This document shows, piece after piece, positions 1-49,089 of a stretch of 49,089 nucleotides of DNA (positions are counted from its first letter, which is position 1; the number at the start of each line of letters is the position of its first letter). The stretch is from a virus. Location: the IMG/VR virus record IMGVR_UViG_3300022868_000028, positions 1 through 49,089 of that record. One strand, 5' to 3'. Under the pieces are notes generated by a model. The model did not search any database and was not told where the DNA came from. It saw nothing but the letters and a program-made list of their open reading frames with translations. The position numbers and the translations under genes were made by a program.

Positions 1-585
1 AAAAATAGGGGTGCTGACCTTAGGAGTGCTAACCTTGGGGGTGCTGACCTTAGGAGTGCTGACCTTGGGGGTGCTTACCTTGGGGGTGCTTACCTTAGGG
101 GTGCTAACCTTGGGGGTGCTTACCTTAGGAGTGCTAACCTTAGGAGTGCTTACCTTGGGGGTGCTGACCTTAGGAGTGCTGACCTTAGGAGTGCTGACCT
201 TGGGGGTGCTTACCTTAGGAGTGTTGACCTTGGGGATGCTGACCTTAGGAGTGCTGACCTTGGGGGTGCTTACCTTAGGAGTGTTGACCTTGGGGGTGCT
301 AACCTTGGGGGTGCTGACCTTAGGAGTGCTGACCTTGGGGGTGCTTACCTTAGGAGTGCTAAAAATTACCTATCCTCTCACGACTTCTTTCAAGAGGTTA
401 TCCGTAGACAACCTGTTAAAACTTTTACTCAAGCAGAGTGGGCTTCCATAGCACAAATAATTATTCATAAACTATGTTGGGATACCATTAAAAATAAACA
501 TAAAACTTCAGCCATGAGAGTGTTTAAAAAATGCTCTAAGGTTGGATTTGATGAATGGGAAAAACATTTCAAGGAGCTAAAATGA
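1..585 (+). CDS. Pentapeptide-repeat protein, C-terminal part (continues from 48840 across the circular junction)
   Basis: Frame 1 is open from the left edge to the TGA at 583-585. It encodes about 23 tandem pentapeptides of the A(D/N/Y)LxG type (10-354), then a 77-residue non-repeat tail rich in aromatic and basic residues. Such repeats fold as a right-handed quadrilateral beta-helix with four pentapeptides per coil; family members include DNA mimics and many phage proteins of unknown role. The start lies at the other end of the window, at 48840. At DNA level the 15-base units are nearly identical, and bases 181-240 and 241-300 differ at one position, so one whole 60-base coil was recently duplicated. 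The stop overlaps the next start (ATGA). Function is unknown; the family call is firm. Confidence 0.85.
   Translation, partial: KNRGADLRSANLGGADLRSADLGGAYLGGAYLRGANLGGAYLRSANLRSAYLGGADLRSADLRSADLGGAYLRSVDLGDADLRSADLGGAYLRSVDLGGANLGGADLRSADLGGAYLRSAKNYLSSHDFFQEVIRRQPVKTFTQAEWASIAQIIIHKLCWDTIKNKHKTSAMRVFKKCSKVGFDEWEKHFKELK
8..133. repeat. Terminal redundancy, left copy
   Basis: This segment is identical to 48964-49089, which shows that the two ends of the window overlap. The overlap lies inside the pentapeptide array, so the exact unit count at the junction is uncertain. The 7 bases before it (1-7) match 48927-48933 instead, as if the left end came from a version of the gene two units (30 bases) shorter. 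Confidence 0.9.
10..354 (+). repeat. 15-base tandem repeat array encoding pentapeptides
   Basis: There are 23 in-frame 15-base units of the form (A/G)GTGCT(A/G/T)ACCTT(A/G)GG, with rare variants such as GTT for GCT near 224 and GAT for GGT near 236. Two 60-base blocks, 181-240 and 241-300, are the same except for one base. The array continues at the right end of the window. Confidence 0.9.
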
Positions 586-1376
586 AAAAAGAGAAGTCAA
601 TACAAATAGAATCTACTGGGGATATGTTGCCTGAGAAGAATCAGTTAGAACTCTCAAAAGAGGTATGCTTATTGCAACCCTGTGAAATGTTAGAAGATGA
701 GGCTACTGGTCAATGCTATGCTTGTAGAATAGGTTCGTCTATTAAAAAGGCTTACGACCTCTGCCAACCAATTGTAAGTAAGGCGTTAAAAGAGAATAAA
801 GAACTACGCAAGAGATTAAATGACTGGGTATACGAACTTGCCTACTATACAGAAGATGAGGTAGCGACTCCTACTGGGGTAAAGAAGTTTGTGGGTAATT
901 TACTCAAACTATTAGAACAGTATAAGTTTGATATAAAAGTAGAACGAAGTTTAAAAGCCCGACCAAAGCCTTGCGAAGATACAGAATGTAGCTATTGTAT
1001 AGCCTTACAGCAGGAGATAGATGACTTAAGAGAGCAGTTACATAATAAGATATTTAAACAGGATTTAACGGAAGAAGAAATAAAAAGGATAATACTTGAT
1101 GTATCTGATTATGGACAAATAACTAATTTCCCGTCAGGTTGGAGAACAAAATTGGCTAAAGCTCTAACCAAAGCTAAACAAGCCCAACCAAACGCTTTAA
1201 AGGCAAGCGAAGTGAAGCCTAAGCCCCTCTCTAAGTCTAGGATAGAGGAGATACTGCATAATGAGATATGGACTACATTTGAACAAGAAAGCCGACCTTA
1301 TGGAATGAGAGCTGTTAGTATTAAAAAAGCAGCCGAAGCAATAGTAACCCATATAGCTGAACAGGAGAGGGAGTAA
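582..1376 (+). CDS. Hypothetical protein with Cys pairs and central helical region
   Basis: This 264-residue protein is not recognised. The chosen start at 582 overlaps the previous stop and has AAGGAG at 571-576; an upstream ATG at 555 in the same frame lacks this context. The N-terminal third carries Cys residues including a CYAC pair, and the middle has a CEDTECSYC cluster, so metal binding is possible. The rest is charged and probably helical, and the C-terminus looks like a separate helical module. It heads a run of tightly coupled small genes (the next start overlaps its stop by one base), so it is probably co-expressed with them. No function is inferred. Confidence 0.7.
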   Translation: MKKEKSIQIESTGDMLPEKNQLELSKEVCLLQPCEMLEDEATGQCYACRIGSSIKKAYDLCQPIVSKALKENKELRKRLNDWVYELAYYTEDEVATPTGVKKFVGNLLKLLEQYKFDIKVERSLKARPKPCEDTECSYCIALQQEIDDLREQLHNKIFKQDLTEEEIKRIILDVSDYGQITNFPSGWRTKLAKALTKAKQAQPNALKASEVKPKPLSKSRIEEILHNEIWTTFEQESRPYGMRAVSIKKAAEAIVTHIAEQERE

Positions 1377-1624
1377 TGATATTATCAAAGGCAATGTATG
1401 AAAAAATATGTAGATGCCACGATATGACTCACAAGTCAATGATGGCACAGCAAAAGGTAGATGCTTGTCTTATATCTAAAGGGATAGATATTTATGAAAT
1501 AAGACAAAATGATGCTGGGGGCTATGTTGATATGATAGATTATGCCAGAGGTAAAATAGGCAAAAAAGGACTTGAGATATTATTTACTAAATATCAACTA
1601 GACGCTCAGAGTGAGGAGAAGTGA
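1376..1624 (+). CDS. Hypothetical protein (82 aa)
   Basis: The start codon shares one base with the previous stop (TAATG), indicating translational coupling, and GAGAGGGAG lies just upstream. The product is soluble and mixed-charge, without a motif I recognise. Its stop touches the start of the next gene in the same way. It is probably a phage accessory protein, supported only by operon position, the start context and the open frame. Confidence 0.6.
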   Translation: MILSKAMYEKICRCHDMTHKSMMAQQKVDACLISKGIDIYEIRQNDAGGYVDMIDYARGKIGKKGLEILFTKYQLDAQSEEK

Positions 1625-1824
1625 TGAAATATTTTCTATGTATGGTATTTGGTGGTTTATTATGGGAACTATTTATGAGAAGGCTAACCACCAGACGCAC
1701 ACCACAACAGAAACTAGACAGAATAAAGAAGGTAATAGAAAGGGGATTCCATGCTAGAGATGAGAGATGTAGAAGAACGAGCAGCGAAGTGCAACCTATG
1801 CGCAACAGAACTAAGCATAATTGA
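1624..1824 (+). CDS. Small membrane-anchored protein (66 aa)
   Basis: The first 18 residues are strongly hydrophobic (KYFLCMVFGGLLWELFM), followed by an Arg/Lys-rich tail, as in a single-pass inner-membrane protein with a cytoplasmic C-terminus. I chose ATG 1624 over GTG 1621 because the GAGGAGAA element ends at 1620, too close to the GTG. The last 74 bases overlap the next gene in another frame. Function unknown. Confidence 0.5.
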   Translation: MKYFLCMVFGGLLWELFMRRLTTRRTPQQKLDRIKKVIERGFHARDERCRRTSSEVQPMRNRTKHN

Positions 1825-2086
1825 AAATTTGCTATATGGTAACAGATGTGTATTCTGCCTACACCAGATGGGTAAGACAATAGGGCTATGGGAATTTCTT
1901 ATCGTATGCAGGCTAGAGTATAAGATATTCACCTTAGTCAGAAAGCTACGATCGAAGCTAGGGGCAAAGGAAGCACGCATGCTATATCTAGGCTGTGTAG
2001 CCGAGGCAGGGGCATCAGACCCAAGAGGGATCGTAACGGCAACCCAGAAGAGAACGCTGATAAAGATATTAAACAGATACAAATAA
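1751..2086 (+). CDS. Small protein with paired CxxC motifs, possible zinc finger
   Basis: The product is 111 residues with CNLC at about residues 14-17 and CVFC at 33-36, spaced as in a four-Cys zinc site. The C-terminal half is basic (a KLRSKLGAKEAR-type stretch) and could contact nucleic acid. AAGGGG lies about 7 bases before the ATG. It overlaps the end of the upstream membrane-protein gene. Zinc binding is inferred from the Cys spacing only; the biological role is unknown. Confidence 0.55.
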   Translation: MLEMRDVEERAAKCNLCATELSIIENLLYGNRCVFCLHQMGKTIGLWEFLIVCRLEYKIFTLVRKLRSKLGAKEARMLYLGCVAEAGASDPRGIVTATQKRTLIKILNRYK

Positions 2087-2107
2087 ACCAAAGGAAGGGA
2101 GATAGAT

Positions 2108-2422
2108 ATGTATAGAGTAAAAATTACTTACGGTGGCTTTACATTGGAAAGGAGATTTTTTTGGCACTGGGTTGGATTAGATGTAACTAACGTATGGTGT
2201 AATTGGTATTTCAAGACTAAACCAAGAGTGTTTAATTCATTAGAGGATGTTAAGCAAGTGGTATTTGTAGATAGTGTAACAAAGAATGAGCCTGCTATTT
2301 TAAGGGATAAGATAAATAAATTAGAGGAAAAAATAAAAGAAATGGCTACTCAAAATGCTATGTTAATAAGGGTAAATGAACTAAAACGAAAAAATAAAAA
2401 AAGGAAAGGAGTAAAGAAATGA
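2108..2422 (+). CDS. Hypothetical protein with C-terminal coiled coil (104 aa)
   Basis: The N-terminal half is rich in aromatic residues and predicted beta (YRVKITYGGFTLERRFFW). From about residue 65 a charged heptad-like helix leads to a very basic end (KRKNKKRKGVKK). A strong GGAAGGGAGAT precedes the start. The stop overlaps the start of the exported coiled-coil protein (ATGA), so the two are probably co-translated. No family recognised. Confidence 0.6.
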   Translation: MYRVKITYGGFTLERRFFWHWVGLDVTNVWCNWYFKTKPRVFNSLEDVKQVVFVDSVTKNEPAILRDKINKLEEKIKEMATQNAMLIRVNELKRKNKKRKGVKK

Positions 2423-2721
2423 GATTATGGTCAATATTGATAGCAATAGCATTACTAGCAACATTCGCAATGCCAGCACAGGCAGATCGCTTGGAAGATA
2501 TCCAAGAGCGTGTATCAGAACTAGCTCAGCAACGTATCTTAATCAGCAATGAGATACTAAGATTAGAAGGCGCATTCAGGGAAAGGCAAGAGGTTATAGC
2601 TGAAGAGGCAGCTAGGCTCAAAGCAGAGACACAAATAGAAGCAGACAAGATCGCAACAGAGAAGCTAGCTGAAGAAGTCAAAGTAAAGTTGAAAGAGATA
2701 GACAAAAGCATAGAGGAATAA
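2419..2721 (+). CDS. Exported coiled-coil protein with Sec signal peptide
   Basis: The first 22 residues form a Sec signal (short basic start, hydrophobic core, AxA cleavage site before DRLED). The mature ~78 residues are one long charged helix with heptad character, expected in the periplasm. The size and layout recall phage inner-membrane or periplasmic lysis helpers, but there is no uncleaved anchor and no partner lipoprotein next to it, so I do not call it a spanin. It is translationally coupled to the upstream gene. Confidence 0.65.
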   Translation: MRLWSILIAIALLATFAMPAQADRLEDIQERVSELAQQRILISNEILRLEGAFRERQEVIAEEAARLKAETQIEADKIATEKLAEEVKVKLKEIDKSIEE

Positions 2722-2735
2722 TTGACATATGATTT

Positions 2736-2809
2736 GCGGGGAGTAGTGAGAACATCTATAACACAAAGGGTTGAGACCTTAATCTAGGTATAGAATCCTA
2801 GCTCCCCGC
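2736..2809 (+). ncRNA. tRNA-like structured element, possibly a degenerate tRNA
   Basis: A 74-base stretch is closed by a perfect 7-8 bp stem (GCGGGGAG with CTCCCCGC), the length of a tRNA body. Inside it, CTAGG/CCTAG forms a T-arm-like hairpin in the right place and AAGG/CCTT encloses a 7-base loop with T then TGA in the anticodon position. Against a working tRNA: the D-loop lacks GG, the T-loop is 8 bases without TTC, and no CCA follows. It fills the only sizeable gap in this gene run. It could equally be an mRNA processing or stability element. Confidence 0.35.
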
Positions 2810-2825
2810 GCAAATAAGGAGTAGC

Positions 2826-3023
2826 ATGGCATACAAGTCAGATTGGGGTAGGTGTGAGCGCAAGAAGAGATACGGCTCAAAAAAGTCAGCCTTGAACGAT
2901 ATCAAGCGAATCAGGAAACGCTCTATCATGGTTCATACTCCTCATGTGTATAAATGCGATTGTTGCCTAAAGTGGCATATAACCAAGCAAGCACAGGTAG
3001 GAAAGCGAGGCATAAGCATATGA
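2826..3023 (+). CDS. Small zinc-finger-like protein (65 aa)
   Basis: A basic helix (residues ~10-35) is followed by YKCDCCLKWHIT, a CxCC...WH pattern often seen in small phage proteins that pair an upstream Cys with a terminal Cys/His knuckle. AAGGAG sits 6 bases before the ATG. Nucleic-acid binding is plausible. The stop overlaps the start of the next gene. The family resemblance is from memory. Confidence 0.6.
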   Translation: MAYKSDWGRCERKKRYGSKKSALNDIKRIRKRSIMVHTPHVYKCDCCLKWHITKQAQVGKRGISI

Positions 3024-3190
3024 AAAAGTTATCTGAGTATGATAGTACCAAATATAAAAGAAAATGCAGTAAATGTGGCAAAATACATATATTATATACT
3101 CAAAAAGATGAGTGGCCAGAATATCATATAAGTGTTTATGTGCAATGTAAGTGCGGAAATTATATAAAATTTACTTTGCCTGTAAATTAA
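3020..3190 (+). CDS. Small zinc-ribbon-like protein (56 aa)
   Basis: CSKCGKIH and, about 26 residues later, CKCG give four Cys in zinc-ribbon spacing, with short beta strands between. The start at 3020 overlaps the previous stop and is preceded by AAGCGAGG. The frame is open further upstream to 2954, but that extension lies inside the previous gene. It is the first of three consecutive genes introduced by nearly the same ~25-base segment. Role unknown. Confidence 0.55.
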   Translation: MKKLSEYDSTKYKRKCSKCGKIHILYTQKDEWPEYHISVYVQCKCGNYIKFTLPVN

Positions 3191-3216
3191 AAAGTAGGAA
3201 AGCGAGGGATAAGTAT

Positions 3217-3450
3217 ATGAAAAGAAGAAAACGATTGAATATGTTGTTAACTGAAGCAGAGAGAAGAGATGTTGATTTTATTCTAATGTTGCGCAGAATG
3301 AAGAAGATTGCTGTTGGGAATAAAAAGATAATATTTACAAAGGAATTTATGGAAGATGCTGACTTTCCAGTACAAATATTGAATAAGTTTTTTAATGAGG
3401 TCAAGCGCGATAATTATAGTATGCAATATAAATGTGGTAATTTAAGCTGA
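3217..3450 (+). CDS. Hypothetical basic protein (77 aa)
   Basis: This small basic protein of helical character starts MKRRKRLN. I chose the start at 3217 because the repeated element GGAAAGCGAGGGATAAGTAT stands directly in front of it; an ATG at 3151 in the same frame would sit inside the upstream gene. Residues ~8-35 (LTEAERRDVDFILMLRRMKK) look like a helix pair. No family recognised. Confidence 0.5.
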   Translation: MKRRKRLNMLLTEAERRDVDFILMLRRMKKIAVGNKKIIFTKEFMEDADFPVQILNKFFNEVKRDNYSMQYKCGNLS

Positions 3451-3467
3451 AAGCGAGGTGTGAGTAT

Positions 3468-3665
3468 ATGAAGATAAAAAATAGATTATGGGCAGTAGGG
3501 TGGATAAGTTTTTTGATAGGTATTGGTTTTGCTAGCAAAGATATCAAGCCAGTTGTTGTGGAAGAATTTAGTTGGTTTACTATTATTACAACAATAATGA
3601 TGTTTATTATAACCATGGTTATTGGATATATAGCTGGAATAGAAACTATGAAGGAGGATAACTAA
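3468..3665 (+). CDS. Small two-helix membrane protein (65 aa)
   Basis: Two hydrophobic segments (about residues 7-22 and 37-57) separated by a short acidic loop predict a hairpin in the inner membrane. It is introduced by the third copy of the AAGCGAGG..GAGTAT element. Its stop overlaps the next start (TAATG). Holin-like size, but its position far from the late genes and lack of other signs leave the role open. Confidence 0.5.
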   Translation: MKIKNRLWAVGWISFLIGIGFASKDIKPVVVEEFSWFTIITTIMMFIITMVIGYIAGIETMKEDN

Positions 3666-3877
3666 TGCAAGAATGGACATCAATAACAATACCTGGCACA
3701 AAGGAAGAACTACTCTTTGCAACTAAGACATTGGGCAGGAAAGACACAGACTGGTGCTGGAGGAAGTTTGATGCAGAACGATACGAGGTATGTATCCTAA
3801 CATCAGAGTTTATGAGGATTAGAAAGAAGTATCAACAGATTACACGTGCTAAAAGGGAAGAAGGTCAATGTCGTTAA
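3665..3877 (+). CDS. Hypothetical protein (70 aa)
   Basis: A short soluble protein, with GAAGGAGG just upstream and a start that overlaps the previous stop by one base. It contains the motif DTDWCWRKFDAERYEV and a basic C-terminal helix ending in a Cys-containing tail. It is the last gene before the late promoter at 3902. No family or function recognised. Confidence 0.5.
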   Translation: MQEWTSITIPGTKEELLFATKTLGRKDTDWCWRKFDAERYEVCILTSEFMRIRKKYQQITRAKREEGQCR

Positions 3878-3901
3878 ATTTTAAAAGAGGGACGTGAGCT
3901 C

Positions 3902-3930
3902 TTGACATCATAGTTTAAAAATGTTATAGT
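3902..3930 (+). promoter_or_regulatory. Consensus sigma70-type promoter for the late operon
   Basis: TTGACA at 3902-3907, a 17-base spacer, and TATAGT at 3925-3930. It stands alone in a 147-base gene-free gap directly upstream of the terminase genes, so it is the natural start of the packaging and virion transcript. An intrinsic terminator begins about 33 bases past the expected start site. Confidence 0.85.
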
Positions 3931-3969
3931 TATAGTATTAAAGGATAAAGGAGTAGCTCTCCAAATTAT

Positions 3970-4006
3970 AGATGAGTAGGCATATATGCTGTCTACTCAT
4001 CTTTTT
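3970..4006 (+). terminator. Intrinsic terminator in the late leader
   Basis: AGATGAGTAG (3970-3979) pairs with CTACTCATCT (3993-4002), a 10 bp stem with a 13-base loop that holds GCATATATGC, followed by a run of T. It lies between the late promoter and terS, so late transcription must read through it. This is the layout of lambda pR'/tR', where an antiterminator is needed; no antiterminator gene is recognised here. Confidence 0.8.
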
Positions 4007-4024
4007 ATTTAACAAAGGAGTGTT

Positions 4025-4465
4025 ATGTCGACGGAGAAAAAGAAAAAACTCACCTTGAAACAAACCCTATTCATAAAACATTACTTTGAACAAAACGGTA
4101 ACGGCACACAAGCCGCAAAACTCGCAGGCTACAAAGGTAACAACAATACCCTACACGTTGTTGCTATAGAGAACCTACAAAAACCTGCTATTCAAGAAGC
4201 TATAGATAAATTATATAAAGACAATGGCCTTACAGAAGATGTGCTATTAAAAAAGCATATTCAATTATTAAATGCACAAAGAGAGTTTTCAATAGGTGAT
4301 GTAAAATACAAATCACCAGATAACACAGTACAGATAGCAGCACTAAAGCTAGCCTACGAGGTAACAGGCAGACTCATCAAAAAGATAGAACACTCAGGCG
4401 AAATCAAACTAAGCGCAAAGGAAAGAGATGCCCACATTAACAGAATCAAAAGCCTCTTGTCTTGA
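4025..4465 (+). CDS. terS: Terminase small subunit
   Basis: This 146-residue protein begins with the terminase small-subunit pattern LTLKQTLFIKHYFEQNGNGT then QAAKLAGYKG, a helix-turn-helix fold that binds packaging DNA. A central region and charged C-terminal helix for oligomerisation follow. It sits directly before terL and overlaps it by 38 bases in another frame, as is common. AAAGGAG precedes the start. In phages of this type the small subunit recognises the concatemer and recruits the large subunit to the portal. Confidence 0.85.
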   Translation: MSTEKKKKLTLKQTLFIKHYFEQNGNGTQAAKLAGYKGNNNTLHVVAIENLQKPAIQEAIDKLYKDNGLTEDVLLKKHIQLLNAQREFSIGDVKYKSPDNTVQIAALKLAYEVTGRLIKKIEHSGEIKLSAKERDAHINRIKSLLS

Positions 4466-6935
4466 AGAGTTAACAGACAAAGAGCTACTTGATACAGAGC
4501 GCATAACTATTCAGCATAATCCTCTGAAGCTGGTAGAGAGCAATATGCTCCATATCAAGACCAAAGCAGGTGAGATGGTGCGCCTTGAACTTAACACTAC
4601 CCAGAAGAAATTATTCAATAAAATTGTAGAACTTCGTAAACTCAACAAGCCTATTAGACTATGGTTATTGAAATATAGACAGGGCGGAATGTGTTTAGAT
4701 CCAAATACTAAAGTATTAACTTCGGATTTAAAATGGGTTCGTATTGATGACTTAGAGGTAGATGATAATGTGGTTTGTACAGATGAAGACGCAAAGACAG
4801 TTACCAGAAGATTAAGAAATGGTACAGTGCAAGCAAAAAAAGAGATTATTGATGAAGCATTTCAAATAACATTAGAAGATGGTAGAACTCTTATTGCTAC
4901 TGCAAATCATCGTTTTTTAACAAAGAAAGATTCTCATTCAAGAACTAAGTGGACAAAAGTTAATGATATGCGTGAGGGGCTTAATATTCGTAATATTACC
5001 CGTGTTTGGGGTAAGTCTAATTATGAGGATGGCTGGTTTGGCGGTATGATAGATGGTGAAGGCTCAATAAGAAGAACAAAGAGAAGTGGTTATGATTTAA
5101 AACTTACTCAAAGACCAGGGCCTGTTTGCGATAGAATGAGAGATTATTTGATTGATAATGATTATAAGTATCAGGAATATTTAGATGTAAGGTCCGCTAA
5201 GGAAGGCGGGAAGTTTAGTGGCAATCCAGTAGTCAGATTAACAGTAAGCAGAATAGATGAGTTATTTAGAATAGTAGGGCTAACTCGTCCAACAAGGCTC
5301 ATAAATAAATTATGGTGGGCAAACAAAGCACTTCCTTGTAGGGGCAGAGGTGGACAAGCGTGGTTTAAAATTGTTAAGATTGAATCTATAGGACGACAAA
5401 GAATGATAGACTTGCAAACATCACATAAGACATATATAGCAGAGGGTTTTGTTTCGCATAATTCTACCCTGATAGAGTCTATCATCTATGCTCTAACTTC
5501 ACAGCGAGAAAATACCAACTCGCTTATTCTAGCAGATGAAAAGGATCATGCTAGCAATTTATTTGAAATGTCAAAGCTGTACCAGGAGAAACTAGAAGAG
5601 ACTGATCCACATATTCCACCAGCGTTAAAGAAGTCCAATGAAAAAAAACTAGAATTTGATGGTATACACTCACAAATACTTATAGCTTCTGCGGAAAATA
5701 CAGAAGCAGCTAAGTCAAGAACCTTTCAATTATGTCATTTGAGCGAAATAGCATATTTCAGGGATTTCAAGACAATAATGGGGGATTTGAACCAAACTGT
5801 CCCTGATCTACCTAACACTATGGTTATAGGGGAGACCACAGCTAATGGTATGGGCGACTTTTATAAGGAATGGCTAAGAGCAGTAGAGGGTAAGACAGAT
5901 TGGATACCGCTGTTTTTCCCATGGTTTGAGATGGATGAGTACAGCCTAAAGGTAGAATCAGGCATCATGTACCCCTTAGATGGCATACTATTTGATGCTG
6001 ATACATCAATTCAGTTATTTGAACAAGAGGAAAAAGACCTACAAGAAGAACATAAACTAACTGATGAACAGATAAACTGGCGTAGATATGCTATTGTAAA
6101 CAAGTGCCAAGGAGATTTGAGCGTTTTTAATAGGGAATATCCTGCCACGTGGGAACTCGCTTTTTCCTCTAGTGGTGAACTGTTCTTTGATCGCAAGGGC
6201 CTAGAGAAGCAGATGACCAAGAGACCAATAGCCATAGGCGAGATATTCTTTCAGAACCTTAAGTGGGAATGGAGAGACATCAAACATGGCAGAATAGAGC
6301 TATTTGAGCGCCCGCAGGCAGGCGAGGAGTATCTAGTCACTGGTGACGCTTCAGAGGCTGTAGGGGCAGACGAGGCCTCAATACTGGTGCTTAATAAACG
6401 GCTCAACACCACAGCAGCGATCGTAGCAGGCCAGATAACACCTGAAGAGCTTGCACAGCTAGAGATAGCGCTAGGCAACTATTTCAATCTAGGTCTTATA
6501 GCTCAGGAAAGCAAGGGTTATGGCTATCAGGTCAATCAGCTAATACACTCTAAATATGGTAATATCTACCGCAAGGTGATCAACAAAGACGGTATTGATG
6601 TAAAGACAGAGGAACTAGGCTTCAACACTACATCAGTAACAAGGCCATCAATGCTGGCACAGTTAGCAGAAGAGGTAAAGAACAATACAACAGATATCAA
6701 TTCAGAGAAGATTATATCCCAGATGAGGACATTCATTATAAAGAAAGATAAGGTTGGCAAGGTAACGAAAATTGAATCTCAAGACGGTTATCAGGATGGG
6801 TTAGTTATTTGCAGGGCAATTGCGAGTTATGTTCGCAATCAATATCCCTATAAAGCGATTAACACAAAAGATACTCATGCTAAACAAAAAGCTTTTATAG
6901 AAGAGCGAAGGCGTAAAAAGGGTTTTGGAGGATGA
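4428..6935 (+). CDS. terL: Terminase large subunit interrupted by an intein
   Basis: The translated product is 835 residues. Removing residues 89-345 (the intein) leaves a 578-residue ATPase/nuclease of ordinary TerL length. The joined sequence at the splice site reads KYRQGGM-STLIES, a Walker A variant typical of terminases; HLSEIAYF fits the Walker B region, and VTGDASEAVGADEAS opens the RNase H-like nuclease domain with its first Asp. The enzyme cuts concatemeric DNA and drives it into the prohead through the portal. The start at 4428 lies within terS and has an AAAGGAAAG element 3-4 bases upstream. Because the intein splits the P-loop, the ATPase should be inactive until splicing is complete. 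Confidence 0.9.
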   Translation: MPTLTESKASCLEELTDKELLDTERITIQHNPLKLVESNMLHIKTKAGEMVRLELNTTQKKLFNKIVELRKLNKPIRLWLLKYRQGGMCLDPNTKVLTSDLKWVRIDDLEVDDNVVCTDEDAKTVTRRLRNGTVQAKKEIIDEAFQITLEDGRTLIATANHRFLTKKDSHSRTKWTKVNDMREGLNIRNITRVWGKSNYEDGWFGGMIDGEGSIRRTKRSGYDLKLTQRPGPVCDRMRDYLIDNDYKYQEYLDVRSAKEGGKFSGNPVVRLTVSRIDELFRIVGLTRPTRLINKLWWANKALPCRGRGGQAWFKIVKIESIGRQRMIDLQTSHKTYIAEGFVSHNSTLIESIIYALTSQRENTNSLILADEKDHASNLFEMSKLYQEKLEETDPHIPPALKKSNEKKLEFDGIHSQILIASAENTEAAKSRTFQLCHLSEIAYFRDFKTIMGDLNQTVPDLPNTMVIGETTANGMGDFYKEWLRAVEGKTDWIPLFFPWFEMDEYSLKVESGIMYPLDGILFDADTSIQLFEQEEKDLQEEHKLTDEQINWRRYAIVNKCQGDLSVFNREYPATWELAFSSSGELFFDRKGLEKQMTKRPIAIGEIFFQNLKWEWRDIKHGRIELFERPQAGEEYLVTGDASEAVGADEASILVLNKRLNTTAAIVAGQITPEELAQLEIALGNYFNLGLIAQESKGYGYQVNQLIHSKYGNIYRKVINKDGIDVKTEELGFNTTSVTRPSMLAQLAEEVKNNTTDINSEKIISQMRTFIIKKDKVGKVTKIESQDGYQDGLVICRAIASYVRNQYPYKAINTKDTHAKQKAFIEERRRKKGFGG
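4692..5462 (+). mobile_element. Intein with LAGLIDADG-type homing endonuclease, 257 aa
   Basis: The element begins with Cys89 (CLDPNTKVLT, block A), has the block B motif TANHRFLT, a LAGLIDADG-like GGMIDGEGSI in the middle, block F near IDLQTSHKTYIAEG, and ends FVSHN before Ser (+1 residue). All residues needed for splicing are present: Cys1, the block B His, the terminal His-Asn, and Ser+1. Only one clear LAGLIDADG motif is visible, so the endonuclease may be a dimer or partly degraded. The insertion point is the conserved ATP-binding loop, as usual for inteins. Confidence 0.9.
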
Positions 6936-7595
6936 ATGCTTAAAGTAGAATGTCAAAGAGCATACAATAAAGAATATCATCAAAGGAATAAAGAGCGCAT
7001 AAATGAGCGCCATAGAGAATACAATCAAGAAAATAGTGAGTCTTTAAATAAATATAAGAAGGAATACCGTCAGAAAAACAAAGAAGGTATAAGTGTATAT
7101 AACAAAAAATACAAAAGCTCAAATAGTGAATATATTAAGGAGTACGATAAAAAATACCGCCAAGAAAATAAAGAGAGTATAAATAAGAAGCGTAGAGAAT
7201 ATCGCTGTAAAAACAGAGAGTATATAAATAATAAAAATAAAGAATGGTATCACAAAAAAGGAATAAGCCAAAAATATAATCACGGATTATCATATACAAC
7301 AGAATATAAAAAATTAAGAAGTCAGAAAAGAAGGACTTTAAGTAAAAATGGTGGGGAATTAAATATTAAGACAATACAACTCGTATATGAGGACAACATA
7401 AAGAGATACGGTACATTAACATGCTATCTATGCTTAAAGCCCGTTGCATTCAAAAAAGACCATTTAGAACATAAAACCCCATTATCACGGGGTGGCACTA
7501 ATGAGTATAACAATTTGGATATTGCTTGTGCTAAGTGTAACCAAACAAAGCACAACAAAACTGAAAAGGAATATCGATTATGGCTGAAGAGATAA
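6936..7595 (+). CDS. Free-standing HNH homing endonuclease
   Basis: The C-terminal ~70 residues form an HNH nuclease: CYLC, then KDHLEHKTPLSRGGTN, then CAKCNQTKHN. The first ~110 residues are a low-complexity repeat of about 20 residues built on KEYRQKNKE, very basic and helical, presumably the DNA-binding part. It starts immediately after the terL stop with GGAGG in front and overlaps the portal start by 16 bases. It separates terL from portal, which are normally adjacent, so it looks inserted. Its AT-rich codon use also differs from the head genes on both sides. Confidence 0.85.
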   Translation: MLKVECQRAYNKEYHQRNKERINERHREYNQENSESLNKYKKEYRQKNKEGISVYNKKYKSSNSEYIKEYDKKYRQENKESINKKRREYRCKNREYINNKNKEWYHKKGISQKYNHGLSYTTEYKKLRSQKRRTLSKNGGELNIKTIQLVYEDNIKRYGTLTCYLCLKPVAFKKDHLEHKTPLSRGGTNEYNNLDIACAKCNQTKHNKTEKEYRLWLKR

Positions 7596-9694
7596 TCAAA
7601 GAAGTTAAGTTTGAGAATAACCCTAAGAGCATATCAGATAAGAAAATGCAAGAAGAAGGAATACCTGCTTATATGGAAAAGCTAGAACTATCCGAAGAAC
7701 AGAGAACTAGGCTAGTCCTAGAACTCAAAGCAGAGGTCAAGGTAATACAAGAGGAAAGAGATAGCAAGCAATTAGGTGCTAAATGGGACGCTCTAGACAA
7801 CCAATATGACGGCAAGGTCAACGAAGATGAACTCATGCAGTTCAATCTTAACCGTAATATAACTAAAGTCAAGATAGATAATATAGTAACATCATGCTCA
7901 GAGGCATTCTTTGAGACTGACCCTATATTCGCAGTAACCCCTAGGCCAGAGTTTGGCAAGGGTAACATAGAGATATGCAATAAACAGCAAGACTTCCTAG
8001 ATTATAAGGTAGATAACCTACCATTCAAGCCTGAAATGGACTTAGTATTCCACTCAGCAGCAGTAAAGGGGCTAGGCTGGCTAGAGTTATTCCACGATAT
8101 CAAGCGTGAACCACGCAAGCGTGAAGAGTATTACGAGTCTAAGATGGAAATAGCCAAAGACCCATCAGGCCAACCTATACCAAACGCAGATAATACAGGC
8201 CCTCAAATGAAGAGTAAAGGCCTTGATGAGTTCTTATCTAACTGGCCATCAGCACTAAAGGACTACCCAGGCAAATGTAAAGCACTATCAGAGGGCAAGG
8301 ATATAGAGTTTGTAGCAGTATACAAAGAGACCATATACAATGACCCAAAGCCTAAATTCCATGACATCAAGGACGTATTGGTAAGAGCAAAGACAGATGG
8401 ATATGAAGGCCTAAAGACTACAAGGCTCATAGCCGTAAGAGAGAACTTCACCTGGTGGGAACTAAAGAAGGAAGAGCAAGCTGATAAGTTCTATGATATA
8501 GATGACCTAGTCAACCTAAAGGATGGCGAGCGCCCAGAGAACCACGAAACACTAGATTACGATATCCTCAAATGCACATATTGCTTCAGAATGAACCCAG
8601 ACAATGACGAAGAGACTAAAATCATATGCTGGATGGCAGAGGAAAAGAAGATAATTATAGGCTCAACCCTGTATCCATACTATGCCGTCCCTTGTTGTTA
8701 TCTACCATTTACACTCAAACGTAAGAAAAAAGGTATATATCAACCAGGCGTAGCAGAGGATATGACAGATTCAAACATAGCAGAGAACGCTATCTTGAAC
8801 GCAACCCTAGAGACAGCATACATAACCAACACCGTAACACCTATTACTAAAGACCCAGAGGTTCAAGCGCAGTTCCTAGAGAAAAGATTCGCTCATGGTG
8901 TGCCAATAGAAGCAGACGCAGGTAGCATAGACTTCCTACAGAAGTATATGAAGCCAGCAGATATAGGCGGAATGTTAAGCCTTATGCAGTATTTAGTGCT
9001 AGGAGACGATCAGGTAAGCCGTGTGTCAAGCCTTATGAGTGGAGCAGAGAGTCCATTTGACCCTAATGCACCAGCCAGAAAGACTATGGCGCTCCTACAA
9101 CAGAGTGGTAGAGGCATCATGGACTACGTAAAGCACCTGTTGCCAACCTTTAACGAGATAGGCTACATACTACTATCAATGTATTTCCAAATGTCAAAGC
9201 AGGGCAAGGAGTATAAGCCATCACCAGAGAGGTCATCAGATGAGAATCCATTCGCTACATTAACCCGCAATGACATGGTAACTAGAACAAGCATAGAAAC
9301 TCAAGCATACGCATTTGTAGAGGATAAGGTAAATGAGAAGGTATTAGACCTAAGCCTATATCAGACCATCAGACAAGAACCTCTAATAGCAAAGAACCCA
9401 GATGCGGTATACACACTATTGAACCAGCTCGTAACAGGATGGAGTCCGAAGTGGAAGAACATAGCAAGTCGTGTGATACCTACAATGTCTGAGTTCCAAA
9501 AAATGCAAGCACAGGCAGCACTTCAGGGTGTGGCCATGTATGCTCAAGCTATGCAAAAAGAGGAACAGACTACAGGTGTAGACGCTCCAATAGACCCAGA
9601 GAAACTAATGGCAGTTGTTGGAGATTTAAGGGCGCAAACCGTGAGCGCAATAGATCCTAAAATACAAAAGGAGAACGAGAAAAATGCTCAATAA
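7580..9694 (+). CDS. Portal protein
   Basis: This 704-residue protein lies between the terminase and scaffold genes, the place of the portal. Length and content fit podovirus-type portals: an acidic N-terminal helical region, a conserved middle with PYYAVPCCYLPF and GIYQPGVAEDMTDSN, a LLQQSGRGIMDYVKHLLP helix region, and a Gln/Ala-rich helical C-terminus like a barrel. The dodecameric portal forms the DNA channel at one vertex, docks TerL during packaging and then the tail adaptor. The start at 7580 overlaps the HNH gene. The call rests on size, position and general resemblance. Confidence 0.75.
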   Translation: MAEEIIKEVKFENNPKSISDKKMQEEGIPAYMEKLELSEEQRTRLVLELKAEVKVIQEERDSKQLGAKWDALDNQYDGKVNEDELMQFNLNRNITKVKIDNIVTSCSEAFFETDPIFAVTPRPEFGKGNIEICNKQQDFLDYKVDNLPFKPEMDLVFHSAAVKGLGWLELFHDIKREPRKREEYYESKMEIAKDPSGQPIPNADNTGPQMKSKGLDEFLSNWPSALKDYPGKCKALSEGKDIEFVAVYKETIYNDPKPKFHDIKDVLVRAKTDGYEGLKTTRLIAVRENFTWWELKKEEQADKFYDIDDLVNLKDGERPENHETLDYDILKCTYCFRMNPDNDEETKIICWMAEEKKIIIGSTLYPYYAVPCCYLPFTLKRKKKGIYQPGVAEDMTDSNIAENAILNATLETAYITNTVTPITKDPEVQAQFLEKRFAHGVPIEADAGSIDFLQKYMKPADIGGMLSLMQYLVLGDDQVSRVSSLMSGAESPFDPNAPARKTMALLQQSGRGIMDYVKHLLPTFNEIGYILLSMYFQMSKQGKEYKPSPERSSDENPFATLTRNDMVTRTSIETQAYAFVEDKVNEKVLDLSLYQTIRQEPLIAKNPDAVYTLLNQLVTGWSPKWKNIASRVIPTMSEFQKMQAQAALQGVAMYAQAMQKEEQTTGVDAPIDPEKLMAVVGDLRAQTVSAIDPKIQKENEKNAQ

Positions 9695-9989
9695 GAATCC
9701 ATATATGCAGCCTACTAAGCAACAGATAGCCCAGGCAGAGCAGGTAAAGAAGGACTTAGCCATAAAGAAAGAAAGCCTTATTCAACTAGCCAAGACATGT
9801 ATGGATGACCCTAAGTTTAAGCAAATGAAAGAGGAACTAGAGACATTCAAAATAAGCGTATTCAAACAACTAAGCGAGCCTATGTACCCAAATCCTACAG
9901 AGGACGCTTATTACCTTAGAAGCTGTATAAACACTATGCTGGTATTGGATGGAATACTAACCAAAACAGCTAAAAATGCGAAGGAGTAA
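9684..9989 (+). CDS. Small helical protein following portal (101 aa)
   Basis: An all-helical, Lys/Gln-rich protein with two Cys residues, beginning 11 bases inside the portal gene and preceded by GGAGAACGAG. Small proteins in this position in podovirus-like genomes are often head-completion or assembly factors, but I see no specific motif. Co-expressed with portal and the tiny genes that follow. Confidence 0.55.
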   Translation: MLNKNPYMQPTKQQIAQAEQVKKDLAIKKESLIQLAKTCMDDPKFKQMKEELETFKISVFKQLSEPMYPNPTEDAYYLRSCINTMLVLDGILTKTAKNAKE

Positions 9990-9991
9990 TC

Positions 9992-10087
9992 ATGGCTAGA
10001 GGAAGAGGCAGTTGTGGCGGTAAGAGACGCAGAGATGGTTCAGGCATGGGTAAAGGTCAACCAGCAAGCAGAAGAAGGAAGAAATAA
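9992..10087 (+). CDS. Very small Gly/Arg-rich basic protein (31 aa)
   Basis: A complete short frame with AAGGAG 6 bases before the ATG. The product begins MARGRGSCGGKRRRDGSG and ends RRRKK, so over a third of it is Arg/Lys. Its stop overlaps the next start (TAATG), which supports real translation. Such basic peptides may bind nucleic acid or the inside of the head; the role is unknown. Confidence 0.55.
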   Translation: MARGRGSCGGKRRRDGSGMGKGQPASRRRKK

Positions 10088-10200
10088 TGGCTAAAAAAGA
10101 CAAGCCAAAACCTAAAAAGGAAAGCAAAGAGACTCCACCAGAACAGAAGACTGAGCCAGGTTCAGGATATGGTGGCAGACAAAACTCGGAGATGCAATAA
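10087..10200 (+). CDS. Very small Lys/Pro-rich protein (37 aa)
   Basis: A short frame coupled at both ends by one-base overlaps (TAATG at 10085-10089 and 10198-10202). The sequence is disordered: MAKKDKPKPKKESKETPP, then a Gly/Ser-rich end. The conserved coupling argues that it is translated. No function can be assigned. Confidence 0.5.
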   Translation: MAKKDKPKPKKESKETPPEQKTEPGSGYGGRQNSEMQ

Positions 10201-10646
10201 TGAAAAGCGATAAGGATAAAAAGCCACAGAAGCCATTAAGCATAGAGCAGGCAGGTAACTTCCTAAAGGAAAAAGACAAGACTATGCGGGCAGATGCTAA
10301 GAAGGAAGCAGCTAAGAACCCTATCTCTATAGCACCACCAAAGGATAGGTCAGCATTCTTAATGTATGGCATATCGCTGTTAACCAGCATATCAGAGACA
10401 ACTAAGAATAAATGGTGTGCCGTAGCAGGCAAGCAGCCATCTATGTATACCACCAAAGAGGCATTAAAGAACTTACGCGCGATATTGATATTAAGGATAA
10501 ACGGTTACAGCATAAAGGAGATATCGCACCACCTGAAAGTAACCGAGAATATAATCCTAAAGAGTGAAGCCCTAGCAATACAGACCATAAGAGATGCTAT
10601 TAGTAGAGTTAAGGCAACCAAAGTCCCTATAATCGGAGGGAAATAA
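10200..10646 (+). CDS. Helix-turn-helix protein in the head operon (148 aa)
   Basis: The basic, disordered N-terminal third is followed by a helical domain with LRINGYSIKEISHHLKVTEN then a further helix. This matches the shape of a LuxR/sigma region 4-like helix-turn-helix (GYSIKEIS as turn and first helix). It could be a DNA-binding regulator or a structural protein using the fold. Its place between portal and scaffold is unusual for a transcription factor. Both ends are coupled to the neighbours by one-base overlaps. Confidence 0.6.
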   Translation: MKSDKDKKPQKPLSIEQAGNFLKEKDKTMRADAKKEAAKNPISIAPPKDRSAFLMYGISLLTSISETTKNKWCAVAGKQPSMYTTKEALKNLRAILILRINGYSIKEISHHLKVTENIILKSEALAIQTIRDAISRVKATKVPIIGGK

Positions 10647-10909
10647 TGGGTAAAACGCTGCAGTTTCGTTGCCCGTTGTGTAATAGACTCTTGATTAAGT
10701 GGGAGATAGGCACAACTAAATGTATATACGATGTAACAAATCTAACTAAAGAGGGTAGAACCAGATGCACCAAATGTAATTCACTGTTGATATTTAAAGG
10801 TAATCAGTTTGTAGCAGACGTAGAAACACAGGCAGCACCTCTGAACAACTCAGAGCCTGCTAACCATATAAGCGATACCCACTTAGGTGGCCCGCAAAAG
10901 GAGGAGTAA
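10646..10909 (+). CDS. Com-like zinc-ribbon protein (87 aa)
   Basis: CPLCNRLL near the N-terminus and CTKCNSLL about 30 residues later form a four-Cys zinc ribbon, followed by a disordered tail. This resembles the Com family of phage Mu, small zinc proteins that bind mRNA and control translation. The place just before the scaffold and capsid genes would suit a translational role, but that is inference. The start overlaps the previous stop. Confidence 0.6.
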   Translation: MGKTLQFRCPLCNRLLIKWEIGTTKCIYDVTNLTKEGRTRCTKCNSLLIFKGNQFVADVETQAAPLNNSEPANHISDTHLGGPQKEE

Positions 10910-10910
10910 C

Positions 10911-12221
10911 ATGGGTGATATAAAGATCGATCAGGCAACTCTAGAAGCACAGGAAGGTAACTTAACTGACGAACAGAATCAGGCTATAGCTCTTGAGGCA
11001 CTTGCAGAATCAGAAGGCAAGAAACCCGAAGAAGAGAAAAAGCCAGAGGAAGAAAAATCGCCAGAAGAGAAAGCTCCTGAAGAAGAAAAGAAGCCTGATA
11101 AGGATAAAGAGGAATCAAAGGAAGTCGCACCTAAGAAGGAAACCGACATAACCGATGAGGACTTATTATCCACAGAGGATGACAAACTTTCTGATGACCA
11201 AAAGACTAAGAAAGTTGAACTCGTCAAGAATATAGAGGCAGAAAAGGTCAAGATCAAGACAGAAGAAGATGATCTATTAGCCAAGAAAGACGAGGAGTTA
11301 AGTGATGAGGATAAGACTAAGAAGGCAGAGATAGTCAAGACCAGAGAAGAAGCCGACACGCAATCAGCCGAAGCAGAGGTTAAGGCCTACGCAGAGGAAC
11401 ACAAGGTAACTGAAGACGAAGCTCGCACAGACCTAGAGAGCATGGCCAAAATTCAAGAGAAGTATAAAGACGACCCGAAGCAGCTTGCAAAAGCTAACCT
11501 TCACCTACAGCGTCTAATCTCTAAGAATCAGGAAGAATCAAAGGCTCAAGAGGAAGCGAAACCTATCAGAGAAGTTACCGTTCAAGCAGTAGAGCAATTT
11601 ATGCGAGATGGTGAGATTGTGATAGATGGCAAAAAGAAATCTATGGACGAAACTGTTGATGCTTATAGAGAGGCTTATCCTAAGATAACCGAAGACCTTG
11701 ATGATGACAAAGTTCTCACGCTTGCAGCTAAAGACTTCAAGCAAGCTATAGATAAACAGAATCTATCAGCTAGAAGTGAACTTAAAGATCAGGCAAGGGT
11801 AAAGCGGGACACACTATATGACTCAATCCCTGAAGCGGATAAAGCACTTATCCCAGAGATTAAACCACTCATAGAGAAACTCACAGATTCACAGATAGTA
11901 AGTAATAACTTCAATGTAGACACCTACGTCAAGTTTGTCAAAGGTGGCAAATATGACGATGATGTAAATAAGGTGAAAGCAGAGAAGAAGGAGTTCGGAG
12001 CAAAGGAATATAAGCGTGGACTCCAAGAAGCAAAGATACTGAATGGTAGTAGGCCACCTGAAGGCAAAGCACCAGCAGGCAAGGGTGCTAAGTCTCTGAC
12101 AGATGCCGAAAAGAAGAGGGCAGAAGAAATGTTTGATGGCCCAGGCATAACTCAACAGATGGCTCACGATTCATATAGAGATATTCTAAAAGACGAAGAG
12201 AATAACAACAAGGAGAAATAA
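10911..12221 (+). CDS. Head scaffolding protein candidate
   Basis: A 436-residue, highly charged protein. Residues ~35-75 are Glu/Lys/Pro-rich repeats around KKPEEEK; then come long acidic helices with two similar segments (KLSDDQKTKKVELVK and ELSDEDKTKKAEIVK), and a more ordered C-terminal half ending in basic helices. Scaffolds are usually acidic, coiled-coil proteins with a basic C-terminal capsid-binding helix, encoded between portal and major capsid protein, as here. ATG 10911 follows GGAGGAGTAAC; a GTG at 10887 would put eight residues of ribosome-binding-site sequence in the protein. No protease domain is visible. Confidence 0.65.
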   Translation: MGDIKIDQATLEAQEGNLTDEQNQAIALEALAESEGKKPEEEKKPEEEKSPEEKAPEEEKKPDKDKEESKEVAPKKETDITDEDLLSTEDDKLSDDQKTKKVELVKNIEAEKVKIKTEEDDLLAKKDEELSDEDKTKKAEIVKTREEADTQSAEAEVKAYAEEHKVTEDEARTDLESMAKIQEKYKDDPKQLAKANLHLQRLISKNQEESKAQEEAKPIREVTVQAVEQFMRDGEIVIDGKKKSMDETVDAYREAYPKITEDLDDDKVLTLAAKDFKQAIDKQNLSARSELKDQARVKRDTLYDSIPEADKALIPEIKPLIEKLTDSQIVSNNFNVDTYVKFVKGGKYDDDVNKVKAEKKEFGAKEYKRGLQEAKILNGSRPPEGKAPAGKGAKSLTDAEKKRAEEMFDGPGITQQMAHDSYRDILKDEENNNKEK

Positions 12222-12222
12222 A

Positions 12223-12687
12223 ATGGATGTAGGAAAACAGTTAAAATACGGGCAGATATCTGGTGGTAATATAGGATACGACCACATCCTAACTGCTGCA
12301 CAGACAATCTTAGCCGCAAGTGGTAAGTTCGTAGCAAGAGCAGGTGATGGTACTGATACAGTAACATTAGCTGATGATGGCTCTACAGAGCTTCTAGGTC
12401 ACCTAGAATGTGAAGCTATTGCTACTACAGATGGTGATGAAGTACGCAAGATAGTATGTGATCCAACAGCAGTATATCGTATCCCTATTGATTCAGGTAC
12501 ATACACACACCTGATGAAGGGTAAAGACTGCGATATAGCAATATCAAACAATGTTCAAGGCGCACAGCTAGACGCATCAGTAGAGAGAACACTAAGAATA
12601 GTTAACGGAGATTTAGTTAATAATGAATGGGTAGATGTCATGGTTCTTTATCAGAATATGACAACTATAGGTTGTGACGTAACATAA
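12223..12687 (+). CDS. Head decoration protein candidate (154 aa)
   Basis: A beta-rich, acidic small protein located directly upstream of the major capsid gene, the usual place of head-stabilising or decoration proteins. The N-terminal half (TILAASGKFVARAG, then TVTLADDGSTELLGHLE) has the alternating pattern of a beta-barrel like that of lambda gpD-type proteins. It follows the scaffold stop by one base and has AAGGAG upstream. Support is from position and composition. Confidence 0.5.
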   Translation: MDVGKQLKYGQISGGNIGYDHILTAAQTILAASGKFVARAGDGTDTVTLADDGSTELLGHLECEAIATTDGDEVRKIVCDPTAVYRIPIDSGTYTHLMKGKDCDIAISNNVQGAQLDASVERTLRIVNGDLVNNEWVDVMVLYQNMTTIGCDVT

Positions 12688-12734
12688 TAGAGTATGGAAC
12701 ATAGAAAAAGTAAATTAACGCAATTAGCACAAAC

Positions 12735-12776
12735 AAAGGAGTACAAAGGAAATATAAGCCTTTGTAAAATTTAATC
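12735..12776 (+). promoter_or_regulatory. Hairpin between Shine-Dalgarno and major capsid start
   Basis: AAAGGAG at 12735-12741 is the only good ribosome binding site outside the stem upstream of the capsid ATG, but it lies 35 bases away. The gap holds a hairpin: ACAAAGG (12743-12749) with CCTTTGT (12759-12765). Folding would remove 23 bases and leave a spacing of 12. An in-frame TAA at 12765-12767 rules out an earlier start. Similar hairpin-bridged starts are known from T4 genes 38 and 25. Confidence 0.5.
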
Positions 12777-13760
12777 ATGGCTGGAATACGCGCAGATCAG
12801 ACAGCTCTATACCTTAAAGATATGTACAAGGCAGAGCGTGAAGGTTATAAGGAAGTAGATACCGTTTATAATAAGGTATTGAAGGTTGTAAACAGCGTAA
12901 GCGGTGCTGGTGATAAGATTACGCAGGTACTAGGCGCTGGCAAATTAACTAGGCATACCAAAGAGGGCCAAGAGATTGTGTTCAAGAGTCCTGTAATTGG
13001 TTGGGAGTTCCTAGTAAAGTATCACACTCTAAGTGATGGTATTGCTCTATCAAAGGAAGCCGTAGAAGATACAGTAAAGCTCGGTAACCTATTGAAAGAC
13101 CTTGCCAATAGTTGGGGTAAGCAGGTAAGAATTGCTAAAGAAGAAATGGGTTCAAGACCTTTTAACGAAGGTGGAAACCTATTAGGTGATTACATATTCA
13201 ATGGTACTCACACAGGTAACTCAGACTCATCAGGTGATATGCCTTATGACTCTGAACCAATGTTCAACTTGTCAACAAACACCAGAAGTTCTAAGGGTGG
13301 CGGAACATACTACAACTCTGTAGCAGCTCTAACAGTAACACCAGATAACTTCGCAACTATATATAATCTACACACCACGACTAACAACAGAGATGAAAGA
13401 GATAATATAGTCCAGAATCCAGCAGATACATTGTTGGTAAGACCAGGTGCAGATAGATTTGCAGCAGATAGAATCGTTGATACTGGAAGAGGCTTACCAA
13501 GTAGCCAGTTAAACGATATCAACCCATACTATAAGCTCGTATCAGTTATAGATTGGGACTACCTAGAATCAGGTGAAGCAGCATTCTTCGTAGGTAAGAA
13601 ACAGTCAAACGACTGGCAGTTCAGAGAGAGACAGAACTCAGAAATAAGGTTCTTCAGGGATGAAACTAACCTTGGATATAAGACTTCTATCAATATCCGA
13701 CAGGGTATCCTTATAAAGAACTTCAGAACATGGACAAGAGGCGGCGGTTCATCTGCCTAA
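12777..13760 (+). CDS. Major capsid protein
   Basis: A 327-residue protein downstream of scaffold and decoration candidates. The C-terminal region has a pattern familiar from tailed-phage capsid proteins: AFFVGKKQSNDWQFRER, then RFFRDETNLGYKTSINIRQG, then a terminal strand FRTWTRGGG. The middle (GNLLKDLANSWGKQVRIAKE) fits the long spine helix of the HK97 fold. It would form the icosahedral shell. No N-terminal delta domain is evident, consistent with a separate scaffold. Translation start context is unusual (hairpin upstream). Confidence 0.8.
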   Translation: MAGIRADQTALYLKDMYKAEREGYKEVDTVYNKVLKVVNSVSGAGDKITQVLGAGKLTRHTKEGQEIVFKSPVIGWEFLVKYHTLSDGIALSKEAVEDTVKLGNLLKDLANSWGKQVRIAKEEMGSRPFNEGGNLLGDYIFNGTHTGNSDSSGDMPYDSEPMFNLSTNTRSSKGGGTYYNSVAALTVTPDNFATIYNLHTTTNNRDERDNIVQNPADTLLVRPGADRFAADRIVDTGRGLPSSQLNDINPYYKLVSVIDWDYLESGEAAFFVGKKQSNDWQFRERQNSEIRFFRDETNLGYKTSINIRQGILIKNFRTWTRGGGSSA

Positions 13761-13771
13761 AAGGATAAATA

Positions 13772-14056
13772 ATGAGTTTTCCTGAAATTAGATATGGTAT
13801 ATGTCAACTATGCGGAGCAAAGGGATCACCACAGACAGATGATCTAACTGATGCCGATGCTGTTGCTAGGACTACTGAGGGTGCTGATGGATATGACTCA
13901 GGTAATGGCGTAATACTAAAGATGTACAAAGGAAGGCTCGCTTGTGAAACCTGTATCAACGAAGGAAAAGCTGACATAGAATCTAGACAAGATGCAAAGA
14001 AACACGCAGGCAAGGATAGATTCTTAGATAAAGCAGGATTCACTAACGAAGTATAG
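13772..14056 (+). CDS. Small protein with two CxxC pairs (94 aa)
   Basis: CQLCGAKG near the N-terminus and CETCINEG about 50 residues later form a likely four-Cys zinc site around a short insert. The rest is acidic, then a Lys-rich helix. It directly follows the capsid gene and may be a minor head or completion protein. No specific family recognised. Confidence 0.55.
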   Translation: MSFPEIRYGICQLCGAKGSPQTDDLTDADAVARTTEGADGYDSGNGVILKMYKGRLACETCINEGKADIESRQDAKKHAGKDRFLDKAGFTNEV

Positions 14057-14067
14057 GAGATAATAAC

Positions 14068-14265
14068 ATGGCTAAAAAGAAAGTAATTAAGAAGGCAGAC
14101 CCTGTAGTAGAGCCTAAAGCAGAACCAGTAGTAGCAAAAGAAACAGCTACAGTTGCTAAAAAGGCGGGTTGGATAAAGGCCACAGTGAAAGAAGTATTAA
14201 GGTATCAGGCTGAAGGCAGGCTATATGGCCACAATCCAAAAACAGGCGAAGCGTTAGTAAAATAA
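14068..14265 (+). CDS. Small Lys/Ala/Pro-rich protein (65 aa)
   Basis: The first 35 residues are a Lys/Ala/Pro/Glu/Val low-complexity stretch; the rest (WIKATVKEVLRYQAEGRLYG, then GHNPKTGEALVK) looks like a small folded end, a pattern frequent in short phage head-region proteins. GGAGATAATAAC precedes the start. Function unknown. Confidence 0.5.
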   Translation: MAKKKVIKKADPVVEPKAEPVVAKETATVAKKAGWIKATVKEVLRYQAEGRLYGHNPKTGEALVK

Positions 14266-14278
14266 CAAGGAGGATAAG

Positions 14279-16402
14279 ATGTACGGGAAATCAAAAACAA
14301 TGATGGCTATTCTCGTTGTTGCAGCTCTATGTTTCTTACAAGTGCCAGCATTTGCGGCACAGGTAAAGGCTAATACCGATAAAGGCTACATAGGAAACGA
14401 CCAGTGGATATGTGATGTTACTGGCGACCTTGTACCTATAGACGACTCAAGCCAAGACATAGGAGCAAGTGGTAACGAAGTAGACAACATCTACCTAGAT
14501 TCACTTTGGTTAGGTGGAGTAGAAAAAACAAGCTGGGGCTCTGTCGTATCACCTATGACAGATGCAACAGGATATGTTTATCCTACTGACTCAGGTGGTG
14601 TATATAGACTGTATGATGCAGGCTATCTATCACTTGGAGCAGGCACCGCGGTAGACACATACATCCTATTTGATACTGATGATGACGATTGGTATTTTGG
14701 TAGAGATGACACAGACAACGATTGTGCATGGGGCGTAGGCTCAACTCTAGGTACTGACGAAAGAATCAGTATTGTAGATAATGCCGCATTAACAGCTATT
14801 ACTATCGGTGATGGTGTAGACTCAGAAGATAAATACCTTCTCTTCGATGGAAGTTTAGGCGACCAGTATATCGGTTACCTTGATACCTACGATATGTTAA
14901 TAGCGGGTGATGGTTCGACCATGGATGCTGATATGTGTTGGGGCGTTGAGAATGCCACTACACCACTATTGGTACTATGGAATGGTATCGATGCCTATGG
15001 TGCTATTGATATAGATTATGGTTCAGTAGACGTTACAGACCATACATTCGTATCAGATGGCGGAACACTTATCATAGATGGTACTATTACTCTCACAGAA
15101 GCAGAAGTAATAAGCAACGCAACAGACGATACAGTTAGAGTAGCTTCTAATGATGCCGCAACAACGCTTGAGGTATGGAGCGATCTTGCTTCAGGAGATG
15201 CTATTCTGAAACTTAGTGCTGGAGATGGTGATGCAGCAGGTGAACAATGGACAATCACTTCAACACAAACAACTACAGATTTGGTAATTGCTTGTGATGA
15301 TACAACTCCAGGCGACCCATTAACAAGATTCACAATATCAGACGCAGGTGTAGTAACCACAATGGGTACTGTTAATCTAGAAATAGAAGATTCAGCCAAC
15401 ACAAGCATTACTGATATAGCAAATATACAGCACTTTACATCAGGCACAGCAGCAGCAGGTATCGGTGCGGGCTTAACTTTTGACCTTGAAAACGGTACAG
15501 GTACAGAGGAAGAGCATGCTTCTATTGACGTAGTAGCAACATCATCTACAAACGGTGCAGAGGATTCAGATGTTGTAATAAATCAGATGACAGCAGGCGC
15601 ACTAGCAGAGACAGTAAGAATAGTTGCAAATTCAAGTGCAACGACTTCTGATTATCTTCAGTTTACTGCTAATACAACTGAGACTACTGTTGCTCATCCT
15701 GTTTTAGTTTTAGCAACTGCTACAGGAACAGCAGAGGATCTTCACGGAATGGCAATTTCATTCAGACCTGAAGATGCTACAGGCTCAGAAGAACACGCAA
15801 GGATGGACATAGTTCAGACTACAGCAGCAAGAGCAACTAATGATACTGACTTTGTATTTACTCAGGATATAGCTGGGGCTCTAACAGAGACAGTAAGATT
15901 TGATGCTGACGCAAGTTTGGGTGGCGTCGTAGTTATTGAAGGTGCGAGTCCGCTTGCTATGGGTGGTACAACCGATGATGCCTATTTCACAATATTGGCT
16001 GTAGCTGATGCTGCAAGTTCATCTAAGACGGTTACATTACCATCAATAACATCATCAATCGCTCTGGAAACTGTGGCAACAACAGTAATCACAGCAAACA
16101 CAACAGCGACGATAACAGTTGTTCCAGGAACAGACACTCTATACACCTACACAATCGACACGGATGATGAGAATTGTACGCTAACATTCTCCGCTGGCGG
16201 TACAGCAGGTGACATAGCGACTATCATATTTGATGCTGCCGCAGCATCAGGTCAGGACGAAATTATGACTTTTCATACAACCCTTGCAAATACCACAGGC
16301 ACTTTAACACTTGCCGATGGAGCGAATGAAAGATATGTAATAACGTTCATAAGTGATGGAACTGTTTGGAATGAAACTTCCAGGACAGGCGCACAAACAT
16401 AA
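14279..16402 (+). CDS. Exported fibre-like virion protein with Sec signal peptide (707 aa)
   Basis: AAGGAGG lies 5 bases before ATG 14279. The first ~26 residues form a signal peptide (KSK, then hydrophobic MAILVVAALCFLQV, then PAFA cleavage). The mature chain is acidic, rich in Thr, Ala, Gly and Asp, and almost wholly beta, with loosely repeated modules such as ALAETVRIVANSS and ALTETVRFDADAS, typical of long phage fibre or appendage proteins. It opens the appendage module right after the head genes. Substrate or receptor cannot be inferred. Confidence 0.65.
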   Translation: MYGKSKTMMAILVVAALCFLQVPAFAAQVKANTDKGYIGNDQWICDVTGDLVPIDDSSQDIGASGNEVDNIYLDSLWLGGVEKTSWGSVVSPMTDATGYVYPTDSGGVYRLYDAGYLSLGAGTAVDTYILFDTDDDDWYFGRDDTDNDCAWGVGSTLGTDERISIVDNAALTAITIGDGVDSEDKYLLFDGSLGDQYIGYLDTYDMLIAGDGSTMDADMCWGVENATTPLLVLWNGIDAYGAIDIDYGSVDVTDHTFVSDGGTLIIDGTITLTEAEVISNATDDTVRVASNDAATTLEVWSDLASGDAILKLSAGDGDAAGEQWTITSTQTTTDLVIACDDTTPGDPLTRFTISDAGVVTTMGTVNLEIEDSANTSITDIANIQHFTSGTAAAGIGAGLTFDLENGTGTEEEHASIDVVATSSTNGAEDSDVVINQMTAGALAETVRIVANSSATTSDYLQFTANTTETTVAHPVLVLATATGTAEDLHGMAISFRPEDATGSEEHARMDIVQTTAARATNDTDFVFTQDIAGALTETVRFDADASLGGVVVIEGASPLAMGGTTDDAYFTILAVADAASSSKTVTLPSITSSIALETVATTVITANTTATITVVPGTDTLYTYTIDTDDENCTLTFSAGGTAGDIATIIFDAAAASGQDEIMTFHTTLANTTGTLTLADGANERYVITFISDGTVWNETSRTGAQT

Positions 16403-16416
16403 AGTAATAATCTAAC

Positions 16417-16440
16417 GGGGAGGGGCATAAGCCTCTCCCC
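16417..16440 (+). other. Strong stem-loop between virion genes
   Basis: GGGGAGGGGC pairs with GCCTCTCCCC around an ATAA loop, ten pairs with one G-T. No T run follows, so it is not a standard intrinsic terminator. It could be an RNA-processing, stability or pausing site. The C(ATAA)G loop recurs in the ssb-ninB intergenic structure at 43680-43732. Confidence 0.6.
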
Positions 16441-16456
16441 AGACATGAGGTGTAAT

Positions 16457-17365
16457 ATGGCAAGAGGATGGGGCGGAAAGGAAAAACTTCCTGGGAAGGG
16501 AGAATTAAGAAAGCTAATACAAGAGACAGACAATTTACAACATAGAAAGAATAAGCTAAAATCAGAAATAAGCGTAGCCGTGAATAAGGCAGTAGAAGCA
16601 AAAACAAAAGAACTAGACGAATTATTTGATAAAGAAATAACCAGTTTAAACTCAATGCATGAATCAAAAATAAAGCAGTTAGAATCAGAACGTACCGATG
16701 TTAATAAACAACGAGATATCCTACGAGTAAAAGATAAAGAAATATCAGAGAGAGAAAAATCTGTATCGGCCAGGGAATCAAAGGCTCAGATACTTGAAGA
16801 TAAGAATGTCCGCACTTCCATATCCCTAGATAACAAAGAAGCCCAGAATCAATCATATATAGAAATAGAGAATACCAAACTAAGCGAGCGTGAGCATGAT
16901 ATAAACATTAAAAAACAAGAAAATACAACCAGAACCAATCAGCTTGTAAAACAAACGATACATCTAGAGGATCAGGACACCAGCCAGAAGGACACACAGA
17001 CACAACTAGACGCGGATAAAATAGCACTAAACAGCCAAGCAACTAGGAATAGCAATGATATGGCTGAAATTGAAGAACTTCAAATAGAGTTAAAAAAGAA
17101 CCAAGCTGATACTAAATTAGTAATAGCAGATGCAAAAGAAAAATTCCAACAGGCCAATGAACTGCTTGCAACAGCAGATGCGCTCCAAAAGAAACTAGAC
17201 ATAGAAAAGGAAGCCGTAAAAAAGATGACCAAGGATATTCCTGAGACTAAGAAGATTCTAAAAGAGCGAGAGATATCGGTAGGTGAAAAAGAAAGGCTTG
17301 TTATATTAAAAGAACGCAGAATAGACGCTAAAATAAAAGTGTTAAAACAACTAAGAGCAGGATAA
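16457..17365 (+). CDS. Long coiled-coil protein (302 aa)
   Basis: After a short Gly-rich basic start (ARGWGGKEKLPGKG), nearly the whole chain is charged heptad-repeat helix, with ISEREKSVSARES and EISVGEKERLVILKER as examples. There is no signal peptide, unlike its neighbours on both sides. ATG 16457 is preceded by GAGGTG; a farther ATG at 16445 has no site. Candidates are an internal or tail-assembly protein; a tape measure is unlikely at this size and with this tail type. Confidence 0.6.
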   Translation: MARGWGGKEKLPGKGELRKLIQETDNLQHRKNKLKSEISVAVNKAVEAKTKELDELFDKEITSLNSMHESKIKQLESERTDVNKQRDILRVKDKEISEREKSVSARESKAQILEDKNVRTSISLDNKEAQNQSYIEIENTKLSEREHDINIKKQENTTRTNQLVKQTIHLEDQDTSQKDTQTQLDADKIALNSQATRNSNDMAEIEELQIELKKNQADTKLVIADAKEKFQQANELLATADALQKKLDIEKEAVKKMTKDIPETKKILKEREISVGEKERLVILKERRIDAKIKVLKQLRAG

Positions 17366-17386
17366 AAGTGGAGGTTTAAAAATATT

Positions 17387-17794
17387 ATGTCAATAGGCCC
17401 TTTTGTAGACCCTATACCAACAATAGCGAACGTAACAGAGATACCAGTAAAAACTACAGCAGTAGTCTACACAAAGTCAATGAGCCTTAAAATGGGTGAA
17501 TACTTTGCGCTAGGCTACAAAGCAACATCAGGTGGTGATGTAAAGCTAAAAATAGAACTAGAGCAATCACATCAGCGACCAGACACAGAAGAGGCCTCAG
17601 ACGACACCTATGTAGTCCCTGAGAGCATAACAACCCTAGAAGCAGCTCTAGCGGACGAGGATTGGCATTTTAAGAAGCTAGAGCCTATAGCACTACCATT
17701 TGCTAGGCTAAAAATAACAGGACTTGGTGCTCCAAGCGCCAATCACGCAAGCACAACCATACAACTAAAACTAGGCAAAATAGACCTAGCATAA
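17387..17794 (+). CDS. Small beta-sandwich virion protein, paralogue 1 (135 aa)
   Basis: Beta-rich protein closely related to the next gene. Shared blocks include SLKMGEYFALGYKA against SLKEGEYFALAYKA, the QSH motif, TYVVPES against AYVVPES, and ALADEDWH against NLADTDWH, followed by PFARLKI against PYARLMI. The two are a tandem duplication. No signal peptide. It lies among fibre genes and is probably a minor structural or decoration component. The family is not recognised. Confidence 0.6.
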   Translation: MSIGPFVDPIPTIANVTEIPVKTTAVVYTKSMSLKMGEYFALGYKATSGGDVKLKIELEQSHQRPDTEEASDDTYVVPESITTLEAALADEDWHFKKLEPIALPFARLKITGLGAPSANHASTTIQLKLGKIDLA

Positions 17795-17804
17795 GGAGGG
17801 TAAC

Positions 17805-18203
17805 ATGGGACGTAGTATTGGGCCAAATATACAAAGTGTATTATCATCTTTGAATCTAACTACAATCACAATACCAGCAGGAGAAACAATATACTCACAG
17901 GCTTTTAGTCTTAAAGAAGGTGAGTATTTTGCATTAGCTTATAAAGCAGGTAGTGCAGGGGCAGTAGATTTAACAATAGACTTACAGCAATCTCACAAAT
18001 TGCCGACTACAGAAGGCGCAGATGAGGCAGCTTATGTAGTACCAGAGAGTGCAAGTGCTGTTCATACAAACCTAGCAGACACCGATTGGCATAGCGAATC
18101 ATTATCACCAGTAGCAATGCCATATGCAAGACTTATGATAGTAAGCGGAGCAGGCGTAGCAAACACACTACAGGCTAAATTAAGTAAGCAAGAGAGCCTA
18201 TAA
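17805..18203 (+). CDS. Small beta-sandwich virion protein, paralogue 2 (132 aa)
   Basis: Second copy of the tandem pair; about half the residues match the upstream copy through the core, with different N-terminal ends. AAGGAGG precedes the start. Divergence at DNA level is large, so the duplication is old and both copies are kept, suggesting distinct roles (for example two appendage positions). No signal peptide. Confidence 0.6.
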   Translation: MGRSIGPNIQSVLSSLNLTTITIPAGETIYSQAFSLKEGEYFALAYKAGSAGAVDLTIDLQQSHKLPTTEGADEAAYVVPESASAVHTNLADTDWHSESLSPVAMPYARLMIVSGAGVANTLQAKLSKQESL

Positions 18204-18213
18204 AAAGGTAGAT

Positions 18214-21200
18214 ATGAAAAGACTACTGATAACAATGTTATTGTTAGGCATAACATCACTAGCCTATTGTGAGTCGGGATGGAGAGGGGATCAGGCTAAA
18301 AATACCGATACCGATACTACTTACTTTGACGGTATATTATCAGCAAACGAAACAGACGTTCAACAGGCTTTAGACATACTAGATGACATAAGTCTTTCAA
18401 GTGGTGCGCCAACAGACGCAGACTACCTTGTAGGCACAGCTAATGGTAGCTTATCAGCAGAAATACCCGTAGGCACAACCCCAGGCGGTGAATTGGGGGG
18501 TTCTTGGGCAACTCCTACAGTAGATTCAACCCACAGCGGTTCAGCGCATCACGCAGCAGCAACCATTACCACTCCCGATACAAATGTTACAGCAGGTCAA
18601 GCTATCACTTTCGCACAAGCAGGTATTATGGGAATTACTGAATCTGCTGATACGATTACTTTTACAGCAACAGAAGTAGATGGAAGCACCAGTAATGAAA
18701 TCAATACCATAACCTGCCCAGACGCGAATGTTACTGCGGGATTGGGTATTACTTTTGCTGATACAGGTATAATGACTATCACGGAGAGTGGTGATACTGT
18801 CACTTTTGATGCAACGGAAGTAGACTCTATTGTTGGAGCTGTAACTGGAATAGTAAAATCAGATGGGTCGGCAAATTTCTCTGCCGCTTCCGCAGGAACA
18901 GATTATCAAGCTGCAATCACAGGCACAGATACCCACGTTATGTTCTTCGATGGTGCAAATACTCCTGCTGGCGATGCAGGAATGACCTATAATAAAACAA
19001 CTGATACACTTACCATTGTTGATATAGTAGCAACAGATTTATATTTAACTACAAGTCAAGGCGATATAGAATTTGAAGGAGCAACTCCTGATGACTTTGA
19101 AACAACTCTCACAGTAGAAGACCCAACCACACCCGATAAAACAATTACTTTACCTGATGCTACAGGAACAGTAGTCCTCAAAGACACAGAAGATACCTTA
19201 ACTAATAAAACCTTAGCAGCTGCAAACAATGTTATTGAAGCTGATACTGTATTGACTATCACAGGCTTAGCACCAGACACCCAAAATACTTATGCAAGAA
19301 CTCAATATCTAATACCGTATGCCTCTACTACAACTGCCTTTGGAGAGATAGCCATAGGTACAGCTACCCATGTGTTGACCTCTAATGGTATAGGTTCAGC
19401 TCCAACATTTCAAGCAGCTGCTGGTGGTGCTCCTGAAGGTACAGCAGTTCTCTCAACAGGCCCAGTAGCCGATACTAATTACCTCAGAGCAGATGGAGAT
19501 GGCACTTGCTCTTGGCAAGCAGTTGCAGGTGGTGGTACTATGAGTACATTTATATTAGAGGATAGCGACGGCACAGAAGTATCAATCTCAGATGCAGAGG
19601 AAGTTAAATTCATAGAGAGTGGAATAATAGATATAGATTGGACAGATACTGACCCAGGTTCAGACGCTGATCCATTTGATTTGACATTTACAGTAACAGA
19701 GGTAGATTCTATTGTTGGTGCGGTAAGTGGTGTAGTAGAATCAGACGGTGCGGGTAACATATCAGCCTGTGAAAATTTAACTGATGTTGATTATGAAGAA
19801 GAAGTTACGGCTGGCTCGTTAGCAGACAACACTATAAATGATGATGATATAAATTGGGACGATATAAGTAATTTAGCTGCTAATGGGGCTTGTACTTTGG
19901 CTGCTACAGCTACCAACATAGCGGATAATACAGGAACAACCACTACTGTTTTGCACGGTAATGCCGCTGGTAGTCCTTCCTTTGGATCAGTTGTTGCAAC
20001 GGATATGGGAATTGATGCGTATGATTTAGGTACATCTTTAGAAGCTGATACCCTTACCGAAAGTGGCAACGCAGTTTTCAATACAACAGAAGTTGCAACT
20101 TTTACAGGGCTTACTTCATCAGGGATTGTGAATATAGACGATGGAGTAGGCGATTCTCCTTCTCTGTTTTTTTTCGATGCGGATAATAACTACTTTGCAC
20201 TTATTAAATATGACGCTGGTGCAGCTGGATTATTCAACAATGAAGGAGTAATAAGGTTAGCCCCATCTAATGATATTAATGATTATTTAGAAGTATCTAC
20301 AGCAGCAGGTATAGTAACTATAACCACCATAGCAGGAGATGACGGGGATTTGGTAATTACTGCTGGCGGTGGAGATATAAGTTTTGGTGATGAGAATATA
20401 TCTACCACAGGCACACATTCCGCAACGGGGGGATATACTGGTGCTTTAACAGGTAATGCAGATTCGGTAACCAACGCTACATTTACAACAGCTCTTACAG
20501 TAGATACGGGTACAGTCGGTCTTACAGGAAATATAGCAGGTTCAGTGCTTACTTTAGGAGCAGGTGCTAACTCTTTCTCTGGCACAGCCTCAGGAACTAA
20601 CACAGGGGGTAACACAGGCGATAATACAGTAGCGACTTCAGGCGACTCTGCAACAGACTTCTTTGATGCAGGTGAGATTATTGATGCCAGAATATCAGAT
20701 ACTTTAACATCAAGCACTTGTACAGGTAATGCAGCAACAGTTACTAATGGTGTATATACTACTGACTTTCCTCTTAATCAAAATACCACGGGAAAAGCCG
20801 ATACAGCTGGCAACGCTGATACTGTAACCAATGCTACTCTTACGACTGCTTTGACAGTAAACACAGGTGCAGTAACATTAATAGGTAACGCTGGTGCTTC
20901 TACCCTTACATTAGGTGCTGGTGCTAACTCTTTCTCTGGCACAGCCTCAGGCACTAACACAGGTGGCAATACAGGCGATGACACAGTATGTACTTCAGGA
21001 GCAGCAACAACAGCAGAAACCTTAAAAACAGCAAGAGCAATAAATGGTGTAGACTTCAACGGTAGTCAAGCCATAACAGTAACAGCAGCAGCAGGCACAT
21101 TAACAGGTGCAACATTAAAAGCTGATGTATTAGCCTCATCATTAACTTCTTTAGGTACAATAGCTTCATTAGTAGCCACAACAGCAGATATTAACGCAGG

Positions 21201-21675
21201 TACAGTAGATGCTACAATAGGTGGCACTACTCCAGCATCTGGTTCGTTCACAGAGGTAGTTTTATCTGCAGATGGTAAGTTAGAATTTAATCCTACCCCA
21301 TCAGCTACAGATAAAGCAACTGGTATAATAGTATCTATGACAGTAGATGTAAATACTGTAGGCATAGGTGGATTACTTCATTTAGATACTGATAGTCATT
21401 GGGTAGACGCTGATATGAACGCTACTACATCAATGCCTTGTATGGGTATTGCTTTAGGCACGACGGGAACTGTTGATGTTTTACTTAATGGTATCATTAC
21501 AGATACAGCATGGACTTGGACAGTAGGCGGAATAATGTATGTTAACACCGCAGGTACAATGACACAGACCGCACCAGCTGGAAATGGTGACCAAGTACAG
21601 GTAGTTGGTATAGCATTAACAGCTACAACAGTTTATTTTAATCCATCGGGCGTATTGGTAGAGGTAGTGGTATGA
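18214..21675 (+). CDS. Large tail-fibre-like protein with Sec signal peptide (1153 aa)
   Basis: The first ~19 residues are a signal peptide (KRLLITMLLLGITSLAYC). The long mature chain is beta-rich, poor in Lys and very rich in Thr, Gly, Ala and Asp. It contains phage fibre modules: EVDSIVGAVTGIVKSDGSAN then SAASAGTDYQA, and a second version at about residue 495. Two ~61-residue repeats (at 20461-20643 and 20818-21000) share GANSFSGTASGTNTGGNTGD. Residues ~310-340 (TLTVEDPTTPDKTITLPDAT) also fit known fibre segments. It overlaps the next start by 4 bases. Likely host-contact fibre; the signal peptide is unexpected for one. Confidence 0.7.
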   Translation: MKRLLITMLLLGITSLAYCESGWRGDQAKNTDTDTTYFDGILSANETDVQQALDILDDISLSSGAPTDADYLVGTANGSLSAEIPVGTTPGGELGGSWATPTVDSTHSGSAHHAAATITTPDTNVTAGQAITFAQAGIMGITESADTITFTATEVDGSTSNEINTITCPDANVTAGLGITFADTGIMTITESGDTVTFDATEVDSIVGAVTGIVKSDGSANFSAASAGTDYQAAITGTDTHVMFFDGANTPAGDAGMTYNKTTDTLTIVDIVATDLYLTTSQGDIEFEGATPDDFETTLTVEDPTTPDKTITLPDATGTVVLKDTEDTLTNKTLAAANNVIEADTVLTITGLAPDTQNTYARTQYLIPYASTTTAFGEIAIGTATHVLTSNGIGSAPTFQAAAGGAPEGTAVLSTGPVADTNYLRADGDGTCSWQAVAGGGTMSTFILEDSDGTEVSISDAEEVKFIESGIIDIDWTDTDPGSDADPFDLTFTVTEVDSIVGAVSGVVESDGAGNISACENLTDVDYEEEVTAGSLADNTINDDDINWDDISNLAANGACTLAATATNIADNTGTTTTVLHGNAAGSPSFGSVVATDMGIDAYDLGTSLEADTLTESGNAVFNTTEVATFTGLTSSGIVNIDDGVGDSPSLFFFDADNNYFALIKYDAGAAGLFNNEGVIRLAPSNDINDYLEVSTAAGIVTITTIAGDDGDLVITAGGGDISFGDENISTTGTHSATGGYTGALTGNADSVTNATFTTALTVDTGTVGLTGNIAGSVLTLGAGANSFSGTASGTNTGGNTGDNTVATSGDSATDFFDAGEIIDARISDTLTSSTCTGNAATVTNGVYTTDFPLNQNTTGKADTAGNADTVTNATLTTALTVNTGAVTLIGNAGASTLTLGAGANSFSGTASGTNTGGNTGDDTVCTSGAATTAETLKTARAINGVDFNGSQAITVTAAAGTLTGATLKADVLASSLTSLGTIASLVATTADINAGTVDATIGGTTPASGSFTEVVLSADGKLEFNPTPSATDKATGIIVSMTVDVNTVGIGGLLHLDTDSHWVDADMNATTSMPCMGIALGTTGTVDVLLNGIITDTAWTWTVGGIMYVNTAGTMTQTAPAGNGDQVQVVGIALTATTVYFNPSGVLVEVVV
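20461..21000 (+). repeat. Two direct repeats of ~183 bases, 357 bases apart, in the fibre gene
   Basis: The copies are 20461-20643 and 20818-21000. Their 3' halves (20563-20643 and 20920-21000) are nearly identical at DNA level, while the 5' halves match mostly in protein sequence. The offset is exactly 119 codons. The pattern suggests module duplication or homogenisation in a fibre, a known way for fibres to change length and binding. Confidence 0.7.
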
Positions 21676-22859
21676 TAAAAAAACTAATTTTAGTACTTAT
21701 AATATTATCTATTACAGTTTCTTCTTACGCTGCATGGACAGTTGATTCATTAACATATGATAAGCGTAAAAAGATAACAATTCAAACAACTAATGTTGGT
21801 ACAGACTTAACTGATTTTCCTTTATTAGTTAAGATAGCTGCTGACTCAGATATGGCTGACGCTAATGCTGATGGGTTTGATATTAGGTTTACCGAGGACG
21901 ATGGTTCAACAGAGATACCTTATGAACGACAAGCATGGACTGGTGGTGCTGCTTCTGCTGTAACTGCTATCTTTTGGGTTAAGAGTGATGTAACTACAGT
22001 AGGTACAGGTGCTACAGATATTTATATTTATTGGAGATCAACAGACACGGCAGACGGAGCCAATCCTACAGCAGTTTGGGTAGACTACGCTGCTGTATGG
22101 CATTTGAATGCTTTAACGGATTCAACTGGTAACGGCAACACCATGACAGCTTACAATACTCCAACGAGTGGTGCTACTGGTGTAGTCGGTGATTGCTATA
22201 CTTTTGCGAGTGCTTCAGTAGAATACTTAGCAAGAGCCGATAACTCTGGAATAACTGCTTATCCTGTAGCGTTTACTTGCTGGTTTTCATCAAGTACGGA
22301 CCAAGACCAAGCTGTAGTTAATCTAGGGGATGCAAATGCAGTTTCGACCATAGGATGTTGGATGCGAGACTCAACCCCAGAGCAAGATGTTCTTGCACAT
22401 CAATACAGCGGGGGAGTTGGTAATTATGTTGGAACAACAACCGACTGGGCTATTGATGGAACATGGCAACTGGGAACTGCAGTATTTCTTAATGCGACTT
22501 CAAGAGTTGTCTATCTTGATGCTGGTGGCTATGCGATAAATACAGTTAGCGATGCCCTACCATCAGGACTTGATAGAACATCTATAGCAGGAAGATATTA
22601 TGGCGGTAGTGCAAAAAATCTATTCAACGGTTCAATAGACGAGGTTAGAATAAGAGATGCTAATGTCGCTAATCACACAGCTGATTGGGTTAAGTTTGAA
22701 TATTACAATATAGATTCTGTCGGTAATGAACTTACCTTCGGAGCAGAACAACCAGCAGTGGGGGGTTGGACTCATAAGATAAATGGAGTAGCAGCAGCCA
22801 ATATGGCTAAAGTAAACTCAGTAGCAAAAGCAAATATAGCAGAGATAAATCAAACGTAA
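21672..22859 (+). CDS. Exported DUF2341 / LamG-like protein (395 aa)
   Basis: Signal peptide of about 20 residues (IKKLILVLIILSITVSSYA). Residues ~25-130 match the DUF2341 pattern: YDKRKKITI, then LTDFPLLVKI, then a DIRFTEDDG motif. Residues ~140-350 look like a LamG/concanavalin fold (AVWHLNALTDSTGNGN, then FTCWFSSS, then GSIDEVRI), often carbohydrate-binding. The C-terminus repeats INGVAAANMAKVNSVAKANI, a linker seen in phage and surface proteins. A receptor-binding appendage is likely. Confidence 0.75.
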   Translation: MIKKLILVLIILSITVSSYAAWTVDSLTYDKRKKITIQTTNVGTDLTDFPLLVKIAADSDMADANADGFDIRFTEDDGSTEIPYERQAWTGGAASAVTAIFWVKSDVTTVGTGATDIYIYWRSTDTADGANPTAVWVDYAAVWHLNALTDSTGNGNTMTAYNTPTSGATGVVGDCYTFASASVEYLARADNSGITAYPVAFTCWFSSSTDQDQAVVNLGDANAVSTIGCWMRDSTPEQDVLAHQYSGGVGNYVGTTTDWAIDGTWQLGTAVFLNATSRVVYLDAGGYAINTVSDALPSGLDRTSIAGRYYGGSAKNLFNGSIDEVRIRDANVANHTADWVKFEYYNIDSVGNELTFGAEQPAVGGWTHKINGVAAANMAKVNSVAKANIAEINQT

Positions 22860-22869
22860 GGAGTAATAG

Positions 22870-23358
22870 ATGAAGAAAATAATAATCATATTAGCAATAC
22901 TTTTAATGCCTTTTATGGCTCGTGCTGACCTTGTCGTAACTGGTAAGATAATAATGACGAAAGGCGACAATACTTCTACGATTGAAATGGATGATAACGG
23001 TAATGTCTATGTAACAGGTAAGGGATTAAAAACTGATGGCAACATAATCAAAGTCCCGTCAGATATTACTAACATTACAGCAGCGGGTGGAATTACAGTA
23101 ACAAGTGCAATAATGGTTATACAGGGTTCAGGCGGGGCAGTAGATATAACAGCTAATCCTCAAATAGCAGATGGTTATGACGGACAACAGGTTGAACTTA
23201 GAGGCAATAGTGATACCAATACTATATTGTTAGAAACTGGAAATGGTTTATCGTTAGAAGAAGGAGTAGTTTTTACATTGGGATTAAGTGACTCCATAAA
23301 ACTTATCTACTCATTATCTGAAGATTTATGGGTATGCGGAAGAAGAGTAGATAACTAA
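22870..23358 (+). CDS. Exported small fibre-like protein (162 aa)
   Basis: Signal peptide (KKIIIILAILLMPFMARA, cleavage before DLVV). The mature part starts VTGKIIMTKGDN, like the base of fibres that carry a 'coordinate' label strand, then a beta region with a Gly-rich core and a final LYSTS-like strand ending DLWVCGRRVDN. It probably works with the DUF2341 protein directly upstream. Role inferred from position. Confidence 0.55.
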   Translation: MKKIIIILAILLMPFMARADLVVTGKIIMTKGDNTSTIEMDDNGNVYVTGKGLKTDGNIIKVPSDITNITAAGGITVTSAIMVIQGSGGAVDITANPQIADGYDGQQVELRGNSDTNTILLETGNGLSLEEGVVFTLGLSDSIKLIYSLSEDLWVCGRRVDN

Positions 23359-23369
23359 AGGAGCAAACT

Positions 23370-23579
23370 ATGGCAGAGGGATGTGTAAAAGGCACTAAGA
23401 ATGAGCAAAGAATAGTATCTCTTGAAAGAGATATGAGTGATATTAAGAACGACATAAAGGATATTAAAGACCGACTATTGGGTAGACCAACTTGGGTAGT
23501 TACTTGCTTGATTACCATTCTATCATCTACTTGTGTAGGTCTTTTAATAATGGTTATTAGAATTAAACTAGGAGTATAA
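23370..23579 (+). CDS. XhlA-like membrane protein, lysis candidate (69 aa)
   Basis: An N-terminal charged coiled coil (residues ~12-40, LERDMSDIKNDIKDIKDRL) is followed by one C-terminal membrane segment (WVVTCLITILSSTCVGLLIM) and a short basic tail. This is the layout of the XhlA family, membrane proteins that assist holin-type lysis. GGAGCAAACT precedes the start. It heads the membrane and lysis cluster. Confidence 0.6.
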   Translation: MAEGCVKGTKNEQRIVSLERDMSDIKNDIKDIKDRLLGRPTWVVTCLITILSSTCVGLLIMVIRIKLGV

Positions 23580-23580
23580 A

Positions 23581-23706
23581 ATGCCTATTCAAATAGCTCG
23601 ACTAGAGCAGACCAGTGAGCATATAAAGGGAGACCTTAGTCGACTAGATAAAAACCTTGAAACAATACAATCAGATGTCAAGCTGATATTAAAGGCTCTC
23701 AAATGA
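23581..23706 (+). CDS. Small coiled-coil protein (41 aa)
   Basis: A short frame coupled to both neighbours. The product is a single amphipathic helix (QIARLEQTSEHIKGDLSRLD, then NLETIQSDVKLILKALK), close in style to the coiled coil of the upstream XhlA-like protein, with no membrane segment. It could pair with that protein. Its ATG follows the upstream stop by one base, and its own stop overlaps the lipoprotein start. Confidence 0.55.
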   Translation: MPIQIARLEQTSEHIKGDLSRLDKNLETIQSDVKLILKALK

Positions 23707-23921
23707 GGATACTGATATGTATTTTATGTCTATTTTTAACAGGCTGTGCAACGTCTATGAAAGGCTTGTACGACGATCAGGGGAGATTAGTAGGCGTAGA
23801 GGGCTCAGGAAAGCAAAAAAGCTATATCAAGCAAGCAGCAGACGGTTCAGTAGAATATGGAATGGATAATAAGCAAGAGCCTCTGATCAACCTAGACCTT
23901 AACGCAGCAAAAGTAAACTAG
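23703..23921 (+). CDS. Small lipoprotein (72 aa)
   Basis: A lipoprotein signal (RILICILCLFLTGC, lipobox LTGC) directs lipidation at Cys14. The mature ~58 residues are polar. Lipoproteins in phage lysis clusters are often outer-membrane spanin subunits; the small size fits, but an inner-membrane partner is not obvious. It might instead act in superinfection exclusion, as other phage lipoproteins do. The start overlaps the previous stop (ATGA). Confidence 0.65.
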   Translation: MRILICILCLFLTGCATSMKGLYDDQGRLVGVEGSGKQKSYIKQAADGSVEYGMDNKQEPLINLDLNAAKVN

Positions 23922-23930
23922 GAGGAATCG

Positions 23931-24587
23931 ATGAAAGGTTTTATAGCTTTTTTAATATTAGTAGTTTTATCAGCGTGGCTTATAGTAGCCAACGCAGCAG
24001 CAGATAGCGTGAATGTAAAGCTGGGCGTTCAAGATTATCTCGTAGAAGGTATGGGCGCATCTCCTAGACTAGAAGTGGGATATGAACTCAATAAGACATT
24101 TGAACCTGAACTATGGATACCAGTATTGTCAGTTTTAAGTAATGGGGAAAAATTAAAGATTCCATTTGAATTGGGTTTAGAGTTAGGAGTAGGCTTTAAT
24201 ACTGTAGTAGCACACGATACACAGGTAGAAACTCCTTATACAGGCAAAGGTATGGGCAGATTAAATATGCTTGATTACTACATTACCTTAAAGTGGTATC
24301 TTCCCTATAACTTACACGTAGGTGGGGGTGTAAATTATTTAGACCCTTACTTCAGAGAATACTACACAGCACAAGCGGATTGGGATGATGAAGTAGGCGC
24401 TCACGCACAGGTAGGTTGGGAGTTTAAGAAAGACTGGACTGCTATATTTAAGTGTGGCTGGGGAGACATAGACGTAGAGAGTGGCAAAGACCCTGAGTGG
24501 GCATATGGATATAAGTTTACGAACGGCATTCTTGAAGCACAAAGCAATCAAGATTACTATGCATTTATGATAGAAAGAAAATTCTAA
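23931..24587 (+). CDS. Exported outer-membrane beta-barrel-like protein (218 aa)
   Basis: A signal peptide (~23 residues ending NAAA) precedes a chain of alternating polar and apolar strands rich in aromatic and Gly residues (RLEVGYELNK, LGLELGVGFN, YYITLKWYLPYNLHVGGGV, HAQVGWEFKKDW) and ends in ERKF. A terminal Phe is the recognition signal for outer-membrane insertion. Length suits an 8-strand barrel. Phage barrels of this type can alter the host surface or exclude other phages. It overlaps the next start by one base. Confidence 0.65.
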   Translation: MKGFIAFLILVVLSAWLIVANAAADSVNVKLGVQDYLVEGMGASPRLEVGYELNKTFEPELWIPVLSVLSNGEKLKIPFELGLELGVGFNTVVAHDTQVETPYTGKGMGRLNMLDYYITLKWYLPYNLHVGGGVNYLDPYFREYYTAQADWDDEVGAHAQVGWEFKKDWTAIFKCGWGDIDVESGKDPEWAYGYKFTNGILEAQSNQDYYAFMIERKF

Positions 24588-24748
24588 TGTCTGCTGAGAA
24601 GAGACAACTTAATAGAGATTACGTTCACATTAAAGACCATATAGCAGAGGCAATGACATCACTCTCACTAGCAATGAATATGTTTGAGGCCTTAGAGGAA
24701 AGAGAGAAAAACAGGAGAAGAGAAACCGATAAGGAGGTATTGCAATGA
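24587..24748 (+). CDS. Small helical protein (53 aa)
   Basis: A frame coupled at both ends (TAATG upstream, ATGA downstream). The product is an amphipathic, charged helix pair (DYVHIKDHIAEAMTSLSLAM, then EALEEREKNRRRETDKE) without signal or membrane segment. It lies between the barrel and the two-TM gene. Function unknown. Confidence 0.5.
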   Translation: MSAEKRQLNRDYVHIKDHIAEAMTSLSLAMNMFEALEEREKNRRRETDKEVLQ

Positions 24749-24966
24749 GTGGCAGAAAGTTTATGACGATTGCGTTTTCAGCTACATACTGTCTGGTAAT
24801 TATTGGCTCTTTGGTATTAGCTTGTATGAAACTAATGACAGTTGCGGTACTACTAGCTTTATTTTCAGGGTTTACACCTATGGTAATGTATATTGTAAAA
24901 AGTTACTATAACAGGACTAGACCAGAGGAGGCTAAAAATGGACTTAAACCTAACTCAGTGGCTTAA
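24745..24966 (+). CDS. Two-TM holin-like protein (73 aa)
   Basis: Two membrane segments (about residues 7-27 and 30-50, with LVIIGSLVLACMKL and AVLLALFSGFTPMVMYIV) and a basic, soluble C-terminus. Size and layout suit a class II holin, and it stands in the membrane cluster next to the XhlA-like gene. GGAGGT precedes the start. I rate it as the best holin candidate, but no free endolysin is nearby. Confidence 0.6.
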   Translation: MSGRKFMTIAFSATYCLVIIGSLVLACMKLMTVAVLLALFSGFTPMVMYIVKSYYNRTRPEEAKNGLKPNSVA

Positions 24967-25225
24967 AGGAAATGCTGCATTAGGAGTAATCAAGCTATTC
25001 CAAAGCAGAGTTAATGGGCGTAAAATAGGAAGAGATATAGATAAAAAAGGTGACGAGGGATTAGGAGAAAAGTCATCTGAAAAAATACAGCGAGGCCCGA
25101 TAACTACATTTTTTGGTCAAATCTTAGAAGGACTATGGGCAGAAAATCCAGTATCGTTGGCAGTATGGCACGAACAGCAGGCTAAAGACATAAGAAGAAA
25201 CTTAACCAAAGGAGGCAAGAAATGA
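24938..25225 (+). CDS. Hypothetical protein (95 aa)
   Basis: The frame begins 29 bases inside the preceding gene after GAGGAGG. The product is basic and helical, with no signal or clear membrane segment (LTQWLKGNAALGVIKLFQSR, then a polar middle, then WHEQQAKDIRRNLTKGGKK). No family recognised. It is coupled to the exported protein downstream (ATGA overlap). Confidence 0.5.
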   Translation: MDLNLTQWLKGNAALGVIKLFQSRVNGRKIGRDIDKKGDEGLGEKSSEKIQRGPITTFFGQILEGLWAENPVSLAVWHEQQAKDIRRNLTKGGKK

Positions 25226-25683
25226 AGGCATTGATAGGTTTTACAGTATTATTTGTAGTGGCACTAGCAGTATGTAGTTCATGCTTGGCAGAGGGATTTA
25301 ATGTTGAGTTAAAACAGGGTGCTTTAGTTTGTTTTGATAGTGAATCTAGCGACAACAATAGTAATAAGATTAGAAATGTATCCACTTTTACAATAGCAAG
25401 AACTGAAAAGGTAGAAGCATGGGGTAAGTGGAATGCACTATGGGAAGGCTGGACTCTAGATGGTGGACTAGCATACGACTCAGATGAACTTGATACAGTA
25501 GCAATTTTAGTAGGCAGGAAACTAGGAGTTATAGGAGACTATATTCCTATAGACTTTCCTCTAGACGATTTACTATCAATCACAGTATATCCTATTGGTG
25601 TATACGCTGAAGGCATACAAGACAATGCTACATTTGGTGCGTGCGTAGGTGGCGCAATTATAGAGGCAAAGATAACTTTTTAA
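25222..25683 (+). CDS. Exported small beta-barrel-like protein ending in Phe (153 aa)
   Basis: Signal peptide of ~25 residues (KALIGFTVLFVVALAVC, cleavage near CLAEG). The mature part has short alternating strands (AWGKWNALWEGWTLDGGLAY, LVGRKLGVIGDY, GACVGGAIIEAKITF) and a terminal Phe, like a compact outer-membrane barrel. It is the second such protein in the cluster. An exported beta protein of unknown role is the safe reading. Confidence 0.55.
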   Translation: MKALIGFTVLFVVALAVCSSCLAEGFNVELKQGALVCFDSESSDNNSNKIRNVSTFTIARTEKVEAWGKWNALWEGWTLDGGLAYDSDELDTVAILVGRKLGVIGDYIPIDFPLDDLLSITVYPIGVYAEGIQDNATFGACVGGAIIEAKITF

Positions 25684-25695
25684 AAAGGAGCAGGC

Positions 25696-26382
25696 ATGAA
25701 TTTAGGAAATCTTAGAACATTGGCTCGCGCTTCAATCCCAGGGGCTAAGATAAGCGTAGTAAACAATACAATACTAGACTTAACCCTTAATCAAGGTGCG
25801 GCTGATATAGCAGCTTATACGCTATGTTTAAAGAGTAATCAACAGTTTAATGTTACTGACGGTAGCCACGAATATAATCTATCTATAGAAGTAGACGATT
25901 ATATAGGAGTCGATAAATCGGGTTTGTGGTGGTATAACGGCAGCAAGTGGCGAGAGGTATATCCAAAGACTCTCAAATGGTTTGACCAAAATAGACCTAA
26001 TTGGAGAAATCTAGCAGAAGGTGATCCAATCTATTACTCTCTAGACTCCAACATAATAACCTTAACCCCAACACCTGATACAACTCAATCGAATGGTTTA
26101 TGGCTATATTACGGAGCAAAGTCTGTAGATATGACATCAAATACGCATTATCCGTTTAGCGGTTCAACCGTTGAAATGACACACTTGTCAATATTTGATT
26201 ATGCTATTATAGCTTTCGCAAAATGGAAGATACTGCCTATGCTAAACAAAGAAGTAGATGCAGACAAGCTATATAAAGAATATCTAACCGAAAGAGAAGC
26301 CAAAAAGATACAGCTATACAAAAGACCAGATATAGCAAATTCATACGATATGGGTATGAGAGGCCCAGCGGTGAGAGCATGA
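25696..26382 (+). CDS. Tail adaptor / head-completion protein (228 aa)
   Basis: An N-terminal helix, a middle beta region (LWWYNGSKWREVYPKTLKWF, then EGDPIYYSLDSNIITLTP, then GLWLYYGAK) and a C-terminal helical end (ADKLYKEYLTEREAKKIQLY). The pattern of a G-P-Y/Y stretch then L-x-P-x-P and a Y-x-G strand is common to podovirus adaptor or upper-tail proteins. No signal peptide, unlike the tail genes that follow. It directly precedes the nozzle-like gene, whose start overlaps its stop. Confidence 0.55.
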   Translation: MNLGNLRTLARASIPGAKISVVNNTILDLTLNQGAADIAAYTLCLKSNQQFNVTDGSHEYNLSIEVDDYIGVDKSGLWWYNGSKWREVYPKTLKWFDQNRPNWRNLAEGDPIYYSLDSNIITLTPTPDTTQSNGLWLYYGAKSVDMTSNTHYPFSGSTVEMTHLSIFDYAIIAFAKWKILPMLNKEVDADKLYKEYLTEREAKKIQLYKRPDIANSYDMGMRGPAVRA

Positions 26383-28835
26383 AAAAGATATATATTGTTT
26401 TGCTTGCTTTGATACTTGCGATCCCTGCTTACGCAGCACAACAAGATAGGTTCTTTGTGTTGCAGGACTTCTCAAAGGGATTAAATAGCCATATATCACC
26501 TATTAACACCCCAGACAATCAAGGCATAGAGGCTCAAAATGTAAGAGTCAATAAAAGATACGGTGCTTTGGGAAAAAGAGAACCCCTAATAACGGCATGG
26601 GACGCAGGTTCTGCCACGATCAACGCTCTACACCGCTATTACAAGAGTGATGGTACATTTAAGACTATCATAGCCACAAGCACCACGCTTGAAATAGGTG
26701 ATTCAACAGGCACAGGTACAACAACTATTGACTCAGGGCTAACAGATGGTAAGAGATGGAAATTCTCTACATTTAAGGATAACGCAATAGGAACAAATGG
26801 ATATGACAGACCTATCAAATATGATGGGAAAACTACCACTACAGCTAACACAGATGGCGCAAGATCAGCAGATGAGCTATGTGCAGACCTAGGTGCGCCT
26901 TTTGCTGAACTCAACACAGGCACAGATCTAACCGCAGCTAAATGGTATCAGTACAAAATGCAGTTTTTATCTAGTGCAGTAGGCTACTATTCAAACGCCA
27001 GGAGTAACCCTATCCTAACAGGTGCAGCAGTATATAATATAAGCCTTACAGACATCCCTATAGGCCCTACAGGGACAACAGCAAGATATGTGTATAGGAA
27101 CGTAGGAAGTGCCTCTAAGGCAGCGTGTGAGGCTAATACGACCTTTTACCTTATGGCCACCATAGCAGATAACACCACTACAACAGCTAACGATACTATG
27201 TCAGATGCTACTCTCGCAGGCGAAACACTATGGGCAACAACATCAAAATATGGTTGCCAGCCACCTACAGGTAAATACTGTAATGTAAATAACGATAGAC
27301 TTTTTATAGGTGGAAATACGACTTATAATTCTAGGCTTTACTTTTCAGACGATAGTAACCCAGATTTCTTTGACCCTGACGACTTTGAAAGAATAAGACC
27401 AAATGACGGAGATGAGATAACATTTATTGAAACATTTATGGGAACAATGATAGTAGGTAAAAACACCAGCATACAAAAATACCACACAGACGGCTCATAT
27501 ATAACAGACTGGTATGTAAGCGATCCTTATTCTTTTGTTGGTTGTCCAGCGCCTTATACTGCGTGTTCATCACCTATGGGGATAATTTACTTATCAAGAG
27601 ATGGAATATATGTATTTGATGGGGTAAGGTCGAAGCTGATTTCAGACGCTGTAACTCCTCAGATAAAAGATATATCTCGAACAAACATAGATAATTGCGT
27701 AGGAATATACTTTAACAATGAATATCGCCTATCATACAATTCTTACGAATCAGGGGTTTCGATAAATAACAAGGTTTTGGTGTATGATTTAATCAGAGAT
27801 GCCTATGTAGTAGATACAATAAACGCAAACTGTTGGGCTGCCTTTGATGCCAGCACAGACTCAGGGGTTGTATATTTAGGCTCGTCTAAGTCTGATGGGC
27901 TTGTACAAGGGGTGTCTTATTCTGACCCGCTCTTAAACATTAGATTTGAAAGTGAACTTGACGAGGGTACATACGACGACACCAGAGCTTACGGAACAGA
28001 AAACTCCCCTACCCTAGAAATAGGCTGGGATTGTACTATAGATACGTGGGAAACAGAACTCCAAACTAAAAATGCTAATATTGATACCCTAGATAAAATA
28101 AAAACCTATCTTCCTGATGCAGTAATTGACCGCCCAGATGGAGATGGAACATGGGTAAGCGAGGTATATCAAATAGACGCTGGTGCTTTACTTGCTTTAT
28201 ATTGGAACGAAACACTAGGAGCATATGGAGATGTAACTTTTCAAATTAGGCTAAATTCATCTTCAAGTATGTCAGGTATAACTTACGAAACAGCAGTAAC
28301 CAATCCTAACGGTGCTGATATATCAGGAATTACAGCAAATGATTATATTCAACTTAGAGCTAATTTCACGACTTCAGACGAAGTATACTCCCCTACTGTT
28401 TATCAAACAGATGGGTATTTATTCAGATTAACCTATGAGCGCGTAGGAGCAACAAAGGAAACTTCGGTAACTAGCTTATACACCACAGGCTGGAAAGATT
28501 TCAAAGTACCAGGATATAAAAAGCAAATTAAACGAATAAAAATCTTCTACACGGGGACGTCGGGAACGGTTAATTTAAACATCAAAACTGACGATGGAGA
28601 CATAAACAGAGACATCCCTATTGATTTATCTGTTGAACCAGATTTTAGTTTAGATGACGAATATATTGGAGACGAAGATTTAAAGATATTCACCTACTAT
28701 CAACCTATCAACTCAGAAGAAAGTCCTTCTTTAATAGGACAACTATTTAGGTTTGAAATCACAGAGAATGGGGTTATTGGATGGGAAATACAAAAGATTG
28801 AGTTCCTATACCAAGTTGAGCAAATATATGACTAA
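26379..28835 (+). CDS. Tail nozzle / stabilisation-like protein with Sec signal peptide (818 aa)
   Basis: The body matches podovirus tail stabilisation or nozzle proteins: FFVLQDFSKGLNSHISP, then NVRVNKRYGALGKREPL, followed by a beta-propeller-like region (RLFIGGNTTYNSRLYFSD, FFDPDDFERIRP, IVGKNTSIQKYH, IIYLSRDGIYVFDG). In the P22-type tail this protein caps the adaptor ring. In front of it is a complete signal peptide (KKIYIVLLALILAIPAYA, cut before AQQDR). The conserved domain starts right after the cleavage site. The C-terminal ~250 residues are a further beta domain. Its end overlaps the next start. Confidence 0.7.
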   Translation: MKKIYIVLLALILAIPAYAAQQDRFFVLQDFSKGLNSHISPINTPDNQGIEAQNVRVNKRYGALGKREPLITAWDAGSATINALHRYYKSDGTFKTIIATSTTLEIGDSTGTGTTTIDSGLTDGKRWKFSTFKDNAIGTNGYDRPIKYDGKTTTTANTDGARSADELCADLGAPFAELNTGTDLTAAKWYQYKMQFLSSAVGYYSNARSNPILTGAAVYNISLTDIPIGPTGTTARYVYRNVGSASKAACEANTTFYLMATIADNTTTTANDTMSDATLAGETLWATTSKYGCQPPTGKYCNVNNDRLFIGGNTTYNSRLYFSDDSNPDFFDPDDFERIRPNDGDEITFIETFMGTMIVGKNTSIQKYHTDGSYITDWYVSDPYSFVGCPAPYTACSSPMGIIYLSRDGIYVFDGVRSKLISDAVTPQIKDISRTNIDNCVGIYFNNEYRLSYNSYESGVSINNKVLVYDLIRDAYVVDTINANCWAAFDASTDSGVVYLGSSKSDGLVQGVSYSDPLLNIRFESELDEGTYDDTRAYGTENSPTLEIGWDCTIDTWETELQTKNANIDTLDKIKTYLPDAVIDRPDGDGTWVSEVYQIDAGALLALYWNETLGAYGDVTFQIRLNSSSSMSGITYETAVTNPNGADISGITANDYIQLRANFTTSDEVYSPTVYQTDGYLFRLTYERVGATKETSVTSLYTTGWKDFKVPGYKKQIKRIKIFYTGTSGTVNLNIKTDDGDINRDIPIDLSVEPDFSLDDEYIGDEDLKIFTYYQPINSEESPSLIGQLFRFEITENGVIGWEIQKIEFLYQVEQIYD

Positions 28836-30903
28836 AAAGATACTGATTTTATTATTATGTTTTATCGCCACATCAGCCTACGCTGGAGACTATTTAACGG
28901 GCTTCGATGAAGAAACAGATTTGCCTATCCTAAATGAACATCTTCGTAAACTAGACCAATCTGTACTATACGGAAGATTAAGAACTGATGATGATGACGA
29001 TTCAATGGGCTATCTCTCGACCGAAGTCCTAGACATCATAACAGTAGGAACGGTATCTGGCGGCACAATAGGAGGCTGGACTCTAAGCGCATCAGGACTT
29101 TATGGCGGATCAGGAGAAGATTACATAGGTTTACACCCAGGACAAGGAATCCAAATGGGTAATGAGACCTTTGCAAGTGCAGAATTTACAGTAACAAGTC
29201 AGGGAGCAATAAAAGCCACATCAGGCACAATAGGTGGATGGGACATAACAGCATCTACACTAGAATCCCCCAGCGACGCTATCGTCCTAAACGATACCAC
29301 TTCAGAAATAACCGTAGGAGCAATAGGTAACACACATCTTCAAATAGACGGTGCCAATGTTCATATAAGAAGCTCTGACTACGCTTCAGGCGCATTAGGC
29401 TCAGGCTGGAATGTAGACTCAAACACAGCAGAGTTTAACAACATAAGAGCAAGAGGTAAGTTCTCTACTTCGATTTTTGAGAAGACAAGTATTTCTTCAG
29501 TTGGGGGGAACCTATTAGTTTCTGATAGTGACCTCTTAAATGTGGATATGACAGCAGCAGATGCGTCCACAATGACTATATTAGGAGATACTACATTTGC
29601 AGTAAATGATATTTTACGCATGAAAGACGGCAACGATGACGAATGGTTCACAGTAACTAATGCAGACTCTGCTCCTACATATACAGTAACCAGAGATGGT
29701 GGTAGTGACTATGCAGCAGATACAAACCCTATATGGACTAAAGGCACGGCTGTAATAAACTATGGTGCATCAGGAGAGGGTCTTATCTATATGACAGCCT
29801 CGGACACGAATTCGCCTCACATAGACGTTTTAACGCACGCAGGAAGCCCTTGGGACACCACTACAACTCGTATGAGGATGGGTAATGTCAATGGGTTCTT
29901 AGGCGCTGCTACTGACTTATACGGTATATATATAGGAGATAGTGATTCTTACCTTAAATATGATCCTACCAATGGACTTCAGATAAAAGGAGTTGTAACG
30001 GTTACTGGTGGTAATGCTACACAGACATTTTATCAAGATGCTATTCCTACTTCTATCGCTATAGGTGATATATGGGTAGACACTAATGATAGTAATAAAC
30101 TATACATATCATATAGTGCTGGAGCAGATGAGATTAAAGCAGGTGAGTGGGTTGAAATATCGACTGGTGGTGGTGGTGGTGTTACTACATTTAGACAATC
30201 TGCAATACCTACAGCAGTAACAGCTGGTGATATGTGGATAGATACAGATGATGATAAGTTATATAGGGCCACCAGTGTTGGTGATGATCAGATTACAGCG
30301 GGAGAATGGGAATTATATGATGCAGCAATAGCCACTGGTTGGTCGCACGCTTCAGATACTACCAAAATCGATGGTGGAGATATTTATACCAACACAGTAA
30401 CTGCTACCCAAATAAGTGTATCGCAATTAGATGCCCTTGCAGTAAATACAGGAACGCTTGATGTAGACGAATATATAAATGTAGGCTCTTATGTTACTAT
30501 TGACGGGGCCGCCGAAGCGTTTAAAGTGTTTAGTGATGTTATAACTATCGAAGCAGGTGTGAATGATAAATTAGATTGGATAGAAGATGCAAGTACAGAG
30601 GTTGCTACATTAACAGCAAGCACTACATATACACCAACAACATTAGCAGCACATATACAAGTTATTATGAGAGCACAGGGAGATGCTGATACAACAGTTG
30701 TCTATAGTAGTTCTACCAAGAAAATTACTATTGCTAATGCAACCCTATCCACATTAACATTAAAATGGAGCACAGGAACAAACACAGCAACTACTTGTGG
30801 TAGAGCATTAGGATTTGATATTACAGCGGATGATAGTGGTGCATTAACTTATGCAGCAGACTATCAAGCAGCATTACGAGTAGAATTGGGGAAACTATCA
30901 TGA
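28828..30903 (+). CDS. Tail fibre / tail-tip protein with Sec signal peptide (691 aa)
   Basis: ATG 28828 starts a signal peptide (TKKILILLLCFIATSAYA, cut before GDYLT). A frame open to 28753 would bury it in 25 polar residues, so I choose 28828. The body has the GTIGGW repeat type of tail proteins (GTIGGWTLSASGL and GTIGGWDITASTL), two copies of a module with the shape AIPTxxxxGDxWxDTxDxxLY at ~395 and ~465, and a C-terminal beta domain. It is probably a trimeric fibre. The start overlaps the nozzle gene by 8 bases. Confidence 0.65.
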   Translation: MTKKILILLLCFIATSAYAGDYLTGFDEETDLPILNEHLRKLDQSVLYGRLRTDDDDDSMGYLSTEVLDIITVGTVSGGTIGGWTLSASGLYGGSGEDYIGLHPGQGIQMGNETFASAEFTVTSQGAIKATSGTIGGWDITASTLESPSDAIVLNDTTSEITVGAIGNTHLQIDGANVHIRSSDYASGALGSGWNVDSNTAEFNNIRARGKFSTSIFEKTSISSVGGNLLVSDSDLLNVDMTAADASTMTILGDTTFAVNDILRMKDGNDDEWFTVTNADSAPTYTVTRDGGSDYAADTNPIWTKGTAVINYGASGEGLIYMTASDTNSPHIDVLTHAGSPWDTTTTRMRMGNVNGFLGAATDLYGIYIGDSDSYLKYDPTNGLQIKGVVTVTGGNATQTFYQDAIPTSIAIGDIWVDTNDSNKLYISYSAGADEIKAGEWVEISTGGGGGVTTFRQSAIPTAVTAGDMWIDTDDDKLYRATSVGDDQITAGEWELYDAAIATGWSHASDTTKIDGGDIYTNTVTATQISVSQLDALAVNTGTLDVDEYINVGSYVTIDGAAEAFKVFSDVITIEAGVNDKLDWIEDASTEVATLTASTTYTPTTLAAHIQVIMRAQGDADTTVVYSSSTKKITIANATLSTLTLKWSTGTNTATTCGRALGFDITADDSGALTYAADYQAALRVELGKLS

Positions 30904-31256
30904 GAATAATATTTTTAGTATTGATTATTTTAGGATTAACAGCGTTACCCTTAAATGCTGCAAATTATGGGCTAAGGGTTAGGGACGCTCAAGGCAAAGT
31001 AATAATAAATACTGCAGATAGCATATCTCGCCTTGTTTATACATCTACTCAGACTGCCTCTGCTGGTAACTCTGGTGCGTTACCCGAAATAGCAGGATTA
31101 AAGACTGCCCAATTTTCTATGCCTGTTAATGGTACTGCAGCTACATCACCGCATACAGTATCAAGGTCTGGGACTACTATTTCTTGGACTACTAATACTT
31201 TTACAACATTTGTATCTCCTGCTACTTGTGTTATGTTTTGTTTTGCGTACTCTTAA
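30900..31256 (+). CDS. Exported tail-tip-like protein, short paralogue (118 aa)
   Basis: Signal peptide (RIIFLVLIILGLTALPLNA) then NYGLRVRDAQGKVIINTADS. The YGLR(V/I) followed by a 'G-x-(V/L)-I' strand and an S-x-R-L-V motif is known from small phage tail-tip or fibre-cap proteins. It resembles the N-terminus of the next gene. Start coupled to the upstream stop (ATGA). Confidence 0.6.
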   Translation: MRIIFLVLIILGLTALPLNAANYGLRVRDAQGKVIINTADSISRLVYTSTQTASAGNSGALPEIAGLKTAQFSMPVNGTAATSPHTVSRSGTTISWTTNTFTTFVSPATCVMFCFAYS

Positions 31257-31269
31257 TTAAGGATAAAAA

Positions 31270-31974
31270 ATGAGAATATTATTAATATTATGTTTATTAT
31301 TATTTGTTAATCCAGTCTATTCTAGCGATTATGGGTTGCGGATTAAAAATACTGATTCTGAATTTCAAATAGATGGTGTTAACAAAAACTATGTATATGT
31401 TGAAGGTACTGATAATGTACAAAGAGGGGCTACGGCTGGCATAACTAATCACAACTTTTCTACTAATACGACATATCCGCCAATAGTGTTATATAGACCA
31501 TTGGATGGTAATAGGATGGGATTGTTAACTCTTAATTATTCAGCACCGAATTATACTGGGTTTCAAATGGCGTGTGGAGCCAATGCTAATTATGATTATA
31601 GGGTGTTCTTTCTAGAGGATACGTTTTCGTCCGAAACACATGGAATGAGAATAAAAAATGCAAAAGGAGAGTTAGTTTATGATACAGGATATTCTACATT
31701 TAGAATAATTGATGTAATTTCTACTACCAATGGCACAAATGTAACGCATGGTGCTGATGATAATAAGGTATTCTATATTCTAACACCTTGGCATTGTGGG
31801 GTTACTGGTGGGCATCCAGCTTATACTTTTAGATTAGTACAATCTATATACAGAGTAAGCTCCACACAGTGTCACCCGCAATTATTATTAGATGGCATAG
31901 TTGGTGGGCATAGTGTGGGTTCTCAGGTATCTGGTACTAATATTGATGTTATAGTATGTGAATTTGATGATTAA
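31270..31974 (+). CDS. Exported tail-tip-like protein with two YGLRI-type modules (234 aa)
   Basis: Signal peptide (RILLILCLLLFVNPVYS) then SDYGLRIKNTDSEFQIDG. A second copy of the module begins at about residue 123 (HGMRIKNAKGELVYDTGYS), and each is followed by a beta domain. It is the longer paralogue of the upstream gene. The two probably arose by duplication. AAGGATAAAA precedes the start. Position among tail genes supports a virion role; the target is unknown. Confidence 0.6.
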   Translation: MRILLILCLLLFVNPVYSSDYGLRIKNTDSEFQIDGVNKNYVYVEGTDNVQRGATAGITNHNFSTNTTYPPIVLYRPLDGNRMGLLTLNYSAPNYTGFQMACGANANYDYRVFFLEDTFSSETHGMRIKNAKGELVYDTGYSTFRIIDVISTTNGTNVTHGADDNKVFYILTPWHCGVTGGHPAYTFRLVQSIYRVSSTQCHPQLLLDGIVGGHSVGSQVSGTNIDVIVCEFDD

Positions 31975-31989
31975 AATAGGAGTGTTACA

Positions 31990-32211
31990 ATGTTTAAAAA
32001 AATACTTATAGTATTGCTTCTTATGATATTATGCGATAGGTGTCGTGGATTTATTGATGAAGAACGTGGATATTATGTATGTGAAAATGCATATGAACAT
32101 CAAACTCATCAAAGATTGGATAAAAACATATGTAAAAATTGCTATAGGTTGCTTCCTATATATATACAGGATAATTATAAAAAAGTAAACAAAACTAAGG
32201 AGAAAATATGA
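31990..32211 (+). CDS. Exported Cys-rich small protein (73 aa)
   Basis: A hydrophobic N-terminal signal or anchor (FKKILIVLLLMILC) precedes a polar region with CxxC-type pairs (CDRC, CKNC) and single Cys and His residues, ending in a Lys-rich tail. Cys residues in an exported protein could form disulfides. GGAGTGTTACA precedes the start. Function unknown. The stop overlaps the next start. Confidence 0.5.
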   Translation: MFKKILIVLLLMILCDRCRGFIDEERGYYVCENAYEHQTHQRLDKNICKNCYRLLPIYIQDNYKKVNKTKEKI

Positions 32212-32462
32212 AAATACTATTAGTAATAATGATTTTAGCAATATCAATAAATTGTTACGCATCTATTGAAAAACAGAGTTTAATAGACCAAAGGATAGTC
32301 TTACAGCATAAAATAGACGATATCACAGACGCAATAGAAGCTATTATAGCTGACGAGGCTACAGAAGAAGATATGATAAAACTAGAATACTACAAAGAAA
32401 CCTTAGAGAAAGATAACCCAGTACCAAAGGATTACAAAGAGAAAGGAATAATAGAGTTATGA
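32208..32462 (+). CDS. Exported small helical protein (84 aa)
   Basis: Signal peptide (KILLVIMILAISINCYA; the Cys gives a weak lipobox-like site) then a charged helical hairpin (EKQSLIDQRIVLQHKIDDIT, then an acidic stretch, then MIKLEYYKETLEK). Similar in style to the exported coiled-coil protein at 2419. Coupled to both neighbours by overlaps. Role unknown. Confidence 0.55.
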   Translation: MKILLVIMILAISINCYASIEKQSLIDQRIVLQHKIDDITDAIEAIIADEATEEDMIKLEYYKETLEKDNPVPKDYKEKGIIEL

Positions 32463-33376
32463 GAAGATTATTATTAGTGATTATGGTTTTGAGTTTGGCT
32501 GTTCCAGCATTTGCAACAGTTCAATGGAGAAATGGCACAGGGGCAGAAACTCCTCCAGGCAGTACAAACCCAGGGGATATTGATGATGTTATATACGATA
32601 ATATCGTAGCACCATTAGATAACCTTTTAGCAGACGGAAGATTTGGATGTAAACTTGCATATGCATCAGCCGCTACGCTAACCGTAGGAGCTGGTTCAAT
32701 AGTATTAAGCAACACCGCAGACACAGTAAGACTGATGGCTAGAAACTTATCCGCTACAACCGTAGCATGGACAGATATCGATACTGGATCAGAGGCAGCA
32801 AGCACAACATATTATTTATATGCGATTGCATCGGCTGTATCCGATACAGTATTCACGGTTAAAATATCAACAAGTTCATCTCTTCCAGCAGAGGTAACTT
32901 ACTATAAAAGATTAGGCTATTTTACTAACAACAGTGATAGCAACATATCAAGTATAATAGATGACGGTAGATATGAAACTACTTTAGTAGGTACTATTCA
33001 AATGTATGGTGGTTCTTCTGCTCCAACTGGATGGCTAATGTGTGATGGTACAGCAGTATCAAGAACAACCTATGCAGCTTTATACAATATAATAGGAACA
33101 TCATTCGGAACTGGAAATGGTTCTACTACTTTTAATGTACCAGATTTTGTAAACAGATTTCCTTACGGAGCAAGTGCTGGAACTGATGCTGGTAATGCAG
33201 ATATCGGTAGCGAGGGTGGTACGGCAATAACTGGAAATGATACATCTCTTACTTCAAGCACAGGAAGCACTACACCACCATCCAGATATGATGGTAATGA
33301 CAGCACAGGTGTAGGCGCTCACACTCACACATATATGCCACAATACTTAGCAATTAACTTTATTATAAAAACATGA
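32459..33376 (+). CDS. Phage tail collar-domain protein with Sec signal peptide (305 aa)
   Basis: Signal peptide (RRLLLVIMVLSLAVPAFA) then a beta domain and, from about residue 180, a tail collar domain: GTIQMYGGSSAPTGWLMCDG, then RTTYAALYNIIGTSFG, then TTFNVPDFVNRFPYG. The end HTHTYMPQYLAINFIIKT matches the terminal strand of this family, known from short tail fibres where it folds the tip. The domain call is firm; the signal peptide is the odd part. Confidence 0.85.
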   Translation: MRRLLLVIMVLSLAVPAFATVQWRNGTGAETPPGSTNPGDIDDVIYDNIVAPLDNLLADGRFGCKLAYASAATLTVGAGSIVLSNTADTVRLMARNLSATTVAWTDIDTGSEAASTTYYLYAIASAVSDTVFTVKISTSSSLPAEVTYYKRLGYFTNNSDSNISSIIDDGRYETTLVGTIQMYGGSSAPTGWLMCDGTAVSRTTYAALYNIIGTSFGTGNGSTTFNVPDFVNRFPYGASAGTDAGNADIGSEGGTAITGNDTSLTSSTGSTTPPSRYDGNDSTGVGAHTHTYMPQYLAINFIIKT

Positions 33377-33386
33377 GGAGGCTATA

Positions 33387-33434
33387 ATGCCAAATGTAAG
33401 TGTAAATTTACCAGAGTTTTATAAGGATAAATAA
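33387..33434 (+). CDS. 15-residue micro-ORF coupled to the cupin-like gene
   Basis: GAGGAGG lies 6 bases before an ATG that encodes 15 residues (MPNVSVNLPEFYKDK); its stop overlaps the next start (TAATG). The excellent ribosome binding site suggests it is translated, perhaps only to deliver ribosomes to the next gene, whose own start has a weaker site. A remnant of a longer gene is also possible. Confidence 0.35.
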   Translation: MPNVSVNLPEFYKDK

Positions 33435-33892
33435 TGAATATAAAAACACTACCATCAAAAGAAGATATACAAAGTGGGATACTAGAAGTAGAGAAGAAAA
33501 TGTTTTCTATGAAAGGTGTTAAGTTTGGTGATGACTGCGCTCCACTAAAGCATTCTTTTGGAGATGGGTTATACATAAGACAGATTACTATGCCAGCAGA
33601 TATGTTGTTAGTATCTAAAATACATAAGAAGAAACATCCATACTTTATTTTAAAAGGCGAGTGTTCTGTATTAACAGATGAAGGTGTAGTCAGACTCAAA
33701 GCTCCTTATAGCGGAATCACTATGCCAGGAACAAAAAGATTATTATACATGCACACAGAAACAGTATGGACTACAGTACACAAAACAGACCACACAGATT
33801 TAAAAAAAATAGAAGAAGAAATCATAGCCAAGAGCTTTGATGAAATTCCAACAGAAGAAGAAGTTAAAAAATTGAAAGGGGAATTATTATGA
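33434..33892 (+). CDS. Cupin-like phage protein (152 aa)
   Basis: A central beta-barrel with cupin character: LKHSFGDGLYIRQITMPADM, then SKIHKKKHPYFILKGECSVL, then GVVRLKAPYSG and a Pro-Gly turn before RLLYMHTETVWTTVHKT. The His-x(n)-His and later Glu/His positions fit a cupin metal site. The acidic C-terminal tail is a helix. Similar proteins occur near internal virion genes in podovirus-like phages; their role is not established. Confidence 0.65.
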   Translation: MNIKTLPSKEDIQSGILEVEKKMFSMKGVKFGDDCAPLKHSFGDGLYIRQITMPADMLLVSKIHKKKHPYFILKGECSVLTDEGVVRLKAPYSGITMPGTKRLLYMHTETVWTTVHKTDHTDLKKIEEEIIAKSFDEIPTEEEVKKLKGELL

Positions 33893-34692
33893 GTTGGGGA
33901 TTAGTAGCGAAAGCAGCTTTAAGCATAGGAAGTAGTGTAGCCAGTTCTTATCTATCAAAAGATAACAGTGGAGACGATAGTGGCGGTGGAGGCGGAACTA
34001 ACTATGGTGGAAATCTAAATGATGCCGCTGCAGGGTTAGATTTCAAAACAGATGAGTATTTCACAAAAGGTCAAGAGGACTTATATGGGTTTGGTTCTGG
34101 TATGTTAAAAGGGAATTTACCTGAATTTTATGAAGGATTAGGAAAAACAGGTTCAAAAGAATTTAATGATATGCTATCTTTAGTAAATAGAGACACAGCG
34201 ACAGCAGTAAATGAGAACCTAGTCCGCAGAAACATTAAAGGTGGAGTAGGTCTCTCGTCTATTGCTAAAGCAACCGCAGACGCAGGAACAAAGATGCGAT
34301 GGGCAGACTACATAAAAGCATCAGGTGAGAAACAAGAACTAATGAAAACAGGATTAGAAACCGTATCAGGTGTAAGAGGTGCAGGCCTAACCTATGGCGG
34401 ACAGCAGAATCAATTTGGTCTAAACAAAGCAAGCCTAAGTAATAATTTCGCTCTAGGTAAAGCAGGTCTAGCATTAAAACAACAACAGATAGCAAATGCA
34501 CAAGCATCCGAAAAAGGTGGTTTGTGGAGTCAGATAATGGAATCTGGTGTAGGTGCAATAACTAGCCTTGTAGGTAATCTGGGTAGCAGTAAAGGCACAT
34601 CATCAACGTCATCAAGTAATGCTGGCGCAGCAGACACATATGAGTTAAATTATGATCCAAATAAAAACTATGGTGCAAGTAAATTTGCATAA
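33889..34692 (+). CDS. Internal virion / DNA ejection protein candidate 1 (267 aa)
   Basis: An Ala/Ser/Gly-rich protein: an apolar start (WGLVAKAALSIGSSVASSYL), a Gly-rich linker (DDSGGGGGTNYGG), then helical repeats rich in Gly, Leu, Gln and Ala (GLALKQQQIANAQASEKGG), and a Ser/Thr-rich tail. This is the composition and order of the small ejection protein in podoviruses, which helps form the DNA channel through the envelope. Coupled to the cupin-like gene and followed by two further ejection candidates. Confidence 0.55.
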   Translation: MSWGLVAKAALSIGSSVASSYLSKDNSGDDSGGGGGTNYGGNLNDAAAGLDFKTDEYFTKGQEDLYGFGSGMLKGNLPEFYEGLGKTGSKEFNDMLSLVNRDTATAVNENLVRRNIKGGVGLSSIAKATADAGTKMRWADYIKASGEKQELMKTGLETVSGVRGAGLTYGGQQNQFGLNKASLSNNFALGKAGLALKQQQIANAQASEKGGLWSQIMESGVGAITSLVGNLGSSKGTSSTSSSNAGAADTYELNYDPNKNYGASKFA

Positions 34693-34707
34693 AAATAGGA
34701 GACTAAG

Positions 34708-35637
34708 ATGAGCAACGAGGGACTATATATAATGGCTGGCCTTGCTAAAGGTTTTGAAAAAGGAGTAGACAACTATTCCAAAATCAAACAAAAGCAAGCT
34801 GAACTCAAGCAAGAAAACGAAGAGTGGAAACTTAACAAAAAGGTTAAGGAAGCTCAATTAAAAGTATATGAGGCTAAAACTAGCCCAGAAGCTATGGAGC
34901 AACAAAGAAAAGAGTTCCAGCAAACTAATCAGCTTTTTGAACTAAACCAGAAAGCTAAAGCATCAGCTATTAACACAGCAGAGATAAAAGTTCAAAAGGA
35001 ATTGATGGATTTAGAAAGAACTAAAACTATCTATCAGGCAGCCGAACTCAATACTCTACAAAGCGAGGGTAAGACAGAGGGTGAAGCAAGAGCTATAATG
35101 GCTATGGAACAAGGCAGGTCAGCCAACATAGCAGGTCAGCAAGTACCTGTAGCCTCTCCTGAGTTTACAGAACAATACTCTGATTTTGGTAGTGCGGAAA
35201 CAAACGTAGCAACAGGAGAGAGAGAAGCCTATGGCACTAGAGGTTCTACGAGAGACCCATTCCTGACAGCACTAAGCAGAGGTGCGCAGGAAAGAACAGG
35301 TCTTACTAAAACAGAAGCTAGAGAAAAAATTTATGGTGATGATGAAAAAACTATAACACAAGCAAAAAGAGGCGTTGTAGGAGACATCAGAGCAGCTAAA
35401 AGCAAGAATAAACCAATAGAAGATATTAACAAACTCATAAGATTTGAAGGATATGAACCAGAAGAGTTTGCTGAAGAATTAGAGGGATATAATCCCATTG
35501 ACAAAGCAACACTTATAGAGAAAGCAAAGAGTTTCATACCAGGCGTAGAAGGTCAAAAACGTGATAGGCGTATGAAAGATGGCATACCATACGAAAAAAG
35601 GGACGATGGTCTATGGCACAAAGTAGAATCCAAATAA
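34708..35637 (+). CDS. Internal virion / DNA ejection protein candidate 2 (309 aa)
   Basis: Residues ~20-130 are a Lys/Glu/Gln-rich coiled coil (IKQKQAELKQENEEWKLNKK), followed by a mixed, partly disordered region and a basic end (RRMKDGIPYEKRDDGLWHK). It stands between the other two ejection candidates in the order small, middle, large as in podoviruses. AGGAGACTAAG precedes the start. The last 25 bases overlap the next gene. Confidence 0.5.
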   Translation: MSNEGLYIMAGLAKGFEKGVDNYSKIKQKQAELKQENEEWKLNKKVKEAQLKVYEAKTSPEAMEQQRKEFQQTNQLFELNQKAKASAINTAEIKVQKELMDLERTKTIYQAAELNTLQSEGKTEGEARAIMAMEQGRSANIAGQQVPVASPEFTEQYSDFGSAETNVATGEREAYGTRGSTRDPFLTALSRGAQERTGLTKTEAREKIYGDDEKTITQAKRGVVGDIRAAKSKNKPIEDINKLIRFEGYEPEEFAEELEGYNPIDKATLIEKAKSFIPGVEGQKRDRRMKDGIPYEKRDDGLWHKVESK

Positions 35638-38600
35638 AAGATACTCTAACAGACGAAGAAATGTTTGATACACCAGATACTCTGACTGACGATGATTTTA
35701 TAGCAGATTACATCAGGAGTAATGAAGGCGTATCAGATACACCAGTATATACAGATACAGGTGGAACACAGACATTTGGCATAGGACATAAACTATTACC
35801 AGATGAAAACCCTGATGAACTAGACGAAGAAGAAACTTTTAATAAAGACCTAAAGATACATACAGATAAAACAAAAAAGCTATTTCCTAAATACGAAGAT
35901 TATCCTATTGAAATAAAGCAATCATTAGTAGATGGTGTATTCAGAGGTGACCTATCAGGCAGTCCTAAGACTATAAAACTTATAAACGAAGGTAAGTGGG
36001 ATAAAGTATCTGATGAATATATAAACCACAAAGAATATAAAGACTCTAAAGCAAGCGAGACATCAGAAAAACCTTGGACTGGTGTATATAAAAGAATGGA
36101 TAGAAACGCAGAAGCATTTAAGAATTATTCAGATACGAGTTCTACACGCCCTCAAGCTACAGCTAATGCCCCAATAGAACCAAAAGACACCCTTACTGAC
36201 GAAGAAATGAATACCCCTGATAAACCTAATCTTATGATGGATACACTTAAAAGAATATCTTTAGATATGTCAACTCTAGGAGTATATACACCACTTAAGA
36301 CTTTAGGTGTAGATTTAGAAAAACCAATAATGGCTGGGTTAGAAAAGAGTGGTGCTATCGAAGCAGGCAAGGGTGCAGTATCTACAGCCCTATCAGCCCC
36401 ACAAGCATTTGGTTCTTTAATTCAAGAATTTGGAGAGAGGGCAGAAGAAAGTCCTGATTGGTTAGATTATATGATGAGCGGTGCTGTTCCTATGATGGCA
36501 CAAACTAAACAGTTAAAATCTATATTATTTAAAAAAACTGATTTAGATGAAAAAGCAATTACTCTTGGTACTAAAATTATAGAAAAAAATAAAGAGTTTA
36601 TGAAAACTATGCCTGAACTTGAAGCAGTTAAAGAGCCTGGATTCAAACAGTTTATGTTTAATTTAGGTTCAGGCGTTACTACACTAGGTGGTGCAATTGG
36701 TATAACTGCTCTCACAAAAAGTCCCCATGCTGCTGCTGTTCTATTTGGTATGTATCAGAAGGGTCAGATATATCAACAGGCTAAAGACGCAGGACTAGAT
36801 ACTAAAAAATCAGGTAGGCTTTCTACTTTAGCAGGTGGGGTAGAAGGAGTATTAGAATATCTGGGATTAGATTTTATGCTTAAAAGCTATGGTGGCCCAA
36901 TATTCAGTATGGCTGTAAGGTCAGGAACAGAAGCAGCACAAGAATGGCTACAAACTACAGGCGAGAACTTAGTTGTCAAGTTGGGCGGTATTGATAATGC
37001 GAGAGATATTTTTGAAGGAGCTGGTCAAAGTGCATTGATAGGGCTATTATTAGGAGCAGGGGCTTCAGCATCTATAACTATGGCTGAGCGAGGTGGCGTA
37101 ATAGAGGCTCTTAAGAATGGTGGTCTCGACGAAAAAGAAGCTAAGAAAATTGCATCTAAGATTACTAAAGATGTCAGACAGGGTGTTGTTAATTTAGTAC
37201 AAGATGAAAAGGGCTTTGCTTTGATACCAGGAGAAGGTAAAAAGATAGAACACAAAACCTATAGTGGCTTAGTCAAGCGTATGCAAGAAAAAACACCTAA
37301 ACTAGGCCTCGATGATATAGCTAAAACACTACAAGAAGAAGGTACTCTCAAAGTACCCACAGATCGTAACGCAGATGAATATCTTAAAGATCTTATTGAT
37401 TCTAAAGCTAAGTTGCCTACTGAAAAAGTAACCTTAAAAACTCAAAAAGAGTTTGAAAAAGAACTTAGAGCTGAGATAGCCAAAGACAAAGCCGAGGGCA
37501 TTGATTTTGACCCTGTAGCTCTAGAAGCAGAGATACAAAAAGATTTAGATAAATTTAAACAAGGTATAATTAAAGAAGTAAAACAAGCCGAGAGTCCTAA
37601 ATTAACCAAAGGTAAAGTCAAGCCTGTTATCCACAAATCTACAGGATATAAGAAAAGTATAGATGTTATAGTTACTAATGAGATGGCTCTACTCAAGCAA
37701 CAGTTATCCTCAGAAGCAAAAGGTGCTAAAGTTGGTGAAAGAGTAGGTAAGGCTGAGATACGTTCTCAGGAAGCCATAAAACGCCACGTTACAGGGCTTG
37801 TAAGCTCTTTAAAGTCAATGGGTGATAGGAAACTCCCAGTAGAATATAAAGACCAAGTAGATGCCATTTTAGAGCAATATGACCTAAAAGGCAGAATGGA
37901 TGTAACTAAAGAAAAGCGCGCTAACATAACAGAGTTTGTAGATACTATGCGCGAACAAGGTGATTTAGCTTTTGTGCCTAGAGAGTTCTTTAGGGATTAC
38001 GGAGAAAAAACTACTCTTGATGAAATGACTCTTGAAGATTTAGAGCATTTACATGATCAGGTTAAGGTTTTAGTTACAGCAGGAAGTAACGAAGGTAAAC
38101 TTATATCTTTTGAAAAAGAACTTAATCTTGAAGAGACTGTAGATAATTTAGCTGAGACTATATATAAACGTGGCAAAATGGCAGAACCTACAGAAGAAGA
38201 ACTAAGATACAAACCCCCATCAGCAAGAAAGAAAAGTGTAGTTCGCAGAAAGATGGATTCTACTTCTAAATATGCAAGTGGTAATAGAAAAGTAGAAAAT
38301 ATTACACAGGTTTTAAGGATATGGGATAAGGTTTGGAATCCTATTCAAAAAGGCACTAATACGGAGCTTATAAAAGGTGGGGAAATGAACGCTAAATTTA
38401 AACAAATATTTTCTCCTATTGCTAAAATCTCTGCTAAAATGCTAAAGCCTGAAATTAAAGTAGAGGGAATGGCAGACCCTATTACTAGATGGGAAGCTGT
38501 TGGAGTTGCTTTAAACAGCGAGAATTTTGGTAATGTGCAAAGACTTATTAAGGGCAACCAATATACAGAAGAACAAATAAAAGCTATTAAAGCAAAACTT

Positions 38601-40181
38601 ACTCCTACTGAAAAGAAATTTGTAGAAGATACATTTAAACTAATAGATTCTTATTGGGCTGATACTGAAGCTAACACAATCAAAGCCGTTGGAGTAAGAC
38701 CTAAAAAAGTATCAGGTAAGTATTTTCCTATCAAAACAGACTATAGCCAAGATATAAACGCACAGATAAGAGCATCTCAAAAAGATGTAATGAAGGAAGT
38801 ATTTAGCAAGGCATTTCTTGAAAAAAGTTTTATCAAATCAAGAGTAGGTGGTGCTGGTGCTGTAGATTTAGACGTTCTTCCTATAATATTGAAACACTTA
38901 AAAGATGTCATACACTATAATGCCTTTGTACTTCCTATGAGAGATACACAAAAGATAATTAACCACCCTAAGTTTAAAAAAGCCGTTATAGATGTAATGG
39001 GCGAAGCGACTTATTCAGAGTTTAAGCCTTGGTTAGCGAACACAGTAAACCCTAAGACACTATCTCCACAGAATATATTTGAAGTAGGAGCTTCAATGTT
39101 AAGAAAGAACTCTACAGCATCTATATTGGGGATAAAGGTTTCTGTATCACTTTTACAGGGCGGTTCATTCTTACAGACAGTAAACAAGATAGGACTAAAA
39201 TCAGCATTAGGTGGAGTTGCTGATTTTTATCATAATCCTAAAACTACTGTAAAATTTGTATATTCTAAGAGTCCTGAGATGAAATATAGATCTACACTAT
39301 GGGATAGAGAACTTAAAGATTGGATGGAAAGAAAACAAGCTCAAAATATTCTTAAAGGCCTTCCTGGAGATTCTAAATCTGTCTTGTTTGCAATGATTAG
39401 GGGTGTGGATTTTTTAACTGTTATGCCTTCTTGGATGGGTGCTTATAATAGAGAGCTTTCTATATCAGGTGATGAAACTAAAGCCATAGAATATGCAGAT
39501 AGTATTGTCAGAACAACTCAGCCTATGGGTTCAGTAAAGGACTTGCCTAGAATGTTAAGAGGCAGACCATTTATGAAGTTATTTACTATGTTTAAGTCTT
39601 TCTATACTACAATGCACAATCAAATGGTAGACATCAAAGACGAATATAGGTTTAGCGACGAGCCATTTATAAGCAAAACAGGCAAGGCAGCAACAGGATA
39701 TTTTTGGGTATGGATTGCACCTGCATTATTGGCTACTTGGATAAGGTCAGGTTTTAAAGAAAAAGACATCAAAAAGTACGCAAAAGCAGTAGGAACCTTC
39801 CCATTACAAGGGTTATTTGTAATAAGTGATATTGCTAATTCTCTATCATCAGGATTTGGAATGGGAACTCCAGCGCTTAAAGGTGTAAAGGAATTAGAGT
39901 ATGGAGTTAAAGGTAAAAAGCCTTATACAAAGATTAAACACCTTTCTAAAGCAGTAGGAACATTTGCAGGTGTACCAGTAGATTCTCTTTGGACTTTCGG
40001 AGAAGGTGCATATGATTTATACAAAGGAAAAACTTCTGATCCAAGAAGATTAGTTTATAGTAAATATGCTCTAGGTGAAAAGAAGAAAGAAGAGGATTGG
40101 TTAAAACAATTCAAGAAAGAAATACGTGGTGATGATAAAGATGACTGGCTAAAGAAATTTAAGAAAGAAATACGAGCTTAA
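35613..40181 (+). CDS. Large internal virion protein with N-terminal GH24 lysozyme domain (1522 aa)
   Basis: Residues ~28-165 form a T4-type lysozyme domain: NEGVSDTPVYTDTGGTQTFG then IGHKL gives catalytic Glu38, Asp48 and Thr54, followed by helices with YPIEIKQSLVDGVF. The short segment KDTLTDEEM occurs twice (residues ~9 and ~190), flanking the domain. The remaining ~1300 residues are mostly helical, with hydrophobic stretches near 350-370, 470-490 and 1370-1390. This is the layout of podovirus ejection proteins (T7 gp16 type), injected to open the cell wall and extend the DNA channel. No other lysozyme is recognised in the window, so it might also serve lysis. Confidence 0.75.
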   Translation: MAQSRIQIKDTLTDEEMFDTPDTLTDDDFIADYIRSNEGVSDTPVYTDTGGTQTFGIGHKLLPDENPDELDEEETFNKDLKIHTDKTKKLFPKYEDYPIEIKQSLVDGVFRGDLSGSPKTIKLINEGKWDKVSDEYINHKEYKDSKASETSEKPWTGVYKRMDRNAEAFKNYSDTSSTRPQATANAPIEPKDTLTDEEMNTPDKPNLMMDTLKRISLDMSTLGVYTPLKTLGVDLEKPIMAGLEKSGAIEAGKGAVSTALSAPQAFGSLIQEFGERAEESPDWLDYMMSGAVPMMAQTKQLKSILFKKTDLDEKAITLGTKIIEKNKEFMKTMPELEAVKEPGFKQFMFNLGSGVTTLGGAIGITALTKSPHAAAVLFGMYQKGQIYQQAKDAGLDTKKSGRLSTLAGGVEGVLEYLGLDFMLKSYGGPIFSMAVRSGTEAAQEWLQTTGENLVVKLGGIDNARDIFEGAGQSALIGLLLGAGASASITMAERGGVIEALKNGGLDEKEAKKIASKITKDVRQGVVNLVQDEKGFALIPGEGKKIEHKTYSGLVKRMQEKTPKLGLDDIAKTLQEEGTLKVPTDRNADEYLKDLIDSKAKLPTEKVTLKTQKEFEKELRAEIAKDKAEGIDFDPVALEAEIQKDLDKFKQGIIKEVKQAESPKLTKGKVKPVIHKSTGYKKSIDVIVTNEMALLKQQLSSEAKGAKVGERVGKAEIRSQEAIKRHVTGLVSSLKSMGDRKLPVEYKDQVDAILEQYDLKGRMDVTKEKRANITEFVDTMREQGDLAFVPREFFRDYGEKTTLDEMTLEDLEHLHDQVKVLVTAGSNEGKLISFEKELNLEETVDNLAETIYKRGKMAEPTEEELRYKPPSARKKSVVRRKMDSTSKYASGNRKVENITQVLRIWDKVWNPIQKGTNTELIKGGEMNAKFKQIFSPIAKISAKMLKPEIKVEGMADPITRWEAVGVALNSENFGNVQRLIKGNQYTEEQIKAIKAKLTPTEKKFVEDTFKLIDSYWADTEANTIKAVGVRPKKVSGKYFPIKTDYSQDINAQIRASQKDVMKEVFSKAFLEKSFIKSRVGGAGAVDLDVLPIILKHLKDVIHYNAFVLPMRDTQKIINHPKFKKAVIDVMGEATYSEFKPWLANTVNPKTLSPQNIFEVGASMLRKNSTASILGIKVSVSLLQGGSFLQTVNKIGLKSALGGVADFYHNPKTTVKFVYSKSPEMKYRSTLWDRELKDWMERKQAQNILKGLPGDSKSVLFAMIRGVDFLTVMPSWMGAYNRELSISGDETKAIEYADSIVRTTQPMGSVKDLPRMLRGRPFMKLFTMFKSFYTTMHNQMVDIKDEYRFSDEPFISKTGKAATGYFWVWIAPALLATWIRSGFKEKDIKKYAKAVGTFPLQGLFVISDIANSLSSGFGMGTPALKGVKELEYGVKGKKPYTKIKHLSKAVGTFAGVPVDSLWTFGEGAYDLYKGKTSDPRRLVYSKYALGEKKKEEDWLKQFKKEIRGDDKDDWLKKFKKEIRA

Positions 40182-40270
40182 CTTTTAGGTCTATGCCACT
40201 CATTCAAAACCATATTAACAAAAACACCTAAAATTAAAAATACACAAACGAAATTTATTAAAGTATCCAT
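40178..40270 (-). CDS. Minus-strand small membrane peptide, possibly leaderless (30 aa)
   Basis: The reverse strand encodes M-DTLINFVCVFLILGVFV then NMVLNEWHRPKS and a stop that overlaps the end of the ejection-protein gene by four bases. It is a single membrane helix with a short basic tail, like small toxic or regulatory membrane peptides. Its ATG lies where transcription from the promoter at 40277-40305 should begin, so translation would be leaderless. It is the only minus-strand gene I can support, and it has no Shine-Dalgarno site. Real expression needs testing. Confidence 0.4.
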   Translation of the reverse strand: MDTLINFVCVFLILGVFVNMVLNEWHRPKS

Positions 40271-40276
40271 ACCCAA

Positions 40277-40305
40277 AACATACCACATAAACACAAACAA
40301 GTCAA
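40277..40305 (-). promoter_or_regulatory. Minus-strand promoter in the control region
   Basis: On the reverse strand: TTGACT (40305-40300), a 17-base spacer, and TATGTT (40282-40277) preceded by TGG, an extended -10. The predicted start falls at about 40270, the first base of the membrane-peptide ATG. It diverges from the early promoter at 40386 with about 80 bases between the two -35 boxes. Confidence 0.55.
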
Positions 40306-40332
40306 GTATATCAAAAAAGTTTCCTAGAAGTT

Positions 40333-40374
40333 AAACTATTTTCACCCTCCTAGCGACGAGCTAAAAACTATTTT
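40333..40374. promoter_or_regulatory. Operator candidate between divergent promoters
   Basis: The 10-base sequence AAACTATTTT occurs at 40333-40342 and 40365-40374, exactly 32 bases (about three helical turns) apart. Between them is the interrupted palindrome TAGC-GACGA-GCTA (40351-40363). The site sits between the two promoters and next to a ribbon-helix-helix gene, so it is a likely repressor target. The rest of this 276-base gap shows no other plus-strand gene. Confidence 0.45.
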
Positions 40375-40385
40375 AAAAATAAGTG

Positions 40386-40414
40386 TTGACAACTATTCAT
40401 AAATATGATATATT
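40386..40414 (+). promoter_or_regulatory. Consensus promoter for the early operon
   Basis: TTGACA (40386-40391), 17-base spacer, TATATT (40409-40414). The transcript would start near 40421 and enter the ribbon-helix-helix gene at 40458 with no terminator in between, unlike the three other promoters of the genome. It is the natural early promoter for the recombination and replication genes. Confidence 0.8.
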
Positions 40415-40457
40415 TTGAGTACACAAGATATAAACGAAAAAAGGAAGGAGTATAAAA

Positions 40458-40601
40458 ATGCTAGAAACGTATTTAGTAAGAATGCCGAAACAAATTAAGC
40501 AATGGCTAAATAGAAATAAGCAAAGAAATGGATCTTCCATTAACTGGCAGATAAATAAAATTTTAGAAGCACAGATGAAAAAAGAAAATAAGAAAGGGTA
40601 A
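40458..40601 (+). CDS. Arc-type ribbon-helix-helix DNA-binding protein (47 aa)
   Basis: A 47-residue protein with an N-terminal strand (ETYLVRMPKQ), a helix (IKQWLNRNKQRNG), a turn (SSIN) and a second helix (WQINKILEAQMKK): the Arc/CopG fold, with MPKQIK and the S-x-N turn in the expected places. Such proteins bind DNA as dimers through the strand. AAGGAAGGAG precedes the start. As first gene of the early operon it probably represses its own promoter, perhaps through 40333-40374. Confidence 0.75.
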   Translation: MLETYLVRMPKQIKQWLNRNKQRNGSSINWQINKILEAQMKKENKKG

Positions 40602-40602
40602 T

Positions 40603-40812
40603 ATGTATCAGCACCAATATGCAGCAAACATATTTGCAACAATGATCGTAAACGCTAACAAGGAGCAAACTATGCCACTATGTAGTTATCCGAATTGTGG
40701 TAATGAACTATGTTCTGAAGAGGAAAAAGAAATAGGTCTTTGTAATGACCATTATCAAGAGAATGCACAAAGACAGCTAGATGATGAAAGGCATGAAGAT
40801 GACCGTAGATAA
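40603..40812 (+). CDS. Small Cys/His zinc-finger-like protein (69 aa)
   Basis: The C-terminal part has CSYPNCGNELCSEEEKEIGL then CNDH, a Cys/His cluster spaced like a zinc finger, and a very acidic and basic tail. Two starts are possible: ATG 40603 directly after the upstream stop, or ATG 40672, which has a much better site (AAGGAG, 7 bases away) and would give a 46-residue protein containing the whole finger. The second may be the main start. Confidence 0.55.
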   Translation: MYQHQYAANIFATMIVNANKEQTMPLCSYPNCGNELCSEEEKEIGLCNDHYQENAQRQLDDERHEDDRR

Positions 40813-40918
40813 AAAAGTATGCAAATATTTAAAGGACACGGGAAAGTTTCATCCAAGAATATGTGAGTTATGTAGAAACAGAAAAACCTGTAAAGAAAGG
40901 GTTGACCATGACAAATAG
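40799..40918 (+). CDS. Very small Cys-rich protein (39 aa)
   Basis: The frame overlaps both neighbours. The product has four Cys (residues 8, 22, 25 and 31) including CELC, and many Lys/Arg, consistent with a small metal-binding or nucleic-acid-binding protein. It has no strong ribosome site and probably depends on coupling with the upstream gene. Confidence 0.4.
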   Translation: MTVDKKVCKYLKDTGKFHPRICELCRNRKTCKERVDHDK

Positions 40919-41063
40919 AGAGTATGCAAGGACAGATAAACTATTTAAGGAATGTTGCGATGCAGCAGAGGTAACACCAAATAAGAAACAGGCATCACAG
41001 TTCAGAGCAAAATCAGGTAAAGCCTACGAGATAGGCAGACCAATCATAAACGGAGGTGAGTAA
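40908..41063 (+). CDS. Small basic protein (51 aa)
   Basis: ATG 40908 follows GAAAGGG. A GTG at 40863 in the same frame would extend it within the previous gene. The product is basic and helical: TNREYARTDKLFKECC, then NKKQASQFRAKSGKAYE. No family recognised. It directly precedes the ERF recombinase gene. Confidence 0.5.
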   Translation: MTNREYARTDKLFKECCDAAEVTPNKKQASQFRAKSGKAYEIGRPIINGGE

Positions 41064-41064
41064 T

Positions 41065-41925
41065 ATGGCTAAAGAGAAAGAGAAAGCATTAGCAGTAGCA
41101 CAGGGAAACAGCCCTGCTGATATGATTAGAATGGCAGTAAATGGTAAGGCAGACCTAGCCCAGCTAGAAAAATTGCTAGGACTACAAGAAAGGTATGAGG
41201 CAAATCAGGCAAGGAAACTGTACACAGCGTCCTTCTCGGTGGTGCAAGCTAACATAACATCAGTAGTAAAGACCAAGAGCAACCCCCAGACCCACAGTAA
41301 GTATGCCGACCTAAGTGGGATCATAGCAAGCTCAAAGCCAATATACACGGCAGAGGGCTTCTCCATAATCTTCTCTGAGGGCAAACCAGCAGTAGAGAAT
41401 GCCATAAGAATATGCGCTGATGTGCTACACAGAGCAGGCCACAAGGAAAGCTACTACTATGACGTACCCCTAGATGGGGTAGGGCTAAAGGGCAATGCGA
41501 ACATGACCAAGATACACGGCAAGGCCTCATCAACATCATACGGTAGAAGATACCTTATGTGCATGATATGGAACATCCCAACAGGCGATGACGATGATGG
41601 CACAGCAGCAGGTAAACCAGCGGTAGATATGCCTACAGCAAAGGCTTCACCAATAGCATCAGGTAAGCCAGAAACAGGGCAAGGTGGCACGCAAGCACCT
41701 AAAGGCGAGGATATAGCCGAAACAACCGAAATGAACAGAAGAGCAGCCCAAATAGTAGATATATTTGAGGCTTGCGAGAATATGTTAGAACTAGAGGAGC
41801 AAGCAGCAGGGGTCAGGGAAGAGATCAACACCAAAATGTCACTAGGATATAAGACATTCCTGAAGGAAACCTACACATCTGCTAAGAAAAGGATAGAGCA
41901 AAGAGCAGAGGAAGCAACAAAATGA
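41065..41925 (+). CDS. erf: ERF-family single-strand annealing protein
   Basis: A 286-residue protein with the ERF core: an N-terminal helix, TASFSVVQANITSVVKTKSN, then the signature THSKYADLSGI and a region ending GRRYLMCMIWNIPTGDDDD. The C-terminal third is a linker plus helix, as usual. ERF proteins anneal complementary strands to circularise phage DNA or repair breaks. GGAGG lies 8 bases before ATG 41065; the GTG at 41056 overlaps that site and is rejected. It is co-transcribed with an exonuclease and SSB, its usual partners. Confidence 0.85.
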   Translation: MAKEKEKALAVAQGNSPADMIRMAVNGKADLAQLEKLLGLQERYEANQARKLYTASFSVVQANITSVVKTKSNPQTHSKYADLSGIIASSKPIYTAEGFSIIFSEGKPAVENAIRICADVLHRAGHKESYYYDVPLDGVGLKGNANMTKIHGKASSTSYGRRYLMCMIWNIPTGDDDDGTAAGKPAVDMPTAKASPIASGKPETGQGGTQAPKGEDIAETTEMNRRAAQIVDIFEACENMLELEEQAAGVREEINTKMSLGYKTFLKETYTSAKKRIEQRAEEATK

Positions 41926-42476
41926 ACGAACCAAGAGTAACAGGCATAATGCAAGCAGAGGGACTGATAGACTTCTCCATGGTGCGTAAGGACATCATGG
42001 AGAGGGCTCAGAACTTCGGTAAGGGGGTGCATGCTGTAACAGAATTTTGGGATAAAAATATACTGGATATGAAATCTGTTGCAGAATCCTTAATCCCGTA
42101 CTTATCTGGCTGGAAGAACTTCCTCAAAGACTACAACTTGACATTTACACCAGAGGAAATAGAGCAAAGGCTAGTTTCTATCAAGTATGGCTTTACAGGC
42201 GCACCAGACAGATGGCACACAGAAAAAGGATTATTGATAGACATCAAGAGTACCACAACCATGTATCCTGCAACAGCCATTCAAACTATGGCATACCAAA
42301 TGCTTATAGAGGAGAACCTGAAAATCAAGATCAAGAAGAGGATCGGGGTGCAATTAACAGGCCAGCCAGGGAAAGGCTACAAGATAGCACACTATAATGA
42401 CACATCAGATAAAAGTGTGTTCCTAAGTTGTTTAAACGTATACCGATGGAAAAAGAGGAAAGGATTATTGAAATGA
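41922..42476 (+). CDS. PD-(D/E)XK exonuclease, recombination partner of ERF
   Basis: This 184-residue protein has the RecB/Cas4-like nuclease core: an early GKGVHAVTEFW helix with a conserved His, then GAPDRW (Asp96), LLIDIKS (Asp107-x-Lys109) and a helix with QTMAYQ (Gln121, Tyr125). It should resect DNA ends so that the annealing protein can act, the phage Red-type pair. It starts within the erf stop (ATGA). Confidence 0.75.
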   Translation: MNEPRVTGIMQAEGLIDFSMVRKDIMERAQNFGKGVHAVTEFWDKNILDMKSVAESLIPYLSGWKNFLKDYNLTFTPEEIEQRLVSIKYGFTGAPDRWHTEKGLLIDIKSTTTMYPATAIQTMAYQMLIEENLKIKIKKRIGVQLTGQPGKGYKIAHYNDTSDKSVFLSCLNVYRWKKRKGLLK

Positions 42477-43141
42477 GTGAGATAACCGTAAAGAGCATAA
42501 ACACAGATAGCGTAGGCACAGCAGTAGAGGAGTCTACTAAGGTACAACAGGCAGTAGAGGCTATAGACCTAAAAGACCAAGAAAGCTACGACAGCATAGC
42601 AGGCATACGCAAGACAGCTAATGCCAAAGCAAAGGAACTAGATGCAGAGAGAAAGAAAATAACAACTCCGCTGGATGAGGCAAAAAAACAGGTTATGAGT
42701 CTGTTCAACAAACCAATAGGGATATGTAAGGAAATCGTACAAACTTGTGATACGATGATGATTACATGGACAGACCTGCAGGATAGAGCGCGCAGAAAAG
42801 AGCAAGCTAGGCTAGATGAGATTGCAGAAAAGAAACGCATAACAGCAGAGGAAAAGGCTGAGAAGGCCAGAGAGGAAGGTAACGATACTAAGGCAGAGAA
42901 ATATGAGGAAAAGGCAGCAGAGGTTATAGCACCAGTAGCGCAGGAGAGGACAGAGAAACCTAAGGGAGTCAGCTACATAACCCGCTGGCATGGAGATGTA
43001 ACAAACATAAAAATCCTACCAATGGAGTATATAATGCCTGACTATAGTAAAATCAACAAAGTTATAGCAGCAACCAAAGGCACATTAGTAATACCAGGCG
43101 TTAAGATCACCAGCACCAAAACCATAAGCACAAGGAGCTAG
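42473..43141 (+). CDS. DUF1351-like coiled-coil protein (222 aa)
   Basis: Helical through residues ~30-150 (GIRKTANAKAKELDAERKK, then ITTPLDEAKKQ) with a highly charged middle, then a small C-terminal domain (GVSYITRWHGDVTNIKILP, and ATKGTLVIPGVKI). The layout and the place next to ERF and exonuclease genes resemble DUF1351-type accessory proteins of phage recombination operons. ATG 42473 overlaps the upstream stop; an earlier in-frame ATG at 42428 lacks support. Confidence 0.6.
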   Translation: MSEITVKSINTDSVGTAVEESTKVQQAVEAIDLKDQESYDSIAGIRKTANAKAKELDAERKKITTPLDEAKKQVMSLFNKPIGICKEIVQTCDTMMITWTDLQDRARRKEQARLDEIAEKKRITAEEKAEKAREEGNDTKAEKYEEKAAEVIAPVAQERTEKPKGVSYITRWHGDVTNIKILPMEYIMPDYSKINKVIAATKGTLVIPGVKITSTKTISTRS

Positions 43142-43143
43142 GT

Positions 43144-43302
43144 ATGAAAAATTCAGATGTTGTAAGATGTTGCTTAAGTATTGCACTCCTAGTGTTTGTA
43201 TGGCTAGGTTATCAATGGGCGATAAAACTCTGTATTACATTGCTGCTTATTAGTAGTGAACTAACAGTATATATTTTAAGAAAAGGAGGTATTTGTGAAT
43301 AA
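43144..43302 (+). CDS. Small membrane protein (52 aa)
   Basis: Two hydrophobic segments (CCLSIALLVFVWLGYQWAI and LCITLLLISSELTVYIL) separated by only a few residues, then a basic end. It starts two bases after the previous stop and its end overlaps the ssb start by 8 bases. Too short for the usual gene callers. Function unknown. Confidence 0.5.
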   Translation: MKNSDVVRCCLSIALLVFVWLGYQWAIKLCITLLLISSELTVYILRKGGICE

Positions 43303-43678
43303 AGTTATAGTAACAGGAAATTTATGTCGGGATATAGAACTAAGATATATCCCAGATGGCACAGCAGTAGGATCATTCTCAATAGCCGTAAATGAGAAAT
43401 ACAAAGATAAAGAAACGACTTCATTCTTCAATGTAACCGTATGGGGAAAACAGGCGGAAAACTGCGCTAAATACATTGGAAAAGGGAGTAAAGTGCTGAT
43501 AGAGGGCAACCTAAAGCAGGATACATGGGAAAAAGATGGCCAGAAGCACCAGATGGTCAAGATAAACGCTCAGCGCGTAGAGTTCATCGGCAAACCTAGA
43601 GAGCAGGCACAGGGAGAACCAGCAACAGACCAAACAGCTAATCAAGAGAGTGGCGTGGATCAAAGCATTCCATTTTAA
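43295..43678 (+). CDS. ssb: Single-stranded DNA-binding protein
   Basis: The first ~105 residues are a bacterial-type OB fold: NKVIVTGNLCRDIELRYIPD, then VGSFSIAVNEKY, FFNVTVWGKQAEN, GSKVLIEGNLKQDTW, and the RVEFIG strand. A Gln/Glu/Asp-rich linker follows, ending in SIPF, close to the canonical DIPF tip that recruits partner enzymes. The start is GTG 43295, 6 bases after AAAGGAGGT. It coats single strands in recombination and replication and may recruit host replication proteins, as the phage lacks its own polymerase. Confidence 0.9.
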   Translation: MNKVIVTGNLCRDIELRYIPDGTAVGSFSIAVNEKYKDKETTSFFNVTVWGKQAENCAKYIGKGSKVLIEGNLKQDTWEKDGQKHQMVKINAQRVEFIGKPREQAQGEPATDQTANQESGVDQSIPF

Positions 43679-43679
43679 C

Positions 43680-43732
43680 GGGGATGCCCATAAGGGCGGG
43701 CTTGCTCCGAAGGTTGGCTCGTCCCCATCCCC
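43680..43732 (+). other. Structured intergenic RNA element between ssb and ninB
   Basis: GGGGATG (43680-43686) pairs with CATCCCC (43726-43732), enclosing a small hairpin GCCC-ATAA-GGGC (43686-43697) and a GC-rich segment that can form a second arm. No T run follows. The element fills the gap between the ssb stop and the next ribosome binding site. Its C(ATAA)G loop matches that at 16417-16440. It may stabilise or cut the transcript, or tune downstream translation. Confidence 0.5.
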
Positions 43733-43746
43733 ACAAAGGAGAGAAT

Positions 43747-44160
43747 ATGAAAAAAGTGTTTCGTGGCACAGTAAGCAAAGGCCAGCTTGTAATGGGGTCA
43801 GACTATACAGATCACCTATTCACGCTAGAGGAACAGGACATAGACCTGACCGTAGAGAAGCACAGGACAATAAGAAGCGTTAACCAAAATGCTTATTATT
43901 GGGGTGTGGTATTAAAAATACTTTGCCGAGGACAAAAAGGAGAGGGCGGGTTAGGATATAGAGAAGAAGAGATGCACGAAATACTCCGAGGTAAGTTTCT
44001 ACGAGAGGCTGTTAGGATAGGAGATGACCTGATCCACTACGCCAAAAGCACAGCAAGCCTCAATACAACCGAGTTCGAAGAGTATCTAACCGAGATCAGG
44101 GAATGGGCGAGTGTAGAGCTAACCTGCTGTATTCCACTTCCAAACGAGATAGACTTCTAG
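43747..44160 (+). CDS. ninB: NinB-like recombination protein
   Basis: The product of 137 residues contains the NinB signature: EKHRTIRSVNQNAYYWGVVL near residue 38 and STASLNTTEFEEYLTEIREW with a final IPLPNE motif. Lambda NinB (Orf) is a RecFOR-like mediator that binds single-stranded DNA and SSB. AAGGAGAG precedes ATG 43747; a longer frame from 43684 would translate the structured element. Together with ERF, the exonuclease and NinG this makes a lambda-style recombination set. Confidence 0.8.
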   Translation: MKKVFRGTVSKGQLVMGSDYTDHLFTLEEQDIDLTVEKHRTIRSVNQNAYYWGVVLKILCRGQKGEGGLGYREEEMHEILRGKFLREAVRIGDDLIHYAKSTASLNTTEFEEYLTEIREWASVELTCCIPLPNEIDF

Positions 44161-44172
44161 AAAGGAGAAACC

Positions 44173-44373
44173 ATGAGCCAGAAAAGAACACAGACAGATA
44201 GGATAATAAAGTACTTAAAAAGAGGGCTTACTCTAACGCCACTAGGTGCGTTAAAAATGGGAATGGGGATGCGTTTAGGCGCACGAGTGTTTGATTTAAA
44301 ACAGCAGGGGTACAAGATAGAAACCCTAAGAAAGTCTCATAAAAACTATGCTCATTATAAATTAAAAAAATAA
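44173..44373 (+). CDS. Small helix-turn-helix protein (66 aa)
   Basis: A compact basic helical protein: TQTDRIIKYLKRGLTLTPLG, then GMGMRLGARVFDLKQQGYKI. It follows the pattern of a small phage winged-helix family in which LTPLxAL then LxARVxxLxxxGYxI forms the DNA-binding core. GAAAGGAGAAACC precedes the start. It is the last gene before the promoter of the methyltransferase cassette and may act there. Confidence 0.65.
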   Translation: MSQKRTQTDRIIKYLKRGLTLTPLGALKMGMGMRLGARVFDLKQQGYKIETLRKSHKNYAHYKLKK

Positions 44374-44383
44374 AAGATTTAGC

Positions 44384-44412
44384 TTGACAAGAACTGTAGA
44401 TTATGGTATAGT
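44384..44412 (+). promoter_or_regulatory. Consensus promoter of the methyltransferase cassette
   Basis: TTGACA (44384-44389), 17-base spacer, TATAGT (44407-44412). It lies in a gap after the small HTH gene and directly serves the leader ORF, the methyltransferase and the nuclease-like gene. The arrangement promoter, short leader, terminator recurs at 3902 and 48202. Confidence 0.85.
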
Positions 44413-44443
44413 AAGTTTACAATTAAACACGGGAGGCAACACA

Positions 44444-44578
44444 ATGAACAAGGCTAGACTAAACCAACAACACTCGACGAGAAAAGTCGAGTTTTTTCTA
44501 TGCCCCCAGGTTCTGCCTCCCAAGACAGAAGCAAAGACTTGTTCGCCTGGGGGTACTTTTATGGAAAGGAAAAAGTGA
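44444..44578 (+). CDS. Leader ORF overlapping two hairpins (44 aa)
   Basis: GGGAGG lies 7 bases before an ATG about 25 bases past the transcription start. The ORF (begins MNKARLNQQHSTRKVEFF) runs through both hairpins and stops in a GTGA overlap with the methyltransferase start. It may be a leader peptide: ribosomes translating it would disturb the terminator and deliver translation to the next start. No obvious stalling run of codons is visible. Confidence 0.4.
   Translation: MNKARLNQQHSTRKVEFFLCPQVLPPKTEAKTCSPGGTFMERKK
44471..44497 (+). terminator. Intrinsic terminator in the methyltransferase leader
   Basis: ACTCGAC (44471-44477) pairs with GTCGAGT (44485-44491) around GAGAAAA, followed by TTTTTTC. 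This is a textbook intrinsic terminator placed about 50 bases after the predicted transcription start and inside the leader ORF. Confidence 0.85.
44502..44560 (+). terminator. Second hairpin with T-rich tail in the same leader
   Basis: CCCCCAGG (44502-44509) pairs with CCTGGGGG (44546-44553), followed by TACTTTT. The 36-base loop holds a further stem TTCTG/CAGAA. It could terminate transcripts that pass the first hairpin, or act as an alternative control structure. It lies only 15 bases before the methyltransferase start. Confidence 0.55.
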
Positions 44579-45588
44579 ATATAAATAAAATTAAAATAGG
44601 GAATCGATTTCGTAAAGATATTGGAAATCTAGATGAACTTAAAGACTCTATAAAAAACATAGGACTTTTACATCCCATAGTAATAGATAATAAAAATAAA
44701 CTAATTGCTGGATATAGAAGATTGCTATCTTTTAAACAGTTAGATAAAATTGATATTCCTGTAACAGTAATTGATATTGAAAATATTTTTAAAGGGGAAT
44801 GCGATGAAAATTCTATAAGAAAGGATTTTACTCCTTCCGAATCTGTTACTATATATGAAGCATTAGAAAGCTATCAGGGGCAAAAATCACTTATGTCAGA
44901 ATCTGACACAAGTAGTAAACGAAAGCGCGCATCAAAAATACTTAATATAAGCACAGACACACTATCTAAAGCAAAGCAAGTTATGGAAAGTGGTCGTAAG
45001 GACTTGATAGAACAGATGGATAGAACAGGTAATGTTAATAAATCTTATAGATATGTAAAACAAAAAAAGGATGAAGAAAAAATATTAAAACAGCAACCAA
45101 CACTAAAAGCACAAGAAAAGTATAAGACTATTGTTATTGATCCACCGTGGCAATATGATACAAATGTTATTGGTCGCACAACCCCAGAATATGCTACTAT
45201 GAGCATAGAAGATTTATGTAAAATTAAAATTCCTTCTGATACTGACGCTCATTTATATTTGTGGACTACCAATGCTTTTATACCCAAAGCTGTTTTGCTT
45301 GGTGTTAAATGGGGTTTTGAATATAAAACTTGTATTACTTGGATAAAACCATCTATAGGAATGGGAAGTTATTTTAGAAATTCTACGGAACACTGTCTAT
45401 TTTTTGTTAAAGGAAAACTTTCTACAAGAGTAAAAAACATTTCTACTCACTTTGCAGCGCCAAGAACAAAACACTCTGAAAAACCAGAGGAGTCATATAA
45501 AATTATAGAAAAAGCATCTTATCCACCATATATTGAAATATTTGGAAGACAAAAAAGAGAAGGATGGAAAGTGTTGGGGAATTTATGA
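44575..45588 (+). CDS. ParB-like / MT-A70 DNA adenine methyltransferase fusion
   Basis: Residues ~1-100 are a ParB/Srx-like domain (DELKDSIKNIGLLHPIVI, then LIAGYRRLLSFKQL). Residues ~180-335 are an MT-A70 N6-adenine methyltransferase with DPPW at 189-192 and the pattern AHLYLWTTNAFIPKA, then HCLFFVKGKL. The start is GTG 44575 after AAAGGA. Such fusions are known in phages and modify adenine in phage DNA, often to escape restriction. Sequence is AT-richer than the neighbouring recombination genes, and it has its own promoter, so the cassette looks acquired. Its stop overlaps the nuclease-like start. Confidence 0.85.
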   Translation: MNINKIKIGNRFRKDIGNLDELKDSIKNIGLLHPIVIDNKNKLIAGYRRLLSFKQLDKIDIPVTVIDIENIFKGECDENSIRKDFTPSESVTIYEALESYQGQKSLMSESDTSSKRKRASKILNISTDTLSKAKQVMESGRKDLIEQMDRTGNVNKSYRYVKQKKDEEKILKQQPTLKAQEKYKTIVIDPPWQYDTNVIGRTTPEYATMSIEDLCKIKIPSDTDAHLYLWTTNAFIPKAVLLGVKWGFEYKTCITWIKPSIGMGSYFRNSTEHCLFFVKGKLSTRVKNISTHFAAPRTKHSEKPEESYKIIEKASYPPYIEIFGRQKREGWKVLGNL

Positions 45589-46322
45589 CATTTATTGCAG
45601 ATCTTAAATACGCAGAAACACAACGTGAAAAATTAAAAGATTTTTATGCTTGCAAAAGTTATGAAAATCGCTATGTATTTATTAACAAAGAAAGTGGTGT
45701 TATTGGAAAAGAACTACAAAACAGATCTATTGATACGATTATGCAAGTTTCTGATAAAAAAGAAATATATATTGAAGAAAAAATTGTAAGATGGAAAGGT
45801 AAAAAATACACTGCTTTTACTCTTGAAACTGATAGTTGTACTGTTAAAGGAAGAGAAAAAGATGGGTGGATGAAATATGGAGAATTTGATTATTTGTTAT
45901 ATGGGTTAGAATTAGAAAATAGTGATATAGAAGCATATATAATATCATTTCAAAAATTAAAAAAATGGTTTTGGGAAAATTATGAGAATTATAGAATTAC
46001 TACAACAGAACAAATTAACAAAACTGCTTGCCGAATAGTACCTATTGTTGATATTAAAAATAATGTTGGATATAAAAAATTCTTTATAAAAAATATTCAA
46101 CCTGTATGCAATAGTAGTTTGAACTATAAGGGCGCTGTCGCAGGGGTAGGACAGCGTGCTAAGTCAAGCGACTTGACCAAGCAAAAATCGCTCCAACCGA
46201 AGTTAAAGCGTAATGACCTCGGTCAACGAAACGACTTGTCGAATGTTACGACAAGTTTAAAAAAGTTAAAAGATAACGAAACTGGATACGGTGGCAGTAT
46301 CGATGGGAAAATGTTTTATTAA
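45585..46322 (+). CDS. PD-(D/E)XK-like nuclease candidate paired with the methyltransferase (245 aa)
   Basis: A putative nuclease core lies in residues ~35-115: SIDTIMQV (Asp50), then IYIEEKIVRW (Glu64-x-Lys66) and FTLETDS, followed by DGWMKYGEFDYLLYGLE. Asp then Glu-x-Lys is the PD-(D/E)XK pattern, and similar phage and plasmid proteins share the EK, GW and DY(L/Y)L positions. It starts within the methyltransferase stop (ATGA), so the two are translated together like a restriction-modification pair, though any recognition specificity is unknown. From residue ~180 the composition changes to a polar tail coded by GC-richer, hairpin-rich DNA. Confidence 0.55.
   Translation: MTFIADLKYAETQREKLKDFYACKSYENRYVFINKESGVIGKELQNRSIDTIMQVSDKKEIYIEEKIVRWKGKKYTAFTLETDSCTVKGREKDGWMKYGEFDYLLYGLELENSDIEAYIISFQKLKKWFWENYENYRITTTEQINKTACRIVPIVDIKNNVGYKKFFIKNIQPVCNSSLNYKGAVAGVGQRAKSSDLTKQKSLQPKLKRNDLGQRNDLSNVTTSLKKLKDNETGYGGSIDGKMFY
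46133..46256 (+). other. Cluster of four inverted repeats inside the 3' end of the nuclease-like gene
   Basis: Stems: CGCTGTC/GACAGCG (46133-46156), GTCAAG/CTTGAC (46163-46177), TGACC/GGTCA (46214-46225) and ACTTGTCG/CGACAAGT (46234-46256). The DNA is GC-richer than the rest of the gene. All four lie in coding sequence for the protein's polar tail. They could be an RNA structure, a protein-binding region or a remnant of an inserted element. Confidence 0.55.
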
Positions 46323-46336
46323 AAAAGGAGTACCTA

Positions 46337-46447
46337 ATGAACATAACTAAAGCAAGAAAAATAATATCTAAGAAACATAACCTAGGACGTAAAGTTTGGC
46401 TGCTAAAGGATAGCCAAATCTGGGCTATGTATTATAGGAGTAAATGA
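46337..46447 (+). CDS. Small basic protein (36 aa)
   Basis: AAAGGAG lies 7 bases before the ATG. The product is basic with a helix (NITKARKIISKKHNLGRK) and an aromatic end (VWLLKDSQIWAMYYRSK). The stop is shared with the start of the replication gene (ATGATGG), supporting translation. Function unknown. Confidence 0.5.
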   Translation: MNITKARKIISKKHNLGRKVWLLKDSQIWAMYYRSK

Positions 46448-47202
46448 TGGCAGAAATTAAATGGATTAAGATTACTACAGACATGTTCAACGATGAAAAA
46501 ATCAAGATAATAGAATCCATGCCAGACGCAGACAGCATCCTTGTAATATGGATTAAGCTCTTAACCCTAGCGGGAAGATGCAATGACGGTGGTGACGTCA
46601 CGCTTTCACCAAATATGCCATTCACAGCAGAAATGCTATCCACAATATTCCATAGACCACTGAATACCATACGGTTAGCACTAGAAATCCTAGTAAAATA
46701 TGAGATGATCATAATTTCACAGAAAAAGATAGAAATACTCAACTGGGAGAAACATCAGAACATAGATGGCATGGAACTTATAAAGGAACAGGCACGGTTA
46801 AGAAATGTTAAGTATAGGGAACGCAAGAGGTTAGAGCAAAACATACCTACAGCTAAGAATGACGCTTCCGTGACGTCGCGTGACGGTATAGATAAGAATA
46901 GAATAGATAAGAATATAGATATATATAAAACGATTGTGGGAGACCTTAATTCTGTCTGTAAAACCAACTTCAAAACCACAACACCAAAGACACAGAGCCT
47001 GATAAAAGCAAGAATTAAAGAGGGATTTACTATTGAAAATTTTAAGCATGTACATAAGAAAAAACAGGAAGAGTGGACAGGTGGAGATATGGAAAAGTTC
47101 TTGCGGCCAGATACCTTGTATGGAACTAAATTTGAAAGCTATGTAAACCAAAAGGACATAAAAGAAAAATCATACTACGAACAGAACGTAAAGGAGCAAT
47201 AA
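46447..47202 (+). CDS. Phage replisome organiser-like replication protein
   Basis: Residues ~1-110 match the N-terminal domain of phage replisome organisers (DnaD-type winged helix): WIKITTDMFNDEKIKIIESM, then ILVIWIKLLTLAGRCND. The C-terminal half matches the conserved phage 2220-type domain: NSVCKTNFKTTTPKTQSLIK, then ARIKEGFTIENFKHVHKKK and FLRPDTLYGTKFESYVNQ. A linker separates the two. Such proteins bind the origin and load the host helicase, fitting a phage without a polymerase. ATG 46447 has a better distance to AGGAG than ATG 46444. Confidence 0.8.
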   Translation: MAEIKWIKITTDMFNDEKIKIIESMPDADSILVIWIKLLTLAGRCNDGGDVTLSPNMPFTAEMLSTIFHRPLNTIRLALEILVKYEMIIISQKKIEILNWEKHQNIDGMELIKEQARLRNVKYRERKRLEQNIPTAKNDASVTSRDGIDKNRIDKNIDIYKTIVGDLNSVCKTNFKTTTPKTQSLIKARIKEGFTIENFKHVHKKKQEEWTGGDMEKFLRPDTLYGTKFESYVNQKDIKEKSYYEQNVKEQ

Positions 47203-47585
47203 TGGATATAGCAGGAATAGACATAAAAGAACTACATATGAAACCAATGCCTACACCACCACAAGAGGTGATCAAGTTCGCTAAAGACAGGATCACAAAG
47301 AAAACACACCAAATGAAAGAGGGATTTTTCAGAGCAAAGCACCTTTCCGACTGGATGATACAGATAGATAAATGGCGCGGCATGAACCTATCAAGTTACT
47401 CATGGCTAAAGAAATATGCAGAAGATAAGGAAACAAAGCCCTACACAGAGCCATTGATAAAGGAATTTGAACTAAACAGGCAAGATTGGTGGTCTTTCGG
47501 ATATGATTTCCTAAGAATAATAGCAAGATTCTCTTATGTACCACCAATAGAGCCAGGGGGTCAAAGCTACTATGAAAAAAATTGA
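47202..47585 (+). CDS. Hypothetical protein downstream of the replication gene (127 aa)
   Basis: A helical protein with many aromatic residues (WMIQIDKWRGMNLSSYSWLK and WWSFGYDFLRIIARFSYV). It starts within the stop of the replication gene, so it may be a helicase-loader partner or other replication accessory, but no ATPase motif is present. The family is not recognised. Confidence 0.5.
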   Translation: MDIAGIDIKELHMKPMPTPPQEVIKFAKDRITKKTHQMKEGFFRAKHLSDWMIQIDKWRGMNLSSYSWLKKYAEDKETKPYTEPLIKEFELNRQDWWSFGYDFLRIIARFSYVPPIEPGGQSYYEKN

Positions 47586-47655
47586 CAGGATTAAATATAA
47601 GAGGTATCTAAGATTATTGGATATCTTAGCAATACAAGGAGTAATATCAAAATGA
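47572..47655 (+). CDS. Very small basic protein (27 aa)
   Basis: A short frame overlapping both neighbours (ATG 14 bases before the upstream stop; ATGA at its end). The product is a single basic helix (KKIDRIKYKRYLRLLDILAI). It has a weak ribosome site, so it could be a coupling ORF. Low certainty. Confidence 0.3.
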   Translation: MKKIDRIKYKRYLRLLDILAIQGVISK

Positions 47656-47768
47656 AACATGCACAAGAGAAGAAGTGGACTAAAGTAGACTACTGGATAG
47701 CAATACCAACAGCGATAGCGATGGTAGGGGTAGCAGTATTTATTATGTGGAATGTATATGGCTACTAA
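47652..47768 (+). CDS. Small single-pass membrane protein (38 aa)
   Basis: AAGGAG lies about 12 bases upstream of the ATG. A basic N-terminus (KHAQEKKWTKVDYW) precedes one membrane helix (IAIPTAIAMVGVAVFIMW). The end overlaps the NinG-like start. Function unknown, but the clear membrane segment suggests a real product. Confidence 0.45.
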   Translation: MKHAQEKKWTKVDYWIAIPTAIAMVGVAVFIMWNVYGY

Positions 47769-48177
47769 GAAAAAAGGCTCTATACCTTGGTGGAAAGCAA
47801 AAGCAGATAAAGAGTTCTCTAAGTTTATAAGAGGTAGAGATACAGACTCTCATACTGGTTGGGGATTTTGTTGTACTTGTTCTGTGCCAACTCATTATAA
47901 AGGTGGCGATGCTGGACACTTTCAGCCAAGACAACATTTAACTACAAGATATGATGAGAAAAATGTTCACTTACAATGTAAAAAATGTAATAATAAAGAC
48001 TGGAATCAAGGTGAACAATATAAGCACGGAAAGTTTATAGATAAAAAATACGGAGAAGGAACAGCAGATGAACTGTATAGGCTCTCAAGAGAAAGAAAAC
48101 AATTTAAAGAATATCAGATAATAGAGATATTTGAAAAATACAAAGCCAAAGTCAAGGAATTGGAGGTTGGGGTATGA
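47758..48177 (+). CDS. ninG: NinG-like (Rap) recombination nuclease
   Basis: Product of about 139 residues with the NinG pattern: DKEFSKFIRGRDTDSHTGWG, then CCTCSVPTH, GGDAGHFQPRQHLTTRYDE then KNVHLQCKKCN and KDWNQGEQYKHG. The Cys pairs hold a zinc ion and the His/Asn residues form a nuclease site. Lambda NinG promotes focused recombination and cuts branched DNA. ATG 47758 is favoured by GTGGA at 47747-47751; ATG 47752 would touch it. Confidence 0.85.
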   Translation: MATKKKGSIPWWKAKADKEFSKFIRGRDTDSHTGWGFCCTCSVPTHYKGGDAGHFQPRQHLTTRYDEKNVHLQCKKCNNKDWNQGEQYKHGKFIDKKYGEGTADELYRLSRERKQFKEYQIIEIFEKYKAKVKELEVGV

Positions 48178-48201
48178 AAGAGATTAGAGAGAAGAATAAG
48201 G

Positions 48202-48230
48202 TTGACAATATTCTCAATAAGTGATACTAT
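48202..48230 (+). promoter_or_regulatory. Consensus promoter of the HNH / pentapeptide cassette
   Basis: TTGACA (48202-48207), 17-base spacer, TACTAT (48225-48230). It serves a short leader ORF, a terminator hairpin, the HNH gene and the pentapeptide gene, then presumably reads into the genes at the left end of the window. Confidence 0.8.
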
Positions 48231-48261
48231 ATAACTAGTCATAGGGGAAGGAGTTTTTTTA

Positions 48262-48348
48262 ATGTATAAAACAAAGGCAACCGTAAGCGTTGAAAGATTT
48301 ACTTCTTTCTCTATGACCGCTGAAAGTTGCCTTTTTTATTGGAGATAA
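48262..48348 (+). CDS. Leader ORF overlapping the terminator (28 aa)
   Basis: GGAAGGAG lies 8 bases before an ATG that encodes 28 residues (begins MYKTKATVSVERFTSF) and runs across the hairpin to a stop three bases before the HNH start. The same layout occurs at 44444. It may be a leader peptide that couples translation to read-through. Expression not demonstrated. Confidence 0.4.
   Translation: MYKTKATVSVERFTSFSMTAESCLFYWR
48273..48337 (+). terminator. Long-stem terminator in the HNH leader
   Basis: AAAGGCAAC (48273-48281) pairs with GTTGCCTTT (48326-48334), with further inner stems AGCG/CGCT and GAAAG/CTTTC, so nearly the whole segment folds into one broken helix. A T run (48332-48337) follows. 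It lies about 40 bases past the predicted transcription start. Confidence 0.7.
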
Positions 48349-48351
48349 GTT

Positions 48352-48843
48352 ATGGATAGTAAAGAATATGGAAAAATGTGGCGAGCAAAGAATAAGCAAA
48401 AAATAAAAGACTATCAAAAGATATATTTTCAAAACAACAAGCCCGTTTTAGAAGAAGATAAGCAAAAACGTAGAGATTCTTGTAATAAGTGGAGAGACAG
48501 AAATCCTCTTAGTATGAGAGAGTTCGCAAAACAACACACAAAAGATAATAAAGAAAAAAGATACAAATATACTAAAGAGTGGCAGAAAAAGAACCCCTCT
48601 AAGGTGGATAAAGGTAAACAGGCTATTATGAATAAGGTTCAATGGGCAGTAGAATCAGGCAAGATAAAGAAATCAATCTATTGCAACTGTTGTAACCAGA
48701 AGAAATACTTACAAGGTCATCACCCAGACTATTCAAAACCCTTAGAAGTTATATGGCTTTGTCGTAGTTGCCACAAGTTTTTACATTGGCACTTAAAAAC
48801 ATTTAAAGCAGAGATTAGAAGGAAGGTAGAGGGGGAGATATGA
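48352..48843 (+). CDS. HNH-type endonuclease-like protein (163 aa)
   Basis: The N-terminal ~100 residues are basic and helical with loose repeats (KEYGKMWRAKNKQKIKDYQK, RYKYTKEWQKKNPSK). The C-terminal part has CNCCNQKKYLQGHHPDYSKP then VIWLCRSCHKFLHWH, the Cys/His set of an HNH or zinc-HNH family frequent in phages. It may be a homing nuclease or a packaging accessory. The stop overlaps the pentapeptide gene start (ATGA). Confidence 0.75.
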   Translation: MDSKEYGKMWRAKNKQKIKDYQKIYFQNNKPVLEEDKQKRRDSCNKWRDRNPLSMREFAKQHTKDNKEKRYKYTKEWQKKNPSKVDKGKQAIMNKVQWAVESGKIKKSIYCNCCNQKKYLQGHHPDYSKPLEVIWLCRSCHKFLHWHLKTFKAEIRRKVEGEI

Positions 48844-49089
48844 AAGAAATAAAAATAGTAAGTCGTTGGGATAGTAGCAAGGTTTTATTATGTGGTAAAT
48901 ATGAAAGCATTAAAGATTGTTTGGAAAAAAATAGGGGTGCTAACCTTGGGGGTGCTAACCTTGGGGGTGCTGACCTTAGGAGTGCTAACCTTGGGGGTGC
49001 TGACCTTAGGAGTGCTGACCTTGGGGGTGCTTACCTTGGGGGTGCTTACCTTAGGGGTGCTAACCTTGGGGGTGCTTACCTTAGGAGTG
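48840..49089 (+). CDS. Pentapeptide-repeat protein, N-terminal part (continues at 1)
   Basis: ATG 48840 overlaps the HNH stop, with GAGGGGGAG upstream. A ~31-residue leader (EIKIVSRWDSSKVLL, then KYESIKDCLEKN) is typical of phage pentapeptide proteins. It passes at 48933 into A(N/D/Y)LG(G/S)-type repeats that run off the window and resume at the left end, giving a joined protein of about 230 residues with about 25 repeats (six coils) and a 77-residue C-terminal domain. Bases 48964-49089 duplicate 8-133. Confidence 0.85.
   Translation, partial: MKEIKIVSRWDSSKVLLCGKYESIKDCLEKNRGANLGGANLGGADLRSANLGGADLRSADLGGAYLGGAYLRGANLGGAYLRS
48964..49089. repeat. Terminal redundancy, right copy
   Basis: This segment is identical to bases 8-133 over 126 bases. 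Directly before it are two additional 15-base units (48942-48971) that are missing at the left end after the same anchor sequence AAAAATAGGGGTGCT, so the two ends record arrays of different length. Confidence 0.9.

Follow-up and report, generated by a model that had tools for sequence, protein, structure and literature searches.

Predicted Sec signal peptides on the nozzle, collar and fibres of a podophage-like virus suggest that its tail is completed outside the cytoplasm

To our knowledge, every tailed phage studied so far assembles its entire virion inside the cytoplasm, the tails of the studied podophages included, and we know of no tailed phage in which head and tail assembly are split by a membrane. 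The podophage tail machines of T7 (gp11-gp12), P22 (gp4-gp10), SU10 and Carin1 (connector and nozzle) share with the locus described here the order of portal, adaptor, nozzle and fibres. The nozzle of our virus matches theirs in fold and its adaptor matches SU10_adaptor; the nozzle and fibre proteins of control phages are free of signal peptides, however, whereas all 19 distinct nozzles of the present lineage bear one. Virion proteins with Sec signals are found in the Ff phages (M13, f1, fd), whose pIII and pVIII have cleaved signals and stay at or within the inner membrane until they are assembled (PMC4823517). The likeness to the predicted signals of our virus ends there: the Ff phages are unrelated viruses without a tail, their coat proteins stay anchored in the membrane and their virions are extruded without lysis. 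The MAT fibre proteins of Bdellovibrio differ in that a predatory bacterium encodes them for use at its cell surface; they are no part of a virion. In Caudoviricetes sp. vir555 (BK063671), the downstream fibre and tailspike-like ORFs also bear signals, but the nozzle and adaptor do not; this member of a separate phage group may be a milder, partial case, limited to the fibres and possibly independent. No report of signal peptides across the tail module of a tailed phage was found in the open-access literature, which is a weak negative.

The sequence analysed is the 49-kb IMG/VR virus record IMGVR_UViG_3300022868_000028, positions 1-49,089 (hereafter the window). Its late region is podophage-like, with terminase, portal, scaffold, decoration and capsid genes followed by a series of fibre-like genes, a lysis and envelope group, the adaptor, the nozzle, fibres, a collar protein and three ejection proteins. 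The terminase contains an intein. The features are listed in Table 1, and genes are named below by their start positions. No library gave a name for the portal or the capsid. The ejection-type protein 35613 matches phrog_9880 (E 6e-96). An Ff-type pathway, with an anchored coat, extrusion by pI and pIV and no lysis, agrees poorly with this gene content, as the window combines tailed-phage terminase, portal and capsid genes with holin-like and spanin-like ones.

Table 1. Features of the window. Export is predicted throughout; a slash marks the predicted cleavage site.
Feature	Position	Strand	Signal	Basis or remark
Portal	7580..9694	+	absent; relatives with signal 0/6	position and length
Major capsid protein	12777..13760	+	absent; relatives with signal 0/6	position and conservation
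Fibre-like protein, 707 aa	14279..16402	+	MYGKSKTMMAILVVAALCFLQVPAFA/AQ (predicted)	directly 3' of the capsid genes
Fibre-like protein, 1153 aa	18214..21675	+	N-terminal, predicted	
DUF2341-match protein, exported (predicted)	21672..22859	+	MIKKLILVLIILSITVSSYA/AW	
Small fibre-like protein, exported (predicted)	22870..23358	+	MKKIIIILAILLMPFMARA/DL	
OmpW-like outer-membrane beta-barrel, exported (predicted)	23931..24587	+		AlphaFold and Foldseek, OmpW best match (E 7e-7); C-terminal F
Second small outer-membrane-like protein, exported (predicted)	25222..25683	+		signal score; ends in F
Head-tail adaptor	25696..26382	+	absent; distinct relatives with signal 0/17	SU10_adaptor PF24175, E 1e-10
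Tail nozzle, first exported part (predicted)	26379..28835	+	MKKIYIVLLALILAIPAYA/AQ	fold search
Fibre-like protein, exported (predicted)	28828..30903	+	MTKKILILLLCFIATSAYA/GD	signal kept in every relative found
Small tail-module protein, exported (predicted)	30900..31256	+		mature start ANYGLRV = N-terminus of phrog_2427
Small tail-module protein, exported (predicted)	31270..31974	+		mature start SDYGLRI = N-terminus of phrog_3370
Small protein, 84 aa, exported (predicted)	32208..32462	+	MKILLVIMILAISINCYA/SI	coiled-coil-like
Collar-domain fibre, exported (predicted)	32459..33376	+	MRRLLLVIMVLSLAVPAFA/TV	PF07484, E 3.5e-23
Three ejection-type proteins (33889, 34708, 35613)	33889..40181	+	absent	

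The N-termini were evaluated with a home-made scorer (not SignalP) that weighs a basic n-region, a hydrophobic core and the -3/-1 rule, with a cut-off of at least 11. In a 50-kb stretch of E. coli K-12, the scorer recovered 11 of the 13 proteins that we classed as exported by their annotation, with no false positives at that cut-off; the two missed proteins scored 10.0 and 10.7. The first-pass annotation had claimed that nine fibre, nozzle or collar-like products (14279, 18214, 21672, 22870, 26379, 28828, 30900, 31270, 32459) start with a complete signal peptide, while the portal, scaffold, capsid, adaptor and ejection proteins lack one, and both halves of this claim held. The nine signals could be read directly and scored 11.8-15.3, whereas each of the non-signal structural proteins scored at most 8.4, a clean, bimodal separation. 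All nine show the basic n-region, uncharged hydrophobic core and small residues at -3 and -1 expected of Sec export and signal peptidase I. Within the window, the distal products (9/9 with a signal) differ sharply from the other structural and ejection proteins (0/14; Fisher p ~1e-6). A signal or an anchor also opens six more products (2419, 23703, 23931, 24745, 25222, 32208); one of these is a small ORF and the others are proteins of the envelope or of lysis. Signal-like N-termini occur on 15 of 58 window products against 7 of 359 ORFs in nine control phages, where no annotated tail, nozzle or fibre gene has one.

The rule that the signals follow the distal tail was only partly sustained. It applies to the nozzle, collar and fibres; the 14279 product, however, could be a head fibre given its place directly behind the capsid genes, and the 33434 product has no signal although PHROGs annotates it as tail-related (phrog_24280, 'tail fiber adhesin'). 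The latter looks cupin-like; it may be a tail part that lacks a signal, which would count against the assembly model discussed below. In view of 14279, the signal-bearing set is better described as the parts that are attached externally once the head has closed. The boundary itself is sharp, as it falls exactly between the adaptor, the last unsignalled part, and the nozzle, the first signalled one.

Sequence and profile searches gave little, and the identity of the nozzle was settled only by a fold search. The window nozzle has no Pfam or PHROGs match, and each PHROG found for its family matched just one of 14 members. Searching known phages by tblastn returned a single local match, and no significant alignment was obtained with hhalign against the nozzles of Carin1, P22 and ctEw122. 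A low-confidence AlphaFold model (pLDDT 55) was compared by Foldseek, and its best 29 PDB matches were all tail or portal-tail complexes of podophages, including T7 gp12, P22 gp10, SU10 and Carin1, with E-values down to 2e-16 and low TM-scores. The gene lies directly after the adaptor (PF24175), the order expected of a podophage tail nozzle. The fold comparison backs the assignment of the 26379 product as a putative nozzle of this kind.

Relatives of the nozzle and capsid were drawn from three IMG/VR scans, and all counts refer to distinct sequences with an intact 5' end. Related genomes keep the signal: it is present in 19/19 nozzles, down to 41% identity, and in all relatives of 28828. The split by position in the virion recurs as well, with signals on the nozzle, the next fibre and the collar and none on the portal, capsid and adaptor (Table 1) or on the decoration proteins (0/5); the ejection proteins have no clear signal, one scoring a borderline 10.8. 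The pattern is retained in the most distant relatives, L111 and L117, whose capsids are 43-55% identical to that of the window. The position of 14279 is taken in relatives by a shorter exported protein of 172-329 aa, signal-bearing in every case, and that of 18214, for which a search found no sequence relatives, by unrelated large ORFs that also bear signals. Fibre genes unrelated to those of the window but in the same places are thus signalled too, which makes the trait one of the whole system rather than of individual genes. Five contigs (L005, L012, L016, L022, L045) have an antisense HNH insert by which the beginning of the collar signal is split or replaced, a point against the assembly model discussed below; Rfam found no intron at these inserts. 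Lysine depletion of the nozzles was not significant for K alone (p 0.24) and weak for K+R (p 0.047), and is therefore not counted as evidence.

The signals sit precisely in front of domains that ordinary phages have without them, as the comparison of N-termini shows. For 30900 and 31270, the PHROG profiles start at the very point at which the window's signals end, and for 30900 a cut at LNA/ANYGL seems likelier than the scorer's first choice. Two adjacent relatives in roseophage CRP-7 start MAYGIVV (the relative of 31270) and MSYGFQI, where the window has S/SDYGLRI and A/ANYGLRV; phrog_2427 was not found in the control phage records. The nozzle relative of ctf1B273 has a basic, non-hydrophobic cytosolic leader and no signal ahead of the shared ...SKGLN motif. 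T7, P22, SU10, Carin1 and BPP-1 are without such signals, and none of nine control nozzles has one. The collar signal is present in lineage relatives of 32459, whereas the Collar-domain proteins of some two dozen IMG/VR phages outside the lineage, all unrelated to it, have none.

The envelope and lysis proteins bear on the host. The 23931 model, of moderate confidence (pTM 0.61), is an eight-stranded barrel preceded by a signal and closed by a C-terminal F; 23703 has a lipobox, 24745 a holin-like membrane segment, and 2419 is weakly spanin-like. The OmpW-like barrel, the second barrel-like protein and the lipobox protein point to a diderm bacterium as the probable host. A nozzle profile matched nothing in GTDB genomes, and a capsid profile matched one 3.7-kb contig in a Lokiarchaeota MAG. 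We read this contig as viral sequence binned in error, since both an outer-membrane barrel and a lipobox protein are encoded in the window.

Export of the tail and fibre parts is strongly supported by these genomic patterns, and cleavage of the signals by signal peptidase I is likely. The place and time of head-tail joining would follow as the simplest consequence of export. We consider it probable that, in this lineage of uncultivated short-tailed phages of a diderm host, the virion is made in two compartments and the tail is completed after the inner membrane opens. With slightly less assurance, we favour a tail machine that, after export, matures and is probably modified in the periplasm and that joins DNA-filled heads only at lysis; no particle would then be infectious before lysis. 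The head, scaffold, portal, ejection proteins and adaptor would be made in the cytoplasm, while the nozzle, collar, fibres and the exported protein next to the capsid genes would pass through Sec, be cut by signal peptidase I and fold in the periplasm, where they may be modified further. Once the holin has opened the inner membrane at lysis, the filled, adaptor-capped heads would encounter the nozzles and fibres already waiting outside, and tail completion would take place in the periplasm or in the lysate. Podophage tail parts are added one by one once the head is complete (PMC3185693), and such stepwise addition fits a cut point between adaptor and nozzle. Against the model, DNA may escape from a head that has no nozzle unless the adaptor or portal holds it in. 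Nor was any gene recognised as coding a chaperone or assembly factor of the periplasm.

A refinement that does not contradict two-compartment assembly, and that we hold as a tentative possibility, is that export serves mainly periplasmic modification, the tail and fibre proteins being O-glycosylated or disulfide-bonded before they meet the heads. The enzyme would be a phage-coded Wzy_C protein in some relatives, and for the window a host enzyme or none. Wzy_C enzymes, which include O-antigen ligases and O-oligosaccharyltransferases, move glycans on the periplasmic side of the membrane. In seven divergent lineages (L101, L018/L089, L117, L111, L024/L087, L093, L021/L090), the exported gene after the capsid genes is immediately followed by one for a multi-pass protein of ~390-434 aa with a PF04932 match, below the Pfam cut-off in L024/L087. 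The protein has an AHN[ED] loop motif, and its PF04932 domain the histidine of the periplasmic loop. O-oligosaccharyltransferase genes often adjoin the gene of their target protein (PMC3643930), and the position of this gene beside an exported virion-module gene makes periplasmic glycosylation a possible reason for export. The exported proteins are rich in Ser/Thr (nozzles 20%, control nozzles 16%, p 2e-4), but the Bacteroidota O-glycosylation motif D[ST][AILVMT] is not enriched in them. Relative to PglL and WaaL ligases, the likeness is thus a PF04932 membrane protein next to an exported protein; the differences are that the PglL_A motif (PF15864) was absent from a Pfam scan at E <= 0.05 and that the window and several relatives have no such gene, which cannot therefore be required. 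As NCBIfam searches, like those of the PDB, were also negative, an O-antigen ligase or polymerase that alters host LPS, and so seroconverts the host, is an equally possible role.

It is unlikely that only a fraction of the proteins is exported for another purpose, such as blocking surface receptors, while cytoplasmic copies build the virion in the normal way. Phages do put proteins into the outer membrane during infection, as with Lom of lambda (PMC12309495), and the window codes the OmpW-like barrel. The nozzle, however, belongs to the internal channel and has no evident function at the cell surface, and still no signal is better conserved than its own. Internal translation starts are also unlikely for most of the genes: the next ATG, GTG or TTG past the core lies 23-94 codons in, mostly within the conserved mature region, and most genes lack an alternative start near the mature end. 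The exception is 22870, with ATGs at codons 16 and 29.

The first-pass annotation had also offered membrane anchoring during assembly or infection as an alternative to export. On this reading the signals would stay uncleaved and either tether the tail parts to the inner membrane while the virion is assembled or enter the membrane when a cell is infected. The hydrophobic cores are strong (mean Kyte-Doolittle 3-4), as anchors would be, but the basic n-regions are joined to complete c-regions, with A, S or G at -1 in 73 of 74 signals (partly imposed by the scorer) and an AxA maximum 1-4 residues after the core. The signal regions average 24% identity against 45-49% in the mature protein (45% in the stretch next to the signal), whose start is conserved, while keeping a basic character and a 78% hydrophobic core; a segment that diverges fast but is conserved in type behaves as expected of a cleaved signal. 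There is also no reason for nine different proteins of one virion to keep anchors, and we regard this alternative, weakened above all by the -1 residues and the AxA peak, as quite improbable. Chance or misread starts leaving functionless hydrophobic leaders are rejected as extremely improbable, given the conservation among relatives, the bimodal scores and the rarity of such N-termini in control phages.

Where a signal peptide is taken as the mark of a host-secreted protein, the genomes of such phages would be misannotated. If two-compartment assembly is true, head and tail assembly would be separable by a membrane in tailed phages, infectivity would be coupled to lysis, and phage tail parts would be open to periplasmic chemistry such as disulfides and glycans.

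An antisense HNH endonuclease gene was located at or inside the collar start in contig L005 (8672-9250), and likewise in L012, L016, L022 and L045. As this gene sits there, a signal-like start (in L005, MKRLWIVLMIL) is cut off from the remainder of the signal; an Rfam search found no intron at these inserts.

In Caudoviricetes sp. vir555 (L034; listed host Methanomicrobiales), a signal was observed on an ORF behind the head genes (L034:10205-10720). Three further ORFs, fibre- or tailspike-like (L034:23614-28233), had one too, but its nozzle lacked one. The 3.7-kb contig L096 was binned with a 'Candidatus Lokiarchaeota' MAG, probably wrongly; its capsid gene shares 71% identity with that of the window phage.

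The window encodes no Wzy_C-type multi-pass protein, unlike relatives that include the five listed in the Table. Its OmpW-like barrel has a 61% identical counterpart in the L005 lineage, and its large terminase subunit is split by an intein. At the left end (1-451), a short tandem repeat translates as VLTLG many times over, possibly an assembly or end artefact.

Table. Coordinates of features in the window and in relatives' contigs (L handles).
Feature	Location	Detail
Large terminase subunit with internal intein	window 4428-6935	PF14890 domain match, residues 101-345
OmpW-like outer-membrane barrel	window 23931-24587	phage-coded
ParB N-terminal domain fused to MT-A70 methyltransferase	window 44500-45588	
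Wzy_C-type multi-pass membrane protein	L101:10375-11550	structural module
Wzy_C-type multi-pass membrane protein	L018:8138-9340	structural module
Wzy_C-type multi-pass membrane protein	L117:12137-13354	structural module
Wzy_C-type multi-pass membrane protein	L111:12064-13290	structural module
Wzy_C-type multi-pass membrane protein	L024:1360-2532	structural module

The cupin-like protein encoded at 33434-33892, which matched the PHROG 'tail fiber adhesin' (E 5e-31), carries no signal. This product may represent an exception to the rule that outer virion parts bear a signal.
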